A stretch of 64,000 nucleotides of DNA from Ulva prolifera (lineage: Eukaryota; Chlorophyta; Ulvophyceae; Ulvales; Ulvaceae). The notes under the pieces were generated by a model. The model was not told the origin of the DNA, did not search any database, and saw only the letters and a list, made by a program, of their open reading frames with translations. Below are positions 1 to 64,000 of this stretch, piece by piece (positions within the stretch are counted from its first letter, which is position 1; each line of letters opens with the position of its first letter). The DNA lies in NCBI GenBank assembly GCA_023078555.1, contig CM041196.1, forward strand, positions 3,906,001 to 3,970,000, in the 5' to 3' direction. The translations under genes were made by a program, and so were the position numbers.

Positions 1-3000
1 AGTCCGTGTGGAGTGATCGAGTCCGTGTGGAGTGTCCGTGTGGAGTGACAGAGTCCGTGTGGAGTGTCCGTATGGAGTGTCCGTGTGGAGTGATCGGGTC
101 CGTGTGGAGTGTCCGTGTGGAGTGACCGAGTCCGTGTGGAGTGTCCGTATGGAGTGACCGAATCCGTGTGGAGTGTCCGTGTGGAGTGACCGAATCCGTG
201 TGGAGTGACCGAGTCCGTTTGGAGTGACCGAGTCCGTTTGGAGTGACCGAGTCCGTGTGGAGTGTCCGTATGGAGTGACCAAATCCGTGTGGAGTGTCCG
301 TGTGGAGTGACCGAGTCCGTGTGGAGTGTCCGTATGGAGTGACCGAATCCGTGTGGAGTGTCCGTGTGGAGTCACCGAGTCCGTGTGGAGTGTCCGTGTG
401 GAGTGACCGAGTCCGTGTGGAGTGTCCGTGTGGAGTGACCGAATCCGTGTGGAGTGTCCGTGTGGAGTGACCGAATCCGTGTGGAGTGTCCGTGTGGAGT
501 GACCGAGTCCGTGTGGAGTGTCCGTATGGAGTGACCGGGTCCGTGTGGAGTGTCCGTGTGGAGTGACCGAGTCCGTGTGGAGTGTCCGTGTGGAGTGACC
601 GAATCCGTGTGGAGTGTCCGTGTGGAGTGACCGAGTCCGTGTGGAGTGACCGAGTCCGAGTGGAGTGACCGAGTCCGTGTGGAGTGTCCATGTGGAGTGA
701 CCGAGTCCGTGTGGAGTGTACGTGTGAGGTTCCCGTGTGGAGTGACCGGGTCATAGTGGAGAGTCCGTGTGGAGTGTCCGTGTGGAGTGCTTGAGTCCGT
801 GTGGAGTGTCCGTGTGGAGTGACCGAATCCGTGTGGAGTGTCCGTGCAGAGTGACCGGGTCCCAGTGGAGGGTCCGTGTGGAGTGTCCGTGTGGAGTGAC
901 CGAATCCGTGTGGAGTGTCCGTGTGGAGTGACCGAGTCCGTTGCGGAGTGTCCATGTGGAGTGACCGAGTCCGTGTGGAGTGTACGTGTGAGGTTCCCGT
1001 GTGGAGTGCCCGGGTCCTAGTGGAGAGTCCGTGTGGAGTGTCCGTGTGGAGTGACCGAGTCCGTGTGGTGTGTCCGTGTGGAGTGACCGAATCCGTGTGG
1101 AGTGTCCGTGCGGAGTGACCGGGTCCCAGTGGAGAGTCCGTGTGGAGTGTCCGTGTGGAGTGATCGAGTCCGTGTGGAGTGTCCGTGTGGAGTGCTTGAG
1201 TCCGTGTGGAGTGTCCGTGTGGAGTGACCGAGTCCGTGTGGTGTGTCCGTGTAGAGTGACCGAATCCGTGTGGAGTGTCCGTGCAGAGTGACCGGGTCCC
1301 AGTGGAGAGTCCGTGTGGAGTGTCCGTGTGGAGTGACCGAATCCGTGTGGAGTGTCCGTGTGGAGTGACCGAGTCCGTTGCGGAGTGACCGAGTCCGTGT
1401 GGAGTGTCCGTGTGGAGTGACCGAGTCCGTGTGGAGTGTCGGTATGGAGTGTCCGTGTGGAGTGATCGGGTCCGTGTGGAGTGTCCGTGTGGAGTGACCG
1501 AGTCCGTCTGGAGTGTCCGTATGGAGTGACCGAATCCGTGTGGAGTGTCCGTGTGGAGTGACCGAATCCGTGTGGAGTGACCGAGTCCGTTTGGAGTGAC
1601 CGAGTCCGTTTGGAGTGACCGAGTCCGTGCGGAGTGACCGGGTCCCAGTGGAGAGTCCGTGTGGAGTGTCCGTGTGGAGTGACCGAATCCGTGCAGAGTT
1701 TCCGTGTGGAGTGACCGAGTCCGTTGCGGAGTGACCGAGTCCGTGTGGAGTGTCCGTGTGGAGTGACCGAGTCCGTGTGGAGTGTGCCTGTGAGGTTCCC
1801 GTGTGGAGTGACCGAGTCCGTGTGGAGTGTCCGTATGGAGTGACCGAATCCGTGTGGAGTGTCCGTGTGGAGTCACCGAGTCCGTGTGGAGTGCCCGTGT
1901 GGAGTGACCGAGTCCGTGTGGAGTGTCCGTATGGAGTGACCGAATCCGTGTGGAGTGTCCGTGTGGAGTGACCGAGTCCGTGTGGAGTGATCGAGTCCGT
2001 GTGGAGTGTCCGTGTGGAGTGACCGAGTCCGTGTGGAGTGTCCGTATGGAGTGTCCGTGTGGAGTGATCGGGTCCGTGTGGAGTGTCCGTGTGGAGTGAC
2101 CGAGTCCGTGTGGAGTGTCCGTGTGGAGTGACTGAGTCCGTGTGGAGTGTCCGTGTGGAGTGACCGAGTCCGTGTGGTGTGTCCGTGTGGAGTGACCGAA
2201 TCCGTGTGGAGTGTCCGTGCGGAGTGACCGGGTCCCAGTGGAGAGTCCGTGTGGAGTGTCCGTGTGGAGTGACCGAGTCCGTGTGGAGTGATCGAGTCCG
2301 TGTGGAGTGTCCGTGTGGAGTGATCGGGTCCGTGTGGAGTCTCCGTGTGGAATGACCGAGTCCGTGTGGAGTGTCCGTATGGAGTGACCGAATCCGTGTG
2401 GAGTGTCCGTGTGGAGTGACCGAGTCCGTGTGGAGTGTACGTGTGAGGTTCCCGTGTGGAGTGACCGGGTCCTAGTGGAGAGTCCGTGTGGAGTGTCCGT
2501 GTGGAGTGACTGAGTCCGTGTGGAGTGTCCGTGTGGAGTGACCGAGTCCGTGTGGTGTGTCCGTGTGGAGTGACCGAATCCGTGTGGAGTGTCCGTGTGG
2601 AGTGACCGAGTCCGTGTGGAGTGACCGAGTCCGAGTGGAGTGACCGAGTCCGTGTAAAGTGTCCATGTGGAGTGACCGAGTCCGTGTGGAGTGTACGTGT
2701 GAGGTTCCCGTGTGGAGTGACCGGGTCATAGTGGAGAGTCCGTGTGGAGTGTCCGTGTGGAGTGCTTGAGTCCGTGTGGAGTGTCCGTGTGGAGTGACCG
2801 AATCCGTGTGGAGTGTCCGTGCAGAGTGACCGGGTCCCAGTGGAGAGTCCGTGTGGAGTGTCCGTGTGGAGTGACCGAATCCGTGTGGAGTGTCCGTGCA
2901 GAGTGACCGGGTCCCGGTGGAGAGTCCGTGTGGAGTGTCCGTGTGGAGTGACCGAATCCGTGTGGAGTGTCCGTGTGGAGTGACCGAGTCTGTTGCGGAG

Positions 3001-3109
3001 TGACCGAGTCCGTGTGGAGTGTCCGTGTGGAGTGACCGAGTCCGTGTGGAGTGTCGGTATGGAGTGTCCGTGTGGAGTGATCGGGTCCGTGTGGAGTGTC
3101 CGTGTGGAG

Positions 3110-4735
3110 TGACCGAGTCCGTCTGGAGTGTCCGTATGGAGTGACCGAATCCGTGTGGAGTGTCCGTGTGGAGTGACCGAATCCGTGTGGAGTGTCCGTG
3201 TGGAGTGACCGAGTCCGTGTGGAGTGTACGTGTGAGGTTCCCGTGTGGAGTGTCCGTGTCCTTGTGGAGTGTCCGTGCGGAGTGTCCGTGTGGAGTGACC
3301 GGGTCCGTGTGGAGTGTCCGTGTGGAGTGACCGAGTCCGTGTGGAGTGTCCGTGTGGAGTGACCGAATCCGTGTGGAGTGTCCGTGTGGAGTGACCGAGT
3401 CCGTGTGGAGTGACCGAGTCCGAGTGGAGTGACCGAGTCCGTGTAAAGTGTCCATGTGGAGTGACCGAGTCCGTGTGGAGTGTACGTGTGAGGTTCCCGT
3501 GTGGAGTGACCGGGTCATAGTGGAGAGTCCGTGTGGAGTGTCCGTGTGGAGTGCTTGAGTCCGTGTGGAGTGTCCGTGTGGAGTGACCGAATCCGTGTGG
3601 AGTGTCCGTGCAGAGTGACCGGGTCCCAGTGGAGAGTCCGTGTGGAGTGTCCGTGTGGAGTGACCGAATCCGTGTGGAGTGTCCGTGTGGAGTGACCGAG
3701 TCCGTTGCGGAGTGTCCATGTGGAGTGACCGAGTCCGTGTGGAGTGTACGTGTGAGGTTCTCGTGTGGAGTGCCCGGGTCCTAGTGGAGATTCCGTGTGG
3801 AGTGTCCGTGTGGAGTGACCGAGTCCGTGTGGTGTGTCCGTGTGGAGTGACCGAATCCGTGTGGAGTGTCCGTGCGGAGTGACCGGGTCCCAGTGGAGAG
3901 TCCGTGTGGAGTGTCCGTGTGGAGTGACCGAGTCCGTCTGGAGTGTCCGTATGGAGTGACCGAATCCGTGTGGAGTGTCCGTGTGGAGTGACCGAATCCG
4001 TGTGGAGTGTCCGTGTGGAGTGACCGAGTCCGTTTGGAGTGTACGTGTGAGGTTCCCGTGTGGAGTGTCCGTGTCCTTGTGGAGTGTCCGTGCGGAGTGT
4101 CCGTGTGGAGTGACCGGGTCCGTGTGGAGTGTCCGTGTGGAGTGACCGAGTCCGTGTGGAGTGTCCGTGTGGAGTGACCGAATCCGTGTGGAGTGTCCGT
4201 GTGGAGTGACCGAGTCCGTGTGGAGTGACCGAGTCCGAGTGGAGTGACCGAGTCCGTGTAAAGTGTCCATGTGGAGTGACCGAGTCCGTGTGGAGTGTAC
4301 GTGTGAGGTTCCCGTGTGGAGTGACCGGGTCATAGTGGAGAGTCCGTGTGGAGTGTCCGTGTGGAGTGCTTGAGTCCGTGTGGAGTGTCCGTGTGGAGTG
4401 ACCGAATCCGTGTGGAGTGTCCGTGCAGAGTGACCGGGTCCCAGTGGAGAGTCCGTGTGGAGTGTCCGTGTGGAGTGACCGAATCCGTGTGGAGTGTCCG
4501 TGTGGAGTGACCGAGTCCGTTGCGGAGTGTCCATGTGGAGTGACCGAGTCCGTGTGGAGTGTACGTGTGAGGTTCCCGTGTGGAGTGCCCGGGTCCTAGT
4601 GGAGAGTCCGTGTGGAGTGTCCGTGTGGAGTGACCGAGTCCGTGTGGTGTGTCCGTGTGGAGTGACCGAATCCGTGTGGAGTGTCCGTGCGGAGTGACCG
4701 GGTCCCAGTGGAGAGTCCGTGTGGAGTGTCCGTGT
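3110..4735. repeat. 815-bp tandem duplication within array A
   Basis: Blocks around 3110-3920 and 3925-4735 match at a constant shift of 815 bp, including rare variants (TTGCGGAGTGTCC, and the GTGTCCTT variant followed by GTGCGGAGTG). A related block lies near 838-1118, and another near 8956-9236. This is a higher-order repeat, probably made by unequal exchange. The block limits are approximate. Confidence 0.75.
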
Positions 4736-5789
4736 GGAGTGACCGAGTCCGTGTGGTGTGTCCGTGTAGAGTGACCGAATCCGTGTGGAGTGTCCGTGCA
4801 GAGTGACCGGGTCCCAGTGGAGAGTCCGTGTGGAGTGTCCGTGTGGAGTGACCGAATCCGTGTGGAGTGTCCGTGTGGAGTGACCGAGTCCGTTGCGGAG
4901 TGACCGAGTCCGTGTGGAGTGTCCGTGTGGAGTGACCGAGTCCGTGTGGAGTGTGCGTGTGAGGTTCCCGTGTGGAGTGACCGAGTCCGTGTGGAGTGTC
5001 TGTATGGAGTGACCGAATCCGTGTGGAGTGTCCGTGTGGAGTGACCGAGTCCGTGTGGAGTGATCGAGTCCGTGTGGAGTGTCCGTGTGGAGTGCTTGAG
5101 TCCGTGTGGAGTGTCTGTGTGGAGTGACCGAGTCCGTGTGGTGTGTCCGTGTAGAGTGACCGAATCCGTGTGGAGTGTCCGTGCAGAGTGACCGGGTCCC
5201 AGTGGAGAGTCCGTGTGGAGTGTCCGTGTGGAGTGACCGAATCCGTGTGGAGTGTCCGTGTGGAGTGACCGAGTCCGTTGCGGAGTGACCGAGTCCGTGT
5301 GGAGTGTCCGTGTGGAGTGACCGAGTCCGTGTGGAGTGTGCGTGTGAGGTTCCCGTGTGGAGTGACCGAGTCCGTGTGGAGTGTCTGTATGGAGTGACCG
5401 AATCCGTGTGGAGTGTCCGTGTGGAGTCACCGAGTCCGTGTGGAGTGTCCGTTTGGAGTGACCGAGTCCGTGTGGAGTGTGCGTGTGAGGTTCCCGTGTG
5501 GAGTGACCGAGTCCGTGTGGAGTGTCCGTGTGGAGTGCTTGAGTCCGTGTGGAGTGTCCGTGTGGAGTGACCGAGTCCGTGTGGAGTGTCCGTATGGAGT
5601 GACCGAATCAGTGTGGAGTGTCCGTGTGGAATGACCGAGTCCGTGTGGAGTGTCCGTGTGGAGTGACCGAATCCGTGTGGAGTGTCCGTGTGGAGTGACC
5701 GAGTCCGTGTGGAGTGACCGAGTTCGTGTGGAGTGACCGAGTCCGTGTGGAGTGTCCATGTGGAGTGACCGAGTCCGTTTGGAGTGTAC

Positions 5790-7400
5790 GTGTGAGGTTC
5801 CCGTGTGGAGTGACCGGGTCCTAGTGGAGAGTCCGTGTGGAGTGTCCGTGTGGAGTGACTGAGTCCGTGTGGAGTGTCCGTGTGGAGTGACCGAGTCCGT
5901 GTGGAGTGTCCGTGTGGAGTGACCGAGTCCGTGTGGTGTGTCCGTGTGGAGTGACCGAATCCGTGTGGAGTGTCCGTGCGGAGTGACCGGGTCCCAGTGG
6001 AGAGTTCGTGTGGAGTGTCCGTGTGGAGTGACCGAGTCCGTGTGGAGTGATCGAGTCCGTGTGGAGTGTCCGTGTGGAGTGCTTGAGTCCGTGTGGAGTG
6101 TCCGTGTGGAGTGACCGAGTCCGTGTGGTGTGTCCGTGTAGAGTGACCGAATCCGTGTGGAGTGTCCGTGCAGAGTGACCGGGTCCCAGTGGAGAGTCCG
6201 TGTGGAGTGTCCGTGTGGAGTGACCGAATCCGTGTGCAGTGTCCGTGTGGAGTGACCGAGTCCGTTGCGGAGTGACCGAGTCCGTGTGGAGTGTCCGTGT
6301 GGAGTGACCGAGTCCGTGTGGAGTGTGCGTGCGAGGTTCCCGTGTGGAGTGACCGAGTCCGTGTGGATTGTCCGTATGGAGTGACCGAATCTGTGTGGAG
6401 TGTCCGTGTGGAGTCACCGAGTCCGTGTGGAGTGTCCGTGTGGAGTGACCGAGTCAGTGTGGAGTGTCCGTATGGAGTGACCGAATCCGTGTTGAGTGTC
6501 CGTGTGGAGTGACCAAGTCCGTGTGGAGTGATCGAGTCCGTGTGGAGTGTCCGTGTGGAGTGACCAAGTCCGTGTGGAGTGTCCGTGTGGAGTGTCCGTG
6601 TGGAGTGATCGGGTCCGTGTGGAGTCTCCGTGTGGAGTGATCGAGTCCGTGTGGAGTGTCCGTATGGAGTGACCGAATCCGTGTGGAGTGTCCGTGTGGA
6701 GTGACCGAGTCCGTGCTGAGTGACCGAGTCTGTGTGGAGTGTCCGTGTGGAGTGACCGAGTCCGTGTGGAGTGTCCGTGTGGAGTCACCGAGTCCGTGTG
6801 GAGTGTCCGTGTGGAGTGACCGAGTCCGTGTGGAGTGTCCGTGTGGAGTGACCGAGTCCGTGTGGAGTGACCGAGTCCGTGTGGATTTTCCGTGTGGAGT
6901 GCCCGAGTCCGTCTGGAGTGTACGTGTGAGGTTCCCGTGTGGAGTGACCGGGTCCTAGTGGAGAGTCCGTGTGGAGTGTCCGTGTGGAGTGACCGAATCC
7001 GTGTGGAGTGACCGAGTTCGTGGGGAGTGTCCGTGTGGAGTGACCGAGTCCGTGTGGAGTGTCCGTGTGGAGTGACCGAATCCGTGTGGAGTGTCCGTGT
7101 GGAGTGACCGAGTCCGTGTGGAGTGACCGAGTCCGTGTGGAGTGTCCGTGTGGAGTGACCGAGTCCGTGTGGAGTGTACGTGTGAGGTTCCCGTGTGGAG
7201 TGTCCGTGTCCTTGAGGAGTGTCCCTGTGGAGTGTCCGTGTGGAGTGACCGAGTCCGTGTGGAGTGTACGTGTGAGGTTCCCGTGTGGAGTGACCGGGTC
7301 CTAGTGGAGAGTACGTGTGGAGTGTCCGTGTGGAGTGACCGAGTCCGTGTGGAGTGTCCGTGTGGAGTGACCGAATCCGTGTGGAGTGTCCGTGTGGAGT
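5790..7400. repeat. Higher-order block, copied at 11219-12830 (shift 5429 bp)
   Basis: Distinct variant strings recur in the same order at a fixed shift of 5429 bp, for example the starts at 6291, 6656, 7059 and 7142 against 11720, 12085, 12488 and 12571. Only scattered substitutions separate the copies. Edges are approximate. Confidence 0.7.
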
Positions 7401-10400
7401 GACCGAATCCGTGTGGAGTGTCCGTGTGGAGTGACCGAGTCCGTGTGGAGTGTCCATGTGGAGTGACCGAGTCCGTGTGGAGTGTACGTGTGAGGTTCCT
7501 GTGTGGAGTGTCCGTGTCCTTGTGGAGTGTCCCTGTGGAGTGTCCGTGTGGAGTGACCGAGTCCGTGTGGATTTTCCGTGTGGAGTGCCCGAGTCCGTCT
7601 GGAGTGTACGTGTGAGGTTCCCGTGTGGAGTGACCGGGTCCTAGTGGAGAGTCCGTGTGGAGTGTCCGTGTGGAGTGACCGAATCCGTGTGGAGTGACCG
7701 AGTCCGTGTGGAGTGTCCGTGTGGAGTGACCGAATCCGTGTGGAGTGTCCGTGTGGAGTGACCGAGTCCGTTGCGGAGTGTCCATGTGGAGTGACCGAGT
7801 CCGTGTGGAGTGTACGTGTGAGGTTCCCGTGTGGAGTGCCCGGGTCCTAGTGGAGAGTCCGTGTGGAGTGTCCGTGTGGAGTGACCGAGTCCGTGTGGTG
7901 TGTCCGTGTGGAGTGACCGACTCCGTGTGGTGTGTCCGTGTGGAGTGACCGAATCCGTGTGGAGTGTCCGTGCGGAGTGACCGGGTCCCAGTGGAGAGTC
8001 CGTGTGGAGTGTCCGTGTCGAGTGACCGAGTCCGTGTGGAGTGTCCGCGTGGAGTGACCGAATTTGTGTGGAGTGACCGAGTCCGTGTGGAGTGTCCGTG
8101 TGGAGTGACCGAATCCGTGTGGAGTGTCCGTGTGGAGTGACCGAGTCCGTGTGGTGTGTCCGTGTGGAGTGACCGAATCCGTGTGGAGTGTGCATGTGAG
8201 GTTCCCGTGTGGAGTGTCCGTGTCCTTGTGGAGTGTCCGTGTGGAGTGTCCGTGTGGAGTGACCGAGTCCGTGTGGAGTGTCCGTATGGAGTGACCGAAT
8301 CCGTGTTGAGTGTCCGTGTGGAGTGACCGAGTCCGTGTGGAGTGATCGAGTCCGTGTGGAGTGTCCGTGTGGAGTGACCGAGTCCGTGTGGAGTGTCCGT
8401 ATCGAGTGTCCGTGTGGAGTGATCGGGTCCGTGTGGAGTCTCCGTGTGGAGTGACCGAGTCCGTGTGGAGTGTCCGTATGGAGTGACCGAATCCGTGTGG
8501 AGTGTCCGTGTGGAGTGACCGAGTCTGTGCTGAGTGACCGAGTCCGTGTGGAGTGTCCGTGTGGAGTGACCGAATCCGTGTGGAGTGACCGAGTCCGTGT
8601 GGAGTGTCCGTGTGGAGTGACCGAATCCGTGTGGAGTGTCCGTGCGGAGTGACCGGGTCCCAGTGGAGAGTCCGTGTGGAGTGTCCGTGTGGAGTGACCG
8701 AGTCCGTGTGGAGTGTCCGCGTGGAGTGACCGAATTTGTGTGGAGTGACCGAGTCCGTGTGGTGTGTCTGTGTGGAGTGACCGAATCCGTGTGGAGTGTC
8801 CGTGCGGAGTGACCGGGTCCCAGTGGAGAGTCCGTGTGGAGTGTCCGTGTGGAGTGACCGAGTCCGTGTGGAGTGTCCGCGTGGAGTGACCGAATTTGTG
8901 TGGAGTGACCGAGTCCGTGTGGTGTGTCTGTGTGGAGTGACCGAATCCGTGTGGAGTGTCCGTGCGGAGTGACCGGGTCCCAGTGGAGAGTCCGTGTGGA
9001 GTGTCCGTGTGGAGTGACCGAATCCGTGTGGAGTGTCCGTGTGGAGTGACCGAGTCCGTTGCGGAGTGTCCATGTGGAGTGACCGAGTCCATGTGGAGTG
9101 TACGTGTGAGGTTCCCGTGTGGAGTGCCCGGGTCCTAGTGGAGAGTCCGTGTGGAGTGTCCGTGTGGAGTGACCGAGTCCGTGTGGTGTGTCCGTGTGGA
9201 GTGACCGAATCCGTGTGGAGTGTCCGTGCGGAGTGACCGGGTCCCAGTGGAGAGTCCGTGTGGAGTGTCCGTGTGGAGTGACCGAGTCCGTGTGGAGTGA
9301 TCGAGTCCGTGTGGAGTGTCCGTGTGGAGTGCTTGAGTCCGTGTGGAGTGTCCGTGTGGAGTGACCGAGTCCGTGTGGTGTGTCCGTGTAGAGTGACCGA
9401 ATCCGTGTGGAGCGTCCGTGCAGAGTGACCGGGTCCCAGTGGAGAGTCCGTGTGGAGTGTCCGTGTGGAGTGACCGAATCCGTGTGGAGTGTCCGTGTGG
9501 AGTGACCGAGTCCGTTGCGGAGTGACCGAGTCCGTGTGGAGTGTCCGTGTGGAGTGACCGAGTCCGTGTGGAGTGTGCGTGTGAGGTTCCCGTGTGGAGT
9601 GACCGAGTCCGTGTGGAGTGTCTGTATGGAGTGACCGAATCCGTGTGGAGTGTCCGTGTGGAGTCACCGAGTCCGTGTGGAGTGTCCGTGTGGAGTGACC
9701 GAGTCCGTGTGGAGTGTGCGTGTGAGGTTCCCGTGTGGAGTGACCGAGTCCGTGTGGAGTGTCCGTGTGGAGTGCTTGAGTCCGTGTGGAGTGTCCGTGT
9801 GGAGTGACCGAGTCCGTGTGGAGTGTCCGTATGGAGTGACCGAATCAGTGTGGAGTGTCCGTGTGGAATGACCGAGTCCGTGTGGAGTGTCCGTGTGGAG
9901 TGACCGAATCCGTGTGGAGTGTCCGTGTGGAGTGACCGAGTCCGTGTGGAGTGACCGAGTCCGTGTGGAGTGACCGAGTCCGTGTGGAGTGTCCATGTGG
10001 AGTGACCGAGTCCGTTTGGAGTGTACGTGTGAGGTTCCCGTGTGGAGTGACCGGGTCCTAGTGGAGAGTCCGTGTGGAGTGTCCGTGTGGAGTGACTGAG
10101 TCCGTGTGGAGTGTCCGTGTGGAGTGACCGAGTCCGTGTGGAGTGTCCGTGTGGAGTGACCGAGTCCGTGTGGTGTGTCCGTGTGGAGTGACCGAATCCG
10201 TGTGGAGTGTCCGTGCGGAGTGACCGGGTCCCAGTGGAGAGTCCGTGTGGAGTGTCCATGTGGAGTGACCGAGTCCGTGTGGAGTGATCGAGTCCGTGTG
10301 GAGTGTCCGTGTGGAGTGCTTGAGTCCGTGTGGAGTGTCCGTGTGGAGTGACCGAGTCCGTGTGGTGTGTCCGTGTAGAGTGACCGAATCCGTGTGGAGT

Positions 10401-13400
10401 GTCCGTGCAGAGTGACCGAGTCCGTGTGGTGTGTCCGTGTGGAGTGACCGAATCCGTGTGGAGTGTCCGTGCGGAGTGACCGGGTCCCAGTGGAGAGTCC
10501 GTGTGGAGTGTCCGTGTGGAGTGACCGAGTCCGTGTGGAGTGATCGAGTCCGTGTGGAGTGTCCGTGTGGAGTGCTTGAGTCCGTGTGGAGTGTCCGTGT
10601 GGAGTGACCGAGTCCGTGTGGTGTGTCCGTGTAGAGTGACCGAATCCGTGTGGAGTGTCCGTGCAGAGTGACCGGGTCCCAGTGGAGAGTCCGTGTGGAG
10701 TGTCCGTGTGGAGTGACCGAATCCGTGTGGAGTGTCCGTGTGGAGTGACCGAGTCCGTTGCGGAGTGACCGAGTCCGTGTGGAGTGTCCGTGTGGAGTGA
10801 CCGAGTCCGTGTGGAGTGTGCGTGCGAGGTTCCCGTGTGGAGTGACCGAGTCCGTGTGGATTGTCCGTATGGAGTGACCAAATCCGTGTGGAGTGTCCGT
10901 GTGGAGTCACCGAGTCCGTGTGGAGTGTCCGTGTGGAGTGACCGAGTCCGTGTGGAGTGTCCGTATGGAGTGAACGAATCCGTGTTGAGTGTCCGTGTGG
11001 AGTGACCAAGTCCGTGTGGAGTGATCGAGTCCGTGTGGAGTGTCCGTGTGGAGTGACCGAGTCCGTGTGGAGTGTCCGTGTGGAGTGTCCGTGTGGAGTG
11101 ATCGGGTCCGTGTGGAGTCTCCGTGTGGAGTGATCGAGTCCGTGTGGAGTGTCCGTATGGAGTGACCGAATCCGTGTGGAGTGTCCATGTGGAGTGACCG
11201 AGTCCGTTTGGAGTGTACGTGTGAGGTTCCCGTGTGGAGTGACCGGGTCCTAGTGGAGAGTCCGTGTGGAGTGTCCGTGTGGAGTGACTGAGTCCGTGTG
11301 GAGTGTCCGTGTGGAGTGACCGAGTCCGTGTGGAGTGTCCGTGTGGAGTGACCGAGTCCGTGTGGTGTGTCCGTGTGGAGTGACCGAATCCGTGTGGAGT
11401 GTCCGTGCGGAGTGACCGGGTCCCAGTGGAGAGTCCGTGTGGAGTGTCCGTGTGGAGTGACCGAGTCCGTGTGGAGTGATCGAGTCCGTGTGGAGTGTCC
11501 GTGTGGAGTGCTTGAGTCCGTGTGGAGTGTCCGTGTGGAGTGACCGAGTCCGTGTGGTGTGTCCGTGTAGAGTGACCGAATCCGTGTGGAGTGTCCGTGC
11601 AGAGTGACCGGGTCCCAGTGGAGAGTCCGTGTGGAGTGTCCGTGTGGAGTGACCGAATCCGTGTGGAGTGTCCGTGTGGAGTGACCGAGTCCGTTGCGGA
11701 GTGACCGAGTCCGTGTGGAGTGTCCGTGTGGAGTGACCGAGTCCGTGTGGAGTGTGCGTGCGAGGTTCCCGTGTGGAGTGACCGAGTCCGTGTGGATTGT
11801 CCGTATGGAGTGACCGAATCCGTGTGGAGTGTCCGTGTGGAGTCACCGAGTCCGTGTGGAGTGTCCGTGTGGAGTGACCGAGTCCGTGTGGAGTGTCCGT
11901 ATGGAGTGACCGAATCCGTGTTGAGTGTCCGTGTGGAGTGACCAAGTCCGTGTGGAGTGATCGAGTCCGTGTGGAGTGTCCGTGTGGAGTGACCGAGTCC
12001 GTGTGGAGTGTCCGTGTGGAGTGTCCGTGTGGAGTGATCGGGTCCGTGTGGAGTCTCCGTGTGGAGTGATCGAGTCCGTGTGGAGTGTCCGTATGGAGTG
12101 ACCGAATCCGTGTGGAGTGTCCGTGTGGAGTGACCGAGTCCGTGCTGAGTGACCGAGTCCGTGTGGAGTGTCCGTGTGGAGTGACCGAGTCCGTGTGGAG
12201 TGTCCGTGTGGAGTCACCGAGTCCGTGTGGAGTGTCCGTGTGGAGTGACCGAGTTCGTGTGGAGTGTCCGTGTGGAGTGACCGAGTCCGTGTGGAGTGAC
12301 CGAGTCCGTGTGGATTTTCCGTGTGGAGTGCCCGAGTCCGTCTGGAGTGTACGTGTAAGGTTCCCGTGTGGAGTGACCGGGTCATAGTGGAGAGTCCGTG
12401 TGGAGTGTCCGTGTGGAGTGACCGAATCCGTGTGGAGTGACCGAGTTCGTGGGGAGTGTCCGTGTGGAGTGACCGAGTCCGTGTGGAGTGTCCGTGTGGA
12501 GTGACCGAATCCGTGTGGAGTGTCCGTGTGGAGTGACCGAGTCCGTGTGGAGTGACCGAGTCCGTGTGGAGTGTCCGTGTGGAGTGACCGAGTCCGTGTG
12601 GAGTGTACGTGTGAGGTTCCCGTGTGGAGTGTCCGTGTCCTTGTGGAGTGTCCCTGTGGAGTGTCCGTGTGGAGTGACCGAGTCCGTGTGGAGTGTACGT
12701 GTGAGGTTCCCGTGTGGAGTGACCGGGTCCTAGTGGAGAGTACGTGTGGAGTGTCCGTGTGGAGTGACCGAGTCCGTGTGGAGTGTCCGTGTGGAGTGAC
12801 CGAATCCGTGTGGAGTGTCCGTGTGGAGTGACCGAGTCCGTGTGGAGTGTCCATGTGGAGTGACCGAGTCCGTGTGGAGTGTACGTGTGAGGTTCCTGTG
12901 TGGAGTGACCGGGTCCTAGTGGAGAGTCCGTGTGGAGTGTCCGTGTGGAGTGACCGAATCCGTGTGGAGTGTCCGTGTGGAGTGACCGAGTCCGTGTGGA
13001 GTGACCGAGTCCGTGCGGAGTGTACGTGTGAGGTTCCCGTGTGGAGTGTCCGTGTCCTTGTGGAGTGTCCGTGTGGAGTGTCCGTGTGGGGTGACCGGGT
13101 CCGTGTGGAGTGTCCGTGTGGAGTGACCGAATCCATGTGGAGTGTCCGTGTGGAGTGTCCGTGTCCTTGTGGAGTGTCCGTGTGGAGTGTCCGTGTGGAG
13201 TGACCGAGTCCGTGTGGTGTGTCCGTGTGGAGTTACCGAATCCGTGTGGAGTGACCGAGTCCGTGTGGAGTGTCCGTGTGGAGTGACCGAATCCGTGTGG
13301 AGTGTCCGTGTGGAGTGCCCGAGTCCGTGTGGTGTGTCCGTGTGGAGTGACCGAATCCGTGTGGAGTGTCCGTGCGGAGTGACCGGGTCCCAGTGGAGAG

Positions 13401-13829
13401 TCCATGTGGAGTGTCCGTGTGGAGTGACCGAGTCCGTGTGGTGTGTCCGTGTGGAGTGACCGAATCCGTGTGGAGTGTCCGTGCGGAGTGACCGGGTCTC
13501 AGTGGAGAGTCCGTGTGGAGTGTCCGTGTGGAGTGACCGAATCCGTGTGGAGTGTCCGTGTGGAGTGACCGAGTCCGTGTGGAGTGTGCATATGAGGTTC
13601 CCGTGTGGAGTGTCCGTGTCCTTGTGGAGTGTCCGTGTGGAGTGTCCGTGTGGAGTGACCGAATCCGTGTGGAGTGTCCGTGTGGAGTGACCGAGTCCGT
13701 GTGGAGTGACCGAGTCCGTGCGGAGTGTACGTGTGAGGTTCCCGTGTGGAGTGTCCGTGTCCTTGTGGAGTGTCCGTGTGGAGTGTCCGTGTGGGGTGAC
13801 CGGGTCCGTGTGGAGTGTCCGTGTGGAGT

Positions 13830-16060
13830 GACCGAATCCATGTGGAGTGTCCGTGTGGAGTGTCCGTGTCCTTGTGGAGTGTCCGTGTGGAGTGTCCGTG
13901 TGGAGTGACCGGGTCCGTGTGGAGTGTCCGTGTGGAGTGACCGAGTCCGTGTGGAGTGTACGTGTGAGGTTCCCGTGTGGAGTGTCCGTGTCCTTGTGGA
14001 GAGTCCGTGTGGAGTGTCCGTGTGGAGTGACTGAGTCCGTGTGGAGTGTCCGTGTGGAGTGACCGAGTCCGTGTGGTGTGTCCGTGTGGAGTGACCGAAT
14101 CCGTGTGGAGTGTCTGTGCGGAGTGACCGGGTCCCAGTGGAGAATCCGTGTGGAGTGTCCGTGTGGAGTGACCGAATCCGTGTGGAGTGTCCGTGTGGAG
14201 TGACCGAGTCCGTTGCGGAGTGACCGAGTCCGTGTGGAGTGTCCGTGTGGAGTGACCGAGTCCGTGTTGAGTGTGCGTGCGAGGTTCCCGTGTGGAGTGA
14301 CCGAGTCCGTGTGGATTGTCCGTATGGAGTGACCGAATCCGTGTGGAGTGTCCGTGTGGAGTCACCGAGTCCGTGTGGAGTGTCCGTGTGGAGTGACCGA
14401 GTCCGTGTGGAGTGTCCGTGTGGAGTGACCGAATCCGTGTTGAGTGTCCGTGTGGAGCGACCGAGTCCGTGTGGAGTGATCGAGTCCGTGTGGAGTGTCC
14501 GTGTGGAGTGACCGAGTCCGTGTGGAGTGTCCGTATCGAGTGTCCGTGTGGAGTGATCGGGTCCGTGTGGAGTCTCCGTGTGGAGTGACCGAGTCTGTGT
14601 GGAGTGTCCGTATGGAGTGACCGAATCCGTGTGGAGTGTCCGTGTGGAGTGACCGAGTCCGTGCTGAGTGACCGAGTCCGTGTGGAGTGTCTGTGTGGAG
14701 TGACCGAGTCCGTGTGGAGTGTCCGTGTGGAGTCACCGAGTCCGTGTGGAGTGTCCGTGTGGAGTGACCGAGTTCGTGTGGAGTGTCCGTGTGGAGTGAC
14801 CGAGTCCGTGTGGAGTGACCGAGTCCGTGTGGATTTTCCGTGTGGAGTGCCCGGGTCCGTCTGGAGTGTACGTGTGAGGTTCCCGTGTGGAGTGTCCGGG
14901 TCCTAGTGGAGAGTCCGTGTGGAGTGTCCGTGTGGAGTGACCGAATCCGTGTGGAGTGTCCGTGTGGAGTGACCGAATCCATGTGGAGTGTCCCTGTGGA
15001 GTGTCCGTGTCCTTGTGGAGTGTCCGTGTGGAGTGTCCGTGTGGAGTGACCGGGTCCGTGTGGAGTGTCCGTGTGGAGTGACCGAGTCCGTGTGGAGTGT
15101 ACGTGTGAGGTTCCCGTGTGGAGTGTCCGTGTCCTTGTGGAGAGTCCGTGTGGAGTGTCCGTGTGGAGTGACTGAGTCCGTGTGGAGTGTCCGTGTGGAG
15201 TGACCGAGTCCGTGTGGTGTGTCCGTGTGGAGTGACCGAATCCGTGTGGAGTGTCTGTGCGGAGTGACCGGGTCCCAGTGGAGAATCCGTGTGGAGTGTC
15301 CGTGTGGAGTGACCGAATCCGTGTGGAGTGTCCGTGTGGAGTGACCGAGTCCGTTGCGGAGTGACCGAGTCCGTGTGGAGTGTCCGTGTGGAGTGACCGA
15401 GTCCGTGTTGAGTGTGCGTGCGAGGTTCCCGTGTGGAGTGACCGAGTCCGTGTGGATTGTCCGTATGGAGTGACCGAATCCGTGTGGAGTGTCCGTGTGG
15501 AGTCACCGAGTCCGTGTGGAGTGTCCGTGTGGAGTGACCGAGTCCGTGTGGAGTGTCCGTATGGAGTGACCGAATCCGTGTTGAGTGTCCGTGTGGAGCG
15601 ACCGAGTCCGTGTGGAGTGATCGAGTCCGTGTGGAGTGTCCGTGTGGAGTGACCGAGTCCGTGTGGAGTGTCCGTATCGAGTGTCCGTGTGGAGTGATCG
15701 GGTCCGTGTGGAGTCTCCGTGTGGAGTGACCGAGTCTGTGTGGAGTGTCCGTATGGAGTGACCGAATCCGTGTGGAGTGTCCGTGTGGAGTGACCGAGTC
15801 CGTGCTGAGTGACCGAGTCCGTGTGGAGTGTCTGTGTGGAGTGACCGAGTCCGTGTGGAGTGTCCGTGTGGAGTCACCGAGTCCGTGTGGAGTGTCCGTG
15901 TGGAGTGACCGAGTTCGTGTGGAGTGTCCGTGTGGAGTGACCGAGTCCGTGTGGAGTGACCGAGTCCGTGTGGATTTTCCGTGTGGAGTGCCCGGGTCCG
16001 TCTGGAGTGTACGTGTGAGGTTCCCGTGTGGAGTGTCCGGGTCCTAGTGGAGAGTCCGTG
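13830..16060. repeat. 1141-bp tandem duplication within array A
   Basis: 13830-14920 and 14971-16061 match at a shift of 1141 bp, including the rare modules GTGTGGATTTTCC and GTGTGGATTGTCC and the GTATCGAGTG variant. The two copies are adjacent, and this is the cleanest two-copy higher-order repeat in the left arm. Confidence 0.75.
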
Positions 16061-16963
16061 TGGAGTGTCCGTGTGGAGTGACCGAATCCGTGTGGAGTGT
16101 CCGTGTGGAGTGACCGACTCCGTGTGGTGTGTCCGTGTGGAGTGACCAAATCCGTGTGGAGTGTCCGTGCGGAGTGACCGGGTCCCAGTGGAGAGTCCGT
16201 GTGGAGTGTCCGTGTCGAGTGACCGAGTCCGTGTGGAGTGTCCGCGTGGAGTGACCGAATTTGTGTGGAGTGACCGAGTCCGTGTGGAGTGTCCGTGTGG
16301 AGTGACCGAATCCGTGTGGAGTGACCGAGTCCGTTTGGAGTGACCGAGTCCGTGTGGAGTGTCCGTGTGGAGTGACCGAATCCGTGTGGAGTGACCGAGT
16401 CCGTTTGGAGTGACCGAGTCCGTGTGGAGTGTCCGTGTGGAGTGACCGAGTCCGTGTGGAGTGTGCGTGTGAGGTTCCCGTATGGAGTGACCGAATCCGT
16501 GTGGAGTGTCCGTGTGGAGTCACCGAGTCCGTGTGGAGTGTCCGTGTGGAGTGACCGAGTCCGTGTGGAGTGTCCGTGTGGAGTGACCGAATCCGTGTGG
16601 AGTGTCCGTGTGGAGTGACCGAATCCGTGTGGAGTGTCCGTGTGGAGTGACCGAGTCCGTGTGGAGTGACCGAGTCCGTGTGGAGTGTCCGTGTGGAGTG
16701 ACCGAGTCCGTGTGGAGTGTCTGTATGGAGTGTCCGTGTGGAGTGATCGGGTCCGTGTGGAGTGTCCGTGTGGAGTGACCGAGTCCGTGTGGAGTGTCCG
16801 TATGGAGTGACCGAATCCGTGTGGAGTGTCCGTGTGGAGTGACCGAATCCGTGTGGAGTGTCCGTATGGAGTGACCGAATCCGTGTGGAGTGTCCGTGTG
16901 GAGTGACCAAGTCCGTGTGGAGTGATCGAGTCCGTGTGGAGTGTCCGTGTGGAGTGACCGAGT

Positions 16964-16966
16964 CCG
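16964..16966. other. Target-site duplication CCG, left copy (outer CACTA)
   Basis: CCG lies directly before CACTAGGG and is repeated at 43187-43189 directly after TAGTG. Joining the left flank to the sequence after the right copy restores an uninterrupted satellite module (GAGTCCG then TGTGGAGTG). A 3-bp duplication is the rule for CACTA/EnSpm transposons. Confidence 0.88.
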
Positions 16967-16991
16967 CACTAGGGAAAGTGGGGGGTTGGGG
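16967..16991. repeat. Terminal inverted repeat, left (outer CACTA)
   Basis: It starts CACTAGGGAAAGTG. Its partner is 43162-43186 on the opposite strand. 17 of 25 positions agree, including the diagnostic CACTAGG. Confidence 0.8.
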
Positions 16992-17199
16992 GACGGGCAC
17001 ATCCATCATGGATACACAGGTTCCACGCAGGTTTGCGCAAATCCACGCAGGAGGCTAGCGCCCCACAGGGTCACCCCGGAACGGTTGGGAATCCATGCTG
17101 GACTGCTTCACAGCGTGCCTTGGAATACTATTGGACCACGTTGGCGTGGCGGCTCTCTCGTGCCAACATGGTCCCACTGTAGCCATAGCGGACTACATC

Positions 17200-17815
17200 A
17201 TCACCAAGGTGGCGCTGCGTCTGGGCCATTGTGCGTGCAACATGTATTTGGAACCATTATGGGCAAATGGAAACTCCACTATGGTGAGGGTGAGTTGTGC
17301 AACGGTGCGCATTACCTCAAATAGCCACGGTGGTGAGCGGCTTTGACCATCATGGCGCTGAATTGAGGCCAGGCCACGCCATGGGGCGCAGCTCTCACCA
17401 TCATGGCAGCACCAGTGGCCACTGTGCGTACAACATGTAATTGTAACCATTATGGGTATTTGAAAACTCGACCATGGTGAGCATGACATGTACAATGGTG
17501 CGTGTACCTCAAACATCCACGGTGGTGCACATCTCTGACCATTGTGGGACTGCATTGAGGCCAGGGCACGGCAATGAGTGCAGCTCTCACCGTCGTGGCA
17601 ACACCTGCAGCCACTGTGCTCACGACATGTTATTGGAACCACGATGGGCACTTGCAAACTCTACTTTGGTAAGGGTGACCTCTGCAATGGTGTGCGTTAC
17701 CTCAACAGCCACAGTGGTGAGCAGCTCAGACCACCATGGCACAGCATTGAGGCCAGGCCACGGCATGGGTTCAGCTCTCACCATCGTGGCAGCACCAGTG
17801 GCTGGAAAGACACAG
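17200..17815. repeat. About 192-bp diverged tandem repeat, left subterminal region of outer CACTA
   Basis: Three related units are seen, anchored by AACCATTATGGG at 17252, AACCATTATGGG at 17445 and AACCACGATGGG at 17637, so the period is 192-193 bp. Each unit also has a CTCACC...GTGGCA box, a CACGGTGGTGAGC-like box and an ATTGAGGCCAGG box. Many boxes are near-palindromes with CCAT/CCAC facing ATGG/GTGG. These resemble the multiple transposase-binding motifs near CACTA ends. No coding is evident. Confidence 0.75.
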
Positions 17816-19980
17816 CTGTGAGCAGCTGTCACGATCATGTAACCTTTAGGATGCCTCCCTGTTGGTGGCAAACATTGACCACAGAGCGAAGTACTCCAAG
17901 CACTAGCTTGCTTGCGAAGCAAGACTGCTGCGGTGGACGGGAGGCTCACGCCGCCAAGAGCACATGACAAAAGTCTGCTGAAACAGTCCACAAGGTACTC
18001 CATGCTGCAGTTCATGTGCTAGAAAAGGCCCCATGGACGGCAAGCATTCTGATACGCCATGAGGCATCGATTCGGTACGAAGCCAAAAATGCAGCTAGCA
18101 ACAGTTAGGTTGCGTGCAGCTCTAGTGCCCACTGAGACTGTTGCGACTTGCAAAGCTACCGAGCTACAGCGATCAAACCATGCAGTCAGCACAAACAACG
18201 TATCTGAAGGTGTCGGTGCCGTCGCACTCGCCTGCGTTACGCACGCATTCATCGGCGCAGATTGAACCATGTCAGTCGATGTCGCAAAGCAGATGACTAA
18301 GGTGATTGCTGATATTGCTTGAGCGGCATAGCTTGCGCGCATTGACGGAGGTATTGACGGGCAACAGCACAGCCGTCTTGTTGAAAACGTGGACACGATG
18401 GTCCATGACACGCATGCCGAAGTCGTGTGTTCACCAAACGATAAAACCAAGTGTCTGCTTGTTTAGCATTTCAATGAGCTATAGTCGAGTGATTTGATTG
18501 GCGTAATGACCAATGCCTGGAGCACGATCGCATGGCCAATGCTCTGGAAGTGTGCATGAAATACTTTTTTCCTGATCAGGTCAGCTTGTACTAACAAATG
18601 CGTAAACACTTTGACATTGCCACAGGGGCTCCACTTGCCTACAGTTCAGACATATCCGCTGTCCATGCCAAGGCTGCGGCTCACCGACGCCACGGTCGCG
18701 GGAGATGCAAGCGAATGTATGTGCCTGCAGCGTTCACCTCTTCGCCAGAGCACCGTGACGCTGCTGCACTGTCGATGTGCTGTGAGTGGCGTTGCTTTCT
18801 GTTTTTAATTCGACCATTTTGCTCTTCCTGTACGCGCATGCCGTAAGCAGGCGTTTTGTTTCCAGAGCCAGGCCCGTACGTGCTGCGGCGGCTTCGTCCC
18901 GGCATGTACATCTGGCCGAGTTCACTACTTGCGTGAGTCGACCGTGCCTTACGATCAGACGAGATCAGAATGACTAGTACGGCGTAGCTGCGCGTACCGC
19001 CGTGGATGCTGATCGAAGGACGCCTGGACAAGGATAAAACTCGGCTGACAAATACAATCAGGATGGTGCACGCTGAAGTGCCGGTGTGCTCAGCATTTCT
19101 TCTGGTGTGTTTCGTGTTCCCCAGCCTAGCGATCACATCTGCTTCACAGCTGACCGAGCTTGGGAGGTGCAGGGCGTCACGTCGTGCGGAGCTCCAAGTC
19201 TGATCTATGCAACATTGCATCTGAGCTGCATGACTGAAATATTGTGTCAATTGGCAAGAGGCCGTGACATCATCATTCTCAAACGTAGCTGCAGTGTTTC
19301 ATACCTCAAATACGTCCCTAGGGCAACCTGGAGACAAAATTGTAGCATTGCTGCTGATGACTTTGGTATGGCCGCAGTGCCACGTACAGTCATATGTCAA
19401 CGAATGTGGCGAGCGAGCTGATGGCATGCTGATGTGAAGTGTTCTGTTGTACTGATGTTTGACTCTGGATGTCACCCTCACCTGCCACCGCAGTCTTTCT
19501 AGTACATGGATCAATGAAAATGGCACTGGTGCTGAGTAGCCTAATCTGACACGTGGCTGTGTTCCCCCACCACATCTCCCTGTCCATGGCCCCTCAGCTC
19601 CAGAGGCCATGGTCGTGACAAGTGACAGTGACATGATAGCATCGTAACCTGGGTCGAGGCATGGGGTCATGCCATTGTCAGGCTTCTTAGGTGGTGATGC
19701 TGGTGTTTGCCTACATCGGGTCACGGTTGTGTCCACACCAGCGGCTATGAAGGACCCACCCCAAGTCCGAAATAAAAGCATGTCAGTGGTCCTTACTCTT
19801 GTTGTACTTGCATTGAAAAGACAATTTATCTTGGGATGGGTGCGCCATCAGCTGTGCAAATGGTGTTGGTGTGGTTGCATGTGTCAAAACACAGGCACGA
19901 CCAGAACGCAGCAAGTCTCTACAACTACTACACATTCTAATGCTCTATCCCTTCATGCAGCTTCAGTACACTGCAAACAC
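17816..19980. other. Outer CACTA interior, no recognised gene
   Basis: The region is unique, mixed-composition DNA. Open frames are at most about 190 residues, and none shows a recognisable domain, repeat or convincing exon structure. It may hold remnants of transposon genes, but nothing supports a call. Confidence 0.6.
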
Positions 19981-21965
19981 AAACGCGGCCAGCTACAATT
20001 CTGCACAGCTTTGTAGCTGCATCGAGTTTTGACATTCTGCAAAGCCATGCTGCTCCCTGACAATATTTATAGCAGGGAATGATACTCATCAGGGCCTGAT
20101 CGCTGCAGGAGGGCGGCCTCAGATCATTGCTACTGGCTGCTGAGCACCTGGAACTGCCACAATTGTGATACAAGCCTGGAAAGCACATGCAAGGCATCAG
20201 GGCAGGACTGATTCAAGCCTACCCCAGCTATCTCACATTCATATGGCATAGTCTGTTCAAGTTTGGCTTGATTCACCCTACACTTGTCTATGGCAATGTG
20301 TGACTCTGTGCATGAGGAGAGTATTCGGGAAACGCAAACAGCTGCAATTCTGCACAGCTTTGTAGCCGCATCGAATTTTGACATTCTGCAAATCCATGCT
20401 GCTTCCTGACCATATTTATAGCAGGGAATGATCCTCATCAGGGCCTGATCGCTGCGGGAGGGCGGCCTCAGATCATTGCTACTGGCTGCTGAGCACCTGG
20501 AACTGCCACAATTGTGATACAAGCCTGGAAAGCACATGCAAGGCATCAGGGCAGGACTGATTCAAGCCTACCCCAGCTATCTCACATTCATATGGCATAG
20601 TCTGTTCAAGTTTGGCTTGATTCACCCTACACTTGTCTATGGCAATGTGTGACTCTGTGCATGAGGAGAGTATTCGGGAAACGCAAACAGCTGCAATTCT
20701 GCACAGCTTTGTAGCCGCATCGAATTTTGACATTCTGCAAATCCATGCTGCTTCCTGACCATATTTATAGCAGGGAATGATCCTCATCAGGGCCTGATCG
20801 CTGCGGGAGGGCTGCCTCAGATCATTGCTACTGGCTGCTGAGCACCTGGAACTGCCACAATTGTGATACAAGCCTGGAAAGCACATGCAAGGCATCAGGG
20901 CAGGACTGATTCAAGCCTACCCCAGCTATCTCACATTCATATGGCATAGTCTGTTCAAGTTTGGCTTGATTCACCCTACACTTGTCTATGGCAATGTGTG
21001 ACTCTGTGCATGAGGAGAGTATTCGGGAAACGCAAACAGCTGCAATTCTGCACAGCTTTGTAGCCGCATCGAATTTTGACATTCTGCAAATCCATGCTGC
21101 TTCCTGACCATATTTATAGCAGGGAATGATCCTCATCAGGGCCTGATCGCTGCGGGAGGGCGGCCTCAGATCATTGCTACTGGCTGCTGAGCACCTGGAA
21201 CTGCCACAATTGTGATACAAGCCTGGAAAGCACATGCAAGGCATCAGGGCAGGACTGATTCCAGCCTACCCCAGCTATCTCACATTCATATGGCATAGTC
21301 TGTTCAAGTTTGGCTTGATTCACCCTACACTTGTCTGTGGCAATGTGTGACTCTGTGCATGAGGAGAGTATTCGGGAAACGCAAACAGCTGCAATTCTGC
21401 ACAGCTTTGTAGCCGCATCGAATTTTGACATTCTGCAAATCCATGCTGCTTCCTGACCATATTTATAGCAGGGAATGATCCTCATCAGGGCCTGATCGCT
21501 GCGGGAGGGCTGCCTCAGATCATTGCTACTGGCTGCTGAGCACCTGGAACTGCCACAATTGTGATACAAGCCTGGAAAGCACATGCAAGGCATCAGGGCA
21601 GGACTGATTCAAGCCTACCCCAGCTATCTCACATTCATATGGCATGGTCTGTTTAAATTTGGCTTGATTTGATTCACCCTACACTTGTCTGTGGCAATGT
21701 GTGACTCTGTGCATGAGGAGAGTATTCGGGAAACGCAAACAGCTGCAATTCTGCACAGCTTTATAGCCGCATCGAATTTTTACATTCTGCAACTCCATGC
21801 TGCTTCCTGGCCATATTTATAGCAGGGAATGATCCTCATCAGGGCCTGATCGCTGCTGAAGGGCTGCCTCAGATCATTGCTACTGGCTGCTGAGCACCTG
21901 GAACTGCCACAATTGTGATACAAGCCTGGAAAGCACATGCAAGGCATCAGGGCAGGACTGATTCA
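19981..21965. repeat. 349-bp tandem repeat, about 5.7 copies
   Basis: The unit recurs at 349-bp spacing, with starts of the shared frame at 20130, 20479, 20828 and 21177. Inner copies are nearly identical; the first and last are more diverged. Copies alternate at one site between GGGCGGCC and GGGCTGCC (20113 and 20460 C-GG, 20811 C-TG, 21159 C-GG, 21507 C-TG, 21863 C-TG), which hints at amplification as a 698-bp pair. Each unit holds a 138-residue minus-strand open frame, which is most likely incidental because it overlaps its neighbour and simply follows the repeat. The array lies inside the outer CACTA element. Confidence 0.93.
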
Positions 21966-24440
21966 TACCACAGTGGTCTGAAATGGATTTGCACATGTTC
22001 AGGTTTACATGTATGCATGTTTCATGAGGCACATTGAGTGACATTGAGTGAAGCTGTGCTTTTCTATTGTATATGCACAGCCATGCTCTAGCATGTTTCG
22101 TACGACACAACGCATTCAGGCATTCCATCACTTCAACTGGCTTTGGTGTTTTGTGTACATGCCGCGATGGTGCTCTCAGCGATGCTCTCAACGATCAGAT
22201 CCGGAAAGAGGGCTGGCTCAAAACACATGGCGCCGGCACTGGATGCAGTTTCTGCAAAGCCTCCAAAATCACTACATCACACCGTGCATAAAGCTTTCAT
22301 GGCCCTGCCAGAGCATGCCGCCTTGTATCTGTGAACAACGTTACATTTGATAGCAATCATGCAGACCACAATCGCTCACAACCCGTTCACTACTACTGCT
22401 AGTCCAGCTGGTGCCTCAATGGCTTAATGCCTGCATGACTGCCATGACTGCAGTTAGCCACATATGACTCTGCACATGGTGATCCCGGTTGCACGAATGC
22501 CCAGGCCTGTCAGCGATCATAATAGGCCAATGTAGGAATCCGAGATCTGCATGATTCACCCATTTGCTCCACCTGCAAAAGAAAATATCATATCATTGAG
22601 TTGGTCATCATATACAAGGTCATGCACACGTGTAACATGATCACGGTGTCATCACGGTGTCGAGGCAGCATGATCCAATTTGGAACGGCGACTCGAATCT
22701 ATGGCATCAAGCCATTTGCAGACATGCTAAGCATGTGACTGTACCTCATGCAATGGTATTGTGTCTCACATCAGGCCTAGGGGGCTGCAACGGAGGTAGA
22801 CATCACCTGTGAGATCAGCCATCATATGCCCAAATGCCACACTCTTCAGCAGGGCAGGACCGCATACCTCAGAGAATGGCCTCCATCTTTACTGGCAATG
22901 GTTCAGAGATCTCCTCTTGGTTGGTGACCACAGCTTGCATCAGGTGTGTGGCCAGCACGGAGTGCAGCACATGTGTACACAGCTCAGGCCCACGCAAGCT
23001 GTCGACCTGTTTTATCGCCAATTCAGCTGTTATATAACGATGGAGAAAGGTTGGCGGAGAAGTACGACGTGCATGCTCAACGATGTACATCATTTTGCAC
23101 GAGCATCACACATATGATCAGAACTCGCATGACGGCCTTGCACGAAATTGTAATCAGAATGAGATTTACAAATTAGTTCTGATCGTCAGCGGGCAGCATG
23201 CGTCCGGGCGTTCCTGGTGTATGCGGTGCACCCTCCGCCATTTGGCTTGTCGCAGTAATGCGCATGTGGCGCTGGGGTCAATTCGGCGATCACGGCAGTG
23301 CTGATCGAAGACACACGACCTTTATATGTCAAGAGCAAGGAGTCACGGACGATTGTCCTCTTCCTTGGTACATATCTTCGGGTGTACGTGGGCTTGGCCG
23401 CGGCCCGTTACTACTGCGCAGCCACTCTCCTGCTTACACAAAGCACTAACGCCAAGGGGCAGACTCTCGGATCGTTTGCTGAACTGTGCAGTCACATTTG
23501 ATCACTGTTGAGAAGTACATGATAGCTGCAGCGTTTCGTGGTATCCAGTACGTCAGCGTCCTCATTGTTACGCAAGGACTGTTGACCACCGCATTACTAC
23601 AGCTCTGCAAGGGAGCGTCTCACACAGCACAGTAGTGATCATGCAATGTTTCAAGGTTAGTGATGCGGTGCGCCTTCCTCTTCAAGGATGTGAGCACCTG
23701 CGGATGCTCGACGTGGTGCTGATTGAGCTGTCGCTTCACAAGTACGCCGCAATCTGATCAATGTAAAATGCGCAGATACTGACATGAAGCTAGCAGCTGC
23801 AGGGGGAAGGTCATGTGGGAACCACTCTGAGCTGATGGACGATATATGCACTATTGTTGGACTGTTGTTAGACTACGACCTCTCCATCGTGTGCAGATGA
23901 CAACATTTCCTGACTCAAGAATGCTTCAAGAGATTAATTTCTGCTGAACATTTGTCACCGCCAGGTATTGAAGCTGCTCTGCCTGCGCTGCCTGCAACGG
24001 GGTAATGTTTTACCATGCAATGTGAAGCTAAATCCGGACTACATTTGTGACCTGCGAGCGACCGACGGTGCTCCTCACACTGACTTCAGCTGAGTGCAGG
24101 ATATTGGTGCAAATCAGGACCGCTCAAAGCCAGGTATGTGCTTTAGTATTGTATCTCCGCCATCTGATTTGGTGTGACTATGCCATGCACCTCTATCTGC
24201 CAAGAACTCTGGCATGACCAGGCTGCAGAAAACAGTACACATACATAGCCTTCACAGCTGAGCTAGGTTTGTATGTGTGCTCGGATATCCGTGATGTGTG
24301 TCTTGGGGCCATGCGTGGCATGCGAACGCAGTGCAATCTTCGCTTTGTCATGACTTGAGCTTGCTACGCAATGTTATTGACACATGATGAATGCATGCAC
24401 AGCCAGCCAGCCTTTGTCATCTTCAACGGCTGATATTCTT
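21966..24440. other. Outer CACTA interior, no recognised gene
   Basis: This is unique DNA with short frames only (about 100 residues or fewer). No protein domain, RNA gene or structured repeat is recognised. Confidence 0.55.
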
Positions 24441-25093
24441 ACCAAAGTGTGCACCTCAATGTGCACCATTGCCTTGCACTGGAACCGGGTATGATTGCAT
24501 CCTCACAGCCTCCGACGCGGTGCAGTGAGCAGCGGCACGCAGGAAGGTGAGCCTGCCATGCGCCATTAGCATTGCCACGAGTGGCCATGCTAATGGGCAT
24601 GGCGGGAACACAACAGCCCTGGGTGCCCTGCTGGCCACCAGCATGGGGTGAACCACAACTGGCACCATGATGCATCGCCGGCATGCGCACCCACAGTGCA
24701 GTGATTGTGAATGAACGCCACCATGATCATGCACCATCCACTGTGGAATCCCAATTTTGCACACACTCCATGTCGCACATCCAGTATGCATCGCTGTATA
24801 CTGTAGAGTGGAATGATTCTGGCTTTCGTGTGATGTCAAGAATCCCGCATGGCTGCCGTTATTTCATAGTGGACACCACTCAGTAATTAGTTATGGGCGA
24901 ACATTCTCATGGTGGGGGGGTGGACATTCCATGATGGACCAAAACTGATGCACACCCACAACATTTTCCTAAAAGGTGTGTGCAAGTCTGGTATACCCAT
25001 GCCCCAGCATAGGGAATGTTGGTGACTGTTTGTATACAGGGGTGCAGATAGTCCACAGTGGACCAGAGGTGATGCACACCCAATGTGGGTTGT
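24441..25093. repeat. Right subterminal region of outer CACTA, part 1
   Basis: It is dense in short palindromic boxes such as CACCATGATG, CCATGATGG, TCATGGTGGG and GTCCACAGTGGAC. A box around GATGCACACCCA recurs at about 24948 and 25069 (121 bp apart). The string TGCCCCAGCAT at about 25000 recurs at about 42813 in the segment beyond the inner CACTA. The two segments therefore look like one subterminal region split by the inner insertion. Confidence 0.65.
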
Positions 25094-25096
25094 AGA
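25094..25096. other. Target-site duplication AGA, left copy (inner CACTA)
   Basis: AGA lies directly before CACTAGGAG and recurs at 42781-42783 directly after CTAGTG. Confidence 0.88.
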
Positions 25097-25127
25097 CACT
25101 AGGAGAATGGCGACACTCTGAAACGGA
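25097..25127. repeat. Terminal inverted repeat, left (inner CACTA)
   Basis: 31 bp beginning CACTAGGAGAATGGCGACAC. Its partner on the opposite strand is 42750-42780, with 28 matches. Confidence 0.9.
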
Positions 25128-25280
25128 TCCGGGTGTCGTCCGCCAGATTCCGAAAGTCCGTTCACTCTCTGATACCTCTCCGACGTCATCGGAAGCGAGC
25201 AGTCGGATGGACCTTGGACTTTGGCACCGAATCATCCGCCGACCCAGGTATAATCTGCCGGACTGTGGACGTACCTTACC
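25120..25280. repeat. Left subterminal motif cluster of inner CACTA (TCCG/CGGA)
   Basis: About a dozen TCCG, CCGA and CGGA tetramers in both orientations fall within some 160 bp (for example ACGGATCCGG, CGTCCGCC, TTCCGAAAGTCCG). The right end (42450-42770) has the same motif. They are candidate transposase-binding sites by analogy with CACTA elements. Confidence 0.7.
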
Positions 25281-25660
25281 GCTGCAAGTGGCCTTCGCGT
25301 GTCTGCGCCGGCTGCCATGATACGAGGTCACTTCGGGCCAAGCCCGCGCTGACAGTGGATCGAATGACACTATTGGTTACTTTATTACTACACGCGTATC
25401 TGGAAACGACTGGATTGGACACGGTGCAGGTATATGTGGACCCATACTCATGGCAACTGACATCGACTTTGGGCAGGAGACGAAGCGGCAGGAAGCTGGA
25501 GGCAGCCTCACAATAGCGGTGACTTTCTGCATCGCCCAAGATAGCGTTGGTCCGTATTTCAGGCTCGGCAGCAGTCCATGTAGTGTTGGTCGTCGCCCTG
25601 TGAATGGTGGCCGGAAAAGCGTGCACATAGGTTCCTGGATGCGAATGCATGCGGTGGTCC

Positions 25661-25884
25661 AGAGTGGCCATTCCGCGAATGGCCACTCTAGCGGGGTTAC
25701 GTCATCATGCTCCAGGTAAGGCGTGCGCTCGTCCTCCTGGACGCGAATACATGTGATGATCCAGAGTGGCCATTCGCCGAATGGCCACTCTGACGGGGTG
25801 ACGTCATCGTAAGGCGTGCGCTCGTCCTCCTAGACGCGAATGCATGCGCTGGTCCAGAGTGGCCATTCGCCGAATGGCCACTCT
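25661..25884. repeat. Three tandem copies of a 29-bp perfect hairpin
   Basis: AGAGTGGCCATTC, a 3-bp loop, then GAATGGCCACTCT occurs at 25661-25689, 25763-25791 and 25856-25884. The 13-bp arms are perfect in all copies and the loops vary. The flanks are also repeated (GACGCGAATGCATG and CGTGCGCTCGTCCTCC), so the real unit is about 93-102 bp. It lies upstream of the plus-strand gene. It could be a protein-binding palindrome or an RNA hairpin. Confidence 0.9.
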
Positions 25885-26125
25885 GACGGGGTGCTGTCAT
25901 CGTGCTCCGCGGGAGTGCGCAGGTGCCGTTGCAATCGGGGCGTCGCGCTGCATGAAATGTACGAATGGAGGATTGTGTGTCTGATACGGTTAATCGCTGG
26001 CGGTCGTAGCTTACCTGGCATCGCAATTCGATACGGTCGAAGTGACTTGGAACTCCGTTGCAGATCTGCGCATCTCGTCACCAGTGACCGCTTTCGCTAG
26101 TAGTATATTGACATACGTATTAGCG

Positions 26126-28320
26126 ATGGATCCACGCGTTGCAGCACTGGTCGCAGGACTGCCAAGTACCCAGCATGGGCTGACTTCTGCGCGCAGCGGA
26201 GACTGGCTTGTCGGTCGCATGCGCACTAGCCGAATCCCAGTAGTGGGTAGTTTGATTTCTAGAGACGGGCGTTTCAGTGACCGAGCCCGCGTCGGCACCA
26301 ATAGCGGTCCAGCAAGCGGGCCTGGGGTGGCTGTGTGGTGGGGCCTTGGGGAGGTCCTGCGAGACAACGTGGTGGTAAGCCGGGGGAGTGAGCTGGAAAC
26401 GGCCAAGGGAGTGGCCGTTACTACCTTTCTCGTGCTCTCCGGCTGGCTCCACGAGCAGGATATGTTCGTGTCCTCGTGGGAGGGCAAAGGGAGGACCCCT
26501 GCTGGGTGCACGGAACCCCTGCGGTGGAGGCCACTGCTGGGAACGAAGGAGGTGTGTGCCTCCTGGTGGGCTGGTGGTACAACTGCTGACCACGCTCTAC
26601 TGCAACTGCCTGTTTACTGCGGAGGGGCGTAGCCTGACTATGCAGTGGGTTCAGTAGTCAGTGCACCCAGCTATGCAGCATAAGGTCACGGGCCACGTCT
26701 CTGAGTCAGGATTCCCCAAGACTACAGTCACGGAGGAGCGAGATCCGGACCTCGCCGAGCGGTTCGATATCCCACATGCGAAGGTTGGGGAGAAGCGCAA
26801 AGCCGCTGACCCCCCGCCTCCTGACGGTGTGCTCACTCCCCGTCTGCTGCCCTTTTTTTGGGAGTCATGCAGTCCGTGTCCACCGCGGGCGTGCCAAATG
26901 CCACCGCGTCCATGCATAAGGTCCACATGTGTTCTTGGGCGTGTCCCAGAGGTGATAGAAGGGGCCCGCTACAAGAGGTGTCGGTGCAGTTTTCTATTGC
27001 CCCACCCCCCGGCACGTCGTGTGGGCATGGGCTTCTTTCATGTCTGGCCTCTCCCCGCATCGTGTCAAACTGTGGACTGCCGGAAAGCGGACACCCGCGG
27101 CGGGGGGGGCCGGGTCCGCTAGGAGCAAGGAGAGACCAACCTCCAACCTCCCTGACGGCCTCAACCCTCTGGTGGCGTGGGTGTTGTATGAAAACGCCCA
27201 CTACGAAAGTCTGGAGGGCTTCATTGAAAAGAAGCTCGAACCTTCTCAGGCAATAGCGCGGCACATTGGGGACCGGTGTCACGCGCTGCTGGCCAACACA
27301 AATGGGGTCCCCTCCCAGGTGGTGTACCAACTGACGTCGGGCGCGTCGGTACTAGCGGACATGCACGTCTGGCACTCGGACCTCATCGAGGCGTTCGTGC
27401 GTTCCTGATGTTTTCTATGATTCCGGTGTGGTCAGGCATGGCTGCCTGTTTGTTTGTGCGTTGTCTGGCTCGGCAGTGCATTCTTTCCACCACGCATGCA
27501 TGAGTGTGGCTAGGCGGCCTCTGATTCCTCCTACACCTCAAGCCTGCCCAGTCACAGTCCTGTGAACGATGAGTGTAACATGCCTCAGATCGTGCAGGAT
27601 ATGAAGTTCCTCGGCGAATTCGTCACCACCCTATACAATCTAGCCCCCTGGGTGTTGGCGTATGCGGCGGAGCATCCGTTGATGGATTGGTCAGAGGTGC
27701 GAGTCGCCACTGTACAGAACATGTTCAGAACATCCCTTGGGCGGCGTGACACTGTGGTGCTACTTGGCCTAACCCCCCATGTCGTTCACTCCTGGGTCCG
27801 GCCGTGCAGGGAGACAGGGTAGCCCGAGCCCTCCGTCCGGCGTGGCTTTATGTCAAGTCATTCTACTCCCACATCATGGGAGCATGTTCAGGGCTGCGGT
27901 CGTCTACACAGGACCTGGCGGCTTTCGCCAGTAGCGGGGTCCACCTCTTTATGCATGCGTATGTGCGCCTCGTTGCTACAGCAATGACAGGCAACCCTGG
28001 GGCGCCTGACCTAGAAAGGCGGGGTGGAGAGGACATCCCGGCGCTGGAGCCCAGTCTCCTTGATCCCGCCTTTGCCGCCATCTTGGTGTGCACGGTCAAT
28101 CACAGCTGTGCGTCGCCAGCCTGTCATGTACACCTGTATATGGAGCTATAGTGTCCTGTTGTATCCCCCCGGGTGGGTCAACACTACGCTTTGCAGTCAG
28201 TGTGAACGCCTGAACCCCGCGGTGCATGCAGGCTTGGTGAAATCGGGGTACGGTCTGCCTGTCAAGAGGTTGGCTGATGCGCTGATTCCATTGTGCCCGC
28301 CCCACACGATCTGGCACTAG
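26126..28320 (+). CDS. Plus-strand gene of inner CACTA, 5' and middle exons (function unknown)
   Basis: A first exon is plausible at 26126-26374: ATG at 26126, 83 in-frame codons, then G|GTAAGC. A second can start at 26679 after CTATGCAG, in phase 0, and reads a charged sequence (KTTVTEERDPDLAERFD). Further protein-like open stretches are about 27050-27399 (containing LPDGLNPLVAWVLYENAHYE), 27587-27800 (IVQDMKFLGEFVTTLYN), 27810-28095 (LRPAWLYVKSFYSHIMGACS) and 28224-28318. These lie in different frames and are separated by GT...AG-like borders, so the exact exon joins are uncertain. No known domain or DDE triad was recognised. It may be one gene with 28329-30084. Its position next to the left end of the transposon suggests a transposon-encoded protein. 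Confidence 0.45.
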
Positions 28321-28328
28321 GCGCTCAG

Positions 28329-30084
28329 GAGCTGGCGGCACCTGGCCGTGGCGCAAACAGTCCCCGCTGCGAGCAGTTCAGGCAATCCCGTCTCCACGCC
28401 CGCCGTTCGCCTGAGGCCAGTGACGTTCCCGGATATCAAGGACTGGGATTACGCCGGCGCTGAAGAACTCGCCAAGCAGTCCATCGCCAAAGGGATGCAG
28501 AGTCCAGCCTGCTACAGGTGCATACCCCTGCGATGTCTGGCCCTACGGCTGGTTGTCATCTACATCAGAACCTGCTACACGGACGTAATGTCATAGGCGA
28601 ACACTGCTGTGGCCACCTCCTATTCTTGTATCAATTGCTCCATCTTACCTGCTGCAAGTGTGAGTAGTGCAACAGAGCATGCATGTGCCCTGTGACTCGC
28701 GCCGTGCGCTGCGTGGTGCGCGGCCTTACCGGCTATGGTTCGCAGGGAGGAGCTCCTCAACATCCCCGACGGCATCCTCGCCACCCTCCCCGTGGGTTGC
28801 CGGCAGCCCCCTGTGGCTGCGGCCCAGGCGCCCCCTGGGACAGGGGGTGCCAATGCAGCCCGTGCCCGCGGCCACCACCAGCGTCGGGCAAGTGGGAAGA
28901 GCTCGGCGGCAAAATCACGCGATAAGGCGCTGCTGCTGCGAAAGTGCGGCATTCCAGCACCCCTGAACACGGGCACTGCCGCCGCGGGTACCAACACCGG
29001 CGACAGCGCCACACAGGGTTCCGGTGACGCGGCAAGCCCCGCCCGCCCAGCTCCACCCAGCAGGCTGGGTGAATTAGCAGCGCCTGTGGGGGGTGCGCCT
29101 GCGTCGGGGGGCGTGAACCCGGGGGACTCATCAGCGCCTGTGGGGGGTGCGCCTGCGTCGGGGGGGCTGAACCTGGGGGCATCAGCAGCGCATGTGGGGG
29201 GTGCGCCTGCGTTGGGGGGGCTCAACCCGGGGGACTCGTCAGCGCCTGTGGGGGGTGCGCCTGCGTCGGGGGGGCTGAACCTGGGGGCATCAGCGGCGCA
29301 TGTGGGGGGTGCGCCTGTGTCGGGGGCCCTGAACCCGGGGGACTCGTCAGCGCCTGCGGGGGGTGGGCCTGCGTTGGGGGGGCTGGCCCCCCCCGAGGCA
29401 GTCACCGTGGGCCCACGTGGCACCTCTGCGGCCACGCATGCAAAGGCACAGGAACCCCTCCCCACCGCCCAGCCGCCTGCGGGTGCCGGAGATAGATCAG
29501 GGTTCGGTCTGGGCGGTGCCGAGGACATCGCCGGGTTCGCCGAACCCCTTGCTGACGCCTTGTTCCTCGACTACGAAGAGATGTTCGGTCATCATGCTTC
29601 TGATGACGATTCGGAGCCTGCGGATTCGGCTGACATCTCGGTAGATGAGGACGACCTGCCAACATCTGATCCAGAGGTTAGGCCATCCCAGCTGTACTAC
29701 CTGCAGGACACTGCTGGCTCGGTGCAGCTCACCGTGGCAGAGTCTCCAGCTGCACAGCAGACCACAGTTCAACTGTCCGCCACCTTCGCCACGCCCGCGG
29801 GACCTGGTTTCGGGCGAGCTGCTCAGTTGCGGCTCATTGTCGTGGCATGCGACTTAATGATGCTGAGCAACCCTCGTCTGCGTGAGGATGATGACGACCG
29901 CCTGCTACGCGTCATGGCCCTCATTTCGGCGTACGGGCTGGAGCCTGACAATGCCACTGTAGCAGAGGTTGTGGCACTGATCCGGCAGGTATGCTCCGTA
30001 TTGAGGTTGCCTCTCGTCCCGAGCTTGGCTGTTGCCCAGGCCCTCCCTGTCCCCTTGTGGCCACTCTTGCGTCCTGCCCCCTAA
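28329..30084 (+). CDS. Plus-strand gene of inner CACTA, last two exons (repeat-rich, acidic protein)
   Basis: The open segment 28329-28517 (contains FPDIKDWDYAGAEELAKQS) ends at ACAG|GTGCAT. A 228-bp intron ends at GGTTCGCAG, and the frame continues from 28746 to a TAA at 30084. The reading frame is kept across this intron. The last exon has a basic stretch (RARGHHQRRASGK), then six tandem 18-residue Pro/Gly/Ala repeats of type SAPVGGAPASGGLNPGDS (54-bp DNA repeat, about 29080-29400), then an acidic patch (SDDDSEPADSADISVDEDD), then a helical C-terminus rich in Leu and Ala. If the intron is not used, an ATG at 28735 would give a 449-residue protein. Function is unknown; basic plus acidic low-complexity tracts would suit a DNA- or protein-binding transposon accessory factor. 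Confidence 0.6.
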
Positions 30085-30205
30085 TCCCATTTCATTATTA
30101 GTAGCTGCTCACCGTGCAGGGACGCAACGTTGCCGAGTGAAGCCGGACCACGAAGGGGGGCTGCTATGAGGAGTGCTGGAGTGCGGATTAGAGTGGGGTT
30201 GGAGT

Positions 30206-30236
<31 letters not shown>
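30206..30236. repeat. 31-base G homopolymer
   Basis: An unbroken run of G. It lies in the gap between the convergent plus-strand gene (ends 30084) and minus-strand gene (ends 30907). The exact length may be a sequencing or assembly estimate. It could form a G-quadruplex and slow polymerases. Confidence 0.9.
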
Positions 30237-30238
<2 letters not shown>

Positions 30239-30906
30239 GCTTTCCGTAGAATAGTGACTCTGAATCCTAGTAATGCGAACGATTAATGAGTAGCACGTAC
30301 AACAACGAGCAACATCAGCATCTCATGTGCCATTACACGTGTACATGTAAACAGACGGAAGGTTGTCACGCCTCAGTGCACTTTCTTAACACAGGTGGAT
30401 GTGGCCTTTCGTCGCAGCAGACACACTAATAGTATACAGCTACCCAACACTGCACTACAACATCAACGCCGACGGACGCCTGTGGCCACAGTGACACTAT
30501 CGCATGACTGCTATGGCGTGCCGTGGTGTCCCGCCACCTGGTAGCCGCCCCCTGGGAGCCTCCTGCGCCAGTCCCCCCCCCTAGCAAGTTCCCGCCCCAC
30601 CTGCCAGCTAGTACAATGGGCAACCCTGATGCGAATACCCGCCGACCAGGCGCACAGCGGGCGGTGCATTAGAACCGCACGGCTACCGCCCCCGCACGCC
30701 ATGCGGGGATACTCAGATCCGCTTTTTCAGCGGAACGGCCATCAGCTTGTTGTACTGTTGACTCAGGGTTGCCACCAGTGGCTGCACCTTATTCATGAAG
30801 GCGTCGTACCCCGCCTGAAGGTACCAGTCCCTGCATAGTACCGGTATCATGTAGGAGTTGTGCCGTCTACGGTGGGGTGGGGGCGAGACCAGCGCCTATG
30901 CGATGA
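30237..30906. other. Intergenic gap between convergent genes
   Basis: No supported coding is seen. This would hold the 3' ends of both transcripts. No clear polyadenylation signal could be assigned. Confidence 0.5.
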
Positions 30907-33900
30907 CTAGACATAGCCTGCAGGGGCGGGCAAATGACCAACTCGCCAGAGGAGTGGAGGGGCAACGGTGGTGATAACAAGGAGATTGTGTAGCGCATAC
31001 CTCAACTCATCTGCAGACATGTCTGCAAACGGCGGGGTCCGCAGGTGGCGGTCCCATCGTGCATCAGCTAGGATGTTGGTGCCGTCTTCGGCGGATATAC
31101 CCACTAGCTGGTCCCCCGCCCTCCCGCCACGGTGCCATTCTTGCAAGAGGGCCCGTGTAAGCAGGATGCGGTACAGCACCGCATGCTGCACTCTCAGGCG
31201 GGTGATGCGCCGCAGTACCCTACGAGTAGCCTCCACCCCGTGGAGGTCACTGGAAAATAGGTCCCCCTCCTCTTGTCGCATTTCACGGACGACCTGGCAG
31301 ACGGCATCGGCGAACCCCGCAATCATGGCCGTTTGCTTGCTGGGGGGCTCCACCGACCTGTACTCCACCGAGCACTGATGTAGGTGGCACGCAGGGTCGT
31401 GTCAACGGCGAAAACTCAAGTCAATGCTATGACAGGGTGTGGTTATGACAGGGCCCGAGGGGATGAAGGCTGGAGGGCGGGACGGGTGGAACAAGGGAAG
31501 CAGGCCGGCGCCATGCGGTGGATCGCATGGCACCCCGTCAGCGGGTGACAGCAATGGGGTAACCGCAAGTTCAAGATACCAGTGCCCGGTGAGAATCGCA
31601 CCTTAGTCAACTTCAGAGTGATCCTCGCTGTGGAAGCGGGTGGCCTGGTGCCCAAACGCATGTTTTGACGCCGTCCCGTCACTGCCCCCCTAGTCCCCGA
31701 CTTAGTTGGGGGATCCGCTGGCAAGGAGGTGGCGGGTGCCTTGCCCTCCGGGTTGTCAAGCGCCATGCACAGCGCCGCACTCAGCACTGCCTGGATCCGC
31801 TCGGCATTGCCGGCGCCGGCGTCCATCAAGCTGTCAAAGAACGACATGCTAGGGGCCTCGTCCTGCTGCAAGAGCCCTGCAACACGCCGACACCCTCAGT
31901 GGGCCCTTGCAGTGTACTCCCCACATGGGATGACCCGACGGGATCGACGAATCTAGAATATGATTCCCGTTGCAAAGTCAGATGAGTCGAGGGGGCGCAC
32001 GTGGCTGCCAGATGACGGCCAGTGCCCAGTGACCGTTCCGGGGGACTGGGACAAGAACGCATATCTGATCGAATATGTGAGCTCGGGCCATCCACCGCCC
32101 CAACCACCTACTGCGACTGTCAGACCAGGCTGCACCCGCATCCCCAGTACATACCCCGGCCAGGCTCATGCTAGGCAGTGAGATGACGCCCTGGCCTACC
32201 AGCTTCACACATCTGCTACAGGCGTAGTCTACGTGCGTCGAATCTAGCCAGGACGTGGGCCAGCCTCTTGCGAGGCTTGGCAGCCCCAAAACAACAGAAA
32301 CCCGTGCGTCCCCAAAATGCCCCAGCTCCACCGTCACGCCCCCCGGCACTGATGACGGCCCTGGCTCGTCGTCATCGGAGGAGCCCACATGCGTTGGGCC
32401 GCCCGCGTCACTGGACTGAGCAGGGGCTGGGTTACTCGCCCCCGGGCGGGTCGGCGACCACAGCTGCTTCAGTTTCCCCGGCGGCTTTGCAGGTATGTCC
32501 GTCACCCATGCCGGAGGGGTTACCGGAGGGTGAGCCAATAGTGAGGCCGAGAGGAGCCTAACGCCCTGACTGCCCCCCGGCGGAAGCGGGGCGACCTCGT
32601 CTGCCCCGGGCGACATGCCTGTGTGTGCGGTGGCCCCCCCTAGAGGGTTGGGGCTTGCGCCGGGGCCCTCCCCGGCGGCCGCAGTGGTGACCGGTACGTC
32701 CTGAGATGCAGGAGTTGGCTCGAGGTCACCTCCTGCGGGGGGGTCTGCAATGCCCCCCTCCCGAGCGTTGTGACCCTCCTCCGCCTGTGCCAGTGGCCGG
32801 GGGGGGGCCGCAGCTGTAGCAGCCACCCCCGGAAGCGGGGGTGGCAGACAGCCGGTGGTCCGGGACGGAGGAGATGCGGCCCTTGCAGGCCCTTCTGGCT
32901 GATCGGGCTCTGGCCGCACCGCCGGAGGGCGAGCCCCGACTGCTGTTGGCACTAATGCTGCCGGAGGCTCACGGCTGAGGATCTCCGCCACAGCCGCAGC
33001 ACCCCGCCGGGAGCCACCCCGTGCACTGAAACGTACTTGCGCAGGCTGTTGATGGGTGTTACTGCGCGACCCACGCCCTGCAACCTGTGCCACTGCCCCT
33101 CGTGCCCCCACCCCCCTAAGCCGCTTCGGGGCATGTCTGCCACGTCCCAGCTTTCCACCACCCCTGAACGCGCTGTCACCGCTGGACTCCGCCCAGGGTA
33201 AAGGATCGACCCCCCCCACGCCCGGGGATGTGGCGGCGTCGATGCCCCCCTCCGGAGCGGGGTCATCCGCAGCCCCCCCGCCGTCGGGCTGTAAGGGAGC
33301 GACCGACCCCACTCCCGACGAGGTGGCGGCGTTGATGTCCCCATCCGGAGGGGTGTCATCATCAGCCCCCCCCACATCGAGCTGTAAGGCCAACAATGGC
33401 GCCTGCAGAGGGGCCACAGGCACCTCTGACAGTGGCCAAATGGGATTGGGCTGTCGCGGCGCCTCCCTCTCCCGATCTAGCCACTGGCTAATCGCCTCGG
33501 TCCCGCTCGTGCCCAGCACACGCTGGAGCAGGCCGCCAACATCCTCCGCCACCCCCGCTCCGGATTGACAAGCTCTGTACAGTACGATCTCCTCGGGCCC
33601 GCCGGGATACACCGTACAGACCGCGCGCTCGACCGCGACGAGCCGGATGTCGTGCCATAGAGAATGCATCTTCTTCTCGACGACCGCTGCGTGGTTTGCG
33701 GCGTGGGCTACCTGGACGCCTTCCTTCATCGCCCGAATCGAGTCCAGATAATCATCCAGACCATCTCCCCCGGCATCGAGAATAAACCCCACCATGGTGA
33801 TGTCAACCGTGGTCAGGATATACGAGTTTCCCATTAGATCTAGTGGGAACCCCGGATCCCTGCTACAGATAGTGAGAACCGGGATCGGTTGACCTGGCGT

Positions 33901-34083
33901 CCATTTCCCCTTGAGGGCCGTTTTCACGAATCTATAGAACGACGACTCGTATGAATTTCTACTTTCTAATGTCGCAATCAAGGTCCTCAGGTCCCCGTCT
34001 GAAATCATCCTGTCTAACCAATTCGGGGATGTAAGCAGTCGGGCGTGTTGTACCAATCGTATCGCGTCGCTGTCATCCAGCAT
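30907..34083 (-). CDS. C48/Ulp1-like protein of inner CACTA, three exons
   Basis: Proposed exons are 32001-34083, 31602-31876 and 30907-31374 (introns of 124 and 227 bp; borders C|GTGCGC...TTGCAG and AAG|GTGCGA...ATCAG). The joins keep frame and total 2826 nt, or 941 residues. The N-terminal ~225 residues look globular (start MLDDSDAIRLVQHARLL). Next is a long Pro/Ala/Gly low-complexity linker, then a C-terminal module with Ulp1-type signatures: SWLDSTHVDYACSRCV, then NGHWALAVI (His at about residue 685), then SMSFFDSLMD (Asp about 20 residues on). The expected Cys-Gly block is not evident; the matching place reads KQTAMIAGFADAV, so the enzyme may be inactive or the last exon join wrong. SUMO- or ubiquitin-like deconjugation is the family role. 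The ATG at 34083 follows an AT-rich leader. Confidence 0.6.
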
Positions 34084-34135
34084 GTATTACATTTAACTAT
34101 TAACATATCTTTAATCGAACCGCAGTGCCGGTATC
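34084..34135 (-). promoter_or_regulatory. AT-rich leader upstream of the Ulp1-like gene
   Basis: Read on the minus strand, the 50 bases before the ATG contain AAAGATATGTTAATAG and TTAAATGTAATAC, sharply AT-rich in GC-rich surroundings. It could be a core promoter or 5' UTR; no exact TATA box is claimed. Confidence 0.3.
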
Positions 34136-34331
34136 ATGATGTCGGAGCCGGCGCCGATGCTCGAAGCAGGTGCGAAAGTGGCTACACGCGCTCCACGTCT
34201 GGCGAATGACTGTTGGCTGCTGCCGATAATGCACCGGTGGCCATACAGTGCCGGAGACTGGGCGCCAACTTATCTGCTGTAGCAGGTGCCGTATTGGTAT
34301 CAAGAAGAGAGCACCCGATGACCCCAGCGCT

Positions 34332-35217
34332 TTACACAGTTCGGCCAGAAGCCTTGTTCGCAGTGGCCCAATACTGCACATTTTGTGCACCCCTCCGGAC
34401 TGGAACTAACTGGCATGGAACTGCGTCCAAGTCTACGACGTATCTGCCGGCATATGCCCGAGACCCCCTGTTTGCACCCGCCACACCGAAAAACTCAGGG
34501 GGGCGTTTCAACACGGGATCTGGGGCGCGGGCTCCCGGGGTGGCTGGCAAGGTGCAATTATACAGATCAGCAACCCCCAGGTACAATGGGTTTGGTTTTG
34601 CAACACATGACACGCAACACACGCCATCCCGGGGCTGCAGACACGCCCTCGTGAAATACTGCAGTTCCCCGACGAAATACGTCACTGTCCCGCCACCCCC
34701 GTCCCCGTCCCCCCCAATGAGGTACCTCAAGAGGCACCACTTGTTGTCTTTCTTCCCTTGCGTACACTGTTGCGCGCAGCTGAACATGTCTGCAACGCGG
34801 GATTGCATCTGGTGGAACTTCATAAGTGTCACTGTGCCCTCACGGCGAGCCTCATCAACAGTGCCATCCACCTTCAGGCCCAGAGCTCGGTGGATGGCCG
34901 CGCGACGTGCATATCCAACCCCCAGGCGACGGTGAGTTGGCCAGCCCTCATCCTGTAGGGAATCCTGATGGAAGAGGAGGTACGGCAACCCTGTCAGCTC
35001 ATCTCCCACGAAGTCAAGGGGGAGGACCTCTGCAGCCTCAGACTGGGCAGGAGCCCTGCCCACCCCGACGACCCTGCCGGTGATCCGGTCGCTGTCAACT
35101 GATTGATCCCCGTCAGCGGATCTTCCATTGCGAGTTCGTGCCCGCCGGCGTTTTTCCGTCGCTATGGCATCCGACAGTGAGGTCATGGCAGCAGGCAGTG
35201 AAGCTGCATCATGTAGC
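34332..35217 (-). CDS. Transposon-type protein of inner CACTA, 3' part (split by Copia)
   Basis: The minus-strand frame is open from the Copia insertion site down to a TAA at 34332. It reads through MTSLSDAIATEKRRRARTRN, a polar linker, LDFVGDELTGLPYLLFHQD, VTLMKFHQMQSRVADMFSC, then VTYFVGELQYFTRACL and a Cys-containing region (GVCCVSCVAKPNPLYLGVAD). The FVGELQYF block recalls the region that follows DUF4218-like domains in CACTA-type transposon proteins; this is a weak resemblance by eye. The frame matches that of 41803-42130 on the far side of the Copia element, so both look like parts of one gene. Confidence 0.55.
35213..35217. other. Target-site duplication GTAGC, left copy (Copia)
   Basis: GTAGC before the 5' LTR and again at 41803-41807 after the 3' LTR. 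Five-bp duplications are normal for Copia integrase. Confidence 0.95.
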
Positions 35218-35572
35218 TGTCACAATGCATGAGCCTGCGGGCAGCAGTGTGGTGACAGGTGCACCCATGCACGAACGATCCGCAGATCTAGTGTAGGGGT
35301 AAGCCGCCAGCTAGGATCGTCTCGATGTAGTGAGAGAGATCGTGCGAGGGTTTCCCGCCGTAATCTTGAGTGTTGAGTGTTCAGTGTGCATATAAGCATG
35401 TGCACACTGAGATCTGTAACCATTCTCATTACTGTCTTACGGTATTAGCACTCTCCTTTCAGCATCTCTCGGTTCTACCTCTGTGCGCAGCAGGTACGAG
35501 ATGCTGGCTGTCCTGACCTGACTTGAACGAGGACTGCGCGTCCGCCCTGCACGTATGATAGCTTTTCTGACA
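35218..35572 (+). repeat. 5' LTR of Copia element
   Basis: 355 bp, TGTCA...TGACA. A TATAAGCATG box at about 35391 is a plausible core promoter, placing transcription start in the middle of the LTR. Confidence 0.96.
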
Positions 35573-35590
35573 TGGTATCGATGAAGTTAG
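35573..35590 (+). other. Primer-binding-site candidate
   Basis: TGGTATCGATGAAG follows the LTR directly. TGGTATC is the usual start of an initiator-Met tRNA-complementary site in plant Copia elements; the match beyond that is partial. Confidence 0.6.
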
Positions 35591-35877
35591 CGCTATGTCT
35601 GTCTATGGTCTTGTTCAGGAAGCCGTCGGCCAATGTCTGCGCGCAGACACGGCGGGCATTCCACTGTTCTGCCGGCGCTCAGACTGCGGTCAAAAGCGCA
35701 GGCATCATTTAGCTCTCTCGTAGCATATTGTTGTTAGACACAATTCGAGAAGCTTGTTTTAATGATCAGCGCTGAGAAAAGCGAACGCGTTCGCTTGTTC
35801 TCTCAACCTGTTTGCTTGCGAGCAATCCCACTGGTTAGTTGCTGCGCGCGACAAACAACCATCTGTCCTGATGCAGG

Positions 35878-38800
35878 ATGTCTCTCTCGAACTCCAACGC
35901 CAACGCCAACTCTCCTCGCGAGGACAGGCGTGACGATGCTGAACAGCAGCCTCTCGTCAACAGGGACGCTGACCAGCAGCTCCCTGACGGAGAACAGCCT
36001 GCGGGTATGTTGCTCCGGGGCGGACGGATTGTCCGGCCACCACCCTCTTCCCACACTGGGCAGAGTAGCCAGCAGGTGCCTATTTCCTCTCATGTCGTGA
36101 ACGATCCTGGTCACACTGAGTCACTCATATCACTCGAGACGTTAACCGAGGCGCTGCGCGCATCTCGGGGGCGTAACGAACCTGATTTGACTAAAGGGAA
36201 ATTGCCTGATTGGAATTACAAGACTGAAAGTTTCGTTGCGTACGAACAGAAAGTCTTTTTGTGGTTAGGTCAGTTCGAGTTAGATCATCTGTTGCAGCAC
36301 GCACCGTCTGCGGACGAACAGCGTGTTCACGCTAGGGCGAGGACACAGGTCCTAATGTCTTTGCCTGACGCGGATAGGACGACTGTCTATCGCATGTCAC
36401 ATTTGTGTGAAGCATGGTCTTACTTGACTGCCAAGTACAGACCTAGCACTGAAGCCGAGATCCACAGACTGTGGAGTCGTTTCAATTCTTTGTCACAACA
36501 CAATAAAGATGTCGCGACATATTGTGGTGAGGTGATGAGTGTTTACACTCAACTGGAGGCACTAGGTGCCGATGTGGGCCAGCGATGGCTTCGATTGAAA
36601 CTGTTAGAGGTGGGGGAAGAGTTCAACGCTGTGCGCGGCGAAGTTCAACACTCCTCCCCTCATGTGATAATAGCCCGTTTGACTGAGCATGCCGATTTGC
36701 TCAAACAACAGCGGTCGCTGCAGGCTAGGTCTGGGGCGCCCGCGGGCAAACCAGGCCATGGCTGGCGCAAGCAGCACCGTGGTGACGGCCCTGTGGTCGC
36801 TGCTCTCGCAGCTGGCCAGGCTCCTCGCGAGGAGACCAGGACCTGTTTCTTCTGCAAGAAGAAGGGACATTTGCGTGCGAACTGCCCCCAACGCAAACAG
36901 GCTGCGGCCAGAGATGTTTGCACTATTGAAATGCCTGCCAAGTATCCACAGCCGGACGCGTCCATGCCGTGGAACATCATTGTTGATAGTGGGTCGGACA
37001 TGCATATAGTAGGAAATCGGGAAATGTTCACTGAGTACGGCCCGTGTCAGAAAGTTGCCAATCTCGCGGGACCAGGGCAGCTTTCTATCATGGGTAGGGG
37101 AACCATTCAGGTGAACCTGGGTGCTTATGTGGACAAGCATGGGAACACGCACCCACTGGATGTGGAAATCCCTGGTGTTTATTATGCTCCTGAATGTCCG
37201 TACAACCTGCTCAGCACGATGGGTCTTAGATCAGAGCAGATGTTCCTAGACACGCGTAGGAATGTGTTATATGTCCCTGGTCTGGGTGATATGGCCACCG
37301 GCGTAGAAGATGACGTCAAGTATCAGGAACTAGATGTAGACGGTCATCCTGTCTTTGCTTTTAAAATGGCGGTAGATACGAAACCCATTCTCGTCGGTGC
37401 GCCTGTCAATAGGGGGGTAGTCTGGTCTAACCAGAGCAGTCCGACCTCAGTTATTGAGGATCAACAGCAGTGGCATCATGTGGCGGTTGCGGCCATTGAC
37501 CTGCAGCGACCCAATGCTGGGGGAGCTGAGGTCCCACATGATGCATACTTGCTGGAACCTGCTTTTCTAGCACACTTGTCTTTTCACCAGTCAAATTGGG
37601 TCCTAAAACGCATGCAATCAAACAGTGAATTCTATGGTCATTTGAATTTAGATGTCGATTCCGAGCCACTGGGGAATCGGTGTCACGGCTGCAGAATTGG
37701 CAAGGTGCCTGCGGGTAACTTCTCTGCCAATGATCGTGAGCTCATGGGTCAGGCCAAGTGGCCTGGTGAGCAACTGCATGCCGATTTAGCTGGTCCTGTC
37801 TCTCCGGTAGGAATTGGTGGTGTGAAATATGTTTTGTTTGTGATGTGTGCCTTTACCCGATATACTTTCGTGATCGGTCTGCGCAAAAAGAGTGAGGCTG
37901 CGGCCATGGTCTCTTACATTATCGAACGCATTCGGGTGAATGTGGTGAAGCCAGGTGAACCGGGTGTGCGCATCCTACACACAGACAAAGGGGGAGAGTT
38001 TATGGTCGCGGCCTTAAAGCTCTACCTCCAGCGTCGTGGCATCACTCACCGCTTGACCCCCACAGCCGCTCATCGCTGTAATGGCATGATCGAGAGGAGG
38101 ATCGGAGTGGCCTTTGAGTCACTCCGTGCTGTGCTGCTCGCGAGCGGCCTGCCTCTGTTCCTGTGGATAGAATGCCTCGCCAGCGTTGTCCATGGTCACA
38201 ATCTCACGCCATCATCGGCACTGTACCATGACAAACTGGCGAGCATCCTCAAGGGCCTGAAAGCTCAGCATGCTGTCAATGCGTCTGCGGACGTTGACGA
38301 AGCCGAAAAGAGCCTGGGGAAGGGTAAGCGTATGAAAAAGGCCGAGCGCGATAAGTTGAGGGATGAGGAGAAACGCAAGTACAAGTTGCTTGCGACAACA
38401 GAATTAGATGAGTTTTTAGTGCGGTCTTGTGATAAGGATATCATTCCTTATATGGCCTTTTTCCGAGACACCTCCGTTGAGGTGTTCCAAGATCTGCTGC
38501 GGCAGCAGCGTCCGTGGGGGGTTGAAGTGTATGCATACCCTAGGGATGACAAGCTGCGGAAGTTGTCCCCGCGGGGTGTGCCTGCATACTGGGTCGGGGC
38601 TGGGTTAGGCCCCAGCATGCAGCGTGTGTACGCCCAGGACGTTCCTGGGGGTAGGGTTTTTGTTGTGCGTCAGGTGATGTGCACTGCGGATCAGATGATC
38701 CGGCACGTACGCAAGTACGATGCGTCCGCCGTTGTGGACAAGAGGGAACCTGAGGAGTTTGCGAACTCCTATACGGTTGCTTTCGAGGGGGACAATGAGG

Positions 38801-41430
38801 GTGAGCGTGTGACTGACGCCGATGTCCCTCCTTTCGCGGCAGAGCACACGTATGATGGGGGAGTGTTGCGCCGTCTGCGTGACCAGCTTCACACCCCCCC
38901 TGGTCATGGTAGGGTTCCTGTCATGGAAATGACATTCCGGCAGGACAACCCTGACCCTGATCCTACTGCGTACTCTCCACGATTTGGAGCTGGCTCCTCT
39001 GCGGAGATTATCCGACGTGACCCTGCTAGGGCAACGCCGGAAATAGCCAGAGCAGCTTTGCATCGCACGCGTGCGATATCCAGAGCTGCTGCTCACCCTG
39101 CCGTACCTGCTCCCCCTCGTGTTCACGGCGAAGTGTATCATCCTGTCGCCACGCCCTCTCGCACCGCGCGGTATGTTGTCACGCGCAATGCTGTGTTGCA
39201 CGACCCTGGTGTAGAAGCTGCGTTTCCTGTTCGGGTGTCTGTCAGTGCGTCTGATGACGCCATGGAGGAGGATGATGACAGTCCTGGCATTTATGATGAC
39301 GATGACGAGCAGCGCATGGACTACACCGTCTCAGATGATGAACGAGCTGCGGCTCATCAGCATCTGGAGGCTCAGCGGGTCCGCTCTGGGAGTAATTCGG
39401 CAGCGGCCTCAGCATCTGGCGCGGGGGCAGTTGCTCAGCCCTTGCGAGGAGCTGCGGCGCCGAGGCCCTTCTGGGAGGATGAGCCAGATGAGGTGGAGAC
39501 CGGGTCCGAATTAGGGGGAGAGGATCCGGACCCCTCAGCCGCGGTTGGGGTTGATTTGCCTGACGAGGTGAGGGCCATTCCAGTTGCCTTACCCCGTATT
39601 AAAATCAATCCTCTTGTACGCAGACGCCTTGTTCCATTGGCTGCGGATGTAGCAGCTGTACAAATGCATGAGCCTGCGGGCTCTGACATTGCTAGTAGTA
39701 AGACAGTTGAAGTTGCTATTGATGTTTCAGCTTGCGATCAGGACACATCAGCCGCGGCTGACTGTGGAGTGTCCTGTGCAGGCCTGAAGCCTCAGCATGT
39801 GGGGTCTGGCGAGCAGCAGAATGCTCAGCGTCATGGGTCGCGCAGAGCAGCTGCCGCCAGGAAGCAGAAGCCTTCCGACCCTGATCTGCCTTCTATGAAG
39901 GAAGGACTCGCGGGTCCAGACAGGGATGCGTGGCTGCGTGCCATGCAAGCGGAGGTAGATGCACTGGGTGAGCACGGAACCTTCGGGTTGTGCTATCTGC
40001 CTGCGGGCAAACGGGCTATCTCGGGCAAATGGGTGCTCAAGATCAAGCGTGGGCCTGCTGGTGAGATTCAGCGGTACAAGGCACGATATGTAGCTCGTGG
40101 TTTTTCTCAGGTAGAAGGAGTAGATTTCTTTGAGACATGGTCCCCTGTCGGTAGTTATGCGACGCTGCGTGTGTTGCTGTCAATAGCTGCTCAGGAGGAT
40201 ATGGAGATTAGGCATATAGATATACAGTGTGCTTTTCTGAACGGTGACCTGGAGGAAGAGGTTTTCGTTGAACAGCCCCCGTATTTTTCAGACGGGACAG
40301 CACGTGTATGGAAATTGCATAAGACTCTGTATGGCCTGAAGCAAGCCGCTCGCGAGTGGCATAAAGCTTTAGTAAAGGTCTTGGCTGAACTGGGATTTGT
40401 GTGCGCACAGAGTGATCCCGGACTGTATGTCAGTAAAACCAATCGGTGCTTTATCTTTCTGTGGGTGGATGACTTATTTATTTTCAGTTGCTCTGCGGGG
40501 CTGCAGGAAATAATCACTGTTATTCTCACAAAATTTGAAGGCAGAGATTTAGGTGACCTGTCTTGGGCACTTGGCACTGAGATCACGCGTGATCGAAAAG
40601 CCAAAACAATCACAATGACACAACGCAACAAGATCCAGAACTTGCTGGAAAAGTACAGCATGTCTGACTGTCGTAAATCTCCCACTCCATTAGTGCCGCG
40701 GCAACAACTAAGGAGTGTGAAAGAGCATCCTGACCTGGAGAAAGCCAGTGCTGCTGAGCATTCCAGGTTCATGAGTGCTGTAGGAAGCATCCAGTACATT
40801 GCAGGAGTGACACGACCTGACCTGAGCTACGTGGCACATGCCCTGGCCCGGCACATGTCTAGTAGTCTGAAGGAACACTGGTCTGCCGTGCAACACGTTC
40901 TGAGATACCTACAGTCCACGAAAAATCTAGGAATAAAATTTGTAGGCTCTGAGGGACATGGGTGTTTGCTAGAAGCTTTTTCAGATGCAGATTTTGCGAA
41001 CTCTGCTGATCTGAAAAGCGTGTCTGGTATGATTATTCGAGTGTATGGGAACTCTGTTCTCTGGCGTTCGAAGAAGCAGAGTATAGTGGCTGGGGATACA
41101 ACAGAGGCTGAACTCATCGCGATGAGTGCAACAGCCAACGAGTTGATGTGGGTGAAGCAGTTGCTTCTCGATTTGAAACTCGTCCCACATAAGCCGACTC
41201 TGTGGGGTGACAATAAGAGTGCCAATATCTTGGCTGTGAATGCTGTGTCCACTGACAGATCCAAGCACATTCGTGTGCGGCACTTGCGAGTGCGGGAATA
41301 TGTCCAGATGGATGAACTTAAGGTAGCATGGGTCGGCACTGTCGATCAGTTAGCAGATGTGTTTACTAAAGTGCTGCCCGGACCTGCTTTGCTAGAAGTT
41401 CGTAATAAACTCCAGCTAGTGGAGACGTAG
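35878..41430 (+). CDS. gag-pol: Copia Gag-Pol polyprotein
   Basis: A single 1850-residue frame. The Gag region (about 90-300) begins near LTKGKLPDWNYKTES. A CCHC zinc knuckle CFFCKKKGHLRANC sits at about 322. The aspartic protease motif IVDSGSDMHIVG is at about 368. A GAG-pre-integrase His/Cys region follows (CHGCRIGK). The integrase has HADLAG (about 634), HTDKGGEF (about 702) and GMIERR (about 738). A long variable, acidic linker runs about 950-1330. Reverse transcriptase starts near KWVLKIKRGPAGEIQRYKAR (about 1385), with the catalytic box WVDDLFIF (about 1529; YVDD is commoner). RNase H has SDADFA (about 1702), TEAEL (about 1742) and DNKSA (about 1779). Integrase before reverse transcriptase defines Copia. 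With one frame and no gag stop, processing is by the element's own protease. It looks whole. Confidence 0.97.
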   Translation: MSLSNSNANANSPREDRRDDAEQQPLVNRDADQQLPDGEQPAGMLLRGGRIVRPPPSSHTGQSSQQVPISSHVVNDPGHTESLISLETLTEALRASRGRNEPDLTKGKLPDWNYKTESFVAYEQKVFLWLGQFELDHLLQHAPSADEQRVHARARTQVLMSLPDADRTTVYRMSHLCEAWSYLTAKYRPSTEAEIHRLWSRFNSLSQHNKDVATYCGEVMSVYTQLEALGADVGQRWLRLKLLEVGEEFNAVRGEVQHSSPHVIIARLTEHADLLKQQRSLQARSGAPAGKPGHGWRKQHRGDGPVVAALAAGQAPREETRTCFFCKKKGHLRANCPQRKQAAARDVCTIEMPAKYPQPDASMPWNIIVDSGSDMHIVGNREMFTEYGPCQKVANLAGPGQLSIMGRGTIQVNLGAYVDKHGNTHPLDVEIPGVYYAPECPYNLLSTMGLRSEQMFLDTRRNVLYVPGLGDMATGVEDDVKYQELDVDGHPVFAFKMAVDTKPILVGAPVNRGVVWSNQSSPTSVIEDQQQWHHVAVAAIDLQRPNAGGAEVPHDAYLLEPAFLAHLSFHQSNWVLKRMQSNSEFYGHLNLDVDSEPLGNRCHGCRIGKVPAGNFSANDRELMGQAKWPGEQLHADLAGPVSPVGIGGVKYVLFVMCAFTRYTFVIGLRKKSEAAAMVSYIIERIRVNVVKPGEPGVRILHTDKGGEFMVAALKLYLQRRGITHRLTPTAAHRCNGMIERRIGVAFESLRAVLLASGLPLFLWIECLASVVHGHNLTPSSALYHDKLASILKGLKAQHAVNASADVDEAEKSLGKGKRMKKAERDKLRDEEKRKYKLLATTELDEFLVRSCDKDIIPYMAFFRDTSVEVFQDLLRQQRPWGVEVYAYPRDDKLRKLSPRGVPAYWVGAGLGPSMQRVYAQDVPGGRVFVVRQVMCTADQMIRHVRKYDASAVVDKREPEEFANSYTVAFEGDNEGERVTDADVPPFAAEHTYDGGVLRRLRDQLHTPPGHGRVPVMEMTFRQDNPDPDPTAYSPRFGAGSSAEIIRRDPARATPEIARAALHRTRAISRAAAHPAVPAPPRVHGEVYHPVATPSRTARYVVTRNAVLHDPGVEAAFPVRVSVSASDDAMEEDDDSPGIYDDDDEQRMDYTVSDDERAAAHQHLEAQRVRSGSNSAAASASGAGAVAQPLRGAAAPRPFWEDEPDEVETGSELGGEDPDPSAAVGVDLPDEVRAIPVALPRIKINPLVRRRLVPLAADVAAVQMHEPAGSDIASSKTVEVAIDVSACDQDTSAAADCGVSCAGLKPQHVGSGEQQNAQRHGSRRAAAARKQKPSDPDLPSMKEGLAGPDRDAWLRAMQAEVDALGEHGTFGLCYLPAGKRAISGKWVLKIKRGPAGEIQRYKARYVARGFSQVEGVDFFETWSPVGSYATLRVLLSIAAQEDMEIRHIDIQCAFLNGDLEEEVFVEQPPYFSDGTARVWKLHKTLYGLKQAAREWHKALVKVLAELGFVCAQSDPGLYVSKTNRCFIFLWVDDLFIFSCSAGLQEIITVILTKFEGRDLGDLSWALGTEITRDRKAKTITMTQRNKIQNLLEKYSMSDCRKSPTPLVPRQQLRSVKEHPDLEKASAAEHSRFMSAVGSIQYIAGVTRPDLSYVAHALARHMSSSLKEHWSAVQHVLRYLQSTKNLGIKFVGSEGHGCLLEAFSDADFANSADLKSVSGMIIRVYGNSVLWRSKKQSIVAGDTTEAELIAMSATANELMWVKQLLLDLKLVPHKPTLWGDNKSANILAVNAVSTDRSKHIRVRHLRVREYVQMDELKVAWVGTVDQLADVFTKVLPGPALLEVRNKLQLVET

Positions 41431-41432
41431 CA

Positions 41433-41447
41433 GGGTTTATGGGGGAG
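41433..41447 (+). other. Polypurine tract of Copia element
   Basis: GGGTTTATGGGGGAG lies directly before the 3' LTR. It is the expected primer site for plus-strand synthesis. Confidence 0.8.
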
Positions 41448-41802
41448 TGTCACAATGCATGAGCCTGCGGGCAGCAGTGTGGTGACAGGTGCACCCATGC
41501 ACGAACGATCCGCAGATCTAGTGTAGGGGTAAGCCGCCAGCTAGGATCGTCTCGATGTAGTGAGAGAGATCGTGCGAGGGTTTCCCGCCGTAACCTTGAG
41601 TGTTGAGTGTTCAGTGTGCATATAAGCATGTGCACACTGAGATCTGTAACCATTCTCATTACTGTCTTACGGTATTAGCACTCTCCTTTCAGCATCTCTC
41701 GGTTCTACCTCTGTGCGCAGCAGGTACGAGATGCTGGCTGTCCTGACCTGACTTGAACGAGGACTGCGCGTCCGCCCTGCACGTATGATAGCTTTTCTGA
41801 CA
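41448..41802 (+). repeat. 3' LTR of Copia element
   Basis: 355 bp, one mismatch to the 5' LTR by eye, followed by the GTAGC duplication at 41803-41807. Confidence 0.96.
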
Positions 41803-42130
41803 GTAGCAGCCGCATACATGTGCGGCGCAGCAGTTCATCGCTCACGTATACTTGTTCAGGGCAACGAGTCGATCGATATTTGATCAGCCTCTTCAAGAGC
41901 TGGACCATCCGCTCGATCCAGAATTCAAGACTGAAGAAGGATGCACCGCAGCACCTCACCTGATCCGGAAGGTGACAAGCTGCCAGATGCAGCTTGTACG
42001 TGCTGAGAGCGGCGCCCTCAAACGTCTCCTCCGCCAGCTTGGCGTACTGCAGCATCAATCGCTGTGCTTCCGTGATTCGGGCCGGTGTGTGCTGACCCTC
42101 TTGAGCTATGTATGAATCTAGCGATGAACA
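41803..42130 (-). CDS. Transposon-type protein of inner CACTA, 5' part (DUF4218-like)
   Basis: The minus-strand open frame contains ITEAQRLMLQYAKLAEE, then YKLHLAACHLPDQVRCCGAS, then SLEFWIERMVQLLKRLIKYR and CPEQVYVSDELLRR. The order (K-H-L-L-H-L-P, then G, then F-x-x-E-R-x-x-x-x-L-K, then P-E) is that of the DUF4218 region in the CACTA transposase protein family. Recognition is by pattern only. A 3' splice-like site lies near 42100-42130 (CATCGCTAG, CATACATAG). A small upstream exon may end at ACAT|GTAAGC near 42277, containing LTKGVMGVITGSDLVAHM. The DDE catalytic core, normally upstream, has no room before the element end at 42780. The frame agrees with 34332-35217 across the Copia insertion. 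Confidence 0.55.
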
Positions 42131-42439
42131 AGGAAAGCACGCGCCATGTAAGCACCTACAGCATATGAATGCAGGCATGTTGCCAACTGCAGCCCCGTGT
42201 TCACGTGCCTCATAACAAAGAAAACAACCACATCATGCTTCCACAAAACCGCGATCCTTCCTGCACTCCGCTTACATGTGCGCGACCAAGTCTGATCCGG
42301 TAATAACGCCCATGACGCCTTTGGTCAAGCATTGCGTGTCCACAAGTGCACACTCCTCGTAACCATACGTGAGTATATCTCAAGCCAGACGGATACATGT
42401 ACGTCAAGAGGTCACCAATCCTACGGCCCAGCCTGTACT

Positions 42440-42780
42440 TCCCGCATCCCCGAGGCGGACGCCATACGGATCCGAGACGGATCCGAAATTTAGTGCACGC
42501 GTCCGTAGTCCCTCCGTCGGACGCACAACGGAACCGTCTTTTCTTCCGTACATCCTCCGGTTGGGCTCCGAAGGCAGGCTAGTAACAAAAGGCGTTGCCC
42601 TGGGGCGTACCGGACGGGAATCGGAAAATCCTACCTGCCTCTGCCCCACCTCCGCCACAAGTCTCCGATACTCCTAGCAACCTACGTCCGGCCTCCACCG
42701 ATTCTCCGTAGGCTCTCCAACTACCCCTCCGCACACACTACGTCAGCTCTCCGATTCACCGTGTCGCCATTCTTCTAGTG
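42440..42780. repeat. Right subterminal motif cluster and terminal repeat of inner CACTA
   Basis: About twenty TCCG or CGGA tetramers in both orientations (for example GGATCCGAGACGGATCCG and TCCGTCGGA), ending in the terminal inverted repeat at 42750-42780. It mirrors the left end. No coding is supported here. Confidence 0.8.
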
Positions 42781-42783
42781 AGA

Positions 42784-43186
42784 GAGGTGTATGCAAGTAT
42801 GGTCAACCCTTGCCCCAGCATGGAGCCAAACCAATTCACTCTGCCATGGGCTGAGATGGTCTCTGACCCATCATGGTCAGGCTGCTCACCCTTGTGGACC
42901 GCAATTTTAACATGCTGGCCGAACATCTCATGCATGCCAGCGTGGTACTGTATGAGGCTCATGCCACGATGCATTATGTAATTTCCAGGGCGATCCCGAT
43001 GGAAAGTGTGCTATCCACACCGGAATGCCCTGATCCACACTGCCAAAGCCATGCATCCATTGTGTGATCGGCTTGTCAGAACATGGGAGACACACAAAGC
43101 CAAGGTGCCGATTCATGAGATCCGTAATGGATTTGATCATGACACAGTGGAAAGGCATGTTGCCTAACTGCCCTTTTGTCCTAGTG
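42784..43186. repeat. Right subterminal region of outer CACTA, part 2
   Basis: It contains CCATCATGG, GCCATGGGC and TGCCCCAGCATGG, shared in type with 24441-25093 and 17200-17815, and ends CCTAGTG. The terminal inverted repeat is 43162-43186. No gene is seen. Confidence 0.7.
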
Positions 43187-45982
43187 CCGTGTGGAGTGTC
43201 CGTATGGAGTGTCCGTGTGGAGTGATCGGGTCCGTGTGGAGTGTCCGTGTGGAGTGACCGAGTCCGTGTGGAGTGTCCGTATGGAGTGACCGAATCCGTG
43301 TGGAGTGTCCGTGTGGAGTGACCGAATCCGTGTGGAGTGACCGAGTCCGTTTGGAGTGACCGAGTCCGTGTGGAGTGTCCGTATGGAGTGACCGAATCCG
43401 TGTGGAGTGTCCGTGTGGAGTGACCGAGTCCGTCTGGAGGGTGCGTGTAAGGTTCCCGTGTGGAGTGACCGAGACCGTGTGGAGTGTCCGTATGGAGTGA
43501 CCGAATCCGTGTGGAGTGTCCGTGTGGAGTGACCGAGTCCGTGTGGAGTGTCCGTGTGGAGTGACCGAGTCCGTGTGGAGTGTCCGTGTGGAGTGACCGA
43601 ATCCGTGTGGAGTGTCCGTGTGGAGTGACCGAATCCGTGTGGAGTGTCCGTGTGGAGTGACCGAGTCCGTGTGGAGTGTCCGTATGGAGTGACCGAATCC
43701 GTGTGGAGTGTCCGTGTGGAGTGACCGAATCCGTGTGGAGTGTCCGTATGGAGTGACCGAATCCGTGTGGAGTGTCCGTGTGGAGTGACCGAGTCCGTGT
43801 GGAGTGATCGAGTCCGTGTGGAGTGTCCGTGTGGAGTGACCGAGTCCGTGTGGAGTGTCCGTATGGAGTGTCCGTGTGGAGTGATCGGGTCCGTTTGGAG
43901 TGTCCGTGTGGAGTGACCGAGTCCGTGTGGAGTGTCTGTATGGAGTGACCGAATCCGTGTGGAGTGTCCGTGTGGAGTGACCGAATCCGTGTGGAGTGAC
44001 CGAGTCCGTTTGGAGTGACCGAGTCCGTTTGGAGTGACCGAGTCCGTGTGGAGTGTGCGTGAGAGGTTCCCGTGTGGAGTGACCGAGTCCGTGTGGAGTG
44101 TCCGTATGGAGTGACCGAGTCCGTGTGGAGTGCCCGTGTGGAGTGACCGAGTCCGTGTGGAGAGTCCGTATGGAGTGACCGAATCCGTGTGGAGTGTCCG
44201 TGTGGAGTGACCGAGTCCGTGTGGTGTGATCGAGTCCGTGTGTAGTGTCCGTGTGGAGTGACCGAGTCCGTGTGGAGTGTCCGTATGGAGTGTCCGTGTG
44301 GAGTGATCGGGTCCGTGTGGAGTATCCGTGTGGAGTGACCGAGTCCGTGTGGAGTGTCTGTGTGGAGTGACCGAATCCGTGTGGAGTGTCCGTGTGGAGT
44401 GACCGAGTCCGTGTGGAGTGTCCGTGTGGAGTGACCGAGTCCGTGTGGAGTGTACGTGTGAGGTTCCCGTGTGGAGTGTCCGTGTCCTTGTGGAGTGTCC
44501 GTGCGGAGTGTCCGTGTGGAGTGACCGGGTCCGTGTGGAGTGTCCGTGTGGAGTGACCGAGTCCGTGTGGAGTGTCCGTGTGGAGTGACCGAATCCGTGT
44601 GGAGTGACCGAGTCCGTGTGGAGTGTCCGTGTGGAGTGACCGAATCCGTGTGGAGTGTCCGTGCGGAGTGACCGGGTCCCAGTGGAGAGTCCGTGTGGAG
44701 TGTCCGTGTGGAGTGACCGAGTCCGTGTGGTGTGTCCATGTGGAGTGACCGAATCCGTGTGGAGTGTCCGTGCGGAGTGACCGAATCCGTGTGGAGTGTC
44801 CGTGTGGAGTGACCGAGTCCGTGTGGTGTGTCTGTGTGGAGTGACCGAATCCGTGTGGAGTGTCCGTGCGGAGTGACCGGGTCCCAGTGGAGAGTCCGTG
44901 TGGAGTGTCCGTGTGGAGTGACCGAGTCCGTGTGGAGTGACCGAGTCCGTGCGGAGTGTACGTGTGAGGTTCCCGTGTGGAGTGTCCGTGTCCTTGTGGA
45001 GTGTCCGTGTGGAGTGTCCGTGTGGGGTGACCGGGTCCGTGTGGAGTGTCCGTGTGGAGTGTCCGTGTCCTTGTGGAGTGTCCGTGTGGAGTGTCCGTGT
45101 GGAGTGACCGGGTCCGTGTGGAGTGTCCGTGTGGAGTGAACGAGTCCGTGTGGAGTGTCCGTGTGGAGTGACCGAATCCGTGTTGAGTGTCCGTGTGGAG
45201 TGACCGAGTCCGTGTGGAGTGACCGAGTCCGTGTGGAGTGTCTGTGTGGAGTGACCGAGTCCGTGTGGAGTGTACGTGTGGAGTGACCGAATCCGTGTGG
45301 AGTGTCCGTGTGGAGTGACCGAGTCCGTGTGGACTGTACGTGTGAGGTTCCCGTGTGGAGTGACCGAGTCCGTGTGGAGTGTCCGTGTGGAGTGACCGAA
45401 TCCATGTGGAGTGTCCGTGTGGAGTGACCGAGTCCGTGTGGAGTGTCCGTGTGGAGTGACCGAATCCGTGTTGAGAGTCTGTGTGGAGTGACCGAGTCCG
45501 TGTGGAGTGACTGAGTCCGTGTGGAGTGTCTGTGTGGAGTGACCGAGTCCGTGTGGAGTGTACGTGTGGAGTGACCGAGTCCGTGTGGAGTGTCCGTGTG
45601 GAGTGACCGAGTCCGTGTGGAGTGTCCGTGTGGAGTCACCGAGTCCGTGTGGAGTGTCCGTGTGGAGTGACCGAGTTCGTGTGGAGTGTCCGTGTGGAGT
45701 GACCGAGTCCGTGTGGAGTGACCGAGTCCGTGTGGATTTTCCGTGTGGAGTGCCCGAGTCCGTCTGGAGTGTACGTGTGAGGTTCCCGTGTGGAGTGACC
45801 GGGTCCTAGTGGAGAGTCCGTGTGGAGTGTCCGTGTGGAGTGGCCGAATCCGTGTGGAGTGACCGAGTCCGTGGGGAGTGTCCGTGTGGAGTGACCGAGT
45901 CCGTGTGGAGTGTCCGCGTGGAGTGACCGAATCCGTGTGGAGTGTCCGTGTGGACTGACCGAGTCCGTGTGGAGTGACCGAG
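43187..45982. repeat. Satellite array A, segment 2
   Basis: Same 13/19-bp modules, same orientation and continuous phase with the left arm if the outer CACTA is removed. Its first 300 bp resemble the last 300 bp before 16966. Minus-strand open frames of up to about 900 residues here are artefacts of the stop-free repeat. Confidence 0.96.
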
Positions 45983-46980
45983 TGTCGTGAGATGGCACCT
46001 CACGCTAGCGCAGGCATGTGGTCACAATGCATGAAACTCATGCATTGAGTCATGATGTACAGTCATACACAGGTGCCTGTCATGACACATGTCATGGCAC
46101 ACTTGTATATATTAAGATCCTCGTGCTTCACGAAGATCACCAAGTCAGAATCCCACAAGATACATACACGTGGCCCTTGCGCCGCACACACTTGTATGGT
46201 CACACACTCTATTGCATTTCACGAAGTCAGCTTATAAAAGGTCATGCACCTAATCATGCACGCGAACACAAGTGACCTCAGCTTATGAGGCCGCCTGTGC
46301 GACAAGTTACAACCATCCGCCAGATCGGGCAGCCGCACGCGTCGCGGAGACGCGGTGCGCTTGCGCGCTGTCAGACTCAGCTGTGCACGTCAAAATGTAC
46401 ACAGGCACGGACAGCTCAGTCCCGGCGCCCCTCTAGTTACACATTGTGGCGGCTATGTCAAGATGCTGCACATTATCGCGCACAATCTCGGGATGAGATC
46501 CAGCTTTCAGCGTGTCGATCTCTGGCTCGCACCACGCCACGCCCGCCCATGGGGCAGCATCGTGCGCAGCCTCCCTCAGAGATCCTCATGCACCACGCAC
46601 TGCGCACAGAACACTGTCAAACACTCACGCATTTCAGCGTGTCACCACAAGTCACTGGGGATCCCTCACTTATTGGGGATTCCATCAGATGACTGCGTAG
46701 GGTGCGCAGCATCTTGGCGAGGCCAACCATAGCAGGGGGTAGTCCTGGGCGCATCACAAGCAGTATTTATACTGCGCGCTTGCTGGGTCCGACACAGTTC
46801 GCACTGGTTCGGATGGGGCGCTTCTATTGAGCATTTCTTCCATCTTGTCCTGCGTACACGCATCCAATCTCTGTTTATTGTCGCCGCATAGGTCCTCGTG
46901 CCTGGCCGTAAGCCCACGCTTCCACTGTCAATCTTTCCAAGGTACTCCGCTCAGAGACCAGGGACCTCGCGTCCTAGACA
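45983..46980. mobile_element. Solo LTR, copy 1
   Basis: A 998-bp unique block in satellite that starts TGTCGTGAG and ends CCTAGACA (TGTC/GACA inverted ends). It is flanked by a 5-bp duplication CCGAG (45978-45982 and 46981-46985), and its removal restores the satellite. No internal coding region is present, so this is an LTR left after recombination. TATA-like boxes occur at 46232 (TTATAAAAG) and 46764 (TATTTATAC). A perfect 10-bp-arm hairpin (CAATGCATGA, AAC, TCATGCATTG) is at 46025-46047. The superfamily (Gypsy or Copia) cannot be told. Orientation is probably plus from the TATA boxes. Confidence 0.85.
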
Positions 46981-49900
46981 CCGAGTCCGTGTGGAGTGTC
47001 CGTGTGGAGTGACCGAGTCCGTGTGGAGTGTACGTGTGAGGTTCCCGTGTGGAGTGTCCGTGTCCTTGTGGAGTGTCCCTATGGAGTGTCCGTGTGGAGT
47101 GACCGAGTCCGTGTGGAGTGTACGTGTGAGGTTCCCGTGTGGAGTGACCGGGTCCTAGTGGAGAGTCCGTGTGGAGTGTCCGTGTGGAGTGACCGAGTCC
47201 GTGTGAAGTGTCCGTGTGGAGTGACCGAGTCCGTGTGGAGTGTACGTGTGAGGTTCCCGTGTGGAGTGACCGGGTCCGTGTGGAGTGTCCGTGTGGAGTG
47301 ACCGAGTCCGTGTGGAGTGTCCATGTGGAGTGACCGAGTCCGTGTGGAGTGTACGTGTGAGGTTCCCGTGTGGAGTGACCGGGTCCTAGTGGAGAGTCCG
47401 TGTGGAGTGTCCGTGTGGAGTGACCGAGTCCGTGTGGAGTGTCCGTGTGGAGTGACCGAGTCCGTGTGGAGTGTCCGTGTGGAGTGACCGAGTCCATGTG
47501 GTGTGTCCGTGTGGAGTGACCGAATCCGTGTGGAGTGTCCGTGCGGAGTGACCGGGTCCCAGTGGAGAGTCCGTGTGGAGTGTCCGTGTGGCGTGACCGA
47601 GTCCGTGTGGAGTGTCCGTGTGGAGTGACCGAATCCGTGTGGAGTGACCGAGTCCGTGTGGAGTGTCCGTGTGGAGTGACCGAATCCGTGTGGAGTGTCC
47701 GTGTGGAGTGACCGAGTCCGTGTGGTGTGTCCGTGTGGAGTGACCGAATCCGTGTGGAGTGTCCGTGCGGAGTGACCGGGTCCCAGTGGAGAGTCCGTGT
47801 GGAGTGTCCGTGTGGAGTGACCGAGTCCGTGTGGTGTGTCCGTGTGGAGTGACCGAATCCGTGTGGAGTGTCCGTGCGGAGTGACCAGGTCCCAGTGGAG
47901 AGTCCGTGTGGAGTGTCCGTGTGGAGTGACCGAATCCGTGTGGAGTGTCCGTGTGGAGTGACCGAGTCCGTTGCGGAGTGACCGAGTCCGTGTGGAGTGT
48001 CCGTGTGGAGTGACCGAGTCCGTGTGGAGTGTACGTGTGAGGTTCCCGTGTGGAGTGACCGAATCCGTGTGGAGTGACCGAGTCCGTGTGGAGTGTCCGC
48101 GTGGAGTGACCGAATCCATGTGGAGTGTCCGTGTGGAGTGACCGAGTCCGTGTGGAGTGTCCGTGTGGAGTGACCGAATCCGTGTTGAGAGTCCGTGTGG
48201 AGTGACCGAGTCCGTGTGGAGTGACTGAGTCCGTGTGGAGTGTCTGTGTGGAGTGACCGAGTCCGTGTGGAGTGTACGTGTGGAGTGACCGAATCCGTGT
48301 GGAGTGTCCGTGTGGAGTGACCGAGTCCGTGTGGAGTGTACGTGTGAGGTTCCCGTGTGGAGTGACCGAGTCAGTGTGGAGTGTCCGTGTGGAGTGACCG
48401 AATCCATGTAGAGTGTCCGTGTGGAGTGACCGAGTCCGTGTGGAGTGTCCGTGTGGAGTGACCGAGTCCGTGTGGAGTGTCCGTGTGGAGTAACCGAGTC
48501 CGTGTGGAGTGTACGTGTGAGGTTCCTGTGTGGAGTGTCCGTGTCCTTGTGGAGTGTCCGTGTGGAGTGACCGAATCCATGTGGAGTGTCTGTGTGGAGT
48601 GACCGAGTCCGTGTGGAGTGTCCGTGTGGAGTGACCGAGTCCGTGTGGAGTGTCCGTGTGGAGTGACCGAGTCCGTGTGGACTGTACGTGTGAGGTTCCC
48701 GTGTGGAGTGACCGAGTCCGTGTGGAGTGTCCGTGTGGAGTGACCGAATCCATGTGGAGTGTCCGTGTGGAGTGACCGAGTCCGTGTGGAGTGTCCGTGT
48801 GGAGTGACCGAATCCGTGTTGAGAGTCTGTGTGGAGTGACCGAGTCCGTGTGGAGTGACTGAGTCCGTGTGGAGTGTCTGTGTGGAGTGACCGAGTCCGT
48901 GTGGAGTGTACGTGTGGAGTGACCGAGTCCGTGTGGAGTGTCCGTGTGGAGTGACCGAGTCCGTGTGGAGTGTCCGTGCGGAGTGACCGGGTCCCAGTGG
49001 AGAGTCCGTGTGGAGTGTCCGTGTGGAGTGACCGAGTCCGTGTGGAGTGACCGAGTCCGTGCGGAGTGTACGTGTGAGGTTCCCGTGTGGAGTGTCCGTG
49101 TCCTTGTGGAGTGTCCGTGTGGAGTGTCCGTGTGGGGTGACCGGGTCCGTGTGGAGTGTCCGTGTGGAGTGTCCGTGTCCTTGTGGAGTGTCCGTGTGGA
49201 GTGTCCGTGTGGAGTGACCGGGTCCGTGTGGAGTGTCCGTGTGGAGTGAACGAGTCCGTGTGGAGTGTCCGTGTGGAGTGACCGAATCCGTGTTGAGTGT
49301 CCGTGTGGAGTGACCGAGTCCGTGTGGAGTGACCGAGTCCGTGTGGAGTGTCTGTGTGGAGTGACCGAGTCCGTGTGGAGTGTACGTGTGGAGTGACCGA
49401 ATCCGTGTGGAGTGTCCGTGTGGAGTGACCGAGTCCGTGTGGACTGTACGTGTGAGGTTCCCGTGTGGAGTGACCGAGTCCGTGTGGAGTGTCCGTGTGG
49501 AGTGACCGAATCCATGTGGAGTGTCCGTGTGGAGTGACCGAGTCCGTGTGGAGTGTCCGTGTGGAGTGACCGAATCCGTGTTGAGAGTCTGTGTGGAGTG
49601 ACCGAGTCCGTGTGGAGTGACTGAGTCCGTGTGGAGTGTCTGTGTGGAGTGACCGAGTCCGTGTGGAGTGTACGTGTGGAGTGACCGAGTCCGTGTGGAG
49701 TGTCCGTGTGGAGTGACCGAGTCCGTGTGGAGTGTCCGTGTGGAGTCACCGAGTCCGTGTGGAGTGTCCGTGTGGAGTGACCGAGTTCGTGTGGAGTGTC
49801 CGTGTGGAGTGACCGAGTCCGTGTGGAGTGACCGAGTCCGTGTGGATTTTCCGTGTGGAGTGCCCGAGTCCGTCTGGAGTGTACGTGTGAGGTTCCCGTG

Positions 49901-50092
49901 TGGAGTGACCGGGTCCTAGTGGAGAGTCCGTGTGGAGTGTCCGTGTGGAGTGGCCGAATCCGTGTGGAGTGACCGAGTCCGTGGGGAGTGTCCGTGTGGA
50001 GTGACCGAGTCCGTGTGGAGTGTCCGCGTGGAGTGACCGAATCCGTGTGGAGTGTCCGTGTGGACTGACCGAGTCCGTGTGGAGTGACCGAG
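46981..50092. repeat. Satellite array A, segment 3
   Basis: 13/19-bp modules. It is rich in GTGTGGAGTGTACG and GTGAGGTTCCC variants and in local variants rare in the left arm (GTGTGGCGTGACC). It includes the second half of one copy and the start of the next copy of the ~4.1-kb duplication. Confidence 0.96.
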
Positions 50093-51090
50093 TGTCGTGA
50101 GATGGCACCTCACGCTAGCGCAGGCATGTGGTCACAATGCATGAAACTCATGCATTGAGTCATGATGTACAGTCATACACAGGTGCCTGTCATGACACAT
50201 GTCATGGCACACTTGTATATATTAAGATCCTCGTGCTTCACGAAGATCACCAAGTCAGAATCCCACAAGATACATACACGTGGCCCTTGCGCCGCACACA
50301 CTTGTATGGTCACACACTCTATTGCATTTCACGAAGTCAGCTTATAAAAGGTCATGCACCTAATCATGCACGCGAACACAAGTGACCTCAGCTTATGAGG
50401 CCGCCTGTGCGACAAGTTACAACCATCCGCCAGATCGGGCAGCCGCACGCGTCGCGGAGACGCGGTGCGCTTGCGCGCTGTCAGACTCAGCTGTGCACGT
50501 CAAAATGTACACAGGCACGGACAGCTCAGTCCCGGCGCCCCTCTAGTTACACATTGTGGCGGCTATGTCAAGATGCTGCACATTATCGCGCACAATCTCG
50601 GGATGAGATCCAGCTTTCAGCGTGTCGATCTCTGGCTCGCACCACGCCACGCCCGCCCATGGGGCAGCATCGTGCGCAGCCTCCCTCAGAGATCCTCATG
50701 CACCACGCACTGCGCACAGAACACTGTCAAACACTCACGCATTTCAGCGTGTCACCACAAGTCACTGGGGATCCCTCACTTATTGGGGATTCCATCAGAT
50801 GACTGCGTAGGGTGCGCAGCATCTTGGCGAGGCCAACCATAGCAGGGGGTAGTCCTGGGCGCATCACAAGCAGTATTTATACTGCGCGCTTGCTGGGTCC
50901 GACACAGTTCGCACTGGTTCGGATGGGGCGCTTCTATTGAGCATTTCTTCCATCTTGTCCTGCGTACACGCATCCAATCTCTGTTTATTGTCGCCGCATA
51001 GGTCCTCGTGCCTGGCCGTAAGCCCACGCTTCCACTGTCAATCTTTCCAAGGTACTCCGCTCAGAGACCAGGGACCTCGCGTCCTAGACA
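50093..51090. mobile_element. Solo LTR, copy 2
   Basis: Same 998-bp block as 45983-46980, 4110 bp further on, with the same CCGAG duplication on both sides (50088-50092 and 51091-51095). Because the flanking satellite is also copied, it arose by duplication of the region and not by a second insertion. Confidence 0.87.
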
Positions 51091-54000
51091 CCGAGTCCGT
51101 GTGGAGTGTCCGTGTGGAGTGACCGAGTCCGTGTGGAGTGTACGTGTGAGGTTCCCGTGTGGAGTGACCGGGTCCTAGTGGAGAGTCCGTGTGGAGTGTC
51201 CGTGTGGAGTGACCGAGTCCGTGTGGAGTGTCCGTGTGGAGTGACCGAATCCGTGTGGAGTGTCCGTGTGGAGTGACCGAGTCCATGTGGTGTGTCCGTG
51301 TGGAGTGACCGAATCCGTGTGGAGTGTCCGTGCGGAGTGACCGGGTCCCAGTGGAGAGTCCGTGTGGAGTGTCCGTGTGGCGTGACCGAGTCCGTGTGGA
51401 GTGTCCGTGTGGAGTGACCGAATCCGTGTGGAGTGACCGAGTCCGTGTGGAGTGTCCGTGTGGAGTGACCGAATCCGTGTGGAGTGTCCGTGTGGAGTGA
51501 CCGAGTCCGTGTGGTGTGTCCGTGTGGAGTGACCGAATCCGTGTGGAGTGTCCGTGCGGAGTGACCGGGTCCCAGTGGAGAGTCCGTGTGGAGTGTCCGT
51601 GTGGAGTGACCGAGTCCGTGTGGTGTGTCCGTGTGGAGTGACCGAATCCGTGTGGAGTGTCCGTGCGGAATGACCAGGTCCCAGTGGAGAGTCCGTGTGG
51701 AGTGTCCGTGTGGAGTGACCGAATCCGTGTGGAGTGTCCGTGTGGAGTGACCGAGTCCGTTGCGGAGTGACCGAGTCCGTGTGGAGTGTCCGTGTGGAGT
51801 GACCGAGTCCGTGTGGAGTGTACGTGTGAGGTTCCCGTGTGGAGTGACCGAATCCGTGTGGAGTGACCGAGTCCGTGTGGAGTGTCCGCGTGGAGTGACC
51901 GAATCCATGTGGAGTGTCCGTGTGGAGTGACCGAGTCCGTGTGGAGTGTCCGTGTGGAGTGACCGAATCCGTGTTGAGAGTCCGTGTGGAGTGACCGAGT
52001 CCGTGTGGAGTGACTGAGTCCGTGTGGAGTGTCTGTGTGGAGTGACCGAGTCCGTGTGGAGTGTACGTGTGGAGTGACCGAATCCGTGTGGAGTGTCCGT
52101 GTGGAGTGACCGAGTCCGTGTGGAGTGTACGTGTGAGGTTCCCGTGTGGAGTGACCGAGTCAGTGTGGAGTGTCCGTGTGGAGTGACCGAATCCATGTGG
52201 AGTGTCCGTGTGGAGTGACCGAGTCCGTGTGGAGTGTCCGTGTGGAGTGACCGAGTCCGTGTGGAGTGTCCGTGTGGAGTAACCGAGTCCGTGTGGAGTG
52301 TACGTGTGAGGTTCCTGTGTGGAGTGTCCGTGTCCTTGTGGAGTGTCCGTGTGGAGTGACCGAATCCATGTGGAGTGTCTGTGTGGAGTGACCGAGTCCG
52401 TGTGGAGTGTCCGTGTGGAGTGACCGAGTCCGTGTGGAGTGTCCGTGTGGAGTAACCGAGTCCGTGTGGAGTGTACGTGTGAGGTTCCCGTGTGGAGTGT
52501 CCGTGTCCTTGTGGAGTGTCCGTGTGGAGTGACCGAATCCATGTGGAGTGTCCGTGTGGAGTGACCGAGTCCGTGTGGAGTGTCCGTGTGGAGTGACCGA
52601 GTCCGTGTGGAGTGTCCGTGTGGAGTAACCGAGTCCGTGTGGAGTGTACGTGTGAGGTTCCCGTGTGGAGTGTCCGTGTCCTTGTGGAGTGTCCGTGTGG
52701 AGTGACCGAATCCATGTGGAGTGTCCGTGTGGAGTGACCGAGTCCGTGTGGAGTGTCCGTGTGGAGTGACCGAGTCCGTGTGGAGTGTCCGTGTGGAGTA
52801 ACCGAGTCCGTGTGGAGTGTACGTGTGAGGTTCCCGTGTGGAGTGACCGAGTCCGTGTGGAGTGTCCGTGTGGAGTGACCGAATCCGTGTGGAGTGTCCG
52901 TGTGGAGTGACCGAGTCCGTGTGGAGTGTCCGTGTGGCGTGACCGAGTCCGTGTGGAGTGTCCGTGTGGAGTGACCGAATCCGTCTGGAGTGACCGAGTC
53001 CGTGTGGAGTGTCCGTGTGGAGTGACCGAGTCCGTGTGGAGTGTCCGTGTGGAGTAACCGAGTCCGTGTGGAGTGTACGTGTGAGGTTCCCGTGTGGAGT
53101 GTCCGTGTGGAGTGTCTGTGTGGAGTGACCGAGTCCGTGTGGTGTGTACGTGTGGAGTGACCGAATCCGTGTGGAGTGTCCGTGTGGAGTGACCGAGTCC
53201 GTGTGGAGTGTACGTGTGAGGTTCCAGTGTGGAGTGACCGAGTCAGTGTGGAGTGTACGTGTGGAGTGACCGAATCCATGTGGAGTGTCCGTGTGGAGTG
53301 ACCGAGTCCGTGTGGAGTGTCCGTGTGGATTCGCCGAATCCATGTGGAGTGTCCGTGTGGAGTGTCCGTGTCCTTGTGGAGTGTCCGTGTGGAGTGTCCG
53401 TGTGGAGTGACCGGGTCCGTGTGGAGTGTCCGTGTGGAGTGACCGAGTCCGTGTGGTGTGTCCGTGTGGAGTGACCGGATCCGTGTGGAGTGTCCGTGCG
53501 GAGTGACCGGGTCCTAGTGGAGAGTCCGTGTGGAGTGTCCGTGTGGAGTGACCGAGTCTGTGTGCAGTGACCGAGTCCGTGTGGTGTGTCCGTGTGGAGT
53601 GACCAAATCCGTGTGGAGTGTCCGTGCGGAGTGACCGGGTCCTAGTGGAGAGTCCGTGTGGAGTGTCCGTGTGGAGTGACCGAGTCCGTGTGGAGTGTCC
53701 GTGTGGAGTGTCCGTGTGGAGTGACCGAGTCCGTGTGGAGTGCCCGTGTGGAGTAACCGAGTCCGTGTGGAGTGTCCGTGTGGAGTGACCGAGTCCGTGT
53801 GGAGTGTCCGCGTGGAGTAACCGAGTCCGTGTGGAGTGTACGTGTGAGGTTCCCGTGTGGAGTGTCCGTGTCCTTGTGGAGTGTCCGTGTGGAGTGACCG
53901 AATCCATGTGGAGTGTCCGTGTGGAGTGACCGAGTCCGTGTGGAGTGTCCGTGTGGAGTGACCGAGTCCGTGTGGAGTGTCCGTGTGGAGTAACCGAGTC

Positions 54001-56329
54001 CGTGTGGAGTGTACGTGTGAGGTTCCCGTGTGGAGTGACCGAGTCCGTGTGGAGTGTCCGTGTGGAGTGACCGAATCCGTGTGGAGTGTCCGTGTGGAGT
54101 GACCGAGTCCGTGTGGAGTGTCCGTGTGGCGTGACCGAGTCCGTGTGGAGTGTCCGTGTGGAGTGACCGAATCCGTGTGGAGTGACCGAGTCCATGTGGA
54201 GTGTCCGTGTGGAGTGACCGAGTCCGTGTGGAGTGTCCGTGTGGAGTGACCGAGTCCGTGTGGAGTGTCCGTGTGGAGTAACCGAGTCCGTGTGGAGTGT
54301 ACGTGTGAGGTTCCCGTGTGGAGTGTCCGTGTCCTTGTGGAGTGTCCGTGTGGAGTGACCGAATCCATGTGGAGTGTCCGTGTGGAGTGACCGAGTCCGT
54401 GTGGAGTGTCCGTGTGGAGTGACCGAGTCCGTGTGGAGTGTACGTGTGAGGTTCCCGTGTGGAGTGACCGAGTCCGTGTGGAGTGTCCGTGTGGAGTGAC
54501 CGAATCCGTGTGGAGTGTCCGTGTGGAGTGACCGAGTCCGTGTGGAGTGTCCGTGTGGCGTGACCGAGTCCGTGTGGAGTGTCCGTGTGGAGTGACCGAA
54601 TCCGTGTGGAGTGACCGAGTCCGTGTGGAGTGTCCGTGTGGAGTGACCGAGTCCGTGTGGAGTGTCCGTGTGGAGTAACCGAGTCCGTGTGGAGTGTACG
54701 TGTGAGGTTCCCGTGTGGAGTGTCCGTGTGGAGTGTCTGTGTGGAGTGACCGAGTCCGTGTGGAGTGTACGTGTGGAGTGACCGAATCCGTGTGGAGTGT
54801 CCGTGTGGAGTGACCGAGTCCGTGTGGAGTGTACGTGTGAGGTTCCAGTGTGGAGTGACCGAGTCAGTGTGGAGTGTCCGTGTGGACTGACCGAATCCAT
54901 GTGGAGTGTCCGTGTGGAGTGACCGAGTCCGTGTGGAGTGTCCGTGTGGATTCGCCGAATCCATGTGGAGTGTCCGTGTGGAGTGTCCGTGTCCTTGTGG
55001 AGTGTCCGTGTGGAGTGTCCGTGTGGAGTGACCGAGTCTGTGTGGAGTGACCGAGTCCGTGTGGAGTGTCTGTGTGGAGTGACCGAGTCCGTGTGGAGTG
55101 TACGTGTGGAGTGACCGAATCCGTGTGGAGTGTCCGTGTGGAGTGACCGAGTCCGTGTGGAGTGTACGTGTGAGGTTCCCGTGTGGAGTGATCGAGTCCG
55201 TGTGGAGTGTCCGTGTGGAGTGACCGAATCCATGTGGAGTGTCTGTGTGGAGTGACCGAGTCCGTGTGGAGTGTCCGTGTGGAGTGACCGAGTCCGTGTG
55301 GAGTGTCCGTGTGGAGTGACCGAGTCCGTGTGGAGTGTACGTGTGAGGTTCCAGTGTGGAGTGACCGAGTCAGTGTGGAGTGTCCGTGTGGACTGACCGA
55401 ATCCATGTGGAGTGTCCGTGTGGAGTGACCGAGTCCGTGTGGAGTGTCCGTGTGGATTCGCCGAATCCATGTGGAGTGTCCGTGTGGAGTGTCCGTGTCC
55501 TTGTGGAGTGTCCGTGTGGAGTGTCCGTGTGGAGTGACCGAGTCTGTGTGGAGTGACCGAGTCCGTGTGGAGTGTCTGTGTGGAGTGACCGAGTCCGTGT
55601 GGAGTGTACGTGTGGAGTGACCGAATCCGTGTGGAGTGTCCGTGTGGAGTGACCAAGTCCGTGTGGAGTGTACGTGTGAGGTTCCCGTGTGGAGTGATCG
55701 AGTCCGTGTGGAGTGTCCGTGTGGAGTGACCGAATCCATGTGGAGTGTCTGTGTGGAGTGACCGAGTCCGTGTGGAGTGTCCGTGTGGAGTGACCGAGTC
55801 CGTGTGGAGTGTCCGTGTGGAGTGACCGAGTCCGTGTGGAGTGTACGTGTGAGGTTCCCGTGTGGAGTGTCCGTGTCCTTGTGGAGTGTCCGTGTGGAGT
55901 GTCCGTGTGGAGTGACCGGGTCCGTGTGGAGTGTCCGTGTGGAGTGACCGAGTCCGTGTGGTGTGTCCCTGTGGAGTGACCAAATCCGTGTGGAGTGTCC
56001 GTGCGGAGTCTCCGTGTCCTTGTGGAGTGTCCGTGTGCTGTGTCCGTGTGGAGTGACCGAGTCCGTGTGGAGTGTCCGTGTGGAGTGTCCGTGTGGAGTG
56101 ACCGAATCCGTGTGGAGTGTACGTGCGGAGTGACCGGGTCCTAGTGGAGAGTCCGTGTGGAGTGTCCGTGTGGAGTGACCGAGTCCGTGTGGAGTGTCCG
56201 TGTGCAGTGTCCGTGTGGAGTGACCGAGTCCGTGTGGAGTGCCCGTGTGGAGTAACCGAGTCCGTGTGGAGTGTCCGTGTGGAGTGACCGAGTCCGTGTG
56301 GAGTGTCCGTGTGGAGTGTCCGTGTGGGG
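51091..56329. repeat. Satellite array A, segment 4
   Basis: 13/19-bp modules with locally spread variants GTGTGGAGTAACCGAGTCC and GTGTGGATTCGCCGAATCC, absent or rare in the left arm. These show local homogenisation. The longest minus-strand frame (1721 residues, rich in His, Thr, Ser, Arg) crosses this segment and is a repeat artefact. Confidence 0.96.
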
Positions 56330-59300
56330 TACGTGTTCAACGTCCGTGCGCGTGGTCGGTGTACGTGCCCAGTGCCCGTGCGCGTCGTCCGTGTACATGC
56401 CCCGTGTCCGTGCGCGTTGTCCGTGTACGTGTTCAGTGTCCGTGCGCGTCGTCCGTGTACGTGATCAGTGTCCGTGCGCGTCGTCCGTGTACGTGTTCAG
56501 TGTCCGTGCGCGTCGTCCGTGTACGTGTTCAGTGTTCGTGGGCGTGGTCCGTGTACGTGGGGAGTTTCTGTGAGTCTGCATGGTGCCTGTGCCTGTCTTT
56601 GTGCTCGTCGTCCGTGTACGTGCCCAGTGTCCGTGCGCGTTGTCCGTGTACGTGTTCAGTGTCCGTGCGCATCGTCTGTGTACGTGTTCAGTGTCCGAGC
56701 TCGTCGTCTGTGTACGTGTTCAGTGTCCGTGCGCGTCGTCCGTGTACGTGTTCAGAGTCCGTGCGCGTCGTCCGTGTACGTGTTCAGTGTCCGTGCGCGT
56801 CGTCCGTGTACGTGTTCAGTGTCCGTGCGCGTCGTCCGTGTACGTGATCAGTGTCCGTGCGCGTCGTCCGTGTACGTGTTCAGTGTCCGTGCGCGTCGTC
56901 TGTGTACGTGTTCAGTGTCCGTGCGCGTCGTCCGTGTACGTGTTCAGTGTCTGTGCGCGTCGTCCGTGTACGTGTTCAGTGTTTGTGGGCGTGGTCCGTG
57001 TACGTGTTCAGTGTCCGTGCGCGTCGTCCGTGTACGTGTTCAGTGTCCGTGCGCGTCGTCCGTGTACGTGTTCAGTGTCCGTGCGCGTGGTCCGTGTACG
57101 TGTTCAGTGTCCGTGCCCGTTGTCCGTGTGCGTGGGGAGAGCATGTGAGGCTGGGTGGTGTATGTTTCTGTCTCCGTGCGCGTCGTCCGTGTACGTGTTC
57201 AGTGTCCGTGCGCGTCGTCCGTGTACGTGTTCAGTGTCCGTGCGCGTGGTCCGTGTACGTGTTCAGTGTCCGTGCGCGTCGCCCGTGTACGTGTTCAGTG
57301 TCCGTGCGCGTTGTCCGTGTGCGTGGGGAGTGTATGTGAGGCTGGGTGGTGTATGTTTCTGTTTCCGTGCGCGTCGTCCGTGTACGTCTTCAGTGTCCGT
57401 GCGCGTCGTCCATGTACGTGTTCAGTGTCCGTGCGCGTCGTCCGTGTACGTGTTCAGTGTCCGTGCGCGTCGTCCGTTTACGAGTTCAGTGTCCGTGTGC
57501 GTCCTCCGTGTACGTGTTCAGTGTCCGTGTGCGTCGTCCGTGTACGTGTTCAGTGTCCGTGCGCGTCGTCCGTGTACGTGTTCAGTGTCCGTGCGCGTCA
57601 TCCGTGTACGTTTTCAGTGTCCGTGCGCGTCGTCCGTGTGCGTGGGGAGTGTATGTGAGGCTGGGTGGTGTATGTTTCTGTCTCCGTGCGCGTCGTCCGT
57701 GTACGTGTCGAGTCCGTGCGCGTCGTCCGTGTACGTGTCCAGTGTCCGTGCGCGTCGTCCGTGTACGTGTTCAGTGTCCGTGCGCGTCGTCCGTTTACGT
57801 GTTCAGTGTCCGTGCGCGTGGTCCGTGTATGTGTTCAGTGTCCGTGCGCGTCGTCCGTGTACGTGTTCAGTGTCCGTGCGCGTCGTCCGTGTGCGTGTTC
57901 TGTGTCCATGCGCGTCGTCCGTGTACGTGTTCAGTGTCCGTGCGTGTCGTCCGTTTACGAGTTCAGTGTCCGTGCGCGTGGTCCGTGTACGTGTTCAGTG
58001 TCCGTGCGCGTGGTCCGTGTGCGTGTTCAGTGTCCGTGCGCGTCGTCCGTTTGCGTGGGGAGTGTATGTGAGGCTGGGTGGTGTATGTTTCTGTCTCCGT
58101 GCGCGTCGTCCGTGTACGTCTTCAGTGTCCGTGCGCGTCGTCCGTTTACGAGTTCAGTGTCCGTGCGCGTCGTCCGTTTACGAGTTCAGTGTCCGTGCGC
58201 GTCGTCCGTGTACGTCTTCAGTGTCCGTGCGCGTCGTCCATGTACGTGTTCAGTGTCCGTGCGCGTCGTCCGTTTGCGTGGGGAGTGTATGTGAGGCTGG
58301 GTGGTGTATGTTTCTGTCTCCGTGCGCGTCGTCCGTGTACGTCTTCAGTGTCCGTGCGCGTCGTCCGTGTACGTGTTCAGTGTCCGTGCGCGTCCTCCGT
58401 GTACGTGTTCAGTGTCCATGCGCGTCGTCCGTGTACGTGTTCAGTGTCCGTGCGCGTCGTCCGTGTACGTGTTCAGTGTCCATGCGCGTGGTCCGTGTGC
58501 GTGTTCAGTGTCCGTGCGCGTCGTCCGTGTGCGTGGGGAGTGTATGTGAGGCTGGGTGGTGTATGTTTCTGTCTCCGTGCGCGTCGTCCGTGTACGTGTC
58601 GAGTCCGTGCGCGTCGTCCGTGTACGTGCCCAGTGTCCGTGCGCGTCGTCCGTTTACGAGTTCAGTGTCCGTGCGCGTCGTCCGTGTACGTGTCGAGTCC
58701 GTGCGCGTCGTCCGTGTACGTGTTCAGTGTCCGTGCGCGTCGTCCGTTTACGTGTTCAGTGTCCGTGCGCGTGGTCCGTGTATGTGTTCAGTGTCCGTGC
58801 GCGTCGTCCGTGTACGTGTTCAGTGTCCGTGCGCGTCGTCCGTGTACGTCTTCAGTGTCCGTGCGCGTCGTCCGTTTACGAGTTCAGTGTCCGTGCGCGT
58901 CGTCCGTTTACGAGTTCAGTGTCCGTGCGCGTCGTCCGTGTACGTCTTCAGTGTCCGTGCGCGTCGTCCATGTACGTGTTCAGTGTCCGTGCGCGTCGTC
59001 CGTTTGCGTGGGGAGTGTATGTGAGGCTGGGTGGTGTATGTTTCTGTCTCCGTGCGCGTCGTCCGTGTACGTCTTCAGTGTCCGTGCGCGTCGTCCGTGT
59101 ACGTGTTCAGTGTCCGTGCGCGTCCTCCGTGTACGTGTTCAGTGTCCATGCGCGTCGTCCGTGTACGTGTTCAGTGTCCGTGCGCGTCGTCCGTGTACGT
59201 GTTCAGTGTCCATGCGCGTGGTCCGTGTGCGTGTTCAGTGTCCGTGCGCGTCGTCCGTGTGCGTGGGGAGTGTATGTGAGGCTGGGTGGTGTATGTTTCT

Positions 59301-61404
59301 GTCTCCGTGCGCGTCGTCCGTGTACGTGTCGAGTCCGTGCGCGTCGTCCGTGTACGTGCCCAGTGTCCGTGCGCGTGGTCCGTGTACGTGCCCAGTGTCC
59401 GTGCGCGTGGTCCGTGTGCGTGCGGAGTTTCTGTGAGTCTGCATGGTGCATGTATCAGTGTCCGTGCGCGTCGTCCGTTTACGAGTTCAGTGTCCGTGCG
59501 CGTCGTCCGTTTACGAGTTCAGTGTCCGTGTGCGTCCTCCGTGTACGTGTTCAGTGTCCGTGTGCGTCGTCCGTGTACGTGTTCAGTGTCCGTGCGCGTC
59601 GTCCGTGTACGTGTTCAGTGTCCGTGCGCGTCGTCCGTTTACGAGTTCAGTGTCCGTGCGCGTCGTCCGTTTACGAGTTCAGTGTCCGTGTGCGTCCTCC
59701 GTGTACGTGTTCAGTGTCCGTGTGCGTCGTCCGTGTACGTGTTCAGTGTCCGTGCGCGTCGTCCGTGTACGTGTTCAGTGTCCGTGCGCGTCATCCGTGT
59801 ACGTTTTCAGTGTCCGTGCGCGTCGTCCGTGTGCGTGGGGAGTGTATGTGAGGCTGGGTGGTGTATGTTTCTGTCTCCGTGCGCGTCGTCCGTGTACGTG
59901 TCGAGTCCGTGCGCGTCGTCCGTGTACGTGTCCAGTGTCCGTGCGCGTCGTCCGTGTACGTGTTCAGTGTCCGTGCGCGTCGTCCGTTTACGTGTTCAGT
60001 GTCCGTGCGCGTGGTCCGTGTATGTGTTCAGTGTCCGTGCGCGTCGTCCGTGTACGTGTTCAGTGTCCGTGCGCGTCGTCCGTGTGCGTGTTCTGTGTCC
60101 ATGCGCGTCGTCCGTGTACGTGTTCAGTGTCCGTGCGTGTCGTCCGTTTACGAGTTCAGTGTCCGTGCGCGTGGTCCGTGTACGTGTTCAGTGTCCGTGC
60201 GCGTGGTCCGTGTACGTGTTCAGTGTCCGTGCGCGTCGTCTGTGTACGTGTTCAGTGTCCGTGCGCGTCATCCGTGTACGTTTTCAGTGTCCGTGCGCGT
60301 CGTCCTTGTGCGTGGGGAGTGTATGTGAGGCTGGGTGGTGTATGTTTCTGTCTCCGTGCGCGTTGTCCGTGTACGTGTCGAGTCCGTGCGCGTCGTCCGT
60401 GTACGTGCCCAGTGTCCGTGCGCGTGGTCCGTGTGCGTGCGGAGTTTCTGTGAGTCTTCATGGTGCCTGTATCAATGTCCGTGCGCGTTGTCCGTTTACG
60501 AGTTCAGTGTCCGTGCGCGTGGTCCGTGTACGTGTTCAGTGTCCGTGTGCGTCGTCCGTGTACGTGTTCAGTGTCCGTGCGTGTCGTCCGTGTACGTGTT
60601 CAGTGTCCGTGCGCGTGGTCCGTGTACGTGTCCAGTGTCCGTGCGCGTCGTCCGTGTACGTGTTCAGTGTCCGTGCGCGTCGTCCGTGTACGTGTTCAGT
60701 GTCCGTGCGCGTCGTCCGTGTACGTGTTCAGTGTCCGTGTGCGTCGTCCGTGTACGTGTTCAGTGTCCGTGCGTGTCGTCCGTGTACGTGTTCAGTGTCC
60801 GTGCGCGTGGTCCGTGTACGTGTCCAGTGTCCGTGCGCGTCGTCCGTGTACGTGTTCAGTGTCCGTGCGCGTCGTCCGTGTACGTGTTCAGTGTCCGTGC
60901 GCGTCGTCCGTGTGCGTGGGGAGTTTCTGTGAGTCTTCATGGTGCCTGTATCAATGTCCGTGCGCGTTGTCCGTTTACGAGTTCAGTGTCCGTGCGCGTG
61001 GTCCGTGTACGTGTTCAGTGTCCGTGTGCGTCGTCCGTGTACGTGTTCAGTGTCCGTGCGTGTCGTCCGTGTACGTGTTCAGTGTCCGTGCGCGTGGTCC
61101 GTGTACGTGTCCAGTGTCCGTGCGCGTCGTCCGTGTACGTGTTCAGTGTCCGTGCGCGTCGTCCGTGTACGTGTTCAGTGTCCGTGCGCGTCGTCCGTGT
61201 ACGTGTTCAGTGTCCGTGTGCGTCGTCCGTGTACGTGTTCAGTGTCCGTGCGTGTCGTCCGTGTACGTGTTCAGTGTCCGTGCGCGTGGTCCGTGTACGT
61301 GTCCAGTGTCCGTGCGCGTCGTCCGTGTACGTGTTCAGTGTCCGTGCGCGTGGTCCGTGTGCGTGTTCAGTGTCCGTGCGCGTCGTCCGTGTACGTGTTC
61401 AGTG
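56330..61404. repeat. Satellite array B, 32-bp unit
   Basis: The 32-bp unit contains GTACGTGTTCAGTGTCCGTG followed by CGCGTCGTCC. It has the same period as the 13+19 dimer of array A and shares AGTGTCCGTG in register, so B is probably a derivative of A. The plus strand of the consensus lacks stop codons in all frames, giving Cys/Val/Arg/Ser-rich frames of up to 814 residues that repeat every 96 bp; these are not genes. A ~50-bp block (GTGGGGAGTGTATGTGAGGC, then TGGGTGGTGTATGTTTCTG) interrupts it about ten times (near 57130, 57320, 57640, 58040, 58270, 58520, 59005, 59250, 59835 and 60310). Confidence 0.97.
58095..59376. repeat. 730-bp duplication within array B
   Basis: 58095-58646 matches 58825-59376 at a shift of 730 bp, including several rare variants in order. 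Other array B duplications: 60441-60872 against 60920-61351 (shift 479) and about 57610-58020 against 59803-60213 (shift 2193). Confidence 0.75.
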
Positions 61405-61938
61405 CCCATCGCCAGGTACACCCCGGAAGTGCATGAGGAGCTGCGGCACCTGCATCCCGCAGCAGCGCTCCCCCCCGACACCCAGCCCGCCGAGCTCGCG
61501 CCCCCGCTGCAAATCGACGAGGCGACGCTCCGCACCCTGCTCGACAAGCTGCTGAAGGGCAGCGGCCCAGGCCTGTCGGGGTGGACGTATGAGCACATCC
61601 GGGCTGCCGGTACGGCCTCCACGGCCGGGTTCACGGAGATTCACCGCTTCATGAATGCGGCCCTCGCCGGCCGGCTGCCACACCTCCCGCGCTTGCTGGA
61701 CTGCTGCCTCCTCCCGCAGGAGAAGCCACAGGGAGGCGTCCGCCCTATCGCCTAGCACCTGGTAAGCCTGTGCGCCATGACCTTGTGCAGTGGCCTAGAT
61801 TCCTCCCTCGCGCCGCTGCAGGTGGGGGTCGGGGTGCCAGGGGGCGCGCAGAACCTGGGCCATGCTGCGCGCGACGTGTTGCAAGCGTCGGACGATGTCG
61901 TGCTTGTGCGATGCATGATATCAGTCAAACGGACATAA
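61405..61938 (+). pseudogene. LINE (non-LTR retrotransposon) reverse transcriptase fragment
   Basis: Directly after array B, the frame reads LRTLLDKLLKGSGPGLSGWT, then EHIRAAG, LPQEKPQGGVRPIA, then after an in-frame TAG (61753-61755) SLAPLQVGVGVPGGAQNLGH and ASDDVVLV, ending at a TAA (61936). These are the conserved blocks before and into motif A of LINE reverse transcriptases (S-G-W-T-Y-E-H-I, P-K-P-x-G-G-V-R-P-I-A). At motif A, the usual CDISNAFN-like string is replaced by CMISVKRT, so the catalytic Asp is lost and similarity stops. The 5' part (endonuclease) and everything from motif A on are missing. The frame happens to be open into the satellite, giving a false fusion protein. Confidence 0.85.
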
Positions 61939-62751
61939 CTCGAATAACGATGCAAAGTGAGATGGAAAAGACGTAGCTACTCGAAGGTGTGCGTGGTGGC
62001 TCGTGGACTCTTGGTCCGCCCGTGTACATGTACGTCCCATTGCCATCCCCGGGGAGCGGGCGAGTGTGGTCGCTGGACACGCATCCCGTACGTAGTCTGC
62101 GTCTTCATACAATTCAACGGGCTACATCGCTCTAGCTACTGATCTGGCACAGTTGGCTGTGTGTCACAGCCGGTGACGAGCAGCGCCAAGCCGAAACCGC
62201 ATTTGGACAGCAAGCGCTCAATGGAGGTAATCTTCACTAGTGTGCAGGCTACTGGGAACGCATACACTTGGGAAAACCAAATACCCATAGTTGGTTAGTC
62301 TATTTTCTAATCGTTCAGACGTTTACGCCCGAGTAGTGCTCCGACTGTGTGGGCATCTTCGTGTCCAGAGGCTCGTGTAAGAACAGAAGCACATCGCAGG
62401 ATACAAACGGCATGTCCATGAGTCTCATTTTTCAGTACTGTTTTGGATGTATAACCTTGACAGACATCGGTTCATTGTCCCCTACATTGGCGCCTTGAGA
62501 TCAGCGCAACACAATCGTTCGCAAGCAATACGCAGCTGTGCTTGCAGGGATGCATCATTACTTAACATGATCTCCCTTCAACAGAATTGCCGCCTCTGAT
62601 TCAATTCAAAGGGCACCTCATACAGCTGCCCTGCATGTACCAGGCCATTGACTCCCCACAATAGCAGGCTCAGTACAACGCCTTTCGATTGATCCATCAT
62701 CAACGATCTTGCGATGCACCTGTACCTCTGACGATGCCGGTGCTTTAGTCC
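61939..62751. other. Unique DNA, no recognised feature
   Basis: Mixed-composition DNA between the LINE fragment and the 3' end of the protease gene. No coding exon, RNA gene or repeat is recognised. It presumably holds the 3' UTR of the minus-strand gene at its right end. Confidence 0.5.
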
Positions 62752-64000
62752 TCACTTCAGCTGCGGTGCCCATTCCAGATGTTGTGCCACCTCCGCCCTC
62801 TTGTACCACCTGAATAGGCAGTCATTCATTTAAACTTCTCAGTGACAGCGACATACCCTAAGAGAAGGTCTACCCCACACTGGGAAGCACTGAGAAGGGG
62901 TATTTTACCTGCTTTCTGGGTACAATTGGTCCAGTCGCCTGCTCACATCTCGATCGCTCGGCCCCGCCGGTCCGCTGTCGGTGTGCTTGTCAATAGCTTC
63001 AAGAAGGTATCTCATTCCCGAACCGCGTGCTTGTTCCATGGATTCTGAGGACAGGGGACCCGCCATGTGCCGTTTCACCCACGTCAAAAGAGTGACACAT
63101 GCAGCGGCTGGCACACGAGGTGGGCGACGCCTAGATTGGCGTGGATGCTTCACATTTGCTACGACTCCTTCTAAGAAGCGTTTGAAAAAGTAGGGGGCGT
63201 TGATGCCGCACGTGTTGAGGCCGGGCGTCACAGAGCCCTCATCTATCAGCTCCGATTGCAGAGCTGGTTTTTGTGGTACACAAACCTACATGCAAGACGC
63301 CTTGTGGGGCTACCAGTACTATTGCTGGGTCCAGTACATGGGATGATCATGTAACACATGATTGCAGAATCGGTAGATACAGTCATGGAGACAGAAGTCA
63401 CACCCTGTCCCACTTGATGGCGGCAATGGCCCTACGAGCCACCTCGAGGCTCGTTTGGTGCAGGTCACATGCAGCCTTTGACAAGAACTGAGTGAACGCT
63501 TGTACAACTAATGTCATCTCGTCCTCGGACACCGCCGATGTAAGGGAGTCAAACACGAATATGCGGGCCATGTCAGTATTGGGGGCCTCTGCACGCCAGT
63601 TGATCTGATTTATGTTGACAAACGTGCAGAGGATCCAATGCACACCTCCCGCGCTGGGGTTAATGTCATGGTCGTTTTTCCACCACTTCATGGGCTGCAC
63701 AGTGCACGCCCAGATGTCACTGTCCAAAATTGGGCATCTATCATGAAAAGCCCATTTGTTGACCCCTGCGCCGTTCGTAAACGTCGGGTCACAGTTGTGT
63801 ACCTGCAAATTGTAGCAGCTGAAGCTGCTAATGCTTCTTCGGGGCTCAGTGGTGCGTGTGCGCTAATGACAAAGCAGCACCCGGTCGGCATGGCGCACCT
63901 TGGCTAGTCGCGTAGCATTGAGGATGCTAGCCCCTACATCTGAAGGAAGCAATGCTATCGTGAGTGCTGAACCTGGAAGTTCATGTGGGAATGGGAGATC
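62752..64000 (-). CDS. C48/Ulp1-like cysteine protease, 3' four exons (runs off window)
   Basis: Proposed minus-strand exons are 63899 to beyond 64000, 63404-63802, 62909-63285 and 62752-62809, with introns of 96, 118 and 99 bp. Borders are AAG|GTGCGC...TTTGCAG, AGG|GTGTGA...ATGTAG and CAG|GTAAAA...ATTCAG. All joins keep frame and it ends at TGA. Ulp1 signatures occur in order: SAGGVHWILCTFVNI (catalytic His at 63639-63641), ARIFVFDSLTS (Asp codon at 63548-63550), then GLNTCGINAPYFFKRFLEG (Cys codon at 63208-63210, followed by Gly). His to Cys is about 104 residues. The C-terminus is basic (PRQSRRRPPR) and ends YKRAEVAQHLEWAPQLK. The family cleaves SUMO- or ubiquitin-like proteins. It may be a host gene or a gene of another transposon; the 5' end is outside the window. 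Confidence 0.75.

Follow-up and report, generated by a model that had tools for sequence, protein, structure and literature searches.

Nested insertions of two CACTA-type elements and a Copia retrotransposon in a satellite array of Ulva prolifera

The satellite array and its interruptions

The window, that is, the whole 64,000-nucleotide stretch of DNA analysed here, corresponds to C1:3906001-3970000 of an 88.9-Mb genome assembled in 44 contigs. No match to the RuBisCO large subunit was obtained in this genome, and no telomere repeat is visible by eye at five of its contig ends. It contains a 26-kb island flanked on both sides by satellite DNA, for which TRF gives units of 13, 19 and 32 bp. 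The left part of the array occupies positions 1 to 16966 on the forward strand and, from TRF and unit matches, belongs to a longer array on contig C1; the right part extends from 43187 to 56322 on the same strand. A 29-base satellite unit recurs exactly 848 times in the genome, always in forward orientation. Among the matches listed, the first lies at C1:3797861, and 284 of the 848 fall in C1:3878001-3970000. These unit matches, for part of which the contig is shown, would fit a single array of about 165 kb. Within about 83 kb of the array lie four different CACTA-type ends: those of the outer and inner elements described below, those of a third type, and one right end of a fourth. Since each genome search scored its best 40 candidates, the numbers of copies given here are minimum values, and a feature described as absent is so in the copies scored.

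The right part of the array is broken by two identical copies of a 998-bp element (45983-46980 and 50093-51090), each bounded by TGTC...GACA and flanked left and right by CCGAG. Together with their near flanks the two copies are identical over 1081 bases, and they sit in a duplicated block of 2293 bp with 99.65% identity at an offset of 4110, identified by an ungapped diagonal scan of 92 kb of the contig that misses blocks with indels. Elsewhere in the genome, 23 of the 43 other matches have both ends in common with it to within a few bases. Two pairs of the element have the same orientation and a spacing of about 9.2 kb, like the LTRs of a full element. We take the 998-bp element to be a solo LTR that was duplicated as part of the satellite. 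When its flanks are joined, exact occurrences number five at 25+25 bp and none at 30+30 bp, so the empty site of the solo LTR is weakly shown.

Three elements with their own ends and target duplications

The island is composed of three elements lying one within the other. The outermost, a CACTA-type element, spans 16967 to 43186 on the forward strand as it stands, with about 8.5 kb of DNA of its own (16967-25096 and 42784-43186). On the left, CCG at 16964-16966 is followed by CACTAGGG at 16967; on the right, the element runs out with CCTAGTG at 43186 and is followed by the second copy of CCG at 43187-43189. It thus has the CACTA...TAGTG termini and the 3-bp target duplication of CACTA elements. 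A tandem repeat with a 349-bp unit (5.6 copies, 1985 bp) lies within it at 19981-21965, also on the forward strand.

These boundaries are shared by other copies in the genome. On the left, where the best 40 of 128 candidates were scored, 10 of the 12 other element matches listed begin at 16964-16967, and the other two 13 bases inside. On the right, with short repeat and satellite matches set aside, 13 of the 16 other matches listed that start from 42781-42782 stop at 43186-43188, one extends into satellite and two finish early. Target duplications match in five of six other pairs of outer ends (GGG, CAT, CAC, ATG and TGT); the sixth pair, whose ends are 26 kb apart, is mismatched, which may mean a wrong pair, as the pairs for all three elements were picked by nearness on the contig. 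No transposase gene was recognised in the outer element, where frames lying entirely within its own DNA reach 205 aa at most, and none of the three frames scanned among the 48 listed gave a Pfam match above cut-off. Non-autonomous copies are common among CACTA elements, so the lack of a transposase would not exclude the outer element from this group; it is probably such a copy.

The second CACTA-type element lies within the first, from 25097 to 42780 on the forward strand, and includes the Copia element. AGA at 25094-25096 is followed by CACTAGGAG at 25097, and TTCTAGTG, which ends at 42780, is followed by AGA at 42781-42783. Its terminal inverted repeat matches at 27 of 31 bases, and it too has CACTA...TAGTG termini and a 3-bp target duplication. 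At least 25 other matches begin at 25093-25099, and at least 23 stop at 42777-42784. Among eight other pairs of inner ends, the target duplication matches in five (TAT, GGC, AAG, ACC and GAC), differs in two and is unreadable in one.

The inner element carries a putative gene region on the minus strand (31313-34086), made up of a long open frame (31978-34086) and, in a different frame, a motif at 31313-31342. The two together resemble an intron-split gene for an Ulp1-like (C48) protease; these putative frames gave no Pfam match above cut-off. Further to the right, about 6365 bp have been deleted internally between the bases that now adjoin at 42102/42103, as measured on the reference copy C4:2925151-2942762, of which the comparison covered the left end and the 7.5 kb on the right. 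For all 39 other scored inner copies (best 40 of 119 candidates) the alignment breaks off at this joint or earlier, and past it the four copies that were read go on with longer sequence. In one longer copy (L046), the part deleted here contains minus-strand frames that by eye look similar to TNP2 exons. Neither single frames nor a hand-joined exon string from the inner family gave a Pfam match above cut-off; a search of the genome with profile PF02992 gave no match, but it also found 0 of 14 controls and so is uninformative. As the copy in the window has lost the part with the TNP2-like frames, it is probably non-autonomous. The lost 6.4 kb nearly equals the 6.59 kb added by the Copia element, which we regard as a coincidence.

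The innermost element is a Copia retrotransposon at 35218-41802, with TGTCAC...CTGACA ends and GTAGC on either side (35213-35217 and 41803-41807). Its 5' LTR of 355 bp (35218-35572), whose start is common to other copies, is the same as the 3' LTR (41448-41802) at 354 of 355 bases. Between them, an open frame of 1852 aa on the forward strand, as are all features of this element, codes for gag, a zinc knuckle, integrase and reverse transcriptase (35872-41430). Residues 1369-1607 match RVT_2 with E 4.6e-56 and 190.6 bits, and Pol_BBD exceeds its cut-off; rve at residues 630-730 scores 31.1 bits, slightly under the cut-off of 32.6, and gag is likewise slightly under its own. Integrase ahead of reverse transcriptase, near-identical LTRs with TG...CA ends and a 5-bp target duplication are all as in Copia elements. 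One of three other Copia pairs has a matching target duplication (CACAG), one differs and one has an altered LTR end. No target motif is visible by eye in the flanks.

Empty sites, a sister copy and the order of events

For each layer, copies exist that have the site and do not have the insertion. The site of the inner element is empty in each of the 14 other outer copies whose listed matches cover both sides of it: 25096 joins 42781, and in each of the 14 the 3-bp overlap corresponds to a single AGA. The Copia site is empty, with a single GTAGC, in all four inner copies read (L038, L039, L040 and L046), and a Copia LTR end at the focal base is absent in the 39 other scored inner copies (best 40 of 119 candidates).

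For the outer element, the flanks joined at 40+40 bp occur exactly at four places in 92 kb of contig, and at 50+50 bp at three; at 60+60 bp there is no exact occurrence in the same 92 kb. In a control with random cuts in the satellite, 11 of 3000 succeed at 40+40 bp and 4 of 3000 at 50+50 bp. When the cuts are placed at the CCG phase these numbers become 176 and 72 of 3000; in another run the count at 40+40 bp was 141 of at most 2000. Thus, restoration of the satellite is by itself only moderately improbable, and for the outer element the shared ends of other copies outweigh it. A 3-bp match across random satellite cuts has a frequency of 7.5% and is not rare, so the proof lies with the other copies in the genome.

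A preliminary description of the window had proposed three nested transposons with their own target duplications, each removable down to the sequence below it, and had regarded the whole 26-kb island as insertion DNA. These proposals hold at base resolution, with ends, shared boundaries and empty sites in agreement. As to the checks that it suggested, other copies share the ends of the outer and inner elements, and the unoccupied satellite junction is found up to 50+50 bp and is lost at 60+60 bp. The idea of an unbroken satellite beneath the nest stands for the island, which does consist of insertions, and fails for the array as a whole, which carries other insertions and near-identical duplicate blocks.

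We consider it almost certain that three nested insertions lie in the satellite array. That the nest could be an assembly artefact, a chimera of repeat-rich reads, might be supposed from the presence of repeats within repeats and because it is known from the assembly alone; this is very improbable, since all six junctions show base-exact target duplication and coincide with the ends of many other copies.

The same description regarded the sequence of events as directly readable, which is too strong a claim from nesting. CACTA elements, which transpose by a cut-and-paste mechanism, may carry cargo, and for this reason nesting alone leaves the order unfixed. What bears on the order is a sister copy of the outer family at C1:3883501-3893112, 30 kb upstream. 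It has no inner element and is missing its first 682 bp, and with them its left junction. The focal and sister copies are reciprocal nearest relatives among 12 outer copies in pairwise comparison over 1262 bp (99.6%, the next nearest being 98.65% identical to the sister and 98.57% to the focal copy). Over 1787 bp they share 99.72%, against at most 98.27% for the others, three of which cover only part of this length. Outside the tandem repeat, 21 substitutions (10 + 9 + 2) separate them in 5869 aligned bases, of which 3 are counted twice, and the 349-bp repeat region measures about 3745 bp in the sister against 1985 bp in the focal copy. The right junction of the sister lies in the same satellite register as that of the focal copy. 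Its 64-bp flank occurs at 7 places in 92 kb against 2812 CCG sites, so the chance of landing in the same register is about 0.2%. Since this closest relative in the same register is without the inner element, the outer insertion probably preceded the inner one at this locus.

The best account of these data is a series of transpositions into satellite DNA, in an array that also duplicates its own blocks. An 8.5-kb CACTA-type element, probably non-autonomous, inserted at a CCG in the satellite. A stretch of the array with this element was then probably copied, the second copy, at C1:3883501-3893112, having lost its left 682 bp. A second CACTA-type element entered at an AGA located 403 bp from the right end of the outer element, in the focal copy only. 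The 6.4-kb deletion in this inner element and the arrival of Copia at GTAGC may have taken place either before or after it landed here. The three insertions, with their ends, duplications and empty sites, are directly seen; the copying of the array stretch, the non-autonomy and the place in time of the inner insertion, the deletion and Copia are our inference.

That the sister arose by duplication of the array after the outer insertion is likely, a competing view being that it represents an independent insertion by a short local hop into the same satellite register. Hops over short distances are a known trait of En/Spm elements, and such a hop would likewise yield mutual nearest relatives. Moreover, the focal flank is not the best match to the 480-bp satellite flank of the sister: the empty register at C1:3902561 scores 477, whereas the focal flank scores 443.2 and ranks ninth of about 2700 sites, so a later exchange or a separate insertion has to be allowed for. 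Against this stand the small number of places where that register is available and the fact that the array duplicates insertion-bearing blocks elsewhere, as with the solo LTR, and we consider a local hop unlikely.

Somewhat less improbable, though still rather unlikely, is that the nest was wholly or partly built elsewhere and moved in whole, either as the inner element with Copia (and the deletion) or as the outer with the inner element. The capacity of cut-and-paste CACTA elements for cargo makes this conceivable, the resulting nesting would look alike, and a donor need not remain. Joint movement of outer and inner elements is opposed by the sister copy without the inner element in the same array. 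As for the inner element and Copia, none of the 39 other scored inner copies (best 40 of 119) has Copia at the focal base, which argues against joint movement, although a donor may have been excised or may lie among the unscored copies.

Relation to known systems and significance

The outer and inner elements resemble CACTA (En/Spm) transposons in their CACTA...TAGTG ends, 3-bp duplication, internal repeats, large size and deleted copies. They differ in that no TNP2 (PF02992) match was obtained, the profile controls being also negative, and in the imperfect inverted repeat of the outer element. The third element agrees with Copia (Ty1) in its TG...CA LTRs, 5-bp duplication and single frame with gag, integrase and reverse transcriptase, and shows nothing unusual. 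CACTA-type elements, Copia and solo LTRs are all already known, as is the joint amplification of tandem repeats with transposable elements, and we claim nothing new in kind.

Nests in satellite are often hard to read, with empty sites lost or unassembled. A search of the literature for CACTA elements, satellite arrays and nested insertion together found a single study, on rye, and works found on nested CACTA transposons, satellite and algae concern plants, judging by their titles. In the rye study, tandem arrays in subtelomeric heterochromatin are amplified together with adjacent transposable elements, and solo LTRs, nested insertions and recombination are described (PMC4857426), a picture similar to that of the present array. 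The two cases differ in that mosaic flanks were inferred there from BACs and 454 reads (PMC4857426), whereas here the whole nest can be read together with its empty sites, as can a solo LTR in duplicate.

It is tempting to speculate, and we do so tentatively, that CACTA-type elements may land preferentially in this array and then be copied by it, so that they would multiply by array duplication without transposing. The four CACTA-type ends lie within about 83 kb of the array, with the inner one inside the outer, and the outer element and the solo LTR both appear as array duplicates. The events themselves are ordinary, and the locus provides a clear example of known processes in which an empty site is at hand to verify every layer. 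Insertions here serve as markers of array duplications, by which satellite turnover becomes measurable in this genome.

A third CACTA type in the satellite array

The satellite array that holds the nest carries another insertion upstream of the window, at C1:3893598-3901565 (pieces L041/L043 of the window's own contig, C1): an element of a third CACTA type. This element has CACTACAAGAAACC ends with TGT on both sides, and contains an internal tandem repeat of ~175 bp. Its joined flanks (60+60 bp) were matched exactly at 4 places, and a 400-bp query beside its left end gave at least 13 other full-length matches. A further element of CACTA type has its right end (TCTCCTAGTG) directly against the satellite at C1:3879508 (L042:508).

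The edge of the main array

The main array adjoins a second 32-bp satellite (GTACGTGTTCAGTGTCCGTGCGCGTCGTCCGT) at window positions 56329-61404, followed by the array edge at 61405-64000, whose first few hundred bases seem, when inspected by eye, to code for something like a non-LTR reverse transcriptase.

Duplicated segments and family copies

Two identical solo LTRs (window 45983-46980 and 50093-51090) have TGTC...GACA ends and CCGAG on both sides; the satellite block that carries the solo LTR is duplicated, with an offset of 4110 bp between the two copies.

Judging by eye, one copy of the outer and one of the inner CACTA-type family (L007/L019 and L053/L054) lie within another satellite, of the GGCACTATGTAGGCATGGTTCCATGTCCGTGC type, which also makes up the start of contig C2 (L050).

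Four copies of the outer family, L011-L014 (on contigs C15, C13 and, twice, C2), have a 30-base right flank in common, with a single-base difference in one of them. They therefore appear to have arisen through duplication of larger segments and not by inserting independently.
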